The position numbers and the translations under genes were made by a program. This document shows positions 1-64,000 of a stretch of DNA of 64,000 nucleotides, piece after piece (positions within the stretch are counted from its first letter, which is position 1; each line of letters opens with the position of its first letter). The notes beneath the pieces were generated by a model that searched no databases, was not told where the DNA came from, and saw nothing but the letters and a program-made list of their open reading frames with translations. The stretch comes from Asterochloris sp. CNOR1 (taxonomy: Eukaryota; Chlorophyta; Trebouxiophyceae; Trebouxiales; Trebouxiaceae), in contig OZ017755.1 of NCBI GenBank assembly GCA_963969365.1, forward strand, positions 2,046,001 through 2,110,000. Direction: 5' to 3'.

Positions 1-3000
1 CTCAGGGAACCCCTGGCCCCAGGCGACTGTGTGCCACTGCAGTGCATGGATCTTCATTTGGCAAACAGCAATGGCACACAGATAGAACCCCAACTCCACC
101 TTTCCCCTGGACGTGGTGTCCTTGCAGCAAGTCAGCATCACGATTATTGAGCAACCAGTCAGCACACAGAGCGCAGGACACACCGGATGTGTGGCTGGTC
201 CATTTGTGTGCAGGACATGCAGAGTCAAGGCTTGGGCAACATCCCTGACGGGTGCTTGGGACCGCTGTGGCTGCCGTGCCGTACTTGAATCAAGACAAGC
301 GCTTGCTGCGCCTGCCAGTCAACAGCAACATGGGGAGTGGAGGCACATGCTGCCTGAACATGTCCGACCAGATGCTCACCTGGGGTGTCAAACTCTGGGA
401 TGACACGAATTCCTCGAGCCTTAGCATAAGCAATGACCTCCTGCACCTGCAGCCACAGGACCCAGGCGCTCAGCAGCGGCTGCTCTGCCCATGGAGGATG
501 AGAGGCACCGTCTGCTTGCCGCATCAGGCCAACGCAAGCTCCATCAGTGCAGCACCGCCCTAAGCACTGCCCTCCTGCATAGCAAGTCCTGCACTGACTT
601 GCTGTGCTTTGTGCACCTGCAGCAGCTCTAGCACTGACCTGCGTGGGCGTATACACCAGATCTGGGGAGAAGGCCCCGTACTCAGACAGGGCCGGCAGCT
701 CCTTGCTGACATAGGGGAAGCCCTGGTCATCCACTATATGCCAGTGCAGGACATTGAACTTGACTCCAGCCATGGCGTCCAGGTGCTTCTGCATGACCGA
801 TGGTAGAGAGCATTGGTCCAGCTGAGTGGGTGTTTGGGTGTCAACATTCTGGGCACGGGGCTTTGTGGGGCAAACCCACAGCATGCATCTCAGGGGAGAG
901 GAACAGCTGCAGCATGCAAAGTAAGCTTCAGCTATGCGGCCTCCACTATGCCCCAGGAATCACAGCAACAGTGGGCCAGTCTGGCCTGACATGGTACCTG
1001 AGACGGTGAGCCTCTGGCCACCAATGCTGTCACCTTGCAGCAGCTACTGCAAGCAGCAGCTGTTGCAATACAAGCACTAGGTGCCCAGGGCAGGAGCAGC
1101 CTCACCTTGCCCCATGGGCAGGGATGGGCACTGCACCCTGCCCACAGCTACCTCACTTCAATGATGTACAGAGGGGGGCAGTGGGGTCCAGTGTTCAGCA
1201 GCCACTGATGCAGCGTCTGGCCAAACACAAGCACACTCTGTGTTGTGCCTGCAGCGGCGCCTCAACGATCGGCAGAGGCAAGAGCTGGCAGCCTCATGCA
1301 GTGGCACATTCCAGGGTGCTTGCAGCGCAGCTTGATGAGGGCCAGGCCTTGGTCTGGCTAGCAGTGGTGCCTGGTCTCCAGCAGCCCCTGACGCTACGGC
1401 GTAGCATGGACAAACGCACCACACTGGCAATTGCAGCGTTTCCCCTGCAGCTGCCGCACCTTGATGATTGGCAGTGGCAAGTAATGGCGCCCTGTGTCCA
1501 GCAGCAGGCCCCTGTGCCGGAAGCGCGGCGCATCTGAGATGGCTGTTGCGTGGACCGTGAAAAGCGTCTGAGTTTTCCTTTTTTTGTGATGCTTCTTGTG
1601 GTGCTTTTTGTGATGTTTCTTGTGGTGCTTCCTGTGGCGATGCTTGGAAATAATTTGATCCTCGCCAGGGCCTGCACTGCACAGGCTACAAGGAGTGGAC
1701 GACTGCAGACGGACCAGTGCCTGAAGAGATGCAGCCTACATGCAAGAATGGCCCCTTCATGCTGAGCACATGCCTGGCCAGTGTGTGGGCAACTACTTTG
1801 GCGAGGCATTTGCAGTGCAGGGCACATGCATCCATCTCATGCAGCGCCCTATGCGGCAGGCAGCCCCCAACAGATGGGTTTCGAATGGCCATGGTTCTCC
1901 TTACAATGAAGCCCCAAGAGTGTCACCATGCAGCATGGCGCGCCCTGACGGTCCTCAGCAGGGTGCTAGATCACACAAGATGTACAGCGTGCAGACTGCA
2001 TCAGGTTTCACCTGCAGCTGGGTTGCCTACCCTCAGAATGTGCTTCTTCTGGGCTTGGCAGTGGTTCCCGCCACGACTGCAGCCACGAGAGCGCCCATCT
2101 CAACAGCACTGGCAGGTCGCTGCTGCAGCCGCCACAGTCAGCCAGCTGCGCTGCTGCAGGCTCCTCTGAGTCATCTTCTGCATCATCCTCGCGCACTACA
2201 GTGCGCTGCAGCAGCTGTGAGAAGGTTTCCAGACCCCGTAGCGCACCGAACACAGTGGTGGCCTGGACGACTGTGATGGGCGCCTCCACCTGAACAGCAC
2301 AGGCGCCACGCCTTGGTCCCTTTCCCATTTGCAGCTGTCTGGGCATTCTGAAGCCCTCCAAGCAGGAGGCACAGGCGGTGGCAGGGGCACTGGACCTGCT
2401 CAGGACTGGATTGCAGCTCCTCACCTCAAGCAGTCAGAGGCAGATCCAGAGTCAGAGGCAGCGCCACATGGTCAACAGCACAAGGGCAGAGATGGTGGCA
2501 GGCAGGCAGGGCGCACTGCAGCAGCGGCGCAGGCGAGGCGGTGAGCCAGCCTGACGGTTTGTCAGGCTGGCTCAGTCTGTGGGGGGCTGGGGGTGTGGGC
2601 ATTGAGGAGGGAGCTCGCTTTGGCGGCCGGGTGGCAAGAAGTAGCGCAGCTCGACCTCGCCATGCAACCTATGCAGGGGAGGCTCACCAGGAGGGTGTAG
2701 CTCTCATCTGTGTCCAAATTCAGGGACTGGTCATAGGATGCCACATAGACATGCACCTGCACAGCACTTCAGGTTGGACATGCGGCTGAGTTCTGCAGTC
2801 AGTGTAACAGCCCAACAAGCAGCTTAGCAAGGACATCAACAGTTTTGTCAGGCAAACTAATGGGCACCTCATGAATGCGGCCGTGCAAGCGCGCTGTGAA
2901 CTCTGCATTGTCTGAGGCGTCTTCCTGGCTGACATAGTCAGGCGTCTTGAACATGAGCTCTGTGTACCTGCAGAGGGAGGGTTCGAGTCATGGGCACCCC

Positions 3001-3596
3001 CTGTTGTGCATGCCGCCCCAGAGCCTGCCAAGCCGGAGCTCGCCAAGCAGGTGCCTCTGCAGGCTGCTGACAAGCCTGCAGCACCAGAGGCTGCACAGCC
3101 TGAGGCTACCATGGCAGAGGCAGCCAAGGCCAGGGCACCCGCCAAGAGAGGGACGGCCAAGACGGTCAGTGCAGAGCTGTGCTTTAGAGCTCTGCATGAG
3201 TTCAGTCGAGCTCCCTGCTCGCACACCAACAGCTGAGGTGGTGGGTGTCAAGTGAAGAGCTGGGTCAGGCTGCCTGATCTGTGTTGCGCTGTGGCAGCAC
3301 TGTTGGATCAGTAGTGCCCACCTTGGATATGCATCCCACAGGATGCCCGAGTCATAGCCCCTGGTCACAAAGCCAAACTTCTTGGGATTGATGTAGAGCT
3401 CCTTCTCGCCCACTGTCTGCAGAGGGAGTGCACTCTCTGCTCAAACCAAGGTTGCGTGAGGAAGGCCTGTGCAGTGCCCAATCACCTGATTCTGAGGCTT
3501 TGGCCACAGCAGGCCTGCAATGGTGGTCGAGCTGGAGCAGCTGAGGAGGGCCAAACACAGCAGCTTGCTGGGAGCATAGCCTGCCATCTCCCGCAT
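1..3596 (-). CDS. beta-N-acetylhexosaminidase, GH20 (partial, 3' end outside window)
   Basis: Removes terminal GlcNAc/GalNAc from glycans in the secretory pathway, vacuole or wall. Exons in order: 3596-3486, 3416-3322, 2967-2868, 2756-2688, 2289-2031, 1671-1460, 788-639, 446-380; all phases agree. Exon 1 gives a signal peptide from [18 protein letters not shown], followed directly by the family's LWPKPQN motif. The N-terminal domain shows [10 protein letters not shown] and [14 protein letters not shown]. The catalytic barrel starts with [20 protein letters not shown], then [14 protein letters not shown] and [11 protein letters not shown]. The catalytic Asp-Glu pair lies beyond position 1. A His/Lys-rich insert sits just before the barrel (about 1580-1655). 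A further exon piece, [11 protein letters not shown], reads at 1-36, but it is one base out of frame with the 380 donor; either a splice site is misjudged or there is an indel. Confidence 0.93.
1147..1388 (-). repeat. two decayed copies of the hexosaminidase exon 1671-1460 3' edge
   Basis: Seen directly on the minus strand. The exon end encoding [17 protein letters not shown] plus donor is followed in the next intron by GLLETRHHC with a stop (about 1388-1321) and by [15 protein letters not shown] (about 1206-1147). Both copies keep the relic of the donor and the G-rich bases after it. Confidence 0.75.
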
Positions 3597-3745
3597 GCTG
3601 TCGAAATGATCATTCACTGCACAGGATTCAATCCATTTGCTGTAACATGGGTTTTGAATTAGGTCGATCTGGACATATCTCGACTATTAGCGCATTACAG
3701 AGCAGTGTACATCCAGGTTATTCAATCCAACAGATCAGCGTCACT
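3597..3745. promoter_or_regulatory. shared divergent promoter region
   Basis: Only about 150 bases separate the ATG of the minus-strand hexosaminidase from the ATG of the plus-strand lumen protein, so the two 5' UTRs and promoters must lie here. No confident TATA box or named motif was seen. The call rests on gene layout. Confidence 0.5.
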
Positions 3746-6401
3746 ATGCAGACCACTCAGCTCAAGAGCTCTCTTGCCGGAAGTGCTGTGCGCCCGACAC
3801 AGCGTGTGGCAAGGCAGCAGCGTGTGAGTCGGACCGTGGCTGCGGTAAGTGCAGACCCATCTCATTTGCAGATCAGATCAGCACGCCAGCAAAATGCGGA
3901 CCCGGCTGCCGGCGGTCTCTGTCCCCTTAAGTGGCCTCTCATGTTGCCTGACAGCTCATGATGGGCTGGGTGCTGCAGCTGAGAACCAAGCAATACACTT
4001 GCTCGCTTGCTGCTTGGAAGGTGCCAGCTGGGAAATGTGGGCGGCTTCTGGCAAGCTGCAGCCCTTCGTAAAGTGCAGTCTGTGCGGCGTGCAGGTGCAG
4101 GATGGCCACCGCGGTCCTTCCAAGGGAGCCATGGGTCTATTTGGAGCGCTGGCTGCAGTGCAGATCGCACTTCTGCCTGTTTCAGGTGGGCCTCAGCTTG
4201 CAGCCTGGGCTGAGGCGGCTGACTACCAAGCAGTGCTGCTGATTGAAATTCCTGAGCACTAACCCAGACCAGTTTGCGCCAGGTTTCCCCAGGTGCTAAG
4301 CATCGTAGCCCTTCCACTGCACCAAAGCTGCTGGCAGGCTTCCTGTTCAGCCATGTCTGTGTCCAGGGCTTGCATTACCATGTGCAGCATCCAGCCTGGT
4401 GGAAGGAGCTTTCAAAATCACCACTAAAGTGACGCACCAAGTGCTGCACTGCACACCGCAGGCCCTGTTTTGGAAAGCGCACTGCCACCTCCAGACTCTG
4501 TTCTGGCCACCCCCATCATGCAGCAGGTCCTGGGCTTGCAGGCCCTGCCGCTGCTTGAAGCTCAAGACAGTCACCAGCCTGAACAGCACCAAACAAGGTT
4601 GACTTCTGACGCTGCTGCAGGCCAGGACAGTTCTCCCACTCATCAGCACTGCTTGCAGGCCCTGCTCTGGCCGGCCCCCTGGACAGCCTGCTGCCCAAGA
4701 GCGCCACTAGCCAGTCTGCCCGTGACGACCTGAACAGGAAGACCAGCGGCCTGCCCAGCCTCAAAGAGACCGGGAAGGACCTTGTGGGCGGGGGTGACCC
4801 CATCGGCGCTGGCTCCGCCAAGGTGTGGGCCTTATGCTGGTGTCACAGCTCAGCTATGCTGCATGCTGTAAGAGTCCTGCACATTGTTGATGGGGGGTTG
4901 ACCCCATCAATAGCATCTTTGCTCAGGTGACCATACAATGCAACGCCAGACTTACTAGCTGCCTGTCGAGTGTGGGGCATGCTCAGCCTGCCAAGGCGAG
5001 CACCAGCGGTGTTTGCAATTCACATGTGAATTCAAGAGGAGCTGGGAGGGGTAGCGTCATATCCACCCACTCTGCCAATGGGAGCCCCCACAGTATCTGA
5101 CTGTGGCACAGACATGCATGGCATCCCTATCACTGTGCTGATGGGCTGGAGCAACCCCGTCTGCCGGCAGAGATGCTTGACAGCCAAAGGGCGGCCCCAC
5201 TGGTGTTGAGTCTGCCAATGTGGACCCTCAACCATTATTCCAGTGGGACTAGGCGCGATCAGCATCTCCAGTGCTGAGCTGTTGGTGTGGGGTGCAGTAC
5301 AGTCTGAGGAGCCGACAGCGATGGATGTTGAGACTTGATCTGCTATGCTGCAGGACATCGGCAAGAAAATCGATCAGAACACACCCAATGTGGACCTGAA
5401 GTCCAACCCCAAGGACCTGGCACAGAAGGCGGCGGACAAAGCTTCCAACGCAGTGTCGGACCTGTCTGCAGTCTTTGACCTGGCTGAAAGTCCCACCAAC
5501 ATTGGGGGTAACATCAGGGTGAGCTGGCTGGTGGGGCCTTGAGTGCCCAGCGTGCCCATTTGTGGGCTTGAGCAGCATGCTGGCCCACCTGAGACACAAG
5601 TCTGAGTGTACTGGTGCAATCCATGCAACTGGCTTCCACTGCAGTCTCCATTTGACAAAAAACCCAAAGTGCAGAGAAGGGCAAAAGCAGCTGGCACCGA
5701 ATGCTTCCTGCCGAGAGGCAAGTGTGCATGCGTGCAGCTTGCATCTTTCTGAAAGTGGCCAGGGGCCCAAAACCCAGACCTCTCATAAACATGCAGCAAC
5801 TCAGAAAGCAGTCAGCATTGTGGTTTTGAGCCCAAAGGCCAATTGTTGCAGTGGAGTCTGTGAGGCAGTTGCTGCGCCTGCTGCAGTCTGATGAGAGGCA
5901 GAGCCCCAACAAGGAGACCCCTGAGTTGTCAGGCGTGGCCAATGCCCGGGCGCCCAACAACGACATCGGCCCCATGCCCACGGGCAACGTAAGCAAAGCT
6001 GCTGTCTGCATGGGCTTGTGTCTTTCTTCTCATCAGCTGTCTTAGAGTGGTCACCAGCGTGACACACTTTGGGGACAAGTCTTGTGCTCATCTATGTTTT
6101 GGAATGGAACGGGCAATCATGCCTTGCCTGCCTGTTCGCTAGATGTGGTTGTCCGCTTGCCTGATGACCCAGGAGTGCTGTTCAGGACTCTGGCTCGGGC
6201 AGCTCAGCCATCATCTGCAGCTGTCCTCCACCAGCACAACATCTCATCTTTCCTGTATTGCAGCTGCCTTCCCCCGACGCCCGCCAGAACCTGGCTCCCC
6301 CCAGCGACAAGGTGTCCAGTCAGAGCCCAGGCGCTGATGTAGGTGTCAGCGATGTCGGTGACATCAAGTCTGGCCTGGACAAGCTCAACCCCTTCAACTG
6401 A
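3746..6401 (+). CDS. thylakoid-lumen-targeted protein, function unknown
   Basis: Six exons with agreeing phases: 3746-3844, 4095-4185, 4659-4822, 5354-5518, 5887-5988, 6264-6401; about 252 aa. Residues 1-33 are rich in Ser/Arg/Ala and look like a stromal transit peptide. Then comes a hydrophobic stretch, GLFGALAAVQIALLPVSG, ending in an Ala-Leu-Ala signal-peptidase motif: the classic bipartite route to the thylakoid lumen. The mature part is hydrophilic and probably disordered, with one helical segment around DLAQKAADKASNAVSDL, and the protein ends LDKLNPFN. No family was recognised. It is transcribed divergently from the hexosaminidase, which implies no shared function. Targeting is inferred from composition; the gene structure is well supported. 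Confidence 0.82.
4449..4580 (+). repeat. two decayed copies of the 5' edge of exon 4659-4822
   Basis: The exon begins GCAG|GCCCTGCTCTGG. In the intron before it, GCAG|GCCCTGTTTTGG (near 4458) and GCAG|GCCCTGCCGCTG (near 4538) each repeat the splice acceptor, followed by recognisable but diverged exon sequence, including the later CCTGAACAG. Confidence 0.6.
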
Positions 6402-8056
6402 AACGCTCTCCAATCGAAAGCAAGTTTTGAGCCTTGCGAGGCTGTCTGATCTTAGTTTGCCCCTTTTTGGTATGTTGAGAGGTTCACACTGATTGGGCCG
6501 TGTAAGCTGAGTCACTGCATATGGTGGGTGGTTAGAAGCATGTACCACACTGTGTGTTCAACCATCTCAGACAATCTCAAAATTGGATGGCCCAAGCATG
6601 GCCTGCTGGAGCACAGGAAGGGTGCATGTCTTCAGCTTTGCTACGATGTCTGGGGGCTGGACGTGGACCTGCAGGGGCATGTGTGTCTACTCCTTGGCTA
6701 CATAGAGATTGTTGGCAATATGAGCTTCGTGCCAGGCCTAGGCACCCTTTTAACAGACAGCCTGGTGGATGCGTTCTCAATACAATGCATTGTATTGTAT
6801 GCCATATGGCATGAGAAGTCCTGCTGCAGGGTCCACACCAAAGTATCAGACTGCTTGTGTTAAAGTGCAGATGGGTATAACTCTTAGGCTTCTCAACCCT
6901 GTGTCCCTGAGACACTGCAGCAGCACGGCTGCTTCAGCTGCAGCTGAGCAAGTACCTGTGTCCAGCTTGACTCCCTCCTGCCACAGTCACTGCAGAGTCG
7001 CCTGCCTGCCCTAGTGTGCTGCTGCGGTGCAGCATGCGCTGGACACTACCATGTACAGAGCCACGTGGTGTACCAGCTCTTGCAGTGCTTCCAGGTGGTC
7101 TTCCTCTGTCGGGCTGCCGCCTGCACGCAAAGGAAGGTTGCATGTCAGGTGCAGGGCAGACCTGTTCTAAACATGCTCAAGTCCTCGCATCCGAAGTGAT
7201 GATCATCATGGCAACTGCTGGCAAATTCTGTGGCCGTTTTGGGACAGCTCTGGCTCGACAATTTGCTGAAGAAGCAGAAACATGCGCACCATTGGGCTGC
7301 AGCAGGCTGCATGGCGTAGGCAACGCTTAGACTGCAGCACAGGCAGTCAAGTTGTAGCCACATGGCTACATATGCATACTGGCATTTGCACAAACCCTCA
7401 GCTAGAGAATATTGCAGCAGGACCCCTGGGAAAAACCTGACAGCCACCTGTTGCCTTAGTCTCTACGTCTGTACAGACATGTCATCACTGCCCAGAAAGC
7501 CCTGCAGTTGGGGCATCCGCGTATGGCTATGCTGGCGTGGATGTGGCCATGCCTTTGCAGGTCCCAAGTCAGATGAACTTCAGCATGTGCATTACCTCTC
7601 CTGCACAGCAGCTGTTGTGTTGCCTGCTTGCACAGTGGCCCAGGGCAGCTACCTTTGCTGCTGCAGGCCTTCAATCATCCTCAGCCACACAGCAATCCTG
7701 AAGGGTCAGTGGCCAACAAAACCTGCACAGCTAGCGGCAGGTAGGCCTTGGGCCAGCACTTGGTCACACTGTGGGCCTCAGTAGGTTTGCACAGATAAGT
7801 TGGTTGTGGTCAGCAGACGTGCAAGCCTCCCCCGCAAGTCTGTGCTGGCGGATACCAGCCCCCAGTGCTGTTTTACCCAGCCTGGCTGCCAATGACACTC
7901 CACCCAAGAGGATTGACACGATCATTATATCCAGACCAGGGCCAGTCCATACATATGAAAATTGCAGCAGTGCTGTATGTAAAGGCACGCAATGTGAGAA
8001 AATGCTTATAGCTGCCCAGGAATTAACTGGGACATTTACAGGTTTCTGATGTACTG
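6402..8056. other. no gene supported
   Basis: This stretch between the lumen protein's stop and the stop of the small minus-strand gene must hold both 3' UTRs. Open frames exist on both strands but show no family motif or consistent splice phase. A hydrophobic minus-strand segment near 7830-7990 (IMIVSILLGGVSLAARLG) could be an exon of an unseen small membrane protein; it was not strong enough to call. Confidence 0.4.
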
Positions 8057-8432
8057 TCACACCATCTGGACATCTCCAGCCACACGGGCCACGCCATGGC
8101 AACCATCAGGCTGGATCACTGCCATGCTGCGCTCTACGTTCTGGCAACACTGTCGTGGTGTTGTCTGCCGGTCTGCCTTCATGTACAGCAGCACAAAGGT
8201 GTCAGTCTGAGAAGGCGCTGCACACCAAGATCGGTGCTTCAACTTGGTACATCACCTGATCTTCTGTGCGGGGGGTCCTCCATTGTAGCCATGAGATGGC
8301 TACAATCATGAGCATGAACAGGAGCAGCACAGCGACAGCGACAACAATGTGCCATGAGTGCCCGGCAGGGCGAGGGCCTGGGCTGGGAGGAGTGGAGGGA
8401 AGCACTTGTGTTGCCACTAAAAAGATGGGCAT
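8057..8432 (-). CDS. small single-pass membrane protein, unknown
   Basis: Two exons, 8432-8256 and 8206-8057, join in phase 0 to give about 108 aa. The N-terminal 30 residues are Pro-rich, followed by one strong membrane segment, IVVAVAVLLLFMLMIVAISW. A polar tail follows with TPRTEDQ at the splice junction and TDTFVLLYMKADRQ after it. The first in-frame ATG (8432) was chosen. The gene lies 157 bases downstream of the YIPF6-like gene on the same strand. No family was recognised. The consistent phase across the intron and the clear membrane segment support a real gene, but an upstream exon cannot be excluded. Confidence 0.55.
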
Positions 8433-8588
8433 CACAGGCTGCTGACTGCCCAGATCCCATCGCAACTACCATGAGAAGCGGAAGACCGGGTCGGCACGAG
8501 AACTGCATATGGGGAATGTACGGTGATGCTCCCCGCTGGTGCGTTGACTGAACCTGTTCAGCTTGATTATTGTCAGCTTCTTCTTCCG

Positions 8589-10902
8589 TCAGCGCATAAG
8601 GGCAAGCCAGGCAATGAAAGTGTAGAGCAAAAGCAGGGGAAAGACAGCCAGAGCACGCCGTGCTGGGCTCACAGAGCCGCCAATAAAGGGCACAGAAGCC
8701 CAGCTGGACCAGATCAGCGCCACCACCACAACCACATATCTGGCAATGATATTGGTGACCCAAACTGTGATGATTGCTGCAATGTCCAGCGGGAAGATGC
8801 AGTACCCCAGCAGGCACATTGACTGGAAGAAGCCGATGTTGCCGCCCAGCAGCACGACGTTGAGCGTGAGCACAATGGCGCCCAGGGAGATCACTCCAAA
8901 TACCATCTGCAGGTCACAGGCACAGGCCTGTGGGCAGGGATGCCACTGGTGTATAGACTCGGGCAAGGCAAGGCAGGAGCTGCCAGGCGGGCAGGGGGTG
9001 CTCAGAGCAGATGCCTGCATCAGGCCACTGCCAGGTGCTGTGCTTGCTGGTAACAGGCAGCTGCTGGGCCACTATGCGCATCAAGGCATGGTAGAGGCCA
9101 CCCACCGAAAAGACGTTTGCCGCATGCTGGGAGCCCACTGACAGTGTGATGGCCAGTACAAGCGTGAAGGTCTGCACACAGCATGCCCATGGTCATTGTG
9201 TGAAAGCAAAAGCTTGCTTCTCTGATATCTGCAGGCCTGCTTGACACTGGCAGCCATGAAGCAGCTGTGCAGGTCATGCGTCTCACTTAACATGCTGTGC
9301 AGCGAACAGCACGGCTGCCTCTGGGGCCTTACAGACCTCCTTGTGCAGCAAAGCAAGCAGCAGCACTGCCAAGTTGAGGACCCCTGAGTCTGCTTGAGTG
9401 CAGAGGCTCATTGGCTCTGATGCCAACCTGAGTCTGCACACACAGCTCATTCATGCACGCGGCCTATCCCATGGATTGGCAGCACAACCCTGCTCATGCA
9501 GTAACCTTGACGAGACATTTTGCTCACCATGGGCCCCCACAAGTCCCAGTTTCTCAGGGCGGAAGACTGCTGATCCCGATTTTTCAAGGGGAAGACCACC
9601 AGGATCAGGTTGGCCCAGATGCGCTTCACGTCGCGCATGATCGTCTGCCAGAGGGGCTCATCCAGCGTGCTGATGTGGGGCTGGCTGCTGGTCGAGTGGG
9701 GGCTGTACCCCCCTGCAAGAGGGGAAGAGGCGCTGTCATGCAGAGCAGGCACTGCTGTGTAGGGGCACAGTCCTATGCCAGCCCCACTCCCCAGTGGCCA
9801 AAGATGCTGCTGACTGCTGGTGGGAAGGCGCTGTACCAGCCTGCACAGTCAACAGGGTGACGATGGTACAGAGCAGCCACCGCTGTGCAGAGACCTTCGT
9901 AAATCAGTGAGACTGTCAAGCAGCTGGCTGATTATGGAGTGGGGCCCGATCCCCTGCAGGCAGTCGATGTGGGGGCTGAGAGCAGCCCATGTGCTGCAAG
10001 AACGTGATTCAGGTCAAGGGGTTACTGCAGGTCTGGAGCTGCCTGCAGAGCTAAGGTGTGTTGACATGCAGAGCAGGCGGCGCCACGCACAGGCAGCCCA
10101 AAGCAAGTGTCAGTCCAGGGGGTTCACCAATCCGGTCTGCTGCTGATGAAATGAGGACTGCTACCCAGACCACAATGACAATATGGCGTCAGGCACAGGA
10201 GGCAATGACGTGCACTGTCAGTCTAGTGCAGGCCTGGGGCCAGGAAGTCCGCGGAGCCCAGCAAAGGGACTGCAGGGGGAATGGATGTGCATGTAGACCA
10301 AGCTGCTGCGCAGGGACAGCCCCATGGCAAGCCAGCTAAGGGCAGGTTGCGGTGAGCTTAAGGGCTGAGGAGCCCAGGCTCGTTTTGGCATAGCTGCAGC
10401 AGCAGCTGAGGGTGCCGCTCTTGAGCAACGCTGTGCTGTGTCCCTTGCACCAGACCCAGCCAAGCCCGTCATGCAGGGCACCTGGAGGCTTTAGAGCCCT
10501 GGATTAGTGAAGCCGCTGCAGCACACAGCAGGGGTCCGGAATAGACAATGGCCACTTTGCAGTAAGCCAGCCTGGCGCACCTCCTGGTGAGCCTGAGGGC
10601 CGCGAATGGCCTGTCATCTGCGGGGCCCCGCCCACTGCTGGCACTGAGCCGCCCTGCGTGTGGGCTTGGTGGGCATGTGATGGGTCGGACTGGAATAGCT
10701 GCAGAGCAGGAGATTGCTTGCTGAGCCTGTGCTGAGGTTGCCATGCGGTGGCCTTCAGCAATGGTGCAATTGGAACTATGACAGTCCTGCAGCAGCTTCT
10801 TATCCTGCCATGCTGCTGCTGTATGCAGGTGGCACCAGCAATTACATCCTTGCGCACCCTTTCCACATCCTCTGAGAACGCCTGCCCGCTCTGGTGGCTC
10901 AT
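8589..10902 (-). CDS. YIPF6-like Yip1-domain Golgi membrane protein
   Basis: Yip1-family proteins are multispanning proteins of the ER/Golgi that bind Rab GTPases. Exons: 9712-9528, 9171-9106 and 8906-8589, preceded by a likely first exon 10902-10836 (MSHQSGQAFSEDVERVRKDV) whose phase fits. Family signatures in order: TLDEPLWQTIMRDVKRIW, then LRNWDLWGPM, the first membrane span TLVLAITLSV, then LGGNIGFFQSMCLLGYC with FPLDIA, and the final spans ending LLLYTFIAWLALMR. These match the YIPF6/Yip4 branch in order and spacing. The intron joining exon 1 to exon 2 is about 1.1 kb, long for this region, so exon 1 is less certain. The start lies about 175 bases downstream of the RST1 stop, on the same strand. 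Confidence 0.9.
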
Positions 10903-11076
10903 GATCCCACCTTCCCCTCCAGTGTGCAAGCAAGGTCACAGTCAAGGAGGGATGCCTACTGATTGCCACTCTCTGCTGCACTGAGGCCTCAACTTGACGA
11001 GATCGATTGGTCCAGGCTGATTAGCAGGCTGGCTGAGGATCCTCGGAGAAGTCTGCACTTTCGTTCTGGCCAAAAT

Positions 11077-14000
11077 TCAACTTACGATCCTGGCGCCGAC
11101 CTCCCTAGTTGCCATCAGACATGCTTTCAGAACGTCATGCACGATGGGTTCCCCAAGCTGCTGCAGGCCCCTGTTCAGCCTGTCATGCACGGCACCTGCA
11201 GCAGGCTGCCAGGTGGATTGCCTGAACAGCACCTGCAAGCTGCTGGAAAGGCACGCTGCCAGTGCCTCCTGTGAGTAAGCAGCCACAGTCTCCAACAGAG
11301 TGCTATCTCTGGTCTGATGAGAGGCCCAGAATGCCACAAAGCCAGCAGCCACCCACAGCGCGTGGAGCGGCTGCTTGCACACCTGCATCGGGGGCTCTGT
11401 CAGAGACCAAGTCCGCACAGCGGGTGGGCTACAGTCAAGAGCAGGCACTCACCATCATGGTGTCAAGGGCTTGCAGCAGGTTCTGCTGCTGCATGGCCTG
11501 TGGCATCTGAGCTGCTGCCAGGCTAAGGACTGGTAGCACAGCCAGAGTGTCTGCGGTAGGAGCCTCAATGCAGAAATTTCTGCAGAGGCCAGCATCATTT
11601 GAGACACAATCGTGTATGCACAGTCATTGCAGCAGCGCCTGGCCAGGCAGATTTGGCCTACCTGCTCACAGCCAGCTCCTTGTGAGGCAAAGTGGCCCGC
11701 AGCACCAGCTCAGCCCGAGCAAACGCTGCCGACAGCGAGGCTGCCCCATTTATTACACTGTCCGCCTGCACACACAGACCTCGATGACAGTGAGGGAGAT
11801 ACGCGCAACAAGATCTGGACTTGCCGATTGTCTTTGGTGAGGCTGCTGTGGTGCTTGGCTATTGTGCTGGCACAGCTGATACGACGGCAAACTTGATGAT
11901 CCAAGACACCAACAGCAAAGTGACAAGCTCACCTTCTCAGCGGGCAGCTGTGCCATGCAGCCCATGGCAGCTGCCCACAGGGCCTTGTGAGGTTCACCAG
12001 CCCTGTGCTGCAGCCCCGTTGCAACCTGAGCAGGCATCGGACGGGCCAGCAGCTCCCCAGGCTGTAGCTGAGGGGGCCTGGGCAGACCACAGAACAGCGC
12101 GGCAGCGGCCTGCCCGGCTGCTTCACACAGTGTTGCGCTGGCCGCTTCCTGCTGCAGGCAGGCTCCCAGGCCTTGCCAGGCTGCAGCCTGCAGCTGGGCC
12201 TGCTGCAGCCCTGCTGCATCTGCCTGCAAGCTGCCCACTGAGGAGCTGCAGGCAGCCAGCAGCACAGGCAGCTTGTGCACGACAGGGGCCACCCGCTGGG
12301 CTGACAGGCTGGCGACAGCCCTGTGCAGGTTTGCCAGCAGCATACGCTGCAGGCTTGCTGACAGTGCAGAGCAGCCCTGCGGCTGTAGGAGCCCGTCCAA
12401 AAAGGATCCCAGGCTGTTGGCAGGAGTACTGCCATGCTGTAGCGCCAGATGCAGGCAGGCCTCCTGCACTTGGGTCCGCAGGTCTGCCTGCTGGCGAGCT
12501 GCTCCTGCACTAGATATGTGCTGTTGAACCGGTGACAGCAGTTCCTGAGAGAGGCAATGAGAGCTGGCGCCAGTTCTGTGAGAGTCACTACTTCGCCACC
12601 ATCATAAAGACAGCTGACCTGGTCTGGACAGGTTTCTCTGGGAGGCCTGCATCAGGTGAGTACAGAAAATGCCCCAGTCCATGGTTGGCAGCCTGGGGCA
12701 CTGGGCCAAGCACCGCAGCAGTGCAGCGACTGTGGCAGTCTCTGAAGGCTGGGGGTTGGTGGACCATGCCCCTGCAGCAGCAGTCACTGACATATCAGAG
12801 CAGCGAAGCACGTGTCTCTTCTGCAGGTTGCAGACAGGCGAGCCGCAAGGTAGGCAGCATGCTGTTTCAATCTCAAACAGCCAGCATCCAGGCAGCTCAG
12901 CTCACATTGTCCAACCTGCTCCAGCAAGCAGCGCATTGCACCGTCCTCAGGCAGCCCCGCAGCTGCCTGCTGAAGGGACACCTGCTGCCTGCCCGCCGCC
13001 GCAGCAACTGCACCGGGCTGAGAACGCTGCCCAGACCCGTAGCGGGCCTGCCTGGCCGCCTGGCAGGCCGACGCCAGGGCCCAGGAGGCTGCACGTCGAG
13101 CTGAGGGGTCGCTGTCATGGAATGCCAATCCCTCAAGCGCCTGCATGGAGCAAAAGGTGAGCTAGTGGTCAGTAGCAAGGCAGAGGCAACAAAACTTGCG
13201 CTGCCATGCTGTCTTTAAAAATGCTTGGGTTTCGGCAATCAAGAAGTTCAAGTGGCTGCGCATTGGCTGTAAACACTGCGGCTAACCTCAAGTGCTGCCT
13301 CTGCCTGCTCCCTGCCAGCATCATGCTTGAGGAGCCAGCGCTGCTGCCCAGGGTTAGAGGCACCCAATAGCGCAGCAAGACCAGCTGCAATGCCTGCCTT
13401 GGCAGCAGCTGCCTGAGGCAGCCTGCTGGCTCCCGCAGCTGCCTCTCGTAAGCAGTCCACGGTAGCAGGAGTCTCCAGCTGGGCATCCAAAGCCAGCAGT
13501 GCAGCCTGCAGTGCTCCCAGGGCCTGTGCTGCTGTTCCCACAACCCGGCCAGGGGCCTGGGAGCAGACCAAGCCCCGAAGCAGCTCAGCCAGGTGCTCTG
13601 CCTGTGTGCGATCTGGCAGGAGACCACTTGAAAGTGCTGCTGCAGCCGCAGCAGACGCGGCAAGTAGCAGCCCTGGCTGACGGCTCTGGGAGACTGCCTC
13701 CGTGTCACAGGAGAGTGTTCCAAGACAGTCCTGCCAGGCGGCCAGCAGCACACCAGCCACGCCAGCCCCCTCTGGGTTGGCGAGCCCCTGACATGCTTGG
13801 GCAAGCCCTGCACGGGCATCAACGTTTCTCACTTGTGTTTGAGCACACACATTTAGCGGGTTTAAGTTTGCTCTGCTCAGGTGGAGACTTATGCAGGTGC
13901 ACAAGGTGGGAAAGAAAACAAGTACGTTGATTCAGCAGTGGGTCAGCGCCATATGAGAGCCATGCACAGACAGCAAGCTCACCACAGAGAACCCCTCTGA

Positions 14001-17000
14001 GCGCCTCAGGTGCATCTGCTGTCTCTTTGCCGCCAGCTGGGTCCAGGGCATTGACGGCCGAGCCCGCCCATGCCTGGAAGGCTGCGCTATGCACTGCCAT
14101 CGGCACAGGGGTCACCACAGCCGCCGACAGGCTGCATGCCATGCCCAGCAGTGCGCACATGGCCTTCTTGGCCACCTCCTGCACCAACGGAACACTGTGA
14201 TCATGCTAGCAGCGTTTTGCGGAATTTGTAGTGATGCGATGAGGAGCTTTGCTGGAAGATAAGGCCTGTGTGCCTCTCCTTCAGCCTTTTGCCTGCGACA
14301 CCAGCTGGTCACCAGCCGCAGGGCCACAGTCCCGTCTCAGTGGGCTCGGCAAGAACAGGAATGGTCTGTGATGGCTTGCGCCCTTGCTGAGGCACCCTGA
14401 GAGTGATAGTATGTCCAGCGGCCCAGCGGCAGCTTTAGGCTGTGCTCACCTGTCCAGCTGACATTGCCCCTGTCTGCAGCAGGTGGCTGCACAGCATGCC
14501 TAGACCCTCTGCAGCTGCGCCCTGCACGGCCCCATCCCCAGATTCTGCCATCACATTCACCAGCCGCTGCAGCACCTGCTGCTGCGTCTGGTGATCTGTC
14601 TGGTGCAGATTGGCGCTTGCCACCCCAAGGGCCACTGCTGCTGCCTTCTGGATGCCAACATGCCTGCAGCAGGAGCCCAAACAGGTCTCTGTGGCTGCAG
14701 AACAGCATCATCCTGATTCCTGAGAACGGTGCAGGCATGGCTGCACTCACCTCAGCACATGGCAGAGGCTGTCAAGACAGAAGGTCAAAGGGCTAACAGC
14801 CGTTTAAGCAACCCAGCAAAGCACACTAGACATGGCTGCAATAGAGTGGGGCAGCAGTTGCCACATCAAGCTCTGACAGGCGGCTTGGCAAAATATCACT
14901 TGCCTGCTCTGCAGCTGACTGAGCAGCACCTGCACCAGCTCAGCAACCACAGCCTCATCTTCTGGCGGCAGCAGAGGTGTCAGGGCTGCAGCAGCCTGCA
15001 TGGCTTGGTCAGGCCCAGAGGCGCCTGCCTGCTGCAGGCACTGCCTGATGGGGCCCCACACCTGGGCCGTGGCTGCGCCGCCAGGGGAATCCTGCCCTTG
15101 TCCATTGCCAGCCTGCAAAGCAGGAAGTAGGTTCTGTCTTCCCTCATGTTCCTGGCAGGGCTTGTTATGGCTCTTGAGGCTGTCCAACTACAGAGCTGTC
15201 TTGATTGCCCTTCCACCCACAGGAGTCCCCACCTTTGCAATAGGCTGCACCTGTGCACAAGCAAACACAACAAATCTCACCTCAGCCTTTGCAGCTGCTC
15301 TTGCTGCTGCCAGCCAGCGCTTCAAGAACTGCTGCCAGCTGTGCTGCAGCAGGCTCTCCTGGGACTGCAGACCTGTCACTGGCGTCCCAGCAGCCACCAG
15401 CTCTGCAAACTTTTCGGCATAGCGTCTCACAGCAGCAAGCGCTGCTGCAACATCCTTCTTGCCTGCTGCGGGCGCTTGCGGGGCCCACAACAGCAGCTCA
15501 AGGCCTGCAGCAGAGGGGGTGCCTCGTTGCTGGAAGCCGTGCCAGAGTGTCGGCCATTCGGACCTAGTCAAGCAAAACATGCTGCAGGCTGTGCAGATCC
15601 TGACCCTGCCCCAGCCCTCACTTGTCATGCCCACCCTGCTGCCGCCCTGTTCCAGCAGCAGCTTCGGGAGCTGCTGCACAAGCCGTCGGTGCAGAGGGTC
15701 TTCAGGCAGGGTGGCACCCTTTGTGGTCCCTCTTGCAGCACCTAGTACCCTGCATGGGGAAACAGCTAGATCATGACACCAGGCAAAGCAAACAAAGGGT
15801 TCTTCCTGCACAGCTGTGCTTCTTGACCATGAAAATGTGGAGACGTGGCCGTTTTCTCAGCCTTGTCTCCGTCGGCATGCTGTCAGTCTTCAGCCCAAAG
15901 TGCAGTGGCCGCACCTTCGCCTGTTCACATGCTCATGTTCCAAAGCCTTGACCACAAGGGCCTCGCAGGCCAGGGTATCAGGGTCCCGCTCCTGGAGCAG
16001 CAGCTCAGCATAGCTGCTGAGGGACCGCAGAACCCCTAGGGCCTCCAGCAGAGGCATTGCGTAGGCTGCCAGACCCATGTACGCCTGGGTCCTGACCTGT
16101 GGGTGAGAGGGCGGGCAGAAAGTTCACTAAGGATGTGGCGTGGAGCGCAGCTGCTGCCAGAAGGTCACGGCTTGCGCTCCAGGCGTAGGTCAAGACACAC
16201 CAGCACCACGTGGGCTTGCATGGGCAGCTCAGATGCAGCATGGTAGCCTTCATTGGGGTGCATGTTTACGTTACTAGAGCATCTCACCAGAGGCGAGGCA
16301 TGACGCGTTGCTGCCCAGAGCAGATCAATGATGACCTCCACCTTGTCTGGGTAGACTTTGGCATCGAGCACCCCAAACCTTAGCAGCCCCACCCACTCTG
16401 CTGCCAACAGCTCCTGCGGAGATAAGTATTCAGAGTCACCACAGGGCACTAGCACAAAATGATTGCGTGCCCATGCACACCTGCAAGAAGAGCTGCTGCT
16501 CATGGCGCAAGAAAGGGGTGTGGAAAAGGGGTTACATGCAGTGCAAGCTGCCCAAAACTACATGCTAACTGAGCTGTGCCTCAGGGAACAATGCACACTC
16601 AAGCACCAGCTCACGTGTTGTGGCAGGGTGGGCATGGCCTGGTGCACCACGCGCCAGGCTCCATAGAAGTCTAGAGTGTCCTCAGCGCACAGGTGGGCGA
16701 TGGACTGCAGGCCCAGGGCAGCCACCTGACCCGCCTCATCAATCAGGCACTCCTGCAGGGCGAACAGCTTACCCCTCCAGTAAATGAATACGCAGCTGGT
16801 CGCAATCGTGGTAGCTCTGCCAGGAACATCGACTTTGGCTTGTTCTCAGAGTTGTGAGACACGGCAGCCTGACCATTATAAGAAGCTGCAGATGTCCAAA
16901 AGGAGCCGGCCTGCACTGCTTGGAGTACCTGTATTGCCAACACCAGTCCCAGGCCACGCCCGCTGTCATGCCGGCAGGCGTCTCTCACACTTGCTGCACG

Positions 17001-19584
17001 TGCCGTCCTCAGGAGCAGGCTGGGCTGCCTGTGCTGGCTGCTGAAGGCAAGCAGCGCCGACTCCACGACGGGGAAGCCCCTTCCGGACTGCTGCCACAGC
17101 TGAGTCAGCAGCCTCAGCGCGAGCGCTTGCAGAAGCTCAGGGGCACCTGCAGGCATTTGGGGTCGCAGGGCTATTCAATAGGTTGGCTTGTTGGGCACAC
17201 CTCAGTATGACTCATGCAGCATGCCTGAGGCATGGAGGTCTGGCCGAGAGACCCAGCGCTGCAAGCTGACCTGTTGCCGTCAAGGGTTGCAGAGCTCGCT
17301 GCACAAGCGGCACCGCCAGGGGATGCACGGCCAGGCCGGCAATGGCTTGCAGAAAGGCCACCTGGGTGGTCGCCTGCTCAGTGTCACCTGCAACTTAAGT
17401 GGGTCAGTCAATCGAGGGACGAGGGAGCTTGAACAGCAGGCAAGAGGTGGATGGCCCGGAGAGCAAGACACCCAACAAAGATTGTGCGGGACATGCAAAG
17501 AGCACACTCACCCTGCTTGCTGCCCCCCACGCTGGCCTGCAACTGATGCATCAGCAGTGGCAGGAAGGAGAGCCCCAGCAGCGGATGCACCCTGACTGCG
17601 GCTGCCACTGCTGCAGCTGCAGCACGTTGGACGGCAGGGGTACCATGGCTAAGCAGAGCAGCAACACACAGCAGAACGGCTGGTTCTATGACTTGGGGAC
17701 CAGGCTCCTCAAACTTGACCTGCAGGGCAGGGGGCTTGTATCAAGCAAATGCTGCAGTGCTCAGGCCACATGACGCGGGCAGTGCTGGAGCCACAGCCTG
17801 CCGAGCACTACTTGAGCTGCAGGTGCAGCAGTGCTCAAGCCACATGCCTGTCGCAAGCACAGCTTCACCAGAAGAGGTGAACTGGCAGGCTCAGTATTGG
17901 CCGCCTCTTTCATCAGGTGCAGCTGTGCTGCCAGATGTTGCAGCCAGGCCAGGGCGTCTGCCACTTCCATGGTGGCCAGCATGTGCTGCGCTTGTGCCGC
18001 CAGAGCAGCTCTGCCGGCCAGAGTTGCTGCTGGCTGCTGGACAGGGTGCAGTCTGTCTGCAGAGATGAGACTTTCACAGGTCAGCCTGGGCAAAGACAGC
18101 TTGCCAGACGTCATCAGCCATTGCTTACCAGCAGTGGCACTTCTGCTTGTGTCATGCAACAGAGCCAGCAGTCGGCCTGCCCAGCCCTTCAAGCTTGCTT
18201 GGTGCTGCAGGGCTACCAGTTCAAGTACAGGAAGGAGCAGCATGCCTGCAGGGCAAGTCAGTGACTGTCACGTGGGCAGGCATGGCCAGGCTAGCTGCCT
18301 GGGTGCAGGCCCACCTGAAATAGGCCACGCAAGCCCCTCTGTTCCCTCGGCAGCGATGCAGAGCAGACACAGCACCGCCTCTTGCTCCTGTGGGCCTGCA
18401 TGGCAGGATGTGGTGCCTGAGGACCGTCGCTGAATGCAAGCCGAAGCAACAAGCAGCTCATACCTGACGACTGCAGCAGCAGACCCAGGCAGCCAGCGAG
18501 GGGCTTCAGCAGGCCAGGCCACTGCGCTGCCAGGCTGCGCAAGGGAGCCAACAGGGGCAGAATGAGGTGGCCCTGAGCCTGCAGGTCAAAGCACAGCTGC
18601 ACCAGGGTCGCTGCCAGGTCCTCAGGTAGCGCAGCACCTGCATTACCCACAAAAGTCAGCGTGTGTTTGCAACATTCTTCAGCAAACCAAGCCCACCCAG
18701 CCCACCCCCTGCACCATCGCTCTTCACAGCCGCCACAACGTCCACGACGTCAGCAGCAGCCGTCCCCAGGAACAGCGCCTGCTGGGCTGTGGTGCATGGC
18801 TGAGCCCGTAGGCGCCTGACCAGCAGGCTGGCCACGTCAGCCTGTAGGGGCCCTGGCTGGCATGCCAGGCGCACCAGCAGGCTGTGGAGGGCAGCCTTCC
18901 AGCTTGCCCTGTGGCCTGCATTGACAGGAGTCTGGGGCTGAGAGGATGGCGCCAAGCAGTAGACATCTGACACGGCTGTCACCTGAGGCACTGGCCAAAG
19001 AAACGGAAAGAAACTGCTCCAGGCTGCTGTACAGCTGCACTCTGTCCCCCTCAGAGGCTCTGGAAGCCTTGGCCATCCACGAGACCACTACTGTCAGCAG
19101 GACAGCTTCACTGCTGGACTGGGCAGAGAGAGCCTTGCTGAGCGCATGCACTGCTGCCTGATGATGGCCTGCACACAATCGACAGGTGTGTGAGTGCCTG
19201 TCCCAGGCCAAGACACTGACAAGCTACCGTACCTTGAAGTGCCTGCTCCTGCGCGAGGTCTGCTATCCCGTCAACAAGGGCAAGCACACAGGCCTCGCTG
19301 CCAGGGGAGGCAAGGCTTGCCAGCAGCATGTCCGTGGCCTGCCCGGCATCCATGCCTGCTTGGGAGACCAGATGACACATGCCCTGAACAGCTGCTTGAG
19401 TAACTGCTGGGCTGCCATGCGCCAAACACTGCAGCATGGCTGCTGATCCTGCCTGGCTGCTAAAAGCATTGTGCTGGCCAAGCTGATCGAATACTGCTGC
19501 GCATGCCGAGCCCTGTACAGCAGGGTGGTCAGTCTTGTGGAGCCTGTCGATATGGGATTGGAGGAGAGAGGTTTTTGGGGGCAT
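11077..19584 (-). CDS. RST1/focadhesin-like HEAT-repeat protein
   Basis: Land-plant RST1 and animal focadhesin are large HEAT/ARM proteins; RST1 is known to act in cytoplasmic RNA decay and wax synthesis. About 24 exons, roughly 1,780 aa. Well-phased exons: 19584-19233, 19168-18983, 18915-18715, 18637-18464, 18245-18129, 18056-17869, 17719-17512, 17387-17271, 17146-16929, 16752-16615, 16413-16288, 16096-15915, 15749-15635, about 15563-15281, 15112-14900, about 14690-14450, 14178-13983, 13807-13287, about 13140-12830, 12771-12619, 12463-11933, 11765-11662, 11579-11453, 11382-11077. Family resemblances: ASVRDACRHDSGRGLGLVLA, VAALGLQSIAHLC followed by DFYGAWRVV, AEWVGLLRFGVLDAKVYP, LLRCLAQCPRLPTMDWG. 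Joins around 15600, 14700, 12800 and 12550 were not resolved. The last exon has a second possible donor just before its stop. Confidence 0.9.
17719..17850 (-). repeat. echo of an exon-edge segment inside the RST1 gene
   Basis: On the minus strand a segment reading CATGTGGCTTGAGCACTGC, followed later by CTGCAGCTCAAGT, is repeated as CATGTGGCCTGAGCACTGC, followed by CTGCAG|GTCAAGT, the true acceptor of exon 17719-17512. The first copy is an intronic duplicate about 65 bases upstream. Confidence 0.6.
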
Positions 19585-20393
19585 GTAAGGAGTGTCTGAA
19601 GAAGGAAAATTGGCACAAATGGAAAGCCTTTTTGCCAGGGGAGCAGGGCAGCACACGGAGCTGAAGCCAGGGGATCTGGGGTGTGCCAGGCTGTGTGATT
19701 TGAATGAGAGTCCTTGACTTGTGACAGGCCATAATCCTCTGAGGACTCTGGGACACAATGGTGGGTGCTTCTGATGCTGAGACAGGCAAGCCCTGCTGCC
19801 ATGCATCTACCCAGATCCTGTGCTGCATGCCGCAGGGCCTATGTGCCAGCTGCGCGACAGGCTTTGCTGCTGAACATGATGACCGCCAGCATGCTGGCTG
19901 CAATTGCTGGCAGGTGTCATGCAAGACTATTACTTGGACTGTTGCGCTACCATGCTGCAGATGCTTCCTTAATGCCAAAGCATCAGCGTGCAGCAGCAGT
20001 GGTGTTATGTGGGCGCTGAGCAGATCTGACTACATCTGAAAGCTCAGCGCGCAAGTGCTGCCTGGCGCAGAGTCACAGACATAAGACATGTGGGCCTGTC
20101 CAGCATGTAACAGCAAGCTTACGCCACTGCCATGGTCAGCGCCTGCACACAAGTCAGAGGCTGAGCTACACTCATGCGGCAGGGGATGCACTGCCGAAGA
20201 GTCCAGATCCTACATGGCCTGCAGCATGCCCACTTTGCAACATGCTTAGGGGAACGGGTCTATCAACATCAGGGCAGATCAGCAGCAATTGAATGCAGAC
20301 ACATGGACTGGACCCTTTTAGATATGCTTTTGTCAGTTGCATTTCACTGTTGCACGCATTGTTCATCGTTTGATTAGACCCTGTGTCACAGCA
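19585..20393. other. no gene supported; upstream region of RST1
   Basis: This region lies 5' of the RST1 start and should hold its promoter and 5' UTR. Open frames run through it on both strands without family motifs or consistent splice joins. Confidence 0.4.
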
Positions 20394-20469
20394 TGTCTCG
20401 TTGGTGTAGTAGGTTATCACATCTGTCTCACACACAGAAGGTCGCCAGTTCGAACCTGGCATGAGACAA
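20394..20469 (+). tRNA. tRNA-Val(CAC)
   Basis: The acceptor stem TGTCTCG pairs with TGAGACA, followed by discriminator A. The D arm contains TGGTGTAGT-GGTTATCA, the anticodon stem TCTGT/ACAGA encloses the loop CTCACAC with anticodon CAC, and the T arm has GTTCGAA. No intron. An A-box and B-box are present, as expected for RNA polymerase III. Confidence 0.93.
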
Positions 20470-20755
20470 CATGCATCGATCAGTTTTTGTTTTGCTTGAC
20501 ATGCAGGGAGACGCCGTAGCTGCAAGGATGGCGACGGCAAGGAAGCAAGCCATGCAGACGCCAGTTCAACTTGGAGGCGTGCTGCAAGGTGTGCATCATG
20601 CACCTTTCAAATGTCTGCCACGAGCATCTCACTCTCCGATCATACATACAGAAGCCAATTCTGATGGATATGATCTATGAGGCTGTTGAACCATTCGTGC
20701 ATCGACAGTCACCAGGAATACTGCAACTGTACAGGGAAAATAAATATCCCGAAAA

Positions 20756-20849
20756 GACTGATTGGCCGAGTGGTCTAAGGCGCCAGATTAAGGAAACTCC
20801 TTTAATACTCTGGTCTGAAAGGGCGTGAGTTCGAATCTCACATCAGTCA
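20756..20849 (+). tRNA. tRNA-Leu(AAG) with a short intron
   Basis: The acceptor stem GACTGAT pairs with ATCAGTC, with discriminator A. The D arm begins TGGCCGAGTGGTCTAAGGCG, as in class II leucine tRNAs. The anticodon stem CCAGA/TCTGG encloses TTAAGG, giving anticodon AAG, and is split by an intron of about 14 bases (near 20794-20807) just 3' of the anticodon. A long variable arm and a GTTCGAATC T loop follow. Confidence 0.9.
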
Positions 20850-21385
20850 GGCTTTTGTCCAATTGACATATGACATGGTGAACTGATGGAAGCAACAATT
20901 CTGTCAGAAATCAGACTGGACCCTGGCCTGTGTTAGACAAACATATGTGCACACTGATGTTGGGTTTGGGAACCTCGCAACAGATAACAAGAGCACAGCA
21001 GCAAGTAACAGAGAGCTTCCAGCCTATCATTCCAGTGGTGTGGCGCTCTGTCTTGTCGCTATGTGAGTGATGCAGGCAAAACACAAAGTGAGACTGTGCT
21101 GATGAGCTTCATGATCAACACTTTTGCAGAATGTGGTACTGTATCTGATACAAAACCCTGTAAGGTGGGGGCACCACTATGATAGGTGCAGATCTGGACT
21201 TGACACAGCATGCATGCTGAATCTACGGCCATTACGCAGGTTATTGCGAGCTTGTGACACATTGTGGCCACACCTGATCACAACTTGTTAAGGCTTGACA
21301 TGCTTACTAAGGCAGGCAGCACAGGCACAAAAGAACAATGACTCTTGAGTACATTGATGGGCGTGAGGCTGGTGCCTCCAGCATA
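20850..21385. other. no gene supported
   Basis: Downstream of the two tRNA genes this stretch is noticeably more AT-rich than the flanking genes. No motif-bearing frame or RNA gene was found in it. Confidence 0.4.
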
Positions 21386-21501
21386 AAAAGGACAATGGGC
21401 AGCCAAGAACCTTTTAATGTAAGCAGTGCTCCTCTGTCAGTCGAAAAGGACAATGGGCAGCCAACAACCTTGTAATGTAAGCAGTGCTCCTCTGTCAGTC
21501 G
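21386..21501 (+). repeat. 58-bp tandem repeat, two copies
   Basis: Two adjacent units beginning AAAAGGACAATGGGCAGCCA and ending CTCCTCTGTCAGTCG differ at only two positions (G/C near 21408 and T/G near 21414). The near-identity implies a recent duplication. No gene can be assigned here. Confidence 0.9.
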
Positions 21502-22911
21502 AAAGCGCTGCGTTGCACATGCTTCTGCAGGACAGGGGACACAACGTCAGCCTGGCAGCAGTGTATGGTACTGGCAGCAGTGGGAGTTGCTCTCCACCTG
21601 CTTGCGATTATGGCGAAATTGGGGCACTGGCGGGGGCACAACAGGTGCCGCTGCTGCAGGCTGCTCCTGCTTGGCCATGGAGACCTTGCTGGCTGGGTGC
21701 CCACTGTTGAAGTATGGTGCATCTGCCCTGCTGCTTGGCCTGCAGACATTTGACACTTGAGTCAGCTGGGAACACAGCCATACTGCATTTGACTGCTCGT
21801 GGGGTCGCACAAGTACACACCAGCTGTCCAGGTCAGGCAGCAGGAGCACAGCAGCCCAGGTGAGTGCAATGCTCCTTGCAGGCTCCCTTGCCAGCTGGCC
21901 AAGCAATGCACTCCAGGTCAGCCATAGCAAGGGGTTCCTTGTTTGATGGCCTAGACGGCCTGTGAAAGCAGCCCACAGCAGCTGCAGCCGCCGCGATGCG
22001 CCTGGAGGCATCCGCATGACTAGCTGCCCTGCCCATGAAGCTGACCTACATGCAACAGCCTGGGCAGCACCAAGGCCCTCACCAGCTGGCCGGGTTGTGG
22101 TTCAGTTCCGCTGCAACAGCAGCTGCAGCCGCCGCTGCTGCGCCTGCAGCCGCCCGCCTCACAGGCCGCCCGGAAGATATACGCTGCAGGAAAGCTGTTG
22201 CGCACACCCCCTCCTGCTCAGAGCCGTCCTCGCTGCTACCTGCCGGCTGCTGTGCCCCTGGGGTCAGGAACCGCTCGCGGAAGCGGTCGGCAAAGCAGCC
22301 ACCGTCGTAGTGCGGACGTCGGGATGGGCCTGCTGGCTGGCGCCTGCAGCACACAGCACGGCATGGTGATCCATGCTGGGAGGATGTGGCTTCAGGATAG
22401 CGAAGCTGATGCACTCTGTCACGCTGCGGGCATGGGAGGGGCCCGCTGAGGCGCGTCGCTGCATAAGAAGAGAGTCTGATGCAGCAAAGGACAGCAGTTG
22501 CATTGGTTGCATGGCTGCCAGGCTGCAGGACAGGGGGGAGCATGGCTCAGCAGAGAAGGGCAGATGCTGTCCAGGTGCAGTCGTCATATGGAACTTGCTG
22601 GCTGGCGCCAGCACCCAGGACAATGCTTAAGCAACAAACAGGCGCCAGGAGTTGCAAGTTGTGATCCTGCAGCATGAAGTCCAGAAGACACCTTTCAGGC
22701 AGCAGGGCCCAAAGCTGCGGTCTCCTGCCAAGGGAGCGCATGGTGCTGCCTCACGTGCGGAGCTTGACCACCCCCAGGCTCCTCAGGCTTCCACGGCACC
22801 ATCACGGCAGGTCGAGCATGCTGCAGGACTGCAGCAAGCTTCTGCTGAGGCTAGGCACCATGGCCGCCTGAAAGCAGCCGCACAAACAGCTGCACCGCAG
22901 CGCACCCTCAC
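21502..22911. other. unassigned, possibly 3' exons of the minus-strand gene at 22912-23667
   Basis: Several long Ala/Pro/Gln-rich open frames occur on both strands. A minus-strand frame near 22190-22320 with HYDGGCFADRFRERFL is the most gene-like. No splice chain with consistent phase could be made to connect it, so nothing is called. Confidence 0.35.
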
Positions 22912-23667
22912 CTGCCCCAGGCCGGCAACAGTGGGTCCAGGCACTGCCGCTTGGCCGCACGAAGCCCAACAACACTGTCAGCCTGCTGCCAGGCGTATGC
23001 AGCCTGCTGCTCTGGCGCGGAGGGCTCCCCTGACAGCGCCTCAGAGCAGGTGGTGGGCACCTCTGCAGCCTGGGCAGCTTGGCCAGCAGCAGCTGCTGCG
23101 GCCGGCAGCCATGCATATGCCAGCCGGCTGAGGTCCTCAGGCCCCTGCTTGGCCAGTGCCTGCCCTGCACCCTGCTCTGCCATCTTGGGAAATAGACCGC
23201 TGCCGCCTGGCGCTGCCAGGGTGACATTGTTCGGGCTGATCGCCATCTCAACACTCATGCTCACGGCTTGTGGCAAAGTGCTGCTCTTGGGAGCAGGCAG
23301 GTATCCTCTCTGCTGCTGAGAGCCTGGCCTCTGGGCAGCGTGGTGCAGCCATGAGCTGGCCCGAGGCCCAGCCGTCTGCAGGAGACCCAGTGCCTGCTGT
23401 AGAGACGTGAAGGCTTGCGTGGCCGGCAACTCAGTGCTCTGCGAGGAGTCCCCTGAGGCTGTGCGCTGGCTGTGGCTGCAACCTGGCAGCGAATTGCCTG
23501 CAAAGCATGTACAGGAAGGGCGTGAGGGCCTGTTGTGAGGCGACGGGTGCTGCGTGCACAAGATATGAGGACTGACCTTCATGCTGCCGCGCCTGCTGGA
23601 TCAGTTCAGCATGCTCCTTCTTGATGTGCGCGGACAGGGCGGAGGGGGCGGTCGTGGCAGCTGCCAT
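22912..23667 (-). CDS. disordered Ala/Gln-rich protein, unknown (3' end unresolved)
   Basis: Two exons join cleanly: 23667-23577 (phase 1 donor) and 23497-22912 (open for 586 bases, ending at a GTGAG donor). The N-terminus, MAAATTAPSALSAHIKKEH then ELIQQARQHE, predicts a short amphipathic helix. The second exon is low-complexity and rich in Ala, Gln, Ser and Pro, with AYAWLP and AYAWQQ repeated and a basic KRQ near the donor. No domain was recognised; regulatory or scaffold proteins often look like this, but that is only a guess. The downstream exon is not identified. Confidence 0.5.
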
Positions 23668-24369
23668 CCCCCAGGCGAGTAGACCTAATTGGGTGCCTGC
23701 AGCAAGGCTCAGCAGATATCAATTTGGGGGTGGTTATCCATGCAGGCGGCCTGTGCACGCCTGCAAACCTGCTGCTATGTTGACAAAGGTTTCCAATGTG
23801 GGCTGAAGGCCTGACCACCTCAGGCTACTGGTCGAGACTCACTGTGAGCCTGGCAAGCCATCATGCGTGGCCTGTGCAGCCTTCGGGCCAAGCCGAAGCC
23901 AAGGCCGGCACCATTCGTGAACATCGGCTGCTTGAAGACGCGCGTTGCTGCCAGCCAGTGTTACGGGTAGGCGACACATCCCTCAATGACAGGCAAGGCG
24001 GAGGGACTCCTCAGTCGCGTTTGGCCATCGCAAGGCCAGTGCCCCGAATTCCTCACCTGCGGCCGTGCTCTGTGGGTGCTGCACTGTGTGCGGCCACAGG
24101 CTGGGCTGCTGCAGGGCCCGCCTGATCTCGTCTCGCTGGTTGCTAAGTCCTCCTCTCAGCGCAGACACCTGCTTCTTGTGTCGCTTCACCTTGCACAACA
24201 GATGACCGCACCGTCTGCTGCTCGATCTTGGAGCACGGCAATGCTGAAAAGTAGAAGAAAAAGGAAAAGAAATAGGGCACTGGAGTACAGTGACTGGACT
24301 GGTGAGCCACAAACCGCCAGGCCTTCAGCTGCAGCACAGACGGCCGTTTGCTCACCTCCGCTGTCTAAG

Positions 24370-27300
24370 ATGGCATTGGGCATGAGACACAATCTTGTGG
24401 CTAGAGCATGTCTCGTGCTTGCCCTCCAGCAAGCCTCTGCAAGGATGATGGGCCTGAGGATCGAGGTGAGCAACTTTGCAAAGGAGATTTCTTGGGTTTG
24501 CTCCCCCAACTGCGCCTTGCTGGCAGCTTTCTCAGCCTAGGTGCTGTGCAGGACCTTGGCAACGTCGTGGTGGAGCCTCAGAGCACGCTGGTCCTGGTTG
24601 AAGGCAGCCCCCTGGAAGAGCAGCTGGATGGGCCAGACGACTTCATGCAGCCCTTTGGCTTCCAGACAGTCGATCTGAGCTGGCGCTCATGGTCAGCGGC
24701 ACACCCGTTGGCGTCCATGATAACACCTCCCTGCCTTTGAGCAGCTTTTGCTGAAGGGGTTTTGTCCTGCCTGCCTTCCCTTCCAAGGGGTCATGTTGGT
24801 CGCCAGGGCTGAGCAGGTTTTTGCTGTGTTGGTGAACTTCCAGGTTAATGTGGTGGCCCGGCAAGACCACTGCGTAGAATCAATCAGGATTTGCTGCGAT
24901 ATGAGATGTGATGGTTTGCGCGCTGAGGCTTTCCTGCTGGGGGCAGGCAGCTGGCAGCAATGGGATCAGTGCACAGCGAGCCCATGTCCACCTTGTCAAG
25001 GGTCCTGACCTTTTGCAGCCAGCCTTCATTGGCAAACTTGTCTTACAGGCATGCCAGTGCTGAAGATGCAGGCGATTGCTGCAGGCAAACCAGTCTCCAG
25101 CCTGAGAGCTGTCTGCTTCCCGCACCCCTTTCAACTGTGCACTTTCGCTTGTGGTGCAGCAGATCAGCTTGGTAGTCAGTGAGCACGCGCAGCTGGCTGT
25201 CACACCCACTCGTCCACTTCTGCAGGATGGACCAGCAGATACCAACCTCGTTGCACATCCCCAAACTCTCTTTGTATGTTGAGGAGCTGTGAGGCCACTC
25301 ACAACCCCATCTGTCATCCTCACATGGCCCTTATGCCTGGCACTGCAGGGTGGCTCAACAGCTGGCAGGGCTGGAGAGACTGATTCAATTAGTTGGCCCC
25401 CTGTGAATGCATGCAAGGCTCCCGTCGTAGGAGCCCGCCATGATGCCCCAGCACAACACCAGATCCACCTGTCCATCTGCTCCTATGGTTGTCCTGACCT
25501 GGTGCTCTCACAAACCTGCAGGGTGGACCAGCAGCTGGCAGCGATGGAGATGCTGGACAACCTGATGCTGACTGGGTGCCCCATGAGCCACCGCCAGACC
25601 CCCTTGACCCTGCAGACGTCCAACCCCACCTTCCTCACGCAGATGACCATCAGCCGTGGCTTGGGGCCCCAGATGTACTCCAAGGTGAAAGGCTGCTTGG
25701 CACACATCTCACCTAGCACGCTGGGGGTAGGCTGCTTGATGTTTTGGCCTCACAGTGTGCTTGCTGCCCCCTCACCTGGCATGTACACTAGACAGAGACA
25801 GGCTGCTCAAAGCAAGCCAGCAGTAGCAGCCAGGACACAGGTATGCTCCCGCAATGTCTACGTGATGGCTGTCTGCTTTCCTGTGAGCAGCTTGCACCTC
25901 TTTTGGGGTTTTGCAACTCTCCTGTCTGCAGAATGTCCCATCAGGTGCAGCTGAGACCCAAAGGGGGTGCTGCCTCCTATACACAGTTGTTGCTGCTCAC
26001 CCACCGGTGGGCCGCCTGCACTTCTCCTGCCTCACCGACCTCATTGCAACTTTGTGTGAGCGTCCCATCTGCTGCCTGCAGGTCTTCGAGTACCCTGCTG
26101 ACTTGTTTGTGGGCGACGAGGACGAGGACGCCTTCAGCACTGCCAGCATCTTTGGAGAAGACGACACAGAGGTTGAAGACGATGCAGACTTTGAAAATGA
26201 CAGATCAACACTTTTTGTTCCGGATGCTGAGGATCAGGCAGCTGTGGACAGCTCACTGGCTGCTGCCATCTTGGGGGCCCTGACGCCCCGTGAGCTTGCC
26301 ACCCTGAACAGCCAAGAAGAGCCTGCCCAGGTCAGCGGCCTCAAAACATGCAGCCACTGTATGCTGCATGCTTTCGTGCTGCATTAAGCTTGCCTGCGAA
26401 ATGCAGTTGCTGGGCTCCCTGTGGCTTGGCCAGTGCATTGATGGCTACACATGGGCTTGCTGCTCTGCACGCTGCTGGGTTGCCTGCTTAGGTTTGCAGC
26501 TGCCAAGCCTCCTTGGTGCTCATGCACTCCACCCTCGTCTGCTCTGCACCTGCACGTGAGCAGCTTGATACGCCTGCTCAGGTCTGCAGCTGCAGAGCTA
26601 CCTTGTTGCTTATGCACCACATCAGCAGCTGTAAACGCTGATGGCGGGCTGTCAGCTCATGGCAGTGGCCCCATAGGACTTGTCTTGCGTGATTCTGCGC
26701 AGTACACCGGCGCAAGCAGCTGCATGCTTGGTGCAGAGTCTCCATGCTACCTGCAGGAACGGATCTTTGGTGCATCCAGCAGAGATTTCACGGCATCAGT
26801 GACCGACCCATCAGACAGCGAATTTGAGTCTGCACAGTGGACCACATACAACCAGCTGGCCACAGGGGACTCTGACCTGGATTGGGGCTTTGTGGTGAGC
26901 TGCTGCATTGCGTCATCTGGCATGACCCAACACAGATGATGATGTTGTGTCTCCAATCGCAGCCAGTTGCTCCTGTGGGCAGTCAGGCGTGTGGTCTGCT
27001 CCCATGGCCTCAGGGACTTGTCCTGAGCCAACAGTCAGGCCAGGAAACCAACAGTGACTTCTCTTGCCCTGCCCTGCCACTCAGCATCGTGCCCAGCAGA
27101 GCTTCTGCAACATTTGCTCCAACTGCAGACCTGGGATGGCCAGCTCAACTGGGGCCTCATCATGTTCACCATGCTGTGCCTGGCCTGTGGATCCGTCTGG
27201 CTCTCCCTGGTGCACTCATGGCGTGCAATCGGTCGTTCTTGCTGGGGCGCCAGGGACAAGAAGTCCAAGGCTCAGTTCATGACAATCAATGACATGAAGC

Positions 27301-27422
27301 AACCCCTTCTGGACAAAAATGACCTCGAGGTTGCAGCCAAGCATGCTGGTGCACAAAACGTTGTGTGTCTCTCATATGAGCCACTCAAGTCTGAGGAGCG
27401 GCCAGCCTATCAGGCCCCCTGA
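24370..27422 (+). CDS. type I membrane protein with acidic lumenal region, unknown
   Basis: Exons seen: 24370-24465 (signal peptide LVARACLVLALQQASA), 24552-24691 (VVVEPQSTLVLVEGSPLEEQ), 25522-25684 (LDNLMLTGCPMSHRQTPLTL), 26082-26330, 26757-26894 and 27129-27422. One or more exons between 24692 and 25521 are unresolved. Exon 26082-26330 is strongly acidic around LFVGDEDEDAF. The last exon holds one membrane segment, LIMFTMLCLACGSVWLSLV, then a basic stretch and a cytosolic tail of about 70 residues with MKQPLLDK, a possible sorting signal. The order signal peptide, lumenal domain, single span, tail suggests a trafficking receptor or surface protein. No family was recognised. Confidence 0.65.
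26455..26640 (+). repeat. diverged direct repeat in the intron before exon 26757-26894
   Basis: A segment reading CTTAGGTTTGCAGCTGCC and then GGTGCTCATGCAC (from 26488) recurs about 90 bases later as CTCAGGTCTGCAGCTGC and GTTGCTTATGCAC (from 26577). Both copies include a CTGCAG acceptor-like site. Confidence 0.55.
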
Positions 27423-27523
27423 TTGTAGATACCTTTTTATGGCGCTAACAAGCTTGGACAGTCAAGATGAATCTCGACCTCTTGTTTATCTCAACTCTGT
27501 ATGTTCAAGCCTTTTGCCCCAGC

Positions 27524-27838
27524 TCAGTCCTCCAGCAGCTGGTCTGCTGGGCCACCCTCTGGTCGGTGAACAGCCCAATACACAAAGATGAACATCTGCA
27601 GCATGAGGCAGGCCAATCTCGGACTGTGCGCATCTGCAGCATGAGGCAGGCCAATCTCGGACTGTGCGCATCTGCAGCAAGCAATGCAGGCATGCAGACC
27701 CACCAGGAGGAGTACGCCAGCAAAGCCAGCCAGGACTATTTTGGCTTTCTGCTGGATTCTCTGATTCTCAGCCTTCCTCTTTCTCCGCTCAGCATTGGTC
27801 TCTCCCTTCTTGCCCACTGCTGCTGCATTGCGAGGCAT
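27524..27838 (-). CDS. 68-aa single-pass membrane protein, unknown
   Basis: Exons 27838-27704 and 27595-27524 join in phase 0. The N-terminal half is basic (MPRNAAAVGKKGETNAERRK and onward), followed by one membrane segment, IVLAGFAGVLLL joined to MFIFVYWAV, exactly split by the intron. The C-terminus is acidic (QLLED). A positively charged N-terminus with a C-terminal span fits a tail-anchored or small ER protein. It faces the type I protein gene tail to tail, with about 100 bases between stops. The intron is filled by the 38-bp repeats listed next. Confidence 0.7.
   Translation of the reverse strand: MPRNAAAVGKKGETNAERRKRKAENQRIQQKAKIVLAGFAGVLLLVGLHACIACCRCAQSEIGLPHAADAHSPRLACLMLQMFIFVYWAVHRPEGGPADQLLED
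27593..27690 (-). repeat. 38-bp tandem repeat, about 2.4 copies, spanning a splice acceptor
   Basis: Units at 27593-27630 and 27631-27668 are identical, with a partial third to about 27680. Read on the minus strand each unit carries GCTGCAG|ATG, the same acceptor and first codon used by exon 27595-27524, so the intron holds perfect decoy copies of its own 3' splice site. Confidence 0.9.
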
Positions 27839-28645
27839 GTACACTTGGATTCAAGAACTGACACCAGCCTGCTATGTTTTGCTGCATCAAGGTGACTCTC
27901 AGATTGGTTTGCTTCAGAGAGACAGAGAGAGCTACCTCCTCTTGCCATCTCCTGGGTCCAAGGCTCTGATCAAGGCCTTGAGTGCGAGGTCGATCTCCTG
28001 AGCCTCAGCAACGACTCCAGGCCTGCCTCGGCAGGGCAGGCAGCAGAGAGCTTCTGATTGCTCTGGGCCCAGTGTTGGTGGCAAGCTATTCTGTCTTTCG
28101 CCGATTTGGTGAGCTGAAGATGAGCTAGGAGCCGAGTGTGCAAGGGACTGGGTAACTCTCACTGTTTGTACAGAAATGTACAAAACCAATTGGTGCAAAT
28201 GAGGATCGTCTAGCCTGATAGTACATTGCAGAATACAGTGCATGCAGTTGAATGCAGCGTCCTATTGCTTGTCATCAGCATCATCTTCAATTGGCCGCAT
28301 CATATGCGATGATTGAAATCTCGTCAAGCTGGAAGCTAAGCTGTCTGTCATTACTCTGTCAAATACTCCAGGATGTCGGCACAGGGAGACAGCTAGGCAC
28401 AGCCTGTCTTGCCTCAAGAGGCCAAACATGACAGGAGTGCTCATTGTTGAAGAGATGACTATGCTGCTATGGCAGCATGTTTTGCATTACCTCTGTACAT
28501 CGAAGAGACCTTGGACTGCAGAGGAATCAATTTTTGCAAGAAAGCAAGAATTCTCCACCCAAATTCCAATTTCGCTCATCAGATACATCCAAGCATCTGC
28601 TCAAGCCTTGTCAGCCAGATCCCCGGGCAGCCTCGCACTTTGAGC
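27839..28645. other. divergent intergenic region
   Basis: This region separates the start of the small minus-strand gene from the start of the plus-strand gene at 28646, so it should hold two promoters. A minus-strand frame ending at 27932 (AEAQEIDLALKALIRALDPG) looks mildly protein-like, but no splice partners were found. Confidence 0.4.
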
Positions 28646-31600
28646 ATGGCACCCAAGAGGAGAGCTCCCAAGAAGTCGGATATCGCCTCACAGAGGGCTG
28701 TGTTCCTCAGGTGAGGAGGAGAAGTACTGACGCCCAGCTCCAGCAGGAGCTGCATCAGTGCTTGGAGCTGCAGCTGCAGCTGCAGCACGCTGCGCTGTCG
28801 CATGCACCAACGTTTGAGCGCCCTGCGTTGCAGCTTCGTCCAATGGCTGGTGGATGAGGGCAGCCTGCTGGCGCAGCACTGTGCTGCCAACCAGGACAAT
28901 CCCTGGTTTCGCATGAAGGACAGGCTGCGCAGGCCAGTGCACACAGTGGCTTTGATCAGCACCACCTGGCTGTTCGAGCGCCTGTGCTCCTGGCGCTACA
29001 TGCAACAGCTGCAGTCCCTCAGTGAGCAGGAGCAGCAGGGCTCAGTCGGGGAAGCAGACTCGGCAGTGACCGAGGCCCCGGCAGCAGCAGCTTCGGCCAC
29101 CCCGGTCCTCGAAGCAGCCTGGTACGCCATGCCTAGCGGAGAGAGGAAGAGCTTCACGCTTTTCATCAGGTACGAGATGGCAGGACCGGTCTGCCGTTAC
29201 CGCCTGGGGCTATGCATTCTCTGTGCAAAGCTGCAGATCTGTCACAACCTGGGCTGCAGAATGCTGTGCATTGTCTAGATGTTCAGCCCTGCAGTAGGCT
29301 CTAGGGTTCAAGTGTAGCCTTTAGCTGGCCGCTCCATTGCCTGCCACCTTCTTCTACTCACTCCCTCCGTAAGCTCCTGAGCCTGCCTGCGTAGCAACGC
29401 AGATTGCAAGGAATGATTCCTGCTGCAGGCATTACCTTCTGAAGCGCATGGGCGACAGCAAGCGTATCAAGGGGCAGGACCACCCCTCTGGCAGCAGCGA
29501 GTACTATCTGATGGTCCCTGGAGGCATCCAGACATTGAAGGATGCGCTGGTGGACATTAATGTCAATGGTGAGCTGCTGATATGCTGTGTGGCCGCCCAC
29601 CATGCAGTTGCCAGCAGTACTGGGACTGAACAGATCAAGGAGGCTCATGCATTGCTGCTGTCCTCAGCTTTACTCAATTCTTGGTGGCAGCAGCATGCCT
29701 ATGTGCTGCCATGCTGGCCCCTGCCCTGAACACCCTGGCATTCACTTGCCATGATGGGCATGTGCTGATGACCTGTACGAAACTCTGTTGGCATCAGGCC
29801 CTGAAGGTAGTTACAACAAATGCTGGCTCCGATCCCCTTTGCACACATATTTTGCAGCAGTTTCACAGGGGAGCACGACAAGGGCCACCATTTCACAGAC
29901 CGTTTCAGCCCTGCTAACCCCCGAAGCAGGCTAACCTGGACTCAGCCCTGACAATCTCTGCTCCCAACTTGTGCAGGCCGGACTTGCTGCCGTTGCTGCA
30001 GGAGCCCGGGCTAGCCCATGCCCTGACCACTCCTGCACCCCACTGTGTGCAGGCCTGACTCCCCGGCGCTACCCCACCTCTTACCATGGCTACCACAACC
30101 TCAGTAACGGCAGCGAGCAGACGGGCATGCTGAAGCTGCGGCCAATGGACTCTCCAGAACGGTCCCCCACTCCAGGCAGCACCTCGCCGGTGGAAGGTAC
30201 CAATCTGGAGGTGGGGGAGGCCACCAACCTTGCGATGGGGAACATGCCAGAGGTGGCCACTGAGACCAGGGAGCAGGACGAGACCCCAGAGCCAGACTAC
30301 ATGCCTCAGCCACGGCCGGATCACAAGGCGGAGCTAGAGCCAGACTATAGCCCACCCCTCAGGTAGGAGACCTGTAAGGGGCTGCAACTCCGTTGCCAAG
30401 AGCACCAATTGTGACGTCAGACCACGCCCTCCCCATCTAAGGCGGTTGCCTTGCCCTAGGCTTCTCAGTACAAACTCTGGAACCACTTGCACCCCTATTC
30501 TCTGTGACACCTGCCTTGGGTCAGTAGGGGTGCCAGCATAGCCCTGGTTGCACCCAGCATGCTGCAGCAGTTTGTGACAGCCCACCATTTGCGAGACGCC
30601 AGACCCCGATTCACCAGTCCCGTGCGGTGAGTTCGTGGGCGGCATCGGGCTGCTGGACGCTGACAGAACAGACGCTGACACAAACGCCAGAAACAGGAGA
30701 GATCCCTCAGTCTGGTATGCCAGCGGCATCAGCACAGCACAGCATAGCCTGCCTCAAACACTCACCTGTCCACCAATAGCATTGTCCTTAGCAAGCATAC
30801 ATGTGACAGCCAGCCATCTTGCCACAGAACTTGCTGGTCTTGCAGCTGCCCCGCACAGTGCCTTAGGCGTCACCCTCCATCAGCCATCCCTTCACAGCCC
30901 TTGTGCAGCCACTCATCCCCTCTCAGCCATGGCACCACTTCAGTCTTAAGCCAGTCCAGCACCCACAGCGCTGTCAGGCGGCGAAGGAACTGAGCGCAGC
31001 CCCCTCAAAGCTGCACAACCACATGGCAGTACACACTGTACTGCAGGCCTGTTCTTTTGACGTTATGGGGCCTGAGACTCACTGCGGCCCCTGCAGCCCA
31101 GCTGTCAAGGGAATGCCCACTGAGAGTGGCAGGGGCCAGCCACCCCTCATAGCTGTTGTGCATCTGCACAGCCGTCATGGCAGCACTCTTGTGCGTGCAG
31201 GTTCGCTGTCAAGGGGATGCGCACCGGGGGTGGCAGGAGGCAGCCTGAGGCGCTGGACGTCCTGGCAGAGGCTGCACAGGAGGCTTCGGTGAGTGCACCC
31301 CAGGGCGCAGGACCGGTGGCCACTGCGGCAGCGTTTGCGGCAGCTCTGGGGCAGTACGGCGCGCTGCCTGGCGGGCTGCCAATGCTGGGGTGGGCTTCGC
31401 AGGTGAATGCATCATTACACGTAGCTGTTGCCCACCGGTGCACCAGATGTTGAAAGTGCGTCATGCATCACTGTGCTTCTGGCACCCTGTGCCAGTGGCA
31501 GCCTTGAGTTTCTGCTTGCATTGACATCTTGATGTGCAATCGCCCACCTCTACACAGCCCTCCCTCCCTGCTCGTATTCTGTCTTTGCAGAGCTCTGCAT

Positions 31601-32500
31601 AACAACTTTGCACCAGCTTGTTGGCTTCATGCACCAATTCACCTCTGCCCAGCACATGAGGCTTGTGTATTTGCTACGGTTGCAGGGGGGGCAGATTGCT
31701 GCAGCAGGCATGGGCATGCCCCAGCTGGCCTTCTACCCCAACTTCCAGATGCCGGCAGGCATGGCCGCCTACACAGCGCCCACCATCTCTGGCATGGACA
31801 CAATGGGCGGCGTGGCTATAGGCAGCATGCCGATGGGCAGCATGCCAATGGGCAACATGGGGATAGCCGGCTTGGCGCCAGCAGCAGGGGGACAGTTCGC
31901 TGCACAGGCCATGCAGGTCAGTCCCTGCCAGACACCCTGACATATCTGGCCTGCTGAAATCTTGCACAGTGCTGTCTGGCCTGTGACCTGTGCTCCCTAA
32001 GCACAGTTGTTATCGACTCCCAAAGTCCTGTTTCGCAGGTGCCCATGTTCTGCCAGGGTACATTGCCAGGGGCTGCCATGGCTCAAAACATGATGATGCA
32101 GCTGGGCTGGGGCGCCAGCGTCATGCCAGCCCAACCAGTCAGCATGGTGCCCACAGCTTCTGCCATGCCAGAGGTTTCCCAGGCTGCTGAGTTCAAGCCA
32201 ATGGTGCCCACTCAGGCGCTGGCAGCAGCAGGGTCAGGGGCACAGGCCGGGGTTGACGCAACAGCAGCAGCATCCAGTGCAGGGGTGAGACTAGTGGCTG
32301 GCCCGGGCGTGAGCAGCATGCCAGCCTCTGGCAGTGCATCAGCACCACCAGCAGCCAGTGCTGAAAGGTCCCAGGCTGTGCAGCAGGCTGCAGCTCTGGC
32401 CAGGAGTGCCGGCCCCTCCAGCACCAAGGCTCCTGGCAGTGCAACTCCGCGCTCCCCTTTGATGGCGCTGCCAGCCAATCAAGCCCTGCCGGTTGCCTGA
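28646..32500 (+). CDS. Ala/Met/Pro-rich protein with conserved-looking N-terminal region, unknown
   Basis: Exons: 28646-28710 (MAPKRRAPKKSDIASQRAVF, basic, nuclear-signal-like), about 28786-29169, 29429-29568, 30053-30362, 31201-31402, 31686-31916, 32039-32500. Phases agree throughout except that the second acceptor is ambiguous within a CTGCAG run. The N-terminal third is folded-looking: CSFVQWLVDEGSLLAQHC, NPWFRMKDRLRRP, WYAMPSGERKSFTLFIR, HYLLKRMGDSKRIKG, EYYLMVPGGIQTL. The remainder is low complexity, with a GSMPMGSMPMGN repeat near 31825-31855 and an Ala/Ser/Pro tail. The layout, a compact N-terminal domain plus a long disordered tail, suggests a nuclear regulator or RNA-associated protein; no named family was recognised. 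Confidence 0.65.
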
Positions 32501-32728
32501 GGCGCGGCCGCATGCCGCCAGTGTTTTTGTTCTTGACGATATGTGCAGGTGGTCATGTTGCCGCACACCTGCTAGAGTGTTCCCTGCTTTCAGCCAGAAG
32601 TTGATCATTTGATGGTTGCTGACCACAAACAGATGCCCACAGACTGTGCCGCACTTGTAGCATTAATGCTAATACTCAAATATTTGAGTAAATCAAAGGT
32701 GTTGTCTTGGTGGTGTCACAGTTGGTGG

Positions 32729-35700
32729 TCAAAACCAGAAGACCTCCTCACTCAGATCACTGTGATGGGCAGCAATGACTCCAGGCTCAATGGGCAGTGG
32801 CGGCTCCAAAGCTTTGAGACCTGACACCTTCTGTCCGAGCAGGGGACTGGTGGGCCTAGTGACGTGATGTCGCCAAGTGCTCCCATCAAATTTCTGGAGC
32901 ACCTGCAAGAGACATGGCTCCATGTTGGGCTCCATGCAGCAGCACCTCCACTGAGCAGCATTCGCAGATAGCTCATGGCACCTGCACTGCGTACTGTTGC
33001 CGGTCCCGCACTTTCGCCATGCGTTCTGTGTGCTTTCTTTGGGAAAGGTAGGTTGCCACTTCCAGCTGCAGCCTGGCATTGGTTTCCAGGGTCCTGCAGC
33101 AGGCCCCACCGCTCAGGCAGCCCAGCATCTGAGCTGGCAAGCAGACTGCTAATGCAAGCGTGCATGCACAGAAATGATGCAGCACAATTAGTCTTGATGC
33201 TAGATTGGGCCAGTGAGGCCGTGCGTGCTGCTTTTAATGTTGTTCATGCAGCTTGAGTCTGCCAGCTTTGGTGCACTGTAGACAGCAAGCATGCTCCCTT
33301 GACACAAGCAGGTGCACAAAGTACTATACCTGGCCCAAGCAGCCTGCCGCGTGGGGCTGACGCTGCCCTCCCTGTCGCCCTCCCCTGCCCCTGTCAGATA
33401 CTGCATTATAGCGCCATCTGGCAGGCTGCGCCGCAGGTGATCAGCGTCCTGTGTCTCGATGAGGGAGCGCATGGAGGCACGAGTATCGGGCCTGCAGGTA
33501 GCCGTGTCTGCTATTGCAGGGCTTGTTTGGTGCCCTGCCTTGAGGTGCATGGGCACGTATCAGGAGGTGCAGCGCAGTCAGTGCCCTGACAGGTTGCGGC
33601 ACAAGCAATGCCCACAGGCCAGCTCGTCACAGGCGCGTGAGGCACCCAATAGAAGGTGCCTCCCTGAGGTCTGCCTTGGATCTGCTGCCCTGGATTAGCC
33701 AGATGCTGCTGCCAGGTGCAGGCTAGCGCAAGTCACAACCCAACAATCCGGAGGCGCAAACCCTGACATGGTCCTGAAAATCCTGCTGCCTCAGCAGCAT
33801 ACAAAGCCAGTGTTCACGACATTGCTCAAGCTGCCAGGTGCAGCACTTCCCCAGCCCCATGTCCAGCATAATCCCAAGCACCCAGCAGCAAGTGCACCCC
33901 CTGAGGTCTGCAGCAGGGTTCTGCTGGTGCACAGCAGCCAGACACTTCATGAGGTGCAGCACTCCCAGGAGCCACTGTCCAGCACACAGTCAAGGCAGCC
34001 TGGCAGCAGCCCCCCAGGAAGTGCATCTAGGTCTTGCTGGCGCACAGCAGAGGAGCGCTGCCTGCACCACTTGTGATGCAGCGCCGTACCAGGCCGCATG
34101 TCCAGCACACATCCCAGCACCCACCAGAAGGTGCACCCCCTGAGGTCTGCATCAGGGTCCTGCTGGCGCATGGCAGCCAGGCGCTGCTCCCGCCGCTCCT
34201 GCCAGGCCTGGGAACGCTCCACAAAGCCGATGTCTCCCCATCCCTCGCTGTACAGTGGGTGGTGGTGCAGGCGGGGGGCAAAGGTGCAGGACTGCGGGAA
34301 AGGCAGCGCCACGACTCAGCCAAGGCGCATTGCCATGCACGCAAGCCATGTCTAAAAAAAGCAGGTGGCAAGCTTTGGCATGCTGGTCAGTGCACACATC
34401 GCAGTCCATTGCTAAGTCACATGAAGAGGAGCTTGCAGGGCGCTTATGGCAAACACCCAGCTCCCTGGGGCTGTGCCAGCAGGGCAAACGCAAGGCGTGG
34501 TCCAGGGCACTCACAGCAGTCTCTGCTCCTCTGCGATGTCTGGGGTGCAGCATTACACTGCCTGTGCAGCACAAAACTGATGGGAACTTGATGGGCATTC
34601 AACAACCAAAGAGCTTCCGCATTCATGTACCATTATGGGTGCAGTCATGCACCACCAGTCCAGCCAACACTAGCGCAACCCACCCACAATATGAGCAGGG
34701 GGCATGTGAGCACTTGAGCCAGACTCCCTCCTTAACTAATCTGAGCGCTGTATGCACATCCTCAGCGGCTGAGACTGCACCAAAGACCACCCACTACTCA
34801 ATGACAGCTCCCTCTCTTCTGCACCGAATGCAGCACCGCAGCTCCCCAGCTCTTGTGCTAGTACTTGGTAGGCCCGCACGGCTTGCTTACTCTGTCCTGA
34901 GCTGGGCTGAGCGCTGCCTCACATCACCAGAGCTGCACCAACACTGGCAGGGCCCTGGAAGGCACTCACAGCATACTTCTGCCTCTGTGTTCGCTACACC
35001 CCAACGGCCTCGAAAACACCCCAATGCGCACACCTTTCCCCCCTGCCCCCCACCGGCACTCACAGCTAGTTCTCTCTCTTCTAGGCTGAGCTGACCACTG
35101 CGGTCTCCCTGCCGCCGGCTGCGCAGCAGGTCTGTCCCCTGCCGATACATCCAGTGCAGGCGGTCCTCGTCAGGGAACCCTGAACCCTCAACGCCACTGC
35201 CCTGGCGCTGGTAAGCCTGTGGGCACCATCTGGCTGCCGTCAGTGGATACTCAACAGACACCTCATGCTAGTGCCTGTCCCTGCATGCTGATGTTTAGTT
35301 CTTGCCATGCTGACTGGATCCTGTGCCTTGGCTCTGTTGCTGGCGCCCTGACAGACCAGCGCCGAGCCATGCAATGGCCCTGAGTAACTCCTGCCTCGCC
35401 GCTTTTAGGCCTGCAGCGTGTGATCAGATGCCTGAGGCCAACACTGGCTGCTTTACATGTGCCAGCCCTCACTACTATTGCCCCAGACCTGCAAGCAGGA
35501 CACATTGCTTGAACAAGGCCTTCCTGCGCAGTACATAAGCTGCTGCCCTGATACTGGTTGGCAAGCAGATGAGAGACAGAAGCAACCCTTCCTGCCCAGC
35601 AGCGGTGGGCCCTCCCTGGCCACTACTTTCCTTGCCCAAGCCTGAGCCATGCTGAGAAGGCAGGTCCAGTGCTGCTTGCTGTGAATGCACCAGCAGTTAA

Positions 35701-38700
35701 TGGGTAACCACACGAGAACCCTTGCCCTTGCTGCCTTGTATAGATCCTGCACGCACCTCACTGAGTTGGGGGACATAGCAGCCAGCCATCACTACGCAGC
35801 AGTGCCCCGAGATTGGCAGGGACCATGCAGATTGGCAGCCAAGCTCAAGCTGTGGTGCTTCATGCAGAAGCATTCACGAAGACAGAGCCTGCCAGAGTCC
35901 CACCTTGGCTGCCAGTCTGGTTGACCTTTTGTCTAGCCTTGGGGAGAAGGTCTCGTCTGGGTCAACGTACACAGCTGGCTGCCTGCAGCCAGGAGGTACA
36001 GAACCTCCAGAGCAGGAGAGGCTTGCCTGTCCAGCAGAAAGCATGCTGCTGCTTATGTGAGCAGCGCAACACCTCATATGGACACCCTCACAGCAGGTGA
36101 GGTGGCCAGATAAGCATGCTGCCAGCAGGAGACAGCAGCCAGAGACACTCATAGCTGCACAGAAGGCCACTGAGTCATTGCACACAGCACATTGGCATGA
36201 ATTTTGAGTGTGGGTGCTCCAGAACGGGAGCACAAAAGGACTGGACTGCATCTCACATGACTTCACCCAGATGCTTCCTGCAGCTGCAGCAGAGGTGCAG
36301 GGTGTCCATGCCCTATGTGCTCAGCCCTGGCACATGTTCAGTTTTGGTGGCGTCTGCCCCAGACCAGACTCACGTGATGCCTTCCTGGTAGAGGTACTGC
36401 AGTCGCCCCTCCCGTGCAGTCTGCCCCAATGTCCGACTGCGCTCATACACCTGCCGCATGGTGCCAGGAAATATTACCAAAAATGCTAGACTCAAGTGCG
36501 TGTGTCTCCAGGAGAGCAACATAACAAGACTGTGGGGATGCACGTGCTGCATACATGTCACACTGCAAACAGATACCAACAAATTGTCGGAATGCAGCAC
36601 AGGCTGAGGCGGCCGAGCTGCAGGCACTGGGCATCACAGGCATTGGACCAGGCAAGTTTCATGCTGCCCAGCACATGACATGCAGGCAGAGCGCTGGTGC
36701 CGTGAGCACAGCTGCCTGATGCTGGCGAACTGGGGCAGACAGCACTCTGACCTTTGCTGCCAGCTGCTCCGACCTGAGATCGATCTCAGGGTGGAAGGTG
36801 TCCCCCTTGCGCAGGCTGCGCAGGTCAAGCGCCCCACGGCTGCAGGCAGGTGTCCTGATACTTGCTGCAGCTTGACAAATCTGAGGGAGTCGCAGCCTGA
36901 GACCCCTTCACCCCAGGGCAGCCTTAGCATGCGAAAGCTATGCGGCGAACGCATAAATAGAAACATGGGAACTGCGTTTGGATCTGATGTCACAAGTGCA
37001 GGCTGGTCTGCGTGCCAGCAACTCTGCCGAGTCAAGCTTACTTAGGCCAGACAGTGAGCAGAGCCCTCTCCCGCATGGCAAGCCGCAGAAGCATGCGCCC
37101 ACAGCAGTGGTGACAGCCCCAGCTGGTGTGCTGGATCGTTTATGTGCCTGCCCACTGTCAAGTGATGGAAGGCATGAGGGAGCAGCTGAGCAGGAGCCCA
37201 CCAGGTGTGCCGCATCCCATCCGCCGACTCCCCCCGCGACAGGCTGTCATACATCGACTGCCTGCTGTGCATTGTGCCCGCGGAGACCTCTGAGCGGCAG
37301 GCAGGGTCCCTGTCCTGCCTGCACAGTGCACAGTGGGGCCATGTCCCGCCATGTTGCTCAGCAGTTGCCCACAAGACAGGCAGCTTCTCCGTCCTGCCTG
37401 CACAGGAGGCCCTGTTGGGCTTCAGAGGCAGGGTCTGCCAGACAGAGAAGGGGCAGTGTGAGTACCATGCAGCAGCCCTCTGAGTGCCAGGCAGGGTCCT
37501 GAGGCCGCCTGCACAGTGCAGAATGACTGTCGTGCAGACTGCACAGAAGGTCCTGTCAAGCTTTAGGCGCCAGGGTGTGCCAGACACAGAAGGGGCAGTG
37601 TGACTACCATGCAGCAGCCCTCTTGAGTGCCAGGCAGGGTCCTAGGCCTGCCTGCACAGTGCAGAATGACTGTCGTGCAGACTTGTGCACAGCGGGCAGC
37701 AGGACGCTGAACAGCCATCAGGTAGACGTGGCTTTCATTGAGGATGATGAGGAGGCAGCACAGGCATCATGCAGCACCCCCTGGTACAGGCCAGTCAGCA
37801 GGGAAAGACCTTGACACTGGTATTGTGAAGCGTAGCAGATGGAGCGTGCCAGCACAGGTACCCTGCATCTCACCCAAACAGGATGGATGCATAGTCTGGC
37901 CGACCGGCTGGGGCGGTCATGCCCGTGGGCGATCCATCGTCCCACTCAGGCTCCAAGAGAGCAGCAGCCGGCACTGCCACGACCTGCATGCAGGCGCGTG
38001 CGCAGGTCAACACTGTCTGCACAGGACGATGCCTGCACAGAGCAAGATGCCATGCACAGGGCCCCATAGTTGCTACAACCTGATTACAGGTGCATGGGCC
38101 CTGCAGCTCTGTGCTGCTGCACGAGCGGGGTCCCTCTACAAGGGCAGCATGTCAGACGGTGGATACACCTCTAAGCTGCAGGTATGACGGTTCGGACGTG
38201 CCCATGTGAGCAGCAGTCCAGCTGAAGGTGCGAACCGCATCAGGTCAAGCGGCGGGCATGGGGTCTGATGAGCCCATGTTCAGGCATCAATCCACACAAA
38301 GCTGCTACAGGGCCGCCTGCTGATGGCCTGAGCAAGCCTAGTGTTGATTGTCAGGCGACTGGCCGCTTGACCCAAATGAGCCCATGAGAGTCATGATTCC
38401 TCAGCACAGGACTCACCGGTGGACTTTGTCTCCTCACACCTCCAGCATCCCTGCTCCCAGAGACCGGTCGCTTGATGGTGTCTGCTGGGAGGTTGAAGCG
38501 CGCGCGAATCTCCCGTTTCAGGGTGTGCACCCCTTTCTTGGCACCTGCACTGGCAGGTATGTGCTCAATGGAACTGGTTGTAACTGGTCCAGCAGGGCCA
38601 AGTCTTGTGGTGTCCCTCCTTTGGCACCTGCACTGGCAGGGCCACATTGCATTTCATGGGTCAGGCTGCAACCAGCAAGGCCTGAGCTGTAGGTGTGTGT

Positions 38701-39684
38701 CTGGCTTGCACATGCTGCAGCAAGGTTTTGCTGCTTCATCCCATTAGTCAGCCAGTCCGCTGAGGCATCAGGAGGCTGCTCCATGCAAATGCAGCGCTTG
38801 ACAGCCACATGGCAACAGGTTGCCGATCAAAGGCAAGGTCCAGCAGGCAGCTACTGTGCACAGCATGTCTGCTGGTCCCAGTGGAGCTCAAGGAGAAGCC
38901 AGTGGCATGGAGTGGGTGGCCCACCTGTCACTGGCTTAGCAGCAGTGACCATCTGCCCCACGCCCTCCTGCTTGCCCAGGCTGGCCACAGTCTCAGCTGC
39001 AAAGGCTAGCCTGGGGCCCAACCTGGTGTTGCCCCTTGCAGAGGCTGCATCTCCCTGCTCGCTGCCACTTGCTGCAGGCAGACCAGCCCCCTGATCACTG
39101 CCGGCACCGTCCACAGCCGGCAGCCCATCAAGATCACCAGAGGCCTGCCCTTCAGGCTGCTGCAGCTCTGCAGCGGAGGGCACCTGAGGCTGCGCCTCCC
39201 AGGCAGCTGAACCCCCAGCTGAATCCTCTCCCTTGGGACCTTGCATGTCCTGTCCCTCCCTGGCAGCCTGCTCCCCATCTGCAGAACTACCAGCCTCACT
39301 GCCTGAGTGAGGCAGGGCTTCTGATATCGCAGCTGCTGCTCCATGTCCCCGACCAGCAGCAGCCACAGCAGGCTCCTGAGCTGCATCTGACACTGCCATG
39401 CTGTCCTGCTGTGAGCAAGGCTGCTGTGTGCTGGGGCCCGGCTCGGCATGTGTCAGCTGCTGTCCTCCCCCTCCGGCTGGCTTCGCCTGCTGCTGGGCTG
39501 CCTGCTGGGTGCAGAACCGATCCCGCAGGGAGGGTGGGCTGCCTACAGCTGCTGCTGCAGGCGCCCTGGCCCCTGTTCCCGGGGGAGATGGATGCCGTGC
39601 TCCATGCAAGCTGCCCCCTGCCCCCTGCTGCACAGTGGAGGGCTGGGCCAGTGCTGCAGCCTGTGTCTCAGCCCCTGCAGGGCC
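32729..39684 (-). CDS. T-F-x-P repeat protein, possibly flagella-associated (5' end unresolved)
   Basis: Exons with agreeing phases: 39684-38925, 38544-38465, 37983-37874, 37261-37202, 36839-36752, 36450-36374, 35982-35904, 35216-35064, 34291-34125, 33491-33330, 33093-32982, 32902-32729. The first is a 253-residue disordered Gln/Ala/Gly region. Next comes a basic segment, HTLKREIRARFNLPADTIK. Then repeated motifs appear: DTFHPEIDLRSEQLAAK, ETFSPRLDKRSTRLAAK, SCTFAPRLHHHP and GCTFWPDTRASMRS, the last assembled across an intron. Between them lie charged helical stretches (ERSQAWQERREQRLAAM). Such repeats occur in protist flagellar coiled-coil proteins; this link is by analogy. Candidate upstream exons lie at about 40110-40030 (SLVGAVCGQCSVCDAAG) and 41210-40990 (AEINDKVSKLSLR). 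Confidence 0.7.
33750..34125 (-). repeat. two or three decayed copies of the exon 34291-34125 3' edge
   Basis: The exon ends QQDPDADLRGCTFW with donor. Downstream in the intron, minus-strand copies read RQQDLDALPGG (about 34060-33985) and HQQNPAADLRGCTC (about 33935-33850), with a weaker third near 33800-33750. The period is about 125-130 bases. Confidence 0.75.
37431..37690 (-). repeat. 142-bp tandem duplication in an intron
   Basis: The segment starting at 37431 (GGGTCTGCCAGACAGAGAAG) recurs at 37573 (GGGTGTGCCAGACACAGAAG) with few differences over about 110 bases, including GTGCAGAATGACTGTCGTGC in both. A more diverged third relative precedes it at 37300-37430. Confidence 0.85.
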
Positions 39685-40029
39685 CTGCATGCAGGCAGGG
39701 CAGACCCCTGAAGTCACAGCCCAAGAAGAATGGCACAAGGCTCACAACCCCTGGCAAATGCATGAGCCAACAGCAGAGCAGTACGCCGCACTCGCTCACA
39801 AAGGTGGCACGGCGAGGGAAGCAGGACAGACAGGTGGGTGCACAGGGTTGTCTGAGTTCAAGCCGGAGCAGCATGCCGCGGGCTGCCTCTCGTGCCCACT
39901 GGCAGGGTGGGCTGGAGCAGCCCTCAGAAAGTAGCAAGTGCTCACAAGCAACAGCCTGCTAGGACATGGGGCAGACCCAGCAGCGCTGAGACAAGCTGCA
40001 GGCTGGGGCTGCTTACACTGGAGCTGCCT

Positions 40030-40560
40030 GGGGGTTCCTCCTGTTCCAGCGGCGTCGCAGACGCTGCACTGGCCGCAGACGGCACCGACCAGGCTGGCCG
40101 CTTGCGCCTGCAGGCATGGAACTGGACTGGAGCCAGGCTGATTTGAGAGCATCATGGCAGGCTGAGAGTACTGCCTGCATAAGGGCCCCTGCAGCCAGAA
40201 GGCATTGACCAGGCCGGCCGCTTGCGCCTGCAGGCATGGCACTGGACTGGACTCAGGCTGTCATGACTTGAGAGCAGCTTGGCAGGCTGAGAGTGCAGTC
40301 TGCATCAAGGGCCCTGCAGCATGCCAGGCTGGCCGCTTGCTCCTGCAGGTGCAGCACTGGACTGGACCCAGGGTGGTTTGATCCAGGCTGCTGCTGAGAC
40401 CAGCACGGCAGATGAGCATGTAACATGCATGGTGTCAAGTGCAGCATCCCAGGCTGGCCACTTGCGCCTGCAGGCAGGGCACATGGCTGGAGCCCGGGCT
40501 GATCGGGTCCAGGCTGCTGCTAGGTGCAGCACAGCAGCTGACAGTGCGACATGCCTCACC
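40030..40560 (-). repeat. four diverged copies of a roughly 125-bp unit with a splice acceptor
   Basis: Each unit carries on the minus strand CCTGCAG followed by GCGCAAGCGGCCAGCCTGG or a close variant, near 40115, 40235, 40345 and 40470. The lowest-coordinate copy opens a candidate exon (SLVGAVCGQCSVCDAAG). The other three lie upstream of it and carry frame breaks or substitutions. Confidence 0.7.
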
Positions 40561-41567
40561 CCTGGCGTCTGCAGGCTGAAAACACTACTGAACTAGTGCA
40601 AATTTGGTTTGATTGTGTGTGTCAAGTGACGATGCAGCAAGGTGCGCAGAAGTCATCCTCGCAGCTGTCCAGGCAAGCCTTTAAGACCTTGACATGGTGG
40701 GTTTGATCCCGGCTGCCGCTGGGTGTTGCATTTGGTTGTGGACTGTGATAGCCTATGTGGTGCAAAGGGATGCGACCAAAGTCCTGAAAAGGCAGGCCTG
40801 CAGGGTGTGTGGCTCAAAACGGTCTCGTGCAGCCAGTGGCAGGTGGCTGTCAGAGGCCTTGCGAGTATGCTGCTCGAGGGCTCAAAATGCCTGTCAAAAC
40901 CTGCACACATGCAGCTATGGCAGCTGGCTTCTCAAGAACAACACACAGCCCCCTCAACGGCAGCACACCAAGCGGCAGCACACCTCAGGGACAGCTTGGA
41001 GACCTTGTCGTTGATCTCTGCAGCAGAGGCGGCGCCCTCTGTGGCTGCCACTGGCAGCAGCTTCCTGCTACTGCTTGAATTCCTGCTGCAAGAAGCCAGA
41101 CATCTTTGCAAGCCATAAGCAATGGCAGCCTCCAGGGGCCATGCCTCACCCTGTTTGGTAAGGGCAGAAGTACAATCTCTGGAGAAAGCATATGCTGGGC
41201 TTGCACACATTACGTACGGGTGGTGCCAGGATCCCTAGGCTTTGTTCCTACCTGGAGGCACTGGAGGGCCGTGACGGCCGCCCCCCAGCTTGCATGATGA
41301 CTGTCCCCTAACTGTCAGAGCCTCTGACAATTCTATAGCCAAGAGTCATTGCTCTGCCTTATCTGTGCAGACTGCCACTGCCAGCTCTATTGACTGAAAG
41401 CTGGCTAAGCGACTGAAAACTGTTGCCTCTCAATCACTGAAACACGGCTCGAATCGGCTCTCAACCGTACTGTACGCTCCTTGCAGCTGTCCCTGGTGTG
41501 GTTACATCAATCATGCCGTGTTAGAAGAAGAGGAGAACTTCAAGCAAATTTCAGATCACCGCTCATC

Positions 41568-43051
41568 ATGCAGGCATCCATCCAGTCCAGCAAGATGCTC
41601 AAGCACTCAGCAGGTGACATGTCCAACGACTGGACTACATATGTTAAGACCAATGCTGCCACACACTCATCGTTGTTCACCAATCACTCTGCAGGCAGTG
41701 CCGCTGTCTACCCACAAAGCAGACTGCAGCAAGGATGGGCACGCCCAGCACCATCCAAGGCTGCTTCCAGGCCAAGCTGTCTGCGCGTCACTGCCAAGGT
41801 GCAATATTGTCTGGGGAATGCCCACCCACCATTGTATTCATAGACTCACCTCCACAGCTCCCTGCAGGCTAGCACCAGGGGCCAGACCGTCATTCCTGAG
41901 AGGTCCTACGCTCTCCCAGGCGTTCTCTTAGGTCCGCAGTGTCTTCATGCCTCCTCTGAGCATCTGGCATGTAATCATTACCACTTTGCTGGCCCCATGT
42001 AGGCACAGCTGGCGCATCAGCAGTGGCTGGCAACACGACTGCAGCAGCAATCACAGGCCTGCTAGGCGCATTCCTTGCCGTTCAGGTGACAGCACACTGT
42101 GCGTTGCTTCTCAGACACACGTGATGTCATGTTCTGCTGGCCACCCTGCACCAAGCCATTCCTGCTTCTGTGTTGCTGCATGACATTGTGTGCACGAGCA
42201 ATCTGGGTTGCTTTGATCCCACACTGGCATGCGTCACTCAGTCATCTGGGTTGTTTGCCTGCTGGTGCTGCGCGCTGCTCCCCAACATATCGAGTCACAC
42301 TGCACATACCAACAGAATCACCTCATAGCTCAGATCTGGGTGGTGTAACTGCAGGCAAGCAGAGTCAAGTTTGTATTTGAGAAGGATGCTCTGGAGGTTG
42401 TCATTGGGGAGAAGGATGAGAAGTCAGAGAATGCATTTGTCGGTGGGGAGAATCGCTGGCAGTACAAGGCTTTCACAAACTGGGAGTTCTGGTGAGCTGT
42501 GGTGTATGAAGGCTGAGGACAGCATGTTTGGGCACGCTGCAGAGCTGGCACAGCATGTTACTGCTGCACTAGCTGCTGTTCACAACCCGATGAATGGCCA
42601 TGCCGCTGGCGCAGCTTTGCATCTCAGGCTGCAATGTCATGCACCAGCATCTGGTCATCATTGCATCGACAGTTATGTTGTTAGTATTGTTGCTGCGCGC
42701 TGCAGCAGCTGCGGCTTGCACTCTCGCTGATCCCCTTATTCTGTGCTGTGCAGGTGGCCCAGCTTTCCTGTCCTGGTGAGCCAAGCTGCTGCTGCCCTGT
42801 CAAGGCTACTGTTGGGCCTGTCACGTTGCCACTTCAGCATCAGCCGCGGGACGCTGCTTCCTGTTCTGTGCATAGGCACCTGGGACAGGAGCTCCAAGCT
42901 GCTTTAGCACTGTATGCAGGTTTACTTCAAGGAAACTCAGACCAAGCCAGATGGGCAGATTCACTTCTTTCCCGTGTTGTTTAATGGGAAGCAGCTGTAT
43001 GATGTCATGGCAGAGCGGTGTGGGTTTTCACAAGGCAGCGCCCCAAAGTGA
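41568..43051 (+). CDS. DUF3119 family chloroplast membrane protein
   Basis: DUF3119 proteins are conserved from cyanobacteria to plants; their role is not established. Seven exons, every phase consistent: 41568-41613, 41695-41798, 41868-41931, 42003-42085, 42355-42491, 42754-42775, 42920-43051; about 195 aa. Residues 1 to about 50 form a transit peptide (Ser/Ala/Arg/Gln-rich, ending CLRVTAK). Then comes PERSYALPGVLLG, running into a hydrophobic segment with TGLLGAFLAVQ. The conserved soluble part follows: RVKFVFEKDALEVVIGEKDE, ENAFVGGENRWQYK, FTNWEFWWPSFPVLVYFKET, GQIHFFPVLFNGKQLYDVM. One exon is only 22 bases (WPSFPVL). Length and motif order are normal for the family. Confidence 0.93.
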
Positions 43052-43094
43052 CCCAGCAGTGCTTCTTGTTAAGCGTTTTGTTACGCGGCAGGCA

Positions 43095-43979
43095 TCACTT
43101 CTTCTTTTTCTTGGCGTCGCCACCTTTCTTGTCCTTGCCTTTGGCAGGGTCTTCAGCTTCAGCTGCTTTCTTGATTGCCTCCTCGAGGAGCTCTTTCCTA
43201 CACAGGCAGCAGAGAGCATCTCACTGTCTATATATTGCGTCACATCAAATGAAACACCACATCCTATGTGACAACACTCACCGCCTAACCTCCCAGGCAG
43301 CATTGGCTGCTTCAAGGTCGTGAACATCCCTTGCTACATGATCTGCATCTGAAACCTTCCTATACCTGCACAACATCACTTTTACGGATTTGAAAGTACT
43401 TTTGCGAGCCTGCATGAGCTGCTGGGCTGCTTGAGGTAGCTCACCCGAGGCCACCAATGTACCCAGCTGAGACTTGTGGCTCAAGGGGTGCCTCCAGCCC
43501 TGAAGAGTAGCGCACCCAAAGTCTGGCTGTCTGGGGGTCTGCCGGGTCTTGCAGTCTGTAGGCATAAAGCCATAGGTTGCCTCTCTGCTCACAGCCGAGC
43601 ATACAGCCAAGATGACTCATGAGACAACTAGCCTGGAGAGGCCCAGGTCAGCGGACAATGCAGTGCAGGGCACCCACTTGACTCCAAGGACTTCGCCTGT
43701 CACGCCCAGTGGTGTCCTCACAATCTCCTTCACCTGCACATGTGATGGCTGAATGGCAAATCAGAGCAAATTGTGCAATGCAGACATGATCTCTAAGAGC
43801 AGCAGAGTCCAGCCAGAGAGCTCGCCTTCAGCCCAAAAGGAGCCAACACCTCATCCTCGGTCTTGAAAGCCTCCTTCTTTGCCTGCAATCACACAGCCAG
43901 TGAGGCACTGCATGTCACTATGCCAGCCAACGCTCCAAGACCATGCCTTGCTGCCTCCCTTGGCCTTCTTGGCTGGCAT
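43095..43979 (-). CDS. 141-aa Lys-rich protein with beta-barrel-like core, unknown
   Basis: Six exons, all phases matching: 43979-43947, 43882-43826, 43733-43678, 43555-43463, 43365-43282, 43197-43095. The N-terminus is basic (MPAKKAKGGSK). The core has strands that look like a small SH3/KOW-type barrel: IVRTPLGVTGEVLGVK, then RLWVRYSSGLEAPLEP. A helical part, DADHVARDVHDLEAANAAWE, leads to a charged tail ending KGGDAKKKKK. The first two introns use GC donors (AAG|GCATGG and AAG|GCGAGC); the others use GT. Its stop faces the DUF3119 stop 43 bases away, so the two genes converge tail to tail. No named family was recognised; a flagellar or cytoskeletal role is only a guess. Confidence 0.75.
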
Positions 43980-44960
43980 GCCCGTTCAACGTCCAGGCCA
44001 GGAAGGGTCCAAATCACATCAGAGGGCGTCTTGACGGAATTGGCGGCTTCGGCTTCCAGCAAGGAAGGCAGCAGTCATTGTACACCCTGAGCCAGAATCC
44101 TGGAGTTTGGTTAAGCAGCCTGGTCAGTCACAGAATGCTGGTGGGATCCTAATTCTCTGCTGCGGTCCGGTATATCTTACGTCTGCAAAGGCTGGGCGCT
44201 CCTAGCGAAGACAGGTCCGACAGCTGCGCTGCAAACCAGGCAAGTATCTGAAAGGCTACGATGCAGGCTTGCTGCCATGAGACCAGTTCCTACGTCTGGC
44301 CTCAATTATACCCACTATGCTGAGTGTGCAGTTGCATTCTGGCTCAGTCATGAATTGGCCAGGTTATCTGGAAACGAGGGCGCTCCTGCAATGAACACTA
44401 CAGCCGTTGCTGCAATCTGATGCAACAAAATGTTGATTGCATGTCCAAGGGTGATGCCTCATTGCATTTGCAGGGCAACTTTTGCTCGGCAGAAGCAGGG
44501 CTGCAGTCCAGGGCGGGAAGGTGCTGAGTGATGCCAGCAGGGGGAGCTTCAGGTGGAGAACAGCTAGCGAACGTGAGTGAGGCCGCCAGCCAAGCACGAC
44601 AGACCCTGCCAAGCAAGGCAGACACCTGCTGCTCGTGTGCATCCTCTTTTTCAATTCATGTCGGCTTTTACATTGCTACACCGATCCCCTGCATACATTG
44701 AGCACTCTGGCTCAAGCACAGGTGCTGGTAGTCACTTGAAGCAGGCCCGCCTCAAGCTTGCCGACCCAGCCCCGTGCTGCAACACAGCTGGCGCCTGCTG
44801 CCAGCTTGATGGTTGGGGTGCTGGTAGGGACGTCTGGCCAGGTCATCTGACCATCCAGCACAGATGTCTGCAGGTTCCCCACAAGGGGAAACAGCTGCTC
44901 ACATTGTGCGCTGGACTGCAATTTCTGTGCAGATTGCCCAGAACGCGCTCCTCTCCCGCA
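43980..44960. other. divergent intergenic region, no gene supported
   Basis: This region lies between the starts of the Lys-rich minus-strand gene and the 21-exon plus-strand gene, so it should contain two promoters. Open frames here lack motifs and splice support. Confidence 0.4.
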
Positions 44961-47900
44961 ATGCAGGGCCAACAGGAGGAGCCACAACTCCCCAGAGCTG
45001 GCGGAGGGGGCAATGCAGAGTTGAACACCTCACTAGCGTCTCGCAGAGCGGACCAGGGCTCTGCAGTGGACCAAGCCGGCATCGGTGCGTGCCACCAAGA
45101 GTGCCTGTTGCACATGTGCTGGGCTGCGAGTGTGTTTGGAGGGCCAAACAGAGAGGTGGCTGGTAGTGCTTTCCTGCAAGCACCAGGATGCAGCTCACAC
45201 GGGATGTGGTGGTGTCAGAGGCAACATGTTGCAAGGCTGCTTGGGAGATGCATTTTAGAAGACATGCAATCTACAGCACAAAGGCTGGGCCTGGTGCACC
45301 TGCCCTGCCATCTATGACAGAAGCTGCCACTGAGAGCAACATCATGACCCTGCTGGCCACGAGTCCAGCCCTCAACTGCCAACATCGGCCTGGGCACTGA
45401 TTGGGATGCTGCACTGTCCTGCAGATGAGTACATCCAAGCTCAGCACAGTGAGCGGCCCCCCATTGGTGCTCAAAGCCGGTCAGTCACCTGTCCACCCCT
45501 CGCTTGCTCTGTCAGCATGCGGTTCAGGGCAGGCGCTCAGCCTGCTGGTGCTGCTTGGCGACTTCAGGCCTCTTGTGCCAGCACATGCCCCACTGCAGCA
45601 GCCTCAGGCAGAGTTGCCTGTCAAGCAGCAGTCTGGAAACTGGCTCTATCCTTGCCTGCTACCACCTGCTCCATAGCATCACGGCAATGGTTGACCTTGC
45701 ACCTTGGCCATCTGACCCTGCTTGGTTGCTTGGTCCTTGAAGTCAGATCATCTCCTTTGGTCCTGATCTTGCCAGCGCAACAAGCCTCTGCAAGCCTGGC
45801 CCTGCCAGCGCCTGTCAAGGCAAGCCCATGTTGTGCAGGCTGGTTTCCTGCCAGCGCCTACGAAACAAAGCACAGTCACATGTGTGCAGGCTGTCCCCTG
45901 CGTCAGCTCAAGCCAGCACCAGTGGCCCGTACACGCCCCGCCAGCAGGAAAACGGCAAGGACGCTGCGTGGGAGTCCAAGCCCCTGCTGCTCATCACAAC
46001 AGTGGACATTGGGGAGGGCAAGGCAGACAAGATTGTCCTGCGTGAGGGCGACAGGGCAGAGGTCAGCGCCGACTGGGTTTAAGCAGAGACTATTGGGCTC
46101 CCAGAGCAGCTAGCTGGGCCAGCAGAGCTGTGACTGCTACCACCTGCACTCAATGGTGTGCAGCCTGTGGGCAGCGAAAGACCTGCACGAGCATGGCCAT
46201 GGGCGACAACCTGGCCTGCATTGGACAGCTTCTGAGGGTCCCTGGGTCCCTTAGAGAGGACCCCCCTCCCCGCTCGCCCGCCCAATGCAGCGCGTGGTTG
46301 TGGAAGCTACAGAGTCTGAAGGCCATACAGGCTCTGAATAAGCTGTTCTCAGCTCCGTCTCTGCAGGATGCGGCGGCCGCTTTCTGTGCAAAGAATGGGC
46401 TGGCGAGCGCCATTGTGGGGCCCCTCACCCGCCACATTGAGGACAACCTGCTGAAGGCGCAGCAGGAGGCTGCTGCAGAGGTGAGCATGCGCAGCTTGGC
46501 AGAGAGTGCAGCAGGAGGCTGCTGCACAGCCAAGCCTGCACTGCAATTGCAGAGGGCGCAACAAGAGGATGCTGAGAGGTGAGCCTGCACACTCTGCAAT
46601 CGCTGCAGGAGGCTGTCGCAGAGTCAAGCCTGCAATGCCTCTGCAGAAGGTGCAGCAGGAGACTGCTGCAGAGGTGAGCCTGTGGTGCAGCAGGTGACTG
46701 CTGCAGAGCCACGCCTACCCTGCACTTGTGGAGGGCAACGCAGCAGATCAAGGATCTGCAGGAGGCATGGCTCTGCACTGCTCCAGCATTCACTCTGTCC
46801 TGCACAGTCTTTGGCCTGTCAGTGCCGCCCAGCTGATGCAGTCGTGTCCATGCTGCTTCTGGCAGCAAGCCGCTGAGAGCTGCTTCTGCCCCATGTGCTG
46901 CCTGCGTCACGCACAATGCTGTGACGAGCTGTCGTGCTGAGGACTGGCTTGCAGCGCTGTCCCTGCCCATGTGCTGTGCACAGTCGGAGGCGCATGCACG
47001 CGTTCATGTGCCTTCCTCAACCAGGATGCAGACCTGCAGACAGCAGAGAGCAGCGGGAAAGTTGTGTCACGCACCTACAATGCACGGCGCTGTGGCACCT
47101 GCAGGAGCAGAAGGAGTGTGGTGGGTGCACACTGACTTTGGTATTGGTCTGTGCTGGAACTCCATGCACTTGCTGTGCAGGCGGCAGAGGAGCAGCAGGA
47201 ACGCAGCTCGCTGCACAGGGGTTCCGGCTATCTGGGAAGTAGCGAGGCGGAGCCACGAGGGTATGGCGCAAGGCAGGGGCATCAGGCAGCCAAGCCTGCG
47301 CGGCAGCCTGCAGGTGGGAAGCTGCCAAGTGCTGATCTGTACAGTAACAGCTAGCTCCCCTGTTGGTCCCTCTTGGCGGTGAGCTGCACCCATCACATCT
47401 GTTGTGAATATTTGTGACTTTTCCAGACGGTAGGACCAGCAGTCTAGCAGCTTTGCATCTGCAAACCTCAGCCTGTGACCCTCCAGCAGACACGCTGCCA
47501 TCGGTCAACATCAAGATTTTCCAACTGTACTGGTCTGTGCAGGGGGAGCTGCCAGGGCAGCATTGGCAGAGTCTGCCCCCAAGTCTGGACGATCAGTGTT
47601 TGACCGTCTGTACGGCCACGCAAGGGAGCTGCAGGCAAAGCAGACTGACAAGCGCAAAGCAAGGTGAACTGAGTGTGCTTGTGCAGCCTCAATGGCTGCT
47701 CTGCAGGCCAGCTGCAGGATGTCTCTCTGGTGATCTGGCAAGTACAGTCACAGCAGCTCAATGCAGCAGGTGGTCCAAAAGGAGCTGTTGTCATTGCTGC
47801 ATCCCAGCTGACTGCAGGTCTCGGGCTGGCCTTGGTCTTCTGGGTTGTGGCAGTGAGGGAGGCAAATGCGCAGATGGCTGCTCTCTGCTGCAGGCAGCAG

Positions 47901-50900
47901 CCTTCTCAAGCAGCACCCGCGCTGCAGGCTGGGGCTGCAACATTGCTCAACATGGTAGGGCCTGAGTGGTGTGATCTTGAGACAGCACTGCCTCAGCACC
48001 TTTGCTACCTGCAGGAGACACATCCTGGAAGCCATGAGGCACGTCAGCGCTGGCAGCCTGCCCACCAGCCTGCCCCATCTGCCCGGCGCCGCTTGCAGGG
48101 GACAGTGCACCATGGACCAGCTCTCTCAGGCATCTGCAGTAGCTGCCCCCGTGCTTTGCCTGCAGGGACCGTAACATCGATCTGACGGCGCAGATCAGCG
48201 CCCACAGCATCACCTGGGTCAGCGAGCAGCTGATGAAGGGGCGCACCTCGGGCAACTACGGGAACTATGGGGAGCGCCTGTATGTGGAGGGCCTCATGGA
48301 GCTAGAGAAGCGCAGGGCAGCGGTGAGGGCCTGGCATCGATTGCGGCATGTGTTGTGGGCCTGCGGCTGTCAATGTTGCAGAGACAGTGAGCGCCCATGC
48401 AGCCAGTACTGCTGGGCAGTTGGGAGGCTGAAAAGGAAGTGCGGGGCAGGCTTGAGAGATTGGCTTCCTGTGTGGGCTGTGGCATGCTATGTGGGCATGC
48501 ACCTGATGTACAGGGCAGCCTGTGCAGGTCGAGAAGCTTGTTGTCCGGAGCAAGTGCAGGGCAGCGGGAGGTTTGACTTGAGGGAGTCGAATGCCGATGG
48601 GCATGCATGTGTGGCTAAGGGGAAGGGAAAATTCTCGGAGGGCGCTTTGGAGCTTGAGAGGCGCTGGGCAGCGGTGGGAGCTGATGTACACTTGCTTACC
48701 ACAGCGAGTGTCTCTCATGGAAGGGAGGCATGACTAGACGCGGCTCAAGGCAAGAGATATGCGTGAATATGTTGCATAGTGCCAGCTGGAGACTGCTTCA
48801 GCTTTGTGTGTCTGCGGTGGCATGCAGTGCAGACAAGCATTTGTAGGAACTGCAGGTAAGGTCTGTCTGTGGGGGGAATGGTGTGGCTGCAGTCAATTAC
48901 TAGCTCTACTTGACAAGGGCAGGTTGTGCCCCCCTGACCTGCCTACAGTCTGAACTGCGCAAGGCTCAGACAGCAGACTAGCACTCAGCACTGAGCGCCA
49001 CCCACTCTGTCTGCTACAGGCCCCCCCCCCCCCCCCCCCCCCCCCCATGCCTGCATCACAGCTGCACAAGGCAAAGGCATTGTCGCATTGCCCTCTGAAC
49101 CCCTTTGTCAGTCTGTCTAGGTCCCACCATCACCCCTTCACCCTCTGCAGTCTGAGCTGCACAAGGCTGAGCAGATAGCCAGCGAGCTGATGGGCGCCAC
49201 CTGGCGCCCTGAGATTAGTGGGATGGCTAAGTCCCTGAAGAGGCCAGACGCAGACCTGCCGCCTTACATGCGCCTCAGCGCCCAGAGGACGAGCAAGACC
49301 CAGGTGAGCTGCGGGTGGAGGGCTCCAGGTCATGTCAACCATCAAACCAAGCCAAGCTGCAGGCTGGGCCAGTCAAGCAGTCCATGAGGGGGCCTGATGC
49401 AGACCTGCCACCCTACATAGACCTCATAACAGTCTGGACCAGCAAGACCCATATGATTCACAGTTTATTTGGCAGAGTTGAGCTTTCCAGGCAGCAATAC
49501 CATCTGCACAGCTTCAGCAAGGAGGCTGCTGATATACTAAGCATCTTCTATGGTTCACACAGTCAATGTGTCCCTGCAGGAGCGGCTGGAGGCCATCAAG
49601 CGGGAGCAGGAGGAGGAGGCTGAGCGTGAGTGCACCTTCCAGCCGGCCATCAATGGGCGCAGCGCGCGCCTGATGGCTGAGCGCAGCGAGGTCCTCAAGG
49701 TGCAAATACCCCTTATGGTATGCTTGATGAGCAGTGGCTGTGCATTGCTGCTCCCTACCAACGCTCACCTGATGCTGGGCTCTGTGAGCCCTGATGACAT
49801 CCTTTACCCTGCACCTGCTGTTGTATGAGCACCACATCATGGCCATGAGCAGTTCATCCAGGATGCAGCACACCTGCCACTGCATGCTTCCTGTCTCTGA
49901 GACGAGCTCTCTGAACTGGTAGCAGGAACTCTACCCAAGTCAACCGGTGAAGCACCACATCATGGGCTCAGAGCCCCTGCACCATGACGCAGCATGCACG
50001 CCTGTCCAACCTTTCCTCTCCTGATGGCAGAGTCTGCACTGGACCTGTCCTGTCTCCGCTGCAGGAGCACCACATCACGGCCCACGAGCAGCTGTTCCAG
50101 GATGCGACACGGCGGCGCATGAGAGCAGAGGAGTATGCGCAGTGGTTTCCTGAGGACGTGACCTTCCACCCTCGTTTGACAGAGAGCAGCAAAACCTGGG
50201 ACAGCGAGAAGCTGCGGGCCGAGCTGCAGGTGGCAGTGGCAGACAGGTGGGTGACTGGGTTTCAGAAGGCGGGGACTACATCGTTCAAATGCAGACTGCA
50301 ACAGGGAAGACCTGCAGGTGAGCTGCTGGCATCATGCGACAGGTGAGGCAGGAGTGTGGTTGGTCGCATGTTTGAGGGGCCACAGACTGAGCATGTCATG
50401 CTTCATTGAGACCAGCAACAGCTGGGGTGAATAGGCTGTGGGTGGAGCTGCAGGTGGCAGTGGCAAACAAGTGAGTGCAGCAGTTTCCTTGTACAAGATA
50501 ATGCCAGGGAAGAGGAGGTGCATGCAGAGTGAGCTAGTATGAAGCACTGAGATGGCCACCCGTAGCCTCAGCCCACCAGCTCACCCGTTGCAGGCTGGCT
50601 GCTCAGCTGTGGCCTGTATGCCCTCTCAGCTGTCCTGCCCCACTGCTGCAGGCTGTTTGAGAGTGCTTGTAGGGTGCAGGAGCAATGGGAGGCTCGTCAT
50701 GTTAACACAGGAAGGCCCTGCGTGTGTCCTGACAAGTCCCTTCAGCGTCCCACTCAGGTTCCATGCTGCAGCAGGCCACACCATGCCAGTCTGGATCCTG
50801 CCAGATCTCACTGCTGTGAGCTTGCCGCCTCATCGAATGCCTCTGCAGTGATGCTCAGGCACAAGTCAGCAAACAGTCTGTGTGTTGGCTCTGCAGGCTG

Positions 50901-53900
50901 TATGAGAATGCTCGGAAGGTGCAGGAGCACCTGGAGGCTGAGCGCAGAAACGCAGAGGAGCACCCAGTGGACCCAGCCACTGGGCAGCCCTTCTTCCAGC
51001 CCCAGGTCGGGCGGGGGCCGAAGCACCAGCGCAACCAGCAAAACATGCCCATCGGGGACTACCTGCACAACTTCAGGTGAGCTTGTTATCTCTTGGTGGT
51101 TTCAAGGGCCCCAAGCACCACCGCAGCCAGCAGAGCTTGCCTATCGGGATCCAGCTGCACAATTGCAATTGAGTCCATCATGCACTCTTGGTCGGAATGA
51201 GTTTTGATCTCATGAGGACTGCCTGCATCATTCTGGACGACATGACCAAGGTCTAATGCAGTTGCTCTGACAGACACGTCTGGGGCAGCATTGCCACGGA
51301 CACCACAATTTTGTTCACTGGCGACTTGTGCGAGCCGAGAGCAGCCATAACCCCATTGGCCTTTTGTGGTGCAGGGCTGAATACAATGACAAGAATGAGC
51401 AGATGAAGACCCTGAACGCCCAGCAGTTTCAGCAGGCAGCAACCACAGCTTTCACCCTGCATCGCTCCCAGGTGGGGCCATTGCCGCTTGCCTGCATCTT
51501 GTCTGCTGTGCCGCATCTGAGGCAGCTGGCATGAACCTTTAGATTGTGGTTCCCCACCTCACAGATGCTACATCACATGCATCACAACATCTGTGCACTG
51601 ACAGCTCGTTTAAGTCAGGACTCTACTGTGACAGGGCAGCAGAGCTCGCTGTGCCCGCCCAAGCAAAGTGCTCATGCCTTGGACCTCAGGCAGAGCCTGT
51701 GGTCCTTGCTTTGAGGACTGTCACTGCGGTGTAAAAGGCACGGCTTGCTGCCATGCAGAACCTCATGGCCAGGTTGAAATCCAAGCGCTTCAGGCAGATC
51801 TTCGAGTATCTGGACCAGGATCAGGATGGGCTGCTGGACCTGGCAGAGCTGCTGTCAGGTGGGCTGGCCGCTCGCCTGAAGGCTGGTCCGCATGACCGCC
51901 TGCCATGTGTCAACACACCAGCTGCTGCGGCAGTGGCTATTCTTGGTGGACGCAACAAAGCTTCGGGGCCCCAGCGCATTGGCGGCCTGCTCCAATGGGC
52001 AGACTGCCCTGTTCATATGCGATGAATGGGTGCTGACTGCACCATGCGCTTTTCATGAGCACGGCCACACTGTTTGGCAGTCAAGACCAGGTGACCTGGC
52101 ATGGTGCTGTGCAGAGGTGTGCAGGGCCTGGGCAGCTGCTCCACACTCTTCGGCGTGTCGAGATCAGCTCCCCATCAGATGGCGGCTGCTGCTGGCATAT
52201 ACAGCAGTCAGCAGCCACCCAGGTCGCACCATGTTGCAAAGGATGGGCAGGCATACACTGAGCTGAGCAGGAGATGGGCAGCTGCTGGTGTTGAAAGCGC
52301 CCAGGTTGACACCATCCTCGTCTTCCCAGAACTTGATGAGCCAGTGACACCACTGCTCATGCTGTGCAGAGGATGGGCAGCTGCTGATGGAGACCCTGGA
52401 CCCAGAGGTGCGCTCCGATGTGGAGCTAGCTGCTCAGATCTGGGCGAGGCGCCGCAGAGGGCAGGACCAGAGGTGGGTGGCCTCATGCTTGAGCTCAATG
52501 TTGTCTGCAACCTGTGGCATTCATCAGGAGGTGGCAGCACACTTGGCCGAGGCGCCTCAGGCGGCAGGTTGGCCATGTTTGCAGGCCTGCGCCTAGAGGG
52601 GTGATCCAGGCCCGACCTGACCCCAAGGTTGCTGCCTTGTTTCTGCAGGGCAGTGGCCACAGTGGCCCAGCTGCAGGGCGAGGAGGAGCACTCAGCTGAG
52701 GGCACTGCAGCATCGGAGGTGGCAGAGGCCTCTGTGGCTGCTGGACCAGCACCAACAGTGGAGAGCAGCCAGCTGCTGACTGCAGTTGCATCGGCGCCCA
52801 CGGTGAGCGTGTCAGCTGGCTGCATGCAGGGGATGCCTGCATGAGCCAACAGTGCACTGAACCTTCTGGAGTGCGCTGCCATGGTACCACAGAGCTGCAT
52901 CAGAGGCCACAGCTAAGCCTGTCAGTGGTCCTGGACCACATAAGGCCAGCTTGGGCCAATAGTGGGTAGCTGAACCTGCTGCAGTTCGCCCCACAGGTGC
53001 AATGGCTCCCGCTCACATTGGGTTGACACCTGGCTTCCCAAGATTGTCTCTAGTCCTAGTTGGCTTTCAGATGGCCCTTGAGCGCTGCATGGGGCGAGCC
53101 CTCCCCAGCTCAGAATGCTGTGCAATGCATCATGCTGATAGTGTGCTCACTTCACCCTCAGTGTACCTGCCTCAGGGTGTGCTGGTCAGTACCTGCAGGT
53201 GTCAATTGACCACTTCAAGGTGCTGAAGGAGGAGCTCATTCTCTCTTTGAGGTGCACACTGAATCAACGCTCGCCTGCTGGTCAACACCTGCAGGTGACC
53301 ATCGACCAGTTCAAGGTGCTGATGGAGGAGGCCCTTGCCCGCACGCGCGGCATCCCCCGCAGCTACCTGCTGCCTTCCCCTGCACAGAGGCTGGAGGATG
53401 CGCAGCTGACCTTTAAGCCCCGCATCACGCAACGCTCTAAGGTGTGGTCCCCAAGGCAGTCTGCCCTTAGCCTGATTTAAATTTGCCGCTTGCTTTCAGT
53501 CAAGCACTTTTGAATAGCATGGCACACCTACTTTCAAGCCCTGTGTCACACAGCACTTTGACGTGGGGCAGACGCCATTGGGCGTGTGGGGTGATAGCCG
53601 CCCAACGGCTTTGCTTGGTGGGACAGCTTAGGAACCCAACGCATGCTTGCGGCACCAACATGGCTGCCTGTGCAAGTATCGTGGATTGCAACAGCAACGC
53701 TGCAATCACACATTGTGCAACCTTGCCGACAGGGTCCCTACGCAGACAGTCTGGAGTGGCCAGACGTCGCGACCATGTCTGCAGAGCGTTGTCCTTATAG
53801 AACCCGGAACGGTCGCTTTGTGTGCAGATGATTGCCCTTCGCAACCGCCCTGAGAAGGCCAGCGTATACGATCTGCTGCACCAGGAGGCCAGCCAGATCA

Positions 53901-55686
53901 ACCAGAAGCTGGAGGCCAAGCGGGCAGCCAAGGCAGCTGCACAGATGGAGGTCAGTGCTGGCACTGTGTTGTGTTGGCTTCTGTTGTGTGCAAAGGTGGA
54001 AAAGGAGAGGTTAAAAGGGATTGTGATGGCCCAGGCAGTGCGAAGATGCAGGCAATGCTGCGCGTGCGTGCGTCTTAGTACCCCAGCTTGGCGGGATGGT
54101 GCTCATATGCTGGTGCTTTTGGCTAGACCACGCAGCACAAGCTTGCACGCAGGTGGATATCAACACTGTGGCTGTGTCGGTGCTTGTTGCCTGGTCAGCA
54201 GAGTGGTACATGGGCAGCCCTGGGTGCCAGGGCCACACTCAAGTGAGCACAAGCTGCTTACAAGCTTTAATTGACACATCTGACTGAGCCTGGAGTCGGA
54301 GGGTGAGCTGCCCACAGCTCCTAGTGCAGCCAATCATGGACCTTAGCATGCAGCTGCAACCTCACCATGCAGACTTGCAGTCCCAGCCAACACAGCCGTG
54401 CAGCCCTGGCCCTCCGCACCACTGCATGTTTTAGATTGGTTGCCATTGATGGCGCAGCAGACAGGTCATGAGTAGGGCATGCCATGCAGTCGCGAGGCTT
54501 GGCTGCCCCAGGGTCGAGCTGCAACAGGCGTCCATGCAGCCTGCATAGGGCATCGAGGCCGACCTGTGTGACGCTATATGTTCTAAAATGTGCACATGGG
54601 ATGAGGTCGTGGCTGCAGGAGTGCACTTTTCAGCCCATGTTCACAAGCCAGCGGCTGGTGGAGCATGGGCGAGCTCTGAGGGATGCCCAGATGGGCTCCA
54701 TGCCCTATGCCTACCCCGACTCACCAGAGTCCCGCAAGTATGAGGTGCGGAGCCATGGTGATGCTTGGCCAAGCCGTTCTAGGGGGCACAGTGCATTGCA
54801 ACATGAGGCGCATCCAGCTCAGCAGTCCGTGCAGTTTGTGCAACCTCCTTGCCAAGCCTGGAGAGCTGCTCAGGTATTGTGGTGCCAGGCGCAGCAAGCA
54901 GGGACACACCACAATAGGGCAGACCTGAACGCCATCTGCTGTTGATGTTGCTCTGTCCAGTCTGACGCACGACTTTCACGACCTCATGCTCCCGCAGGAG
55001 CTTGAGCGGGAGGTGCGCCAAGCCCTTGCTGCCACTGCACTGACCAACACAGCAAGGAAGTATGGCCCGTCCCAGCAAACTTATCTGCCCAGCCAGGTGA
55101 GCTTACGCTACAGTCTGCAACTCAGCAAGCTGAAGACGTCTGTCCTGACACTTGGTCCCCCTGAGCATCGCATTCAGCTGCTGCTTGCCGCCCAGGACCC
55201 AGCAACCCTGAAAGTTGCTGCTGTGTCACTCTGGCTCACTGCACAGTGTTCTCAGCTGCTATCTGCACTCACACACCACAAGGTGCCAGGCGCTGTCCTG
55301 ACATTAAAGCCCCTTTGCTCATCCTGCAGGGTGTGGATGACCTTGACAGAGCACAGGTGAGGCCCAGCCCGCCATCAGATTGGACTGTGCATTCCTGCCA
55401 GCACGCAGGCGGCTTGATGCGCCGCTGACTGGGTCCTTGCCAGCTTACGCCTGCCTGCCTGCCCGTCTTCTGCTTGGCTTCCCACGTCACAGCCCTGGCA
55501 CCCCTGCTCAGCAGCAGGGCTCTCCTCAGTTAGGCCGTTGGCTTGTAATCTGGCATCTCAAGCCTAGCTGCATGGTTGCAGGGCACTCCCCAGATAGGTC
55601 GGTGGACAGGAGATGATGACGACATTGTGGCTGAGATTGCCATTGGTGCACAGCCAAGCCCTCAAAGCCGCCCTGTTGCGGCTTGA
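44961..55686 (+). CDS. 832-aa C-T-F-x-P repeat and EF-hand protein, possibly flagella-associated
   Basis: Twenty-one exons give one uninterrupted phase-consistent frame: 44961-45084, 45425-45479, 45890-46061, 46367-46480, 47181-47220, 47543-47663, 48166-48322, 49151-49303, 49580-49699, 50065-50246, 50897-51076, 51375-51471, 51759-51858, 52370-52472, 52649-52802, 53295-53441, 53828-53950, 54619-54744, 54998-55096, 55330-55356, 55582-55686. After a disordered start comes a ubiquitin/PB1-like domain (ITTVDIGEGKADKIVLREGD, then AAFCAKNGLASAIVGPLTRH). Repeated motifs follow: TWRPEISGMAKSL, ECTFQPAINGRSARLM, VTFHPRLTESSKTW, LTFKPRITQRSK, ECTFQPMFTSQRLVEHGRAL. Charged helices separate them. An EF-hand-like loop, DQDQDGLLDLAE, lies near residue 490. 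Such architecture is typical of protist flagella-associated proteins; that function is inferred, the gene model is strong. Confidence 0.85.
46481..46720 (+). repeat. about four decayed copies of the exon 46367-46480 3' edge
   Basis: The exon ends GCGCAGCAGGAGGCTGCTGC + AGAG|GTGAGC. Copies occur near 46503, 46558, 46644 and 46686; those at 46558 and 46644 still carry a GTGAGCCTG donor, and those at 46503 and 46686 have lost it. Confidence 0.8.
48630..48690 (+). repeat. decayed copy of the exon 48166-48322 3' edge
   Basis: The exon end GGAGCTAGAGAAGCGCAGGG + CAGCG|GTGAG is matched by GGAGCTTGAGAGGCGCTGGG + CAGCGGTGGGAG about 340 bases later in the intron. Confidence 0.7.
48941..49010 (+). repeat. 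decayed copy of the exon 49151-49303 5' edge
   Basis: The true exon start CTGCAG|TCTGAGCTGCACAAGG is preceded about 200 bases earlier by CTACAG|TCTGAACTGCGCAAGG, and GGGCGCCACCTGG later in the exon is matched by GAGCGCCACCCAC. The copy contains an in-frame stop. Confidence 0.75.
49021..49046 (+). repeat. poly-C tract, 26 bases
   Basis: An uninterrupted run of C lies in the intron between an exon echo and the true exon at 49151. It is the longest homopolymer in the window. Confidence 0.97.
49360..49455 (+). repeat. decayed copy of the exon 49151-49303 3' edge
   Basis: The exon end reads KRPDADLPPYMRLSAQRTSK in translation; the following intron holds a copy translating RGPDADLPPYIDLITVWTSK. 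This exon is therefore flanked by echoes on both sides. Confidence 0.8.
49820..50000 (+). repeat. two decayed copies of the exon 50065-50246 5' edge
   Basis: The exon starts GAGCACCACATCACGGCCCA. Copies at about 49826 (GAGCACCACATCATGGCCAT) and 49950 (GAAGCACCACATCATGGGCT) precede it, spaced roughly 115-125 bases. Confidence 0.85.
50409..50480 (+). repeat. decayed copy of the exon 50065-50246 3' edge
   Basis: The intron segment GAGCTGCAGGTGGCAGTGGC followed by AAACAAGTGAGTG copies the exon end GAGCTGCAGGTGGCAGTGGC + AGACAG|GTGGGTG about 230 bases earlier. Confidence 0.85.
50640..50700 (+). repeat. decayed copy of the exon 50897-51076 5' edge
   Basis: CTGCAGGCTGTTTGAGAGTG at 50645 matches the true acceptor and exon start CTGCAGGCTGTATGAGAATG about 245 bases later; GGTGCAGGAGCA follows in both. 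Confidence 0.8.
51100..51175 (+). repeat. decayed copy of the exon 50897-51076 3' edge
   Basis: The exon end contains GGGCCGAAGCACCAGCGCAA and CCCATCGGGGACTACCTGCA. The intron copy reads GGGCCCCAAGCACCACCGCA and CCTATCGGGATCCAGCTGCA. Confidence 0.8.
52110..52320 (+). repeat. two or three decayed copies of the exon 52370-52472 5' edge
   Basis: The exon starts GCAG|AGGATGGGCAGCTGCTGA. Copies lie near 52270 (GGAGATGGGCAGCTGCTGG) and 52241 (AAAGGATGGGCAGGC), with a weaker one near 52127 (GCCTGGGCAGCTGCTCC). Confidence 0.65.
53170..53250 (+). repeat. copy of the exon 53295-53441 5' edge, 96 bases upstream
   Basis: CTGGTCAGTACCTGCAG|GTG plus CAATTGACCACTTCAAGGTG repeats the true CTGGTCAACACCTGCAG|GTG plus CCATCGACCAGTTCAAGGTG. 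The pseudo-acceptor at 53198 looks fully functional. A short echo of the exon's other end (ACTTTCAAGCCCTGTGTCAC) lies at 53529. Confidence 0.85.
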
Positions 55687-55881
55687 TTCTGGAGTCTCAA
55701 TGTTGTGAGGCATCCAGCTCAGCCTCAGGGCAGACCCATTGCCGCTTGACTCCAGACTGTCCATCACATTCTTGCTTGAAATCAACTGAAGTCTGCCCAC
55801 AACTACTTCCTGGCCCTGATGTTGACGATCTTTACAAGTGTGCAGCCAGACAGAATAGATAACGGGGTTGATGCCAAGATA

Positions 55882-57426
55882 TCATAGTTGCTGCCTGTGC
55901 AGGAATCTCCAGACTGTGTGGTCCAGGGATAGCTGCACCACGGGTGCGACCAAGGAAAACCAGCTTATCATGTACTGAAGGGGAGCTAGTCCATGCCAGT
56001 CTACACAGTGATTATAGTCATCACGCTCAATGTCATTGTGTGTATCGGATGGGTGTGTGGCCGAGTGGCCAGAGGCTGGCTGCTCACGCATGTGCTGCAG
56101 CAGGGCAGCTGTCTGGCAGGGGTGCAGCATCCACCAGGGCTGCTGCAGCACTGGGTGCTCCTGCTGTGCCAGGAAGGTCCACTGGCCCCTGCTGCTGGAT
56201 GCCAAAGCATGATGCTGGGGAGGAAGAGTGGTCAGAAGCTCCTCAAACGTCAGCAGGGTGCCATCTGCAGCCAGAAAGGGTTGGGTTGCCACTACAGCTG
56301 GCAACCACTGGCGTGAATGCCACCCCGTAGGGCAGCAATGTGCAACAGGTCCACACAAGGCTGCCAAAGCACGGACCAACAATCGATACAGCAGGCAAAG
56401 CAAGTCGGCAGCAGTGAGACCCTTTGCTTTGAAAGAGGCATTCGAATGTCAGCAGGGCTCCATCCATGCACCCACACCCATCCCGCAAGCATTGGGGATG
56501 CAGACTCTACCTGGATGGGAGGCTCTCAGGAAAAGAGTAGGGACGCTGAAAGAGGGCAGCCACATGATATGGAATGTCCAGAGGTGCAGAGGGGGCGAGG
56601 CAGGCGCAGCCACATGCTCGTCGTCTTCTGCAGCAATGCCTGCAGCGGAGTCTGCTGTTTGCGAGGCTGCCTGCTGCAATGTGATTGGGGCGCAGTCAGC
56701 ATCTGAGCCTGCTGGAAAGGAGGCTGTCTGCGGCAGCGCGTCTTGGCCGCTGTCAGTAGCCAACTTTGCTGAGAGGGGCACTGACGGCTGTGGTGCCCCC
56801 AAGGCAGTGGCTGCAGCTGCTTGCATCCTGGGGACATTGGACATTTCAAGGAAGCCAGCATCCTGCAGCGAGAAAGCCGCCGACTTTGAGCTGCTGTGGG
56901 AAATCATGCAGTGTGATAGAGCCAGCCCAGAGGCATGGCTCATGCCAGTGCAGGAGGTCAGCCAGGGCAGGAGGACGCCTGTGTGGGAGCCCTGCAGTTG
57001 CAGGAGCATGCCATTGCAGCAGAGGCAGAGCTGATGATGAATCTCTTTTGCAAAGGGATCGCCTTGCAATGCAGGAGGCAAGCCTGGCGCTTGCTGCTCA
57101 TCTGCAGTGCGCAGCTATGCTGAGCAGTGGGGACAGCATCCAACGCGGACAAACTTGTTGCAACTCTATGCAGCACAAGTATCTAGTGCAGCGCAGATGC
57201 TGCTTGGAGTGCAGATCTGGACAAGTCCACATGCTGTGCATCACCCTGCCCCGTACTGCAGATTGTGGTGCACCCAGCAGCTAGAGAGTTGTACCTCATT
57301 GCCATTAAATATGCTGTATGCAGGCTGCCAGGTCCAGGGGCGATCCACACTGCCACCATCCTGCCAGAGGCGGGCGAAGGCCTTGGCGCCTGCTGCGAAC
57401 TCTGCCTGAGAAATGTTGCCAGACAT
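55882..57426 (-). CDS. ATG10: autophagy E2-like conjugating enzyme ATG10
   Basis: ATG10 is the E2-like enzyme that transfers ATG12 to ATG5 in autophagosome formation. Four exons, all phases consistent: 57426-57295, 56862-56511, 56264-56088, 56000-55882; about 259 aa. N-terminal helix QAEFAAGAKAFARLWQDGG, then the family's GNEDAGFLEMSNV. An Ala/Ser-rich disordered insert of about 70 residues follows. The core strands are LWTFHIMWLPSFSVPTLFLR, then DGTLLTFEELL. The catalytic segment is QQEHPVLQQPWWMLHPCQTA, with the cysteine of the HPC motif as the active site. The C-terminus is LQYMISWFSLVAPVVQLSLD. The gene converges with the 832-aa protein's gene, the stops being about 195 bases apart, and diverges from the GT61 gene. 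Confidence 0.93.
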
Positions 57427-57941
57427 GGCCAGCACCTGCAGCAGTGCAATTGTTTGCACATTGGTAACAGCCTGGCAGGGCGTGGCAGGATTAAGTGCTG
57501 TCACACCACAACTGAAGGGAGGCAATGCATGCTTGCCTTTAAATCCAGCCAATGCCTGCAAAGAGCCTGGTCATCCTTTTGGATTGGCTGGCAGCTCTAC
57601 CCACGATGACTGCCAGCAATGCATCCAGGATCACCCATGCGAGCCAGGGCTGAAACTCCTACAATCATGACGTGGCAGCCAATCATTGACTGGAAGTGGT
57701 GATGGGACTTTCCAGAAGTGTTCGAGCTCTCAGAGGCAAGCCAGGGCTCGGCCCTGCCCACCTCAGAAAGCAGCATGAATAATCTCCTGCAATACTCCTG
57801 CAATCTCCACCAGGCTCGCCACAGCATTATCTGCCATCTTGGAGTGTGATGCTTGACCATGTCTAGTAGCTTGACTGCCCTTGACTGACCTTAGGTTTAA
57901 AGTTCTGATCTGGCTGCCAGAGACATGCACCCCGGGTGCCC
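57427..57941. promoter_or_regulatory. divergent intergenic region between ATG10 and GT61
   Basis: About 515 bases lie between the two ATGs on opposite strands, so both promoters must be here. No specific element was recognised. A minus-strand frame runs through part of it and could extend the ATG10 5' UTR. Confidence 0.45.
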
Positions 57942-60900
57942 ATGAGCTGTCGGCAGCATGCTAGATCCCGATCCAGAGGCCTGCATTGCCATACGACCAT
58001 AGCCTTCCCGCGCAGGATCTGCTCTGCCACATTTTGGCATGTAGCCCTCTTGCTGGCCTATTTGCCTGCAGGGCTGAGCTCCAGGGATGTGCTCTCAGCC
58101 AATCAGGCAGACCTCGCACAGCTCCCACTGTCCAGCCATACCTGCAGCATCGGCCAGGTGGTGCAGAACAACTACTGCACATTCAGCAACCTGGTACTTT
58201 GGCAGAACCAGCTCTTTTATGTCGCCTCTGGTAAATGCACAACACATGCATGCTTGGACATCTGGACGCTGTTCATGTCACAAAGCCAGCGGCTACATGC
58301 AGACCCTGACAGTGTCAAACTGCCAGACCTGCTGCTGAACTGGACCCCTGGAGAGCTGGTGAGATATACTGCAGCACTTTGGCAGGACGCTTTGATGCCA
58401 ACCCAGTGCCAACTGCAGACAGCTGATCGCCTTGCAGGTGCTTGGCATCAGTGTGGTGAGTCCAGATGCTCTGGCACCCTCCTGGGCGACTGCAGGCAGG
58501 CTCTACATGTCAGATGTGCTCCTGTGGCTCTGGGTTCTGGGGTGAGTCTTCCGCAGCTCAGTGCCTCAGAGCAGGCTTATACACAGCTGCTGCAGCAAGA
58601 GAGAAGCCTGCAAGCTCCCCACCTCGTCAAACAGCAGCCTGTTTGCATATCTTTGCACAAGTTCAATGTGTGTGCACCACGACTCCGCCCTCAAAGGCCG
58701 GCATGACAGGAACAAGTACAAGGTGCCTTAGCTAATAACAACCTGCCACCTTGCTGTCTTGTCACACACAGCCTATCTGCATGCCAAGAAGCAGCCTGCT
58801 GTTGCAGTCTGAGACATCACCAGAAACTAGCTATAGGACTGACAGACATTGACACCTTCTGTCCTGTCGTGACCTTCAGGAACAACTTTGGCCACACACT
58901 CGGCGAGCAGGTCCCAACGATGCACCTGGTGCTGTGCGAACGGCTTGGTAGGTGTTCACATAGCATGGAGGTAAGCCCGACATGCAATTTTCCTTGACTG
59001 CCTCTAGAGGGCCACAGTTACGGCAGGAGGGGCAGCAGCAGGCAAAAGACCAGCCAAAATGTGCCAGCCGCCTTTCTATATGACCGCTCATGGTTCTGGG
59101 GATTGCGGAGACAGGGCAGGCCAAGGAGCAGCTTTCGTCGCAGAGCAGAGCTGCCACTGTACTGAGGACTGCATGCAGGACATGCACGTTACATGAACCT
59201 TCATGTCTTGCATAACCCAGGAGCAGGCCTGCCGTCCAAGCTTCTGCTGTCTGCAGAGCGGGGTTCCACATAAGTCATGACCGCCTGCAGGACCTGCAGG
59301 CGACCTGGATCCTGTTTGTCAATGGCAACCAGCCTAGCACTGGGCTGGTTGAGTGGCGACCAGGTGAGGAATTCACACGCTGTTGAGGAGGAGGCTGTGG
59401 AGTGACCCCCTGCTGCAGCCGCTGATGGCAACGCACGCAGGACCTGAGGCAAAATTGGCTTGCCTGCTGCAGCTGATGTGGGGAACACACTGTGCAGTGG
59501 CTCGCAGGCCGCGTGAATCATCCTGATGCAGCTGCAGACGCCAGCCTCTACAGTGCCTAGCCCCAAGCTTGACCTTCCTGCTGCAGGTCCTGTGGGGCAG
59601 CCTCTGCAGTGGCTCATATGCAGTGTTGAGTATCCTGCTGCAAATGACAGCAATGCAGTTTCTCACAAACACACAGTGGCTTTCCTGCTGCAGGCGCTGT
59701 TGGGGAGGCTGTCCAGTGCCTGACGGCCAACCCTGTGAGGTACACCAACAATGCAACGCTGGCTGGCTCCATGGTGGTGAGGTCTGCTGACCAGCCTACC
59801 ATGACTGTCGTGTCTGGAGTGGGTTCCTCCCACCGGCCCCGCCATGAGAACAGCCTGCACTGCAGTCCGTCTTGTGCAGGCTGTGTATGCAGCAAGATTA
59901 AGCTCATGCATTCGTGCCTGGCGCAGACGGGAGCAGCACACTGCACAGCTGCGCCTCCTGTGCAGGTGCTTGGAAGGAGCACAGCAGGGATTGGGCCAAC
60001 GTCCAGAGCATACATCAAGTCCTGGGTGTGAGTCAGCAGTGTCAGCATGCCGCCATTGCGATATGTGCGCAGACGGCCACTTGCCTTTGTTTGAGTGCTG
60101 GCCTGCCTCCACTACAGCACAAACACCTGAAGTAGCAGTGCTCTTGACTGGATGTGCACACATATTTAGCATGCTCTGTGTACCCTCTGTTGTGGTCAGC
60201 CATGCATGACAATGAGAAAGGCTCAGCCTATCACCACTGACCTCTGCTGACTTGCAACCCTAAAGACTGCCCTCAACTGGGGGCGCGTTGCAGACAGCGC
60301 TGCCTGTTGCTTTGGCAACCATGTAGAGGTAAGCATGGCTGGGCATCATATCTGCTGCAGGGGCCTCATCTGGGCTTTGGCCTCACCAGGCAGAAGCAGG
60401 CATTCCTTGACAAGGCTGACTTCAGGGCTGACCACCTCATGTCTGCTGCAGGCGGCCGCGCATGGGACCCCCAGCAGCCCTGATGGATCTCTGGTACCGC
60501 CGCCTGAGCCAGTGCGTGGGGCTGGACCCTGACAGGACAGCTCCCGTGCAGGAGCCTCACCTGGTGGCCATCAACCGCCAGGCCAGCAGTGGGCGGCACT
60601 TTGCCAACCTTGACCCAGTCATGGAGGGCGTGAGGAGGCGCTACGGGGTACATGTCATGGAACACCTGTGAGCACTGGTGGGCAAGTGAGAGGACTGTCT
60701 GGTGCCAATTGGGCGTCTGTTGTGCAGCATCCATCAACACCATCAGGGCCAATGAGAGGGGTAAATGGCATCACCTGTAAGTGCCCAGTGCGCCTACCAG
60801 GGACACCTGCTGTAAGCGCGGCTGTCATGCAACGCCTGTGAGCATTGATTGAGCCATTTGACTCCCGCTTGGTACCTACTGCCTGAAAGCGCACTGTGCC

Positions 60901-62045
60901 AATACGTGGGTCCCCAACGAGCTGCCCTCATGCACCACCTGTGGGCACCAGCTGGGTCAGTAAGTGGACTTGTCCCGCGGCTGCCTGCCAGGCCCGTCAG
61001 CTGACTCTTGCTGTATACGGGCTCCTGCTTGTGCACAAGTCATGAGACCCTGGCTGCAGAGCCTGATGGCCAGCCGGTGCACTGTCGAACTGGTGACTTG
61101 ATATCAAGCGCTACTGCTTCATACAGGCTTCAAGACGAGAGCCTGGTGCAGCAGGCGCGGTGGTACTCCAACGCCTCTATTGTGATTCAGGCCCATGGCG
61201 CAGCCCTCGGTGCGGAATGCTGCATCGACCGACATTGCAGCAAGATCCCTGGCTGCTGAAGTCGTGGAAGCGGTGCTTGGATGCCTGTTGTGCGGTGGCT
61301 AATGCTGCCATGCAATGCCCATTTCGTCAGTGTGCAGCCGGCAGCCTGTCTGGTCCCTGCAAGCAAGCTGTTCATTCTACGAGACACTGCCCAATCTACT
61401 GAGGGTCAGGCAGCAGCAACACTGGCTGCTGACATGGCATGTAGGTCATCTCTGCCTCTTGCTAGCAGACTCTTTCCATGCCAACACATGTGTGTATTGC
61501 CCCAGAGGGCACAGGCTGGGCAGTAGCGCTCTTGATTCCTCTGGACTGTCTGCGTCTAGCAGGCAACCTCTGTTGCCTGCCATGCCACACCACATCATTG
61601 TCCAGCCACCAGCAGTCTTGCAGGGCACTGCAGGGGCAGCCACGCAGGTGGCTGACATGGCTGGTCACCTCTCAAACCCCAGAGGGAAGGGGGCTAAGCA
61701 GCCGTGGTCCTGGTTGATCCTGCAAGTTTCTTCCCTGCAGGTAACCTCTTCTTCCTGCCACGCAACGCGTACATCATCGACGTGCAGCCAGCAGCAGTCC
61801 CACAGGGCATAGCCTGGGCAGCTGCACTGGTGGCTGACATGACTTCAACCAATTGGACGTTGCTGGAGGGGTTTCCTGCCCAGAGGGCCCCCTGGCGAGC
61901 CATCAGGGATGGGATGGGGGCCAATGCCAGCCTGTGGGCCAGCAGCCAGTGGGGCGTCAAGGAGAAATCAGGGGTGCTGCTGCAGATGGGGCCGGCACAG
62001 AGGTGGGAGGGCTGCAGAACCCACAAATTAGGGGCCAAAGTATAG
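57942..62045 (+). CDS. glycosyltransferase family 61 (DUF563/EOGT-like) protein
   Basis: GT61 enzymes add xylose, arabinose or GlcNAc to glycans in the ER/Golgi. Exons supported: 57942-58230 (signal anchor HVALLLAYLPAGLS, then SSHTCSIGQVVQNNYCTFSN), 58303-58358, 58880-58947, about 59300-59372, 59694-59776, 60452-60647, 61127-61209, 61741-62045. Family hallmarks: NNFGHTLGEQVPTMHLVL (the GT61 N-N-F-x-H motif), EPHLVAINRQASSGRHF, VQQARWYSNASIVIQAHGAA (the conserved H-G-A) and GNLFFLPRNAYIIDVQP. Short exons near 58435 and 60297 are uncertain. The final exon reads through a possible donor at 62003 to a stop at 62045; a further 3' exon is possible. Substrate cannot be told. Confidence 0.85.
59400..59640 (+). 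repeat. two or three decayed copies of the exon 59694-59776 5' edge
   Basis: The true start is TTCCTGCTGCAG|GCGCTGTTGGGG. Copies near 59576 (TTCCTGCTGCAGGTCCTGTG) and 59464 (TGCTGCAGCTGATGTGGGGA), and a weaker one near 59409, each repeat acceptor and downstream bases, including CAGTGGC or CAGTGCC. Confidence 0.7.
61304..61670 (+). repeat. two decayed copies of the exon starting at 61741
   Basis: Copy B (61558-61670) translates GNLCCLPCH where the exon reads GNLFFLPRN, then keeps TTGTCCAGCCACCAGCAGTC and GTGGCTGACATGGCTGG. Copy A (61304-61440) keeps GTCAGTGTGCAGCCGGCAGC and CTGGCTGCTGACATGGC. The exon reads ATCGACGTGCAGCCAGCAGC and GTGGCTGACATGACTTC. Confidence 0.85.
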
Positions 62046-62805
62046 GGGCCAATGTGCACGCCTCGCTGCCTGCTGGCGACTGTTAGTGGCCTCGTTCCAT
62101 GAGGACATTTCTGCAGTGCCAGGCTCAAAGGGCTCTGCCTCCAGCATCTGGACCTCTGCAAACTGCAGGATACAGCAGAGCAAGCTGCCCATCACCAACC
62201 CTGCTGCAGGCAGCGCGTCCTTGAAGAGGACGGTGCATGCGACAGAGACATCCACTCCACACTGCGGAATGTGTGTATGTTCAACTGGGCTCTTGCCTGG
62301 AGTACCATTGAGCTTGATGAGAGCCAAATGCTTTCAACAGTAGGGCAAGCACTGATCCAGCTAGGATATCAGTCAGCAGCCTGAAAAGTGCTTTGTAGAG
62401 CCAGGAGGCCTTGCATCTCACGGATGCATACCTATTCTGGCACATGCAGATGCAATATGCACTCAAATCATGAAACCCATGGGAAGCAATGACCTCGGCA
62501 AACACTCACTGTTCATTGCACTCAGCCTCTTGTGTGGATTGTACATCAAAATTGTCTGGCTGAGGTATCTTGGTCATGCGTATGCCATCGCTACATCTGC
62601 TGCATGTTGCAACCTCTCAGCTTCGCGCACTGGGTCTGGTGCGCACCACACACTTCCGAGCACAGCAGCCCCTCTAAACCCCATCCCCGCCAGCAACCCA
62701 ATGTTGTCTGCAGTGACGCCTGCACCACAATGCAGCACTGAGCAAGCCATTCTGCTGAAATGTTGTCCAGCAAACTCCCGGAGCGGTGGGCCAGCAATAC
62801 TTCAC

Positions 62806-63725
62806 CTCCGAGGGCATACACTGGGAATTTGCAATCTGCCAGCTCTTCCTTGAGCTGTTGATGTTGGAATGCAGCCTCATAACCCTCCTTTGAGACTGCA
62901 CCAGCAGAGGGTGAGTCAGTAGGCACTGTAAGCTTCTGGCTGTGCACAGGCTGTGCAGCAGCTTGGTCCTGGCCAGGAGGCTGAACACGCTGGTGGCTTG
63001 GTAGACAGGAGATATGCAGCGGCTGTGCTGTTGCAGCACAAGCAAATCCCTGGCAGCGCACAAGCAGGCGATCCCTACTCGTAGGAAACTGCACTATGAC
63101 GTTGCAAGCCAGCCCTTTTCGCCTTTATGAGTATGCTTTTTATTGGCATGTACAACACACTGGGGGCCTGGCAGGCACCAGCAGGCTAAGCCCAGCTTAT
63201 GCTGAGCAGCTCACCGGAGTCAAAGACTGGAGAAATGAAGGCATAGTCCAAGGCGCCATAATCCTGACTGAGCTGATCCAGCGCGTGGAGAGATGTTGAC
63301 AACGTCAGACCTGCACATCCCTGAGTTGCCCCCGACGACATGATCTTAGATACAGAGTGGTAAGTAATGCAGGAGTCTTACCTGGACGCGGTGCCAGTGG
63401 CTCTTTGGGCCTGCCATGCTCAGTAAAGTGCAGGCCCTGCAAGTTCAGGGCAAGATTTGCCACCAAACTCCAAACTGCATAGAATCCAGATCAGCAAGAT
63501 TGGGGCGAGCACCTTGATATCGAACTCCTCTGCAAGCTCATGGCAGGTGTGCAGCACCAGATTGCGCCTCGCCGCTTCTGGAAGGGCCTTCAGAAGCTCC
63601 CTCATGTCCACTGTGGCATACCCAGGCTTGCGGAGGTGGACAGTCATCTGCCGATCAAGCAGGCTATTCAGAAGACTCGGGGGAGTCTTCGGAGCTGTGA
63701 TCACCACCAGCCCAAATGCTGGCAT
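62806..63725 (-). CDS. TenI/thiamine-phosphate-synthase-like protein (3' end unresolved)
   Basis: The family folds as a TIM barrel; thiamine-phosphate synthase joins the two thiamine precursors, but many TenI-like proteins have other or unknown roles. Three exons join in phase: 63725-63513, 63320-63215, 62895-62806. Motifs in order: AFGLVVITAPKTPP, MTVHLRKPGYATVDMRELLK, ARRNLVLHTCHELAEEFDIK, TSLHALDQLSQDYGALDYAF, ISPVFDSVSKEGYEAAF, KFPVYALGG. This matches the HLRKP-type branch seen mostly in bacteria, not the fused plant thiamine enzyme. The C-terminal strand and helix should follow; a hydrophobic minus-strand frame at about 62270-62090 (GVDVSVACTVLFKDALPAAG) is the best candidate, but the phase does not join directly. 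Confidence 0.8.
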
Positions 63726-64000
63726 CGCTCAGAGCGCCTTTAGTATTGAGGAAGATTGCTGTGAAGTCGGCACAGCTGCCCTGCACACAATCATAGAATG
63801 CCAGCCATCAGATACTGATGTCAGTGGCGCAAAAGATGATGACATGGGGGTGTGTTGCAGCTGTGCAACCCTGTGATTCCTTCTACCTGACACTTGGCCC
63901 ATTGACCCTGTATACACTGCCCCGGATTGGATCCGCCTGGATACAAGCAGGCCAGCAAAGCTGGACGTTTGTGTGGCGTCCCTGACAGGACAGCAGCAGC
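63726..64000. other. right edge; possible start of another gene
   Basis: This lies upstream of the TenI-like gene. A plus-strand frame open to the window end (PVYTAPDWIRLDTSRPAKLD) looks protein-like but has no visible ATG or acceptor, so no gene is called. Confidence 0.3.

Follow-up and report, generated by a model that had tools for sequence, protein, structure and literature searches.

Same-strand local repeats and copies of exon edges in the introns of Asterochloris sp. CNOR1

The closest described system is repair-mediated duplication by proximal DNA capture in vertebrates, a continuous process attributed to synthesis-dependent strand annealing (SDSA; Pace et al. 2009, PMC2671141). It was documented within transposable elements from copies 50 bp or longer, pairs within 50 bp being left out; 753 of 1,136 donors lay within 3 kb, with an apparent peak at ~1.2 kb that the authors consider a possible artefact, and the frequency in human was 0.62 per Mb of transposable element, with one exon copy in opposite orientation. 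A passage in the same paper presents the doublets of Thomas et al. 2004 as abundant short local duplications, and Rogers and Bendich 2025 (PMC11782384) interpret direct repeats of 4-30 bp at the two ends of introns as marks of insertion. Among the full-text matches listed, none describes such copies for Asterochloris or any other member of the Trebouxiophyceae, subscription literature lying mostly outside the search, and nor do the portions of PMC6652019 and PMC3446292 drawn on here describe exon copies within introns of this group.

Here, we analyse a 64,000-nt stretch of Asterochloris sp. CNOR1, probably a lichen alga (OZ017755.1, positions 2,046,001-2,110,000, forward strand; hereafter the window), together with 24 further 10-kb samples of the genome. 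A sequence-only reading had claimed that introns here hold copies of the adjoining exon edges, for which it knew of no standard feature type; the latter statement is not entirely accurate, because short local duplications with exons and splice sites were already described in vertebrates (PMC2671141). Gene models are ab initio calls made in this analysis, and they provide 418 introns in all, 80 of them in the window.

Copies of flanking exons and local repeats

Each intron was compared with its own flanking exons (score ≥17), with the reverse complement, a dinucleotide shuffle and the exons of other genes as controls. A copy of a flanking exon is found in 51 of the 418 introns versus 0, 3 and 1 in the respective controls, and in 14 of the 80 window introns versus 0, 1 and 0. 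The comparison with shuffled introns that the earlier reading had proposed thus favours its central observation, although copies are detectable only in a minority of introns. Both strands are involved as claimed (11 window introns on the plus strand and 3 on the minus), while the figure of at least nine genes is replaced by two counts, 7 window gene models when only exon-intron copies of well-scored exons are considered and 11 with any local copy.

The same picture emerges from all local repeats, counted as pairs 20-1000 bp apart at score ≥18 against inverted pairs and scaled distant pairs. The window contains 62 direct repeats versus 1 inverted and 2.2 expected from far pairs, and the 24 further loci contain 186 versus 8 and 5.3. 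This direct-only excess, with own-exon copies far above controls, establishes that the exon echoes are real. Separation of the direct pairs is mostly under ~300 bp, 17 of 24 arbitrary 10-kb loci contain at least one exact 14-mer pair inside 800 bp, and the identity of exon-intron pairs is graded continuously (10th-90th percentile 0.68-0.88).

Copy-bearing introns are longer than the others (median 407 versus 237), a difference that is ambiguous since longer introns also offer more room for finding a copy. The proposal that introns lengthen by such copies is therefore compatible with these lengths and plausible, but unproven. Creation of new introns is not seen: that would require a copy to abut the opposite splice site directly, and none of 65 copies does.

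Within the plus-strand gene at 48.2-51.9 kb, exon 48166-48322, supported by a Trebouxia orthologue (P0001, 57% over the full query), is a donor-edge source whose end (48286-48330) recurs with the donor at 48637-48681, 351 bp off, where the ab initio gene finder wrongly called it within an exon (48560-48673). Three further exons, 49151-49303, 50065-50246 and 50897-51076, are real by gene model and Trebouxia protein, and all three are flanked by copies on both sides, as had been read. The acceptor and start of the first recur 202 bp upstream (48943-48969, with an orthologous copy in P0006), and its end (49230-49307) recurs 149 bp downstream at 49379-49456, where the donor GT is lost. Copies of the start of the second exon likewise lie 238 and 115 bp upstream (49822-49844 and 49951-49990), the three forming a serial set at ~115-123 bp steps, and a copy of its end with the donor lies 224 bp downstream (50435-50477). 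For the third, the acceptor and start recur 245 bp upstream (50646-50694) and the end (51014-51081) 92 bp downstream (51106-51173), part of the latter having been wrongly called as an exon (51155-51190).

Serial copies occur elsewhere in the window. On the plus strand, an exon end with its donor (exon end 46480) is repeated in 35-94 bp steps over 46448-46747, and a homologue search with the minus-strand ORF over this array returned the window's own protein as its sole match. Four units at 115-125 bp (40076-40503) overlap a doubtful predicted exon, the first two strictly head-to-tail (40076-40195 and 40196-40320; identity 0.87), and three copies of the acceptor and start of predicted exon 59694 lie 107-114 bp apart (59450-59721). 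On the minus strand, three units at ~113-126 bp (33854-34187) run across the donor edge of exon 34125-34291, and the acceptor edge (37284-37335) of predicted exon 37202-37318 is repeated at 37377, 37474 and 37624; a copy of this edge is contained in each of two head-to-tail ~141-bp units (37390-37546 and 37531-37692; identity 0.89). A 58-bp unit (21386-21504, 2.1 copies, 96% matches) lies outside predicted genes. The identical 38-bp units at 27593-27679 (2.3 copies), which had been counted among exon-edge copies, are outside predicted coding sequence, beyond the end of a predicted gene, and are doubtful as an exon edge.

Relatives were compared as translated introns or translated sequence only. 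The copies at 48637-48681 and 48943-48969 are present in the introns of P0004 and P0006, respectively, where, read by eye, both have decayed differently. The array at 37390-37692 was scored by frameshift-tolerant alignment and then over every deletion length. The related genome P0011 lacks one ~141-bp unit, with a 132-bp jump, and the short contig P0010 lacks one of exactly 143 bp and is otherwise identical at 177 of 177 residues, but may be an assembly collapse; the missing unit is in both cases a tandem one, at the level of translation. The continuum of identity, two older copies common to relatives and one unit differing between them support the idea that segments are duplicated locally again and again and that the copies decay continuously.

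Probable local duplication and its geometry

We consider it fairly probable that the echoes are the debris of continuing, largely neutral, local same-strand duplication throughout the genome, rather than extra exons. Short segments (matches of ~25-100 bp) would be copied to same-strand sites at a distance of ~50-300 bp, likely by error-prone repair or by template switching during replication, involving either the sister or the same strand (SDSA or slippage). Copies falling in exons would be purged by selection, whereas those in introns, presumably neutral, would persist and decay, with intron growth as a by-product; some events would be head-to-tail and recurrent, giving serial units, and most would be spaced. 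Exons and splice sites evolve slowly, so the source stays readable, exon-intron pairs remain visible longest and the debris comes to resemble exon echoes.

A narrower alternative, which we regard as unlikely while giving it more weight than any other, is that nearly all echoes arose by head-to-tail tandem duplication over exon-intron junctions and then decayed. A tandem unit that contains exon and has an intronic second copy must, for geometric reasons, include the junction, and tandem simulations do match the observed junction crossing (0.44-0.61 versus 0.51, or 54 of 105 exon-intron pairs), which exceeds only the spaced simulations (0.39-0.43). They also come nearest on the exon-intron share EI/(EI+II), at 0.54-0.58 versus 0.67. 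Moreover, the sole unit difference between relatives is tandem, as are 7 of the 19 pairs with identity ≥0.90 and 7 of the 11 such pairs with at least 25 aligned bases. However, all 7 fresh tandem pairs are intron-intron or non-coding and none is exon-intron. Spacers of 14 intergenic pairs do show unit homology (mean z 3.25), in favour of a tandem origin, but it is almost absent from 23 intron-intron pairs (z 0.20) and from the 80 exon-intron pairs tested, where z averages 0.24 and 12% of pairs fall in the top 5% of the null distribution. When a tandem origin is simulated, whether or not large-indel turnover is included, z is 2.1-6.2 with 36-81% in the top 5%, and the test retains its power at identities below 0.8 (z 2.8-3.4), whereas simulated spaced origin gives 0.57-0.97 with 19-23%. 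The exon-intron pairs thus look like spaced insertions without flanking homology, and the description of the copies as tandem fits 7 of the fresh pairs but not most of the older exon-intron copies. Since the long fresh pairs are for the most part tandem and lie outside the exon-intron class, and older exon-intron pairs look spaced, one mechanism may not cover both.

Junctions, splice sites and coding constraint

The junction is crossed by 73 of 118 exon-intron pairs versus 44% from random placement, and the claim that exon edges are copied stands to this extent, although copies include non-edge sequence too. The claimed direction is clear: among 958 junctions, 26 of 31 junction-spanning acceptor copies lie upstream and 18 of 24 donor copies downstream. 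An edge test in which 30 of 65 copies reach the junction (5-7 expected) overstates the enrichment, because an exon-only search truncates crossing matches at the junction, and it is superseded by the crossing counts and simulations.

Besides the contrast between fresh and older pairs and the coding signs given below, two observations count against local duplication as described above. Exon-intron pairs are moderately commoner than in every simulation (EI/(EI+II) 0.67, bootstrap 0.58-0.73, versus 0.35-0.58; with stricter exons 0.52 versus an upper bound of 0.35), and intergenic pairs are rarer, at 0.106 of non-EE events versus ~0.31 simulated, about one third of the simulated share.

Special copying of junctions is weakly supported. 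An account in which junctions or splice sites are targeted, with breaks or template switches favoured there during transcription, seems to us doubtful, somewhat more so than a purely tandem origin. In its favour, besides the excess over random placement, the crossing share of EI+II pairs is 0.34 (0.26-0.41), whereas homogeneous simulations in which exons are perfectly conserved never exceed 0.20, and this holds with stricter exons (0.27 versus 0.10). Yet when spaced or tandem origin is simulated in sequence space, the values among EI pairs (0.39-0.61) bracket the observed 0.51, and the gene models that define the junctions are ab initio. TGCAG lies near the ends of both copies in 0.076 of 394 ends versus 0.029 ± 0.009, a figure inflated by shared homology, and near the end of either copy in only 0.327 versus 0.287 ± 0.025. 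Splice-motif microhomology at copy ends has little in its favour, as CTGCAG is very common everywhere (3.80 per kb versus 0.31 predicted from base composition) and TGCAG is tied only weakly to copy ends. It is similarly improbable that local duplication in this lineage concentrates at the junctions themselves, so that introns would grow largely by duplication of the edges of their own exons and every gene would receive a continuous supply of reserve splice sites.

Movement of splice sites, which had also been suggested, finds no support. Echo peptides are absent from the Trebouxia protein, which by eye is continuous over the exon joints of the one gene compared (48.2-51.9 kb), and in donor copies the splice bases are conserved no better than their exon neighbours (+1/+2 at 0.60/0.70 versus 0.78 at exon positions -1 to -5, n=20). 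Of the acceptor copies (n=10), the first base is kept better (0.80 versus 0.68) and the second, at 0.50, is not.

The absence of echo peptides from that protein also speaks against the echoes being alternative or mutually exclusive exons, or coding copies under some other selection, a reading that we hold to be very improbable. Copies are partial, several are without a splice site, and their mismatch rate is nearly flat over codon positions 1, 2 and 3 (0.212, 0.235 and 0.266). Little coding constraint is apparent in them, with slight signs to the contrary: new in-frame stops number 9 versus 22.4 expected (41 versus 52.8 in the other two frames), and 172 of 479 single changes are synonymous (0.36 versus 0.275 expected). 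These signs are partly due to TA depletion and exon-side change, and partly, perhaps, to miscalled introns.

Introners or transposable elements bearing splice sites, suggested by copies that recur and contain acceptor or donor sequence, are hardly credible: each copy resembles the exon next to it rather than exons of other genes, and a word-based search of the 56.4-Mb genome, which diverged copies could escape, gave no second locus for any of four copy-bearing stretches. Templating by spliced RNA or cDNA is equally remote: homology ends near the junction in many alignments displayed and 5 of 402 spliced junctions give matches, where each of five rounds of controls gave 0-3 of 436, but in 3 of the 5 a full exon end matches itself and the opposite side adds a chance score of 8-9, the remaining 2 score 8+8 and 11+11, and several copies contain donor or acceptor intron bases.

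Comparison with known systems

If the echoes are debris of local same-strand duplication, the exon retains the original while the copy decays, and the birth, age and loss of intron sequence become measurable in a single genome; genomes of a few strains would make the duplication rate, its share of intron length and any effect on splice-site choice measurable as well. The doublets are identical or near-identical pairs in mammals, whereas the pairs in Asterochloris are mostly decayed and many are exon-anchored. Doublets reportedly tend to lie on the same strand.

As in intron gain by tandem duplication in potato (PMC4974935), boundary-crossing local duplication doubles splice signals, but the Asterochloris copies sit inside existing introns, none of them flush with the opposite site. 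Tandem exon duplication with alternative splicing (PMC9013439) likewise puts exon copies in the neighbouring intron; those described here differ in being partial and in showing no clear coding constraint. The case of PMC11782384 also involves direct repeats at the borders of introns, although here the repeats are longer, derive from a single exon edge and lie within the intron. The vertebrate system of PMC2671141 is similar in its short copies from nearby DNA of the same chromosome, in the inclusion of exons and splice sites and in its continuous operation. It differs in that the Asterochloris pairs are mostly 50-300 bp apart, almost only same-strand and revealed by exon-intron pairs, and the Asterochloris copies are denser, at a looser threshold that makes the figures not strictly comparable.

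Local same-strand copies in and around genes

Copies are present locally beyond chance. We searched for ungapped matches separated by 20-1000 bp with a score of at least 18 (+1/-1), with the expectation drawn from pairs 4-9 kb apart. The window (C10:2046001-2110000; GC 52-63% in 2-kb steps) lies in a genome of 56.38 Mb and 21 contigs and yields 62 direct and 1 inverted pairs versus 2.2 expected, while 24 further loci yield 186 direct and 8 inverted versus 5.3 expected, with most separations falling within 50-300 bp. The highest local-repeat counts in the first 24 loci are those of L006 (11) and L015 (10), the latter with near-identical copies at 4454-4846 (0.95 over 111 bp at 226 bp; 0.93 over 57 bp at 213 bp).

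Gene models are ab initio, from a small HMM gene finder trained on the window together with loci sampled elsewhere in the genome. The first fit (304 kb, 522 exons, 442 introns; donor GTGAG[CT], acceptor CTGCAG) underlies the event classes, the 418-intron test and the splice-base comparison, and its introns also the flush-copy test. A refit with two loci added (324 kb, 570 exons, 489 introns), which changed the models in all but 10 of the 25 earlier loci, underlies the junction-spanning, spliced-junction, tandem/spaced, codon and stop tests and the simulations. At 1-3596 on the minus strand, two models correspond to the separate portions (PF00728, PF14845) of a family-20 glycosyl hydrolase and are probably one gene split by the gene finder; tRNA genes lie on the plus strand at 20395-20468 and 20756-20849.

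Clustering at a score of at least 17 gives 275 events, 70 of them in the window. Relative to random placement, these comprise 112 exon-intron (74.8), 55 intron-intron (69.9), 57 exon-exon (46.0), 31 intergenic (61.0), 18 exon-intergenic (17.4) and 2 intron-intergenic events (5.9). The sequence-only reading had proposed that introns carry decayed copies, or echoes, of the exon edges beside them, and this is borne out when introns are compared with their own two flanking exons: 51 of 418 match at a score of at least 17, versus 3 with shuffled exons, 0 with the reverse complement and 1 with exons of other genes. Across the intergenic stretches of all loci, same-strand local copies are about 3 times rarer than a homogeneous simulation predicts.

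Exon edges as a source of copies

Among 958 junctions, with both sides required to score at least 8, 18 of 24 junction-spanning donor copies lie downstream and 26 of 31 acceptor copies upstream, so that the copies sit mostly in introns. The junction is crossed by 73 of 118 exon-intron events, compared to 44% under random placement. Several introns carry serial copies at near-equal steps: about 123 and 115 bp at 49.8-50.1 kb, 114 and 107 bp at 59.5 kb, 113 and 126 bp at 34 kb, 115-125 bp at 40 kb, and 141 bp at 37.4-37.7 kb. A run of 26 C within an intron (49021-49046) adjoins an echo.

Exon-intron pairs stay visible longer because exons change slowly. Simulated uniform spaced copying with perfectly conserved exons gives an exon-intron share, relative to exon-intron plus intron-intron events, of at most 0.50, versus 0.67 observed (105 exon-intron and 52 intron-intron events; 0.58-0.73 when loci are bootstrapped), and a junction-crossing share of at most 0.20, versus 0.34 (0.26-0.41). 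The excess persists with stricter exons (observed versus simulated: 0.52 and 0.35; 0.24 and 0.11; 0.06 and 0.03). A sequence-space simulation gives an exon-intron share of 0.49-0.58, again below that observed, and a crossing fraction among exon-intron pairs of 0.39-0.61, versus 54/105. Visibility and geometry thus explain much, and a moderate surplus of exon-derived copies remains. This surplus could reflect some retention of copies, transcription-linked breakage or gene-model error. Exons around 48.2-51.9 kb largely match P0001, the orthologue from Trebouxia (57% identity over the whole, hand-trimmed query), the source also of the nearest named homologue of a window protein. By this alignment three calls look wrong: the last part of exon 49580-49717, together with 48560-48673 and 51155-51190. 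The latter two contain echoes, so the finder at times mistakes an echo for an exon, and pairs that belong to the exon-intron class are then counted as exon-exon. The 3' splice-site consensus CTGCAG occurs at 3.80 per kb in the window and L001-L026, versus 0.31 expected by base composition; it is common in all compartments alike, at 3.23 per kb in exons, 4.58 in introns and 3.11 in intergenic DNA.

At codon positions 1-3, mismatches occur at rates of 0.212, 0.235 and 0.266 in copies and 0.296, 0.244 and 0.368 in exon-exon pairs. Donor copies keep their splice bases no better than neighbouring exon bases; in acceptor copies, the first splice base is better kept (0.80 vs 0.68, n=10) and the second is not. 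New in-frame stops number 9, versus 22.4 +- 4.4 by permutation (other two frames: 41 vs 52.8), and 172/479 single-change codons (0.36) are synonymous, versus 0.275 +- 0.018. The stop deficit and synonymous surplus count against pure neutrality, and may derive partly from exon-side changes and some miscalled introns. Introns in the window and L001-L026 are strongly depleted in TA (0.43) and CpG (0.31), with TG (1.78) and CA (1.76) in excess, which would fit the pattern expected from cytosine methylation.

Origin, age and relation to known systems

An introner or transposon origin is unlikely, as a word-based whole-genome search with four copy-bearing stretches returned only themselves. Intron creation by tandem duplication was not seen, with 0/65 copies flush with the opposite splice site. 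Copies joining two exons are not clearly in excess (5/402 spliced junctions vs 0-3 of 436 in the control; 3 of the 5 trivial).

Among pairs of at least 0.90 identity, 7/19 are head-to-tail. These 7 all belong to the 11 pairs whose alignment covers 25 bases or more, and each of the 7 is intron-intron or non-coding. Older pairs were tested for homology between the spacer and the sequence that precedes or follows the copies, which a tandem unit requires. The mean z is 0.24 for exon-intron (n=80; 12% in the top 5% of the null), 0.20 for intron-intron (n=23), 0.43 for exon-exon (n=24), 0.28 for exon-intergenic (n=11) and 3.25 for intergenic pairs (n=14). Simulated tandem origin gives 7.6-8.3, or 2.8-3.4 for pairs below 0.8 identity, versus 0.77-1.39 for spaced origin; simulations run on real gene structure, some including large-indel turnover and some not, give 2.1-6.2 for tandem and 0.57-0.97 for spaced origin. 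Most older genic copies therefore resemble short stretches inserted close by with no accompanying spacer. Class differences, or turnover beyond that simulated, could contribute to the contrast between fresh and older pairs.

Relatives' run-through translations of the 48.2-51.9 kb gene (P0004-P0006) cover orthologous exons and introns, with listed exon alignments 94-98% identical. P0006 retains the copy at 48943-49010 (17/22 residues over 48955-49020), with 15 additional residues, and P0004 retains the intron stretch containing the copy at 48637-48681 (21/38 residues over 48583-48699). By eye, the positions lost in each differ from those lost in the window, which suggests that both copies were made before the split. 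Two units of about 141 bp occupy 37390-37692 in the window. The alignment of P0011, from a 924-kb contig, is colinear and jumps by 132 bp there, and P0010 (1,065-bp contig), which could be a collapsed repeat, matches 177/177 residues after omission of exactly 143 bp. One unit thus appears to have been recently gained or lost, on evidence that is translated sequence throughout, and a gain in the window would be the simplest reading.

The closest published class is vertebrate repair-mediated duplication of proximal DNA (PMC2671141), together with the doublets cited there; that process copied exons and splice sites as well. Apparent densities differ, although differing methods and thresholds make them not strictly comparable. 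Relative to that class as described there, the copies observed here occur in a host lineage other than vertebrates, lie at much shorter separations, are almost exclusively same-strand, and are anchored in exons.
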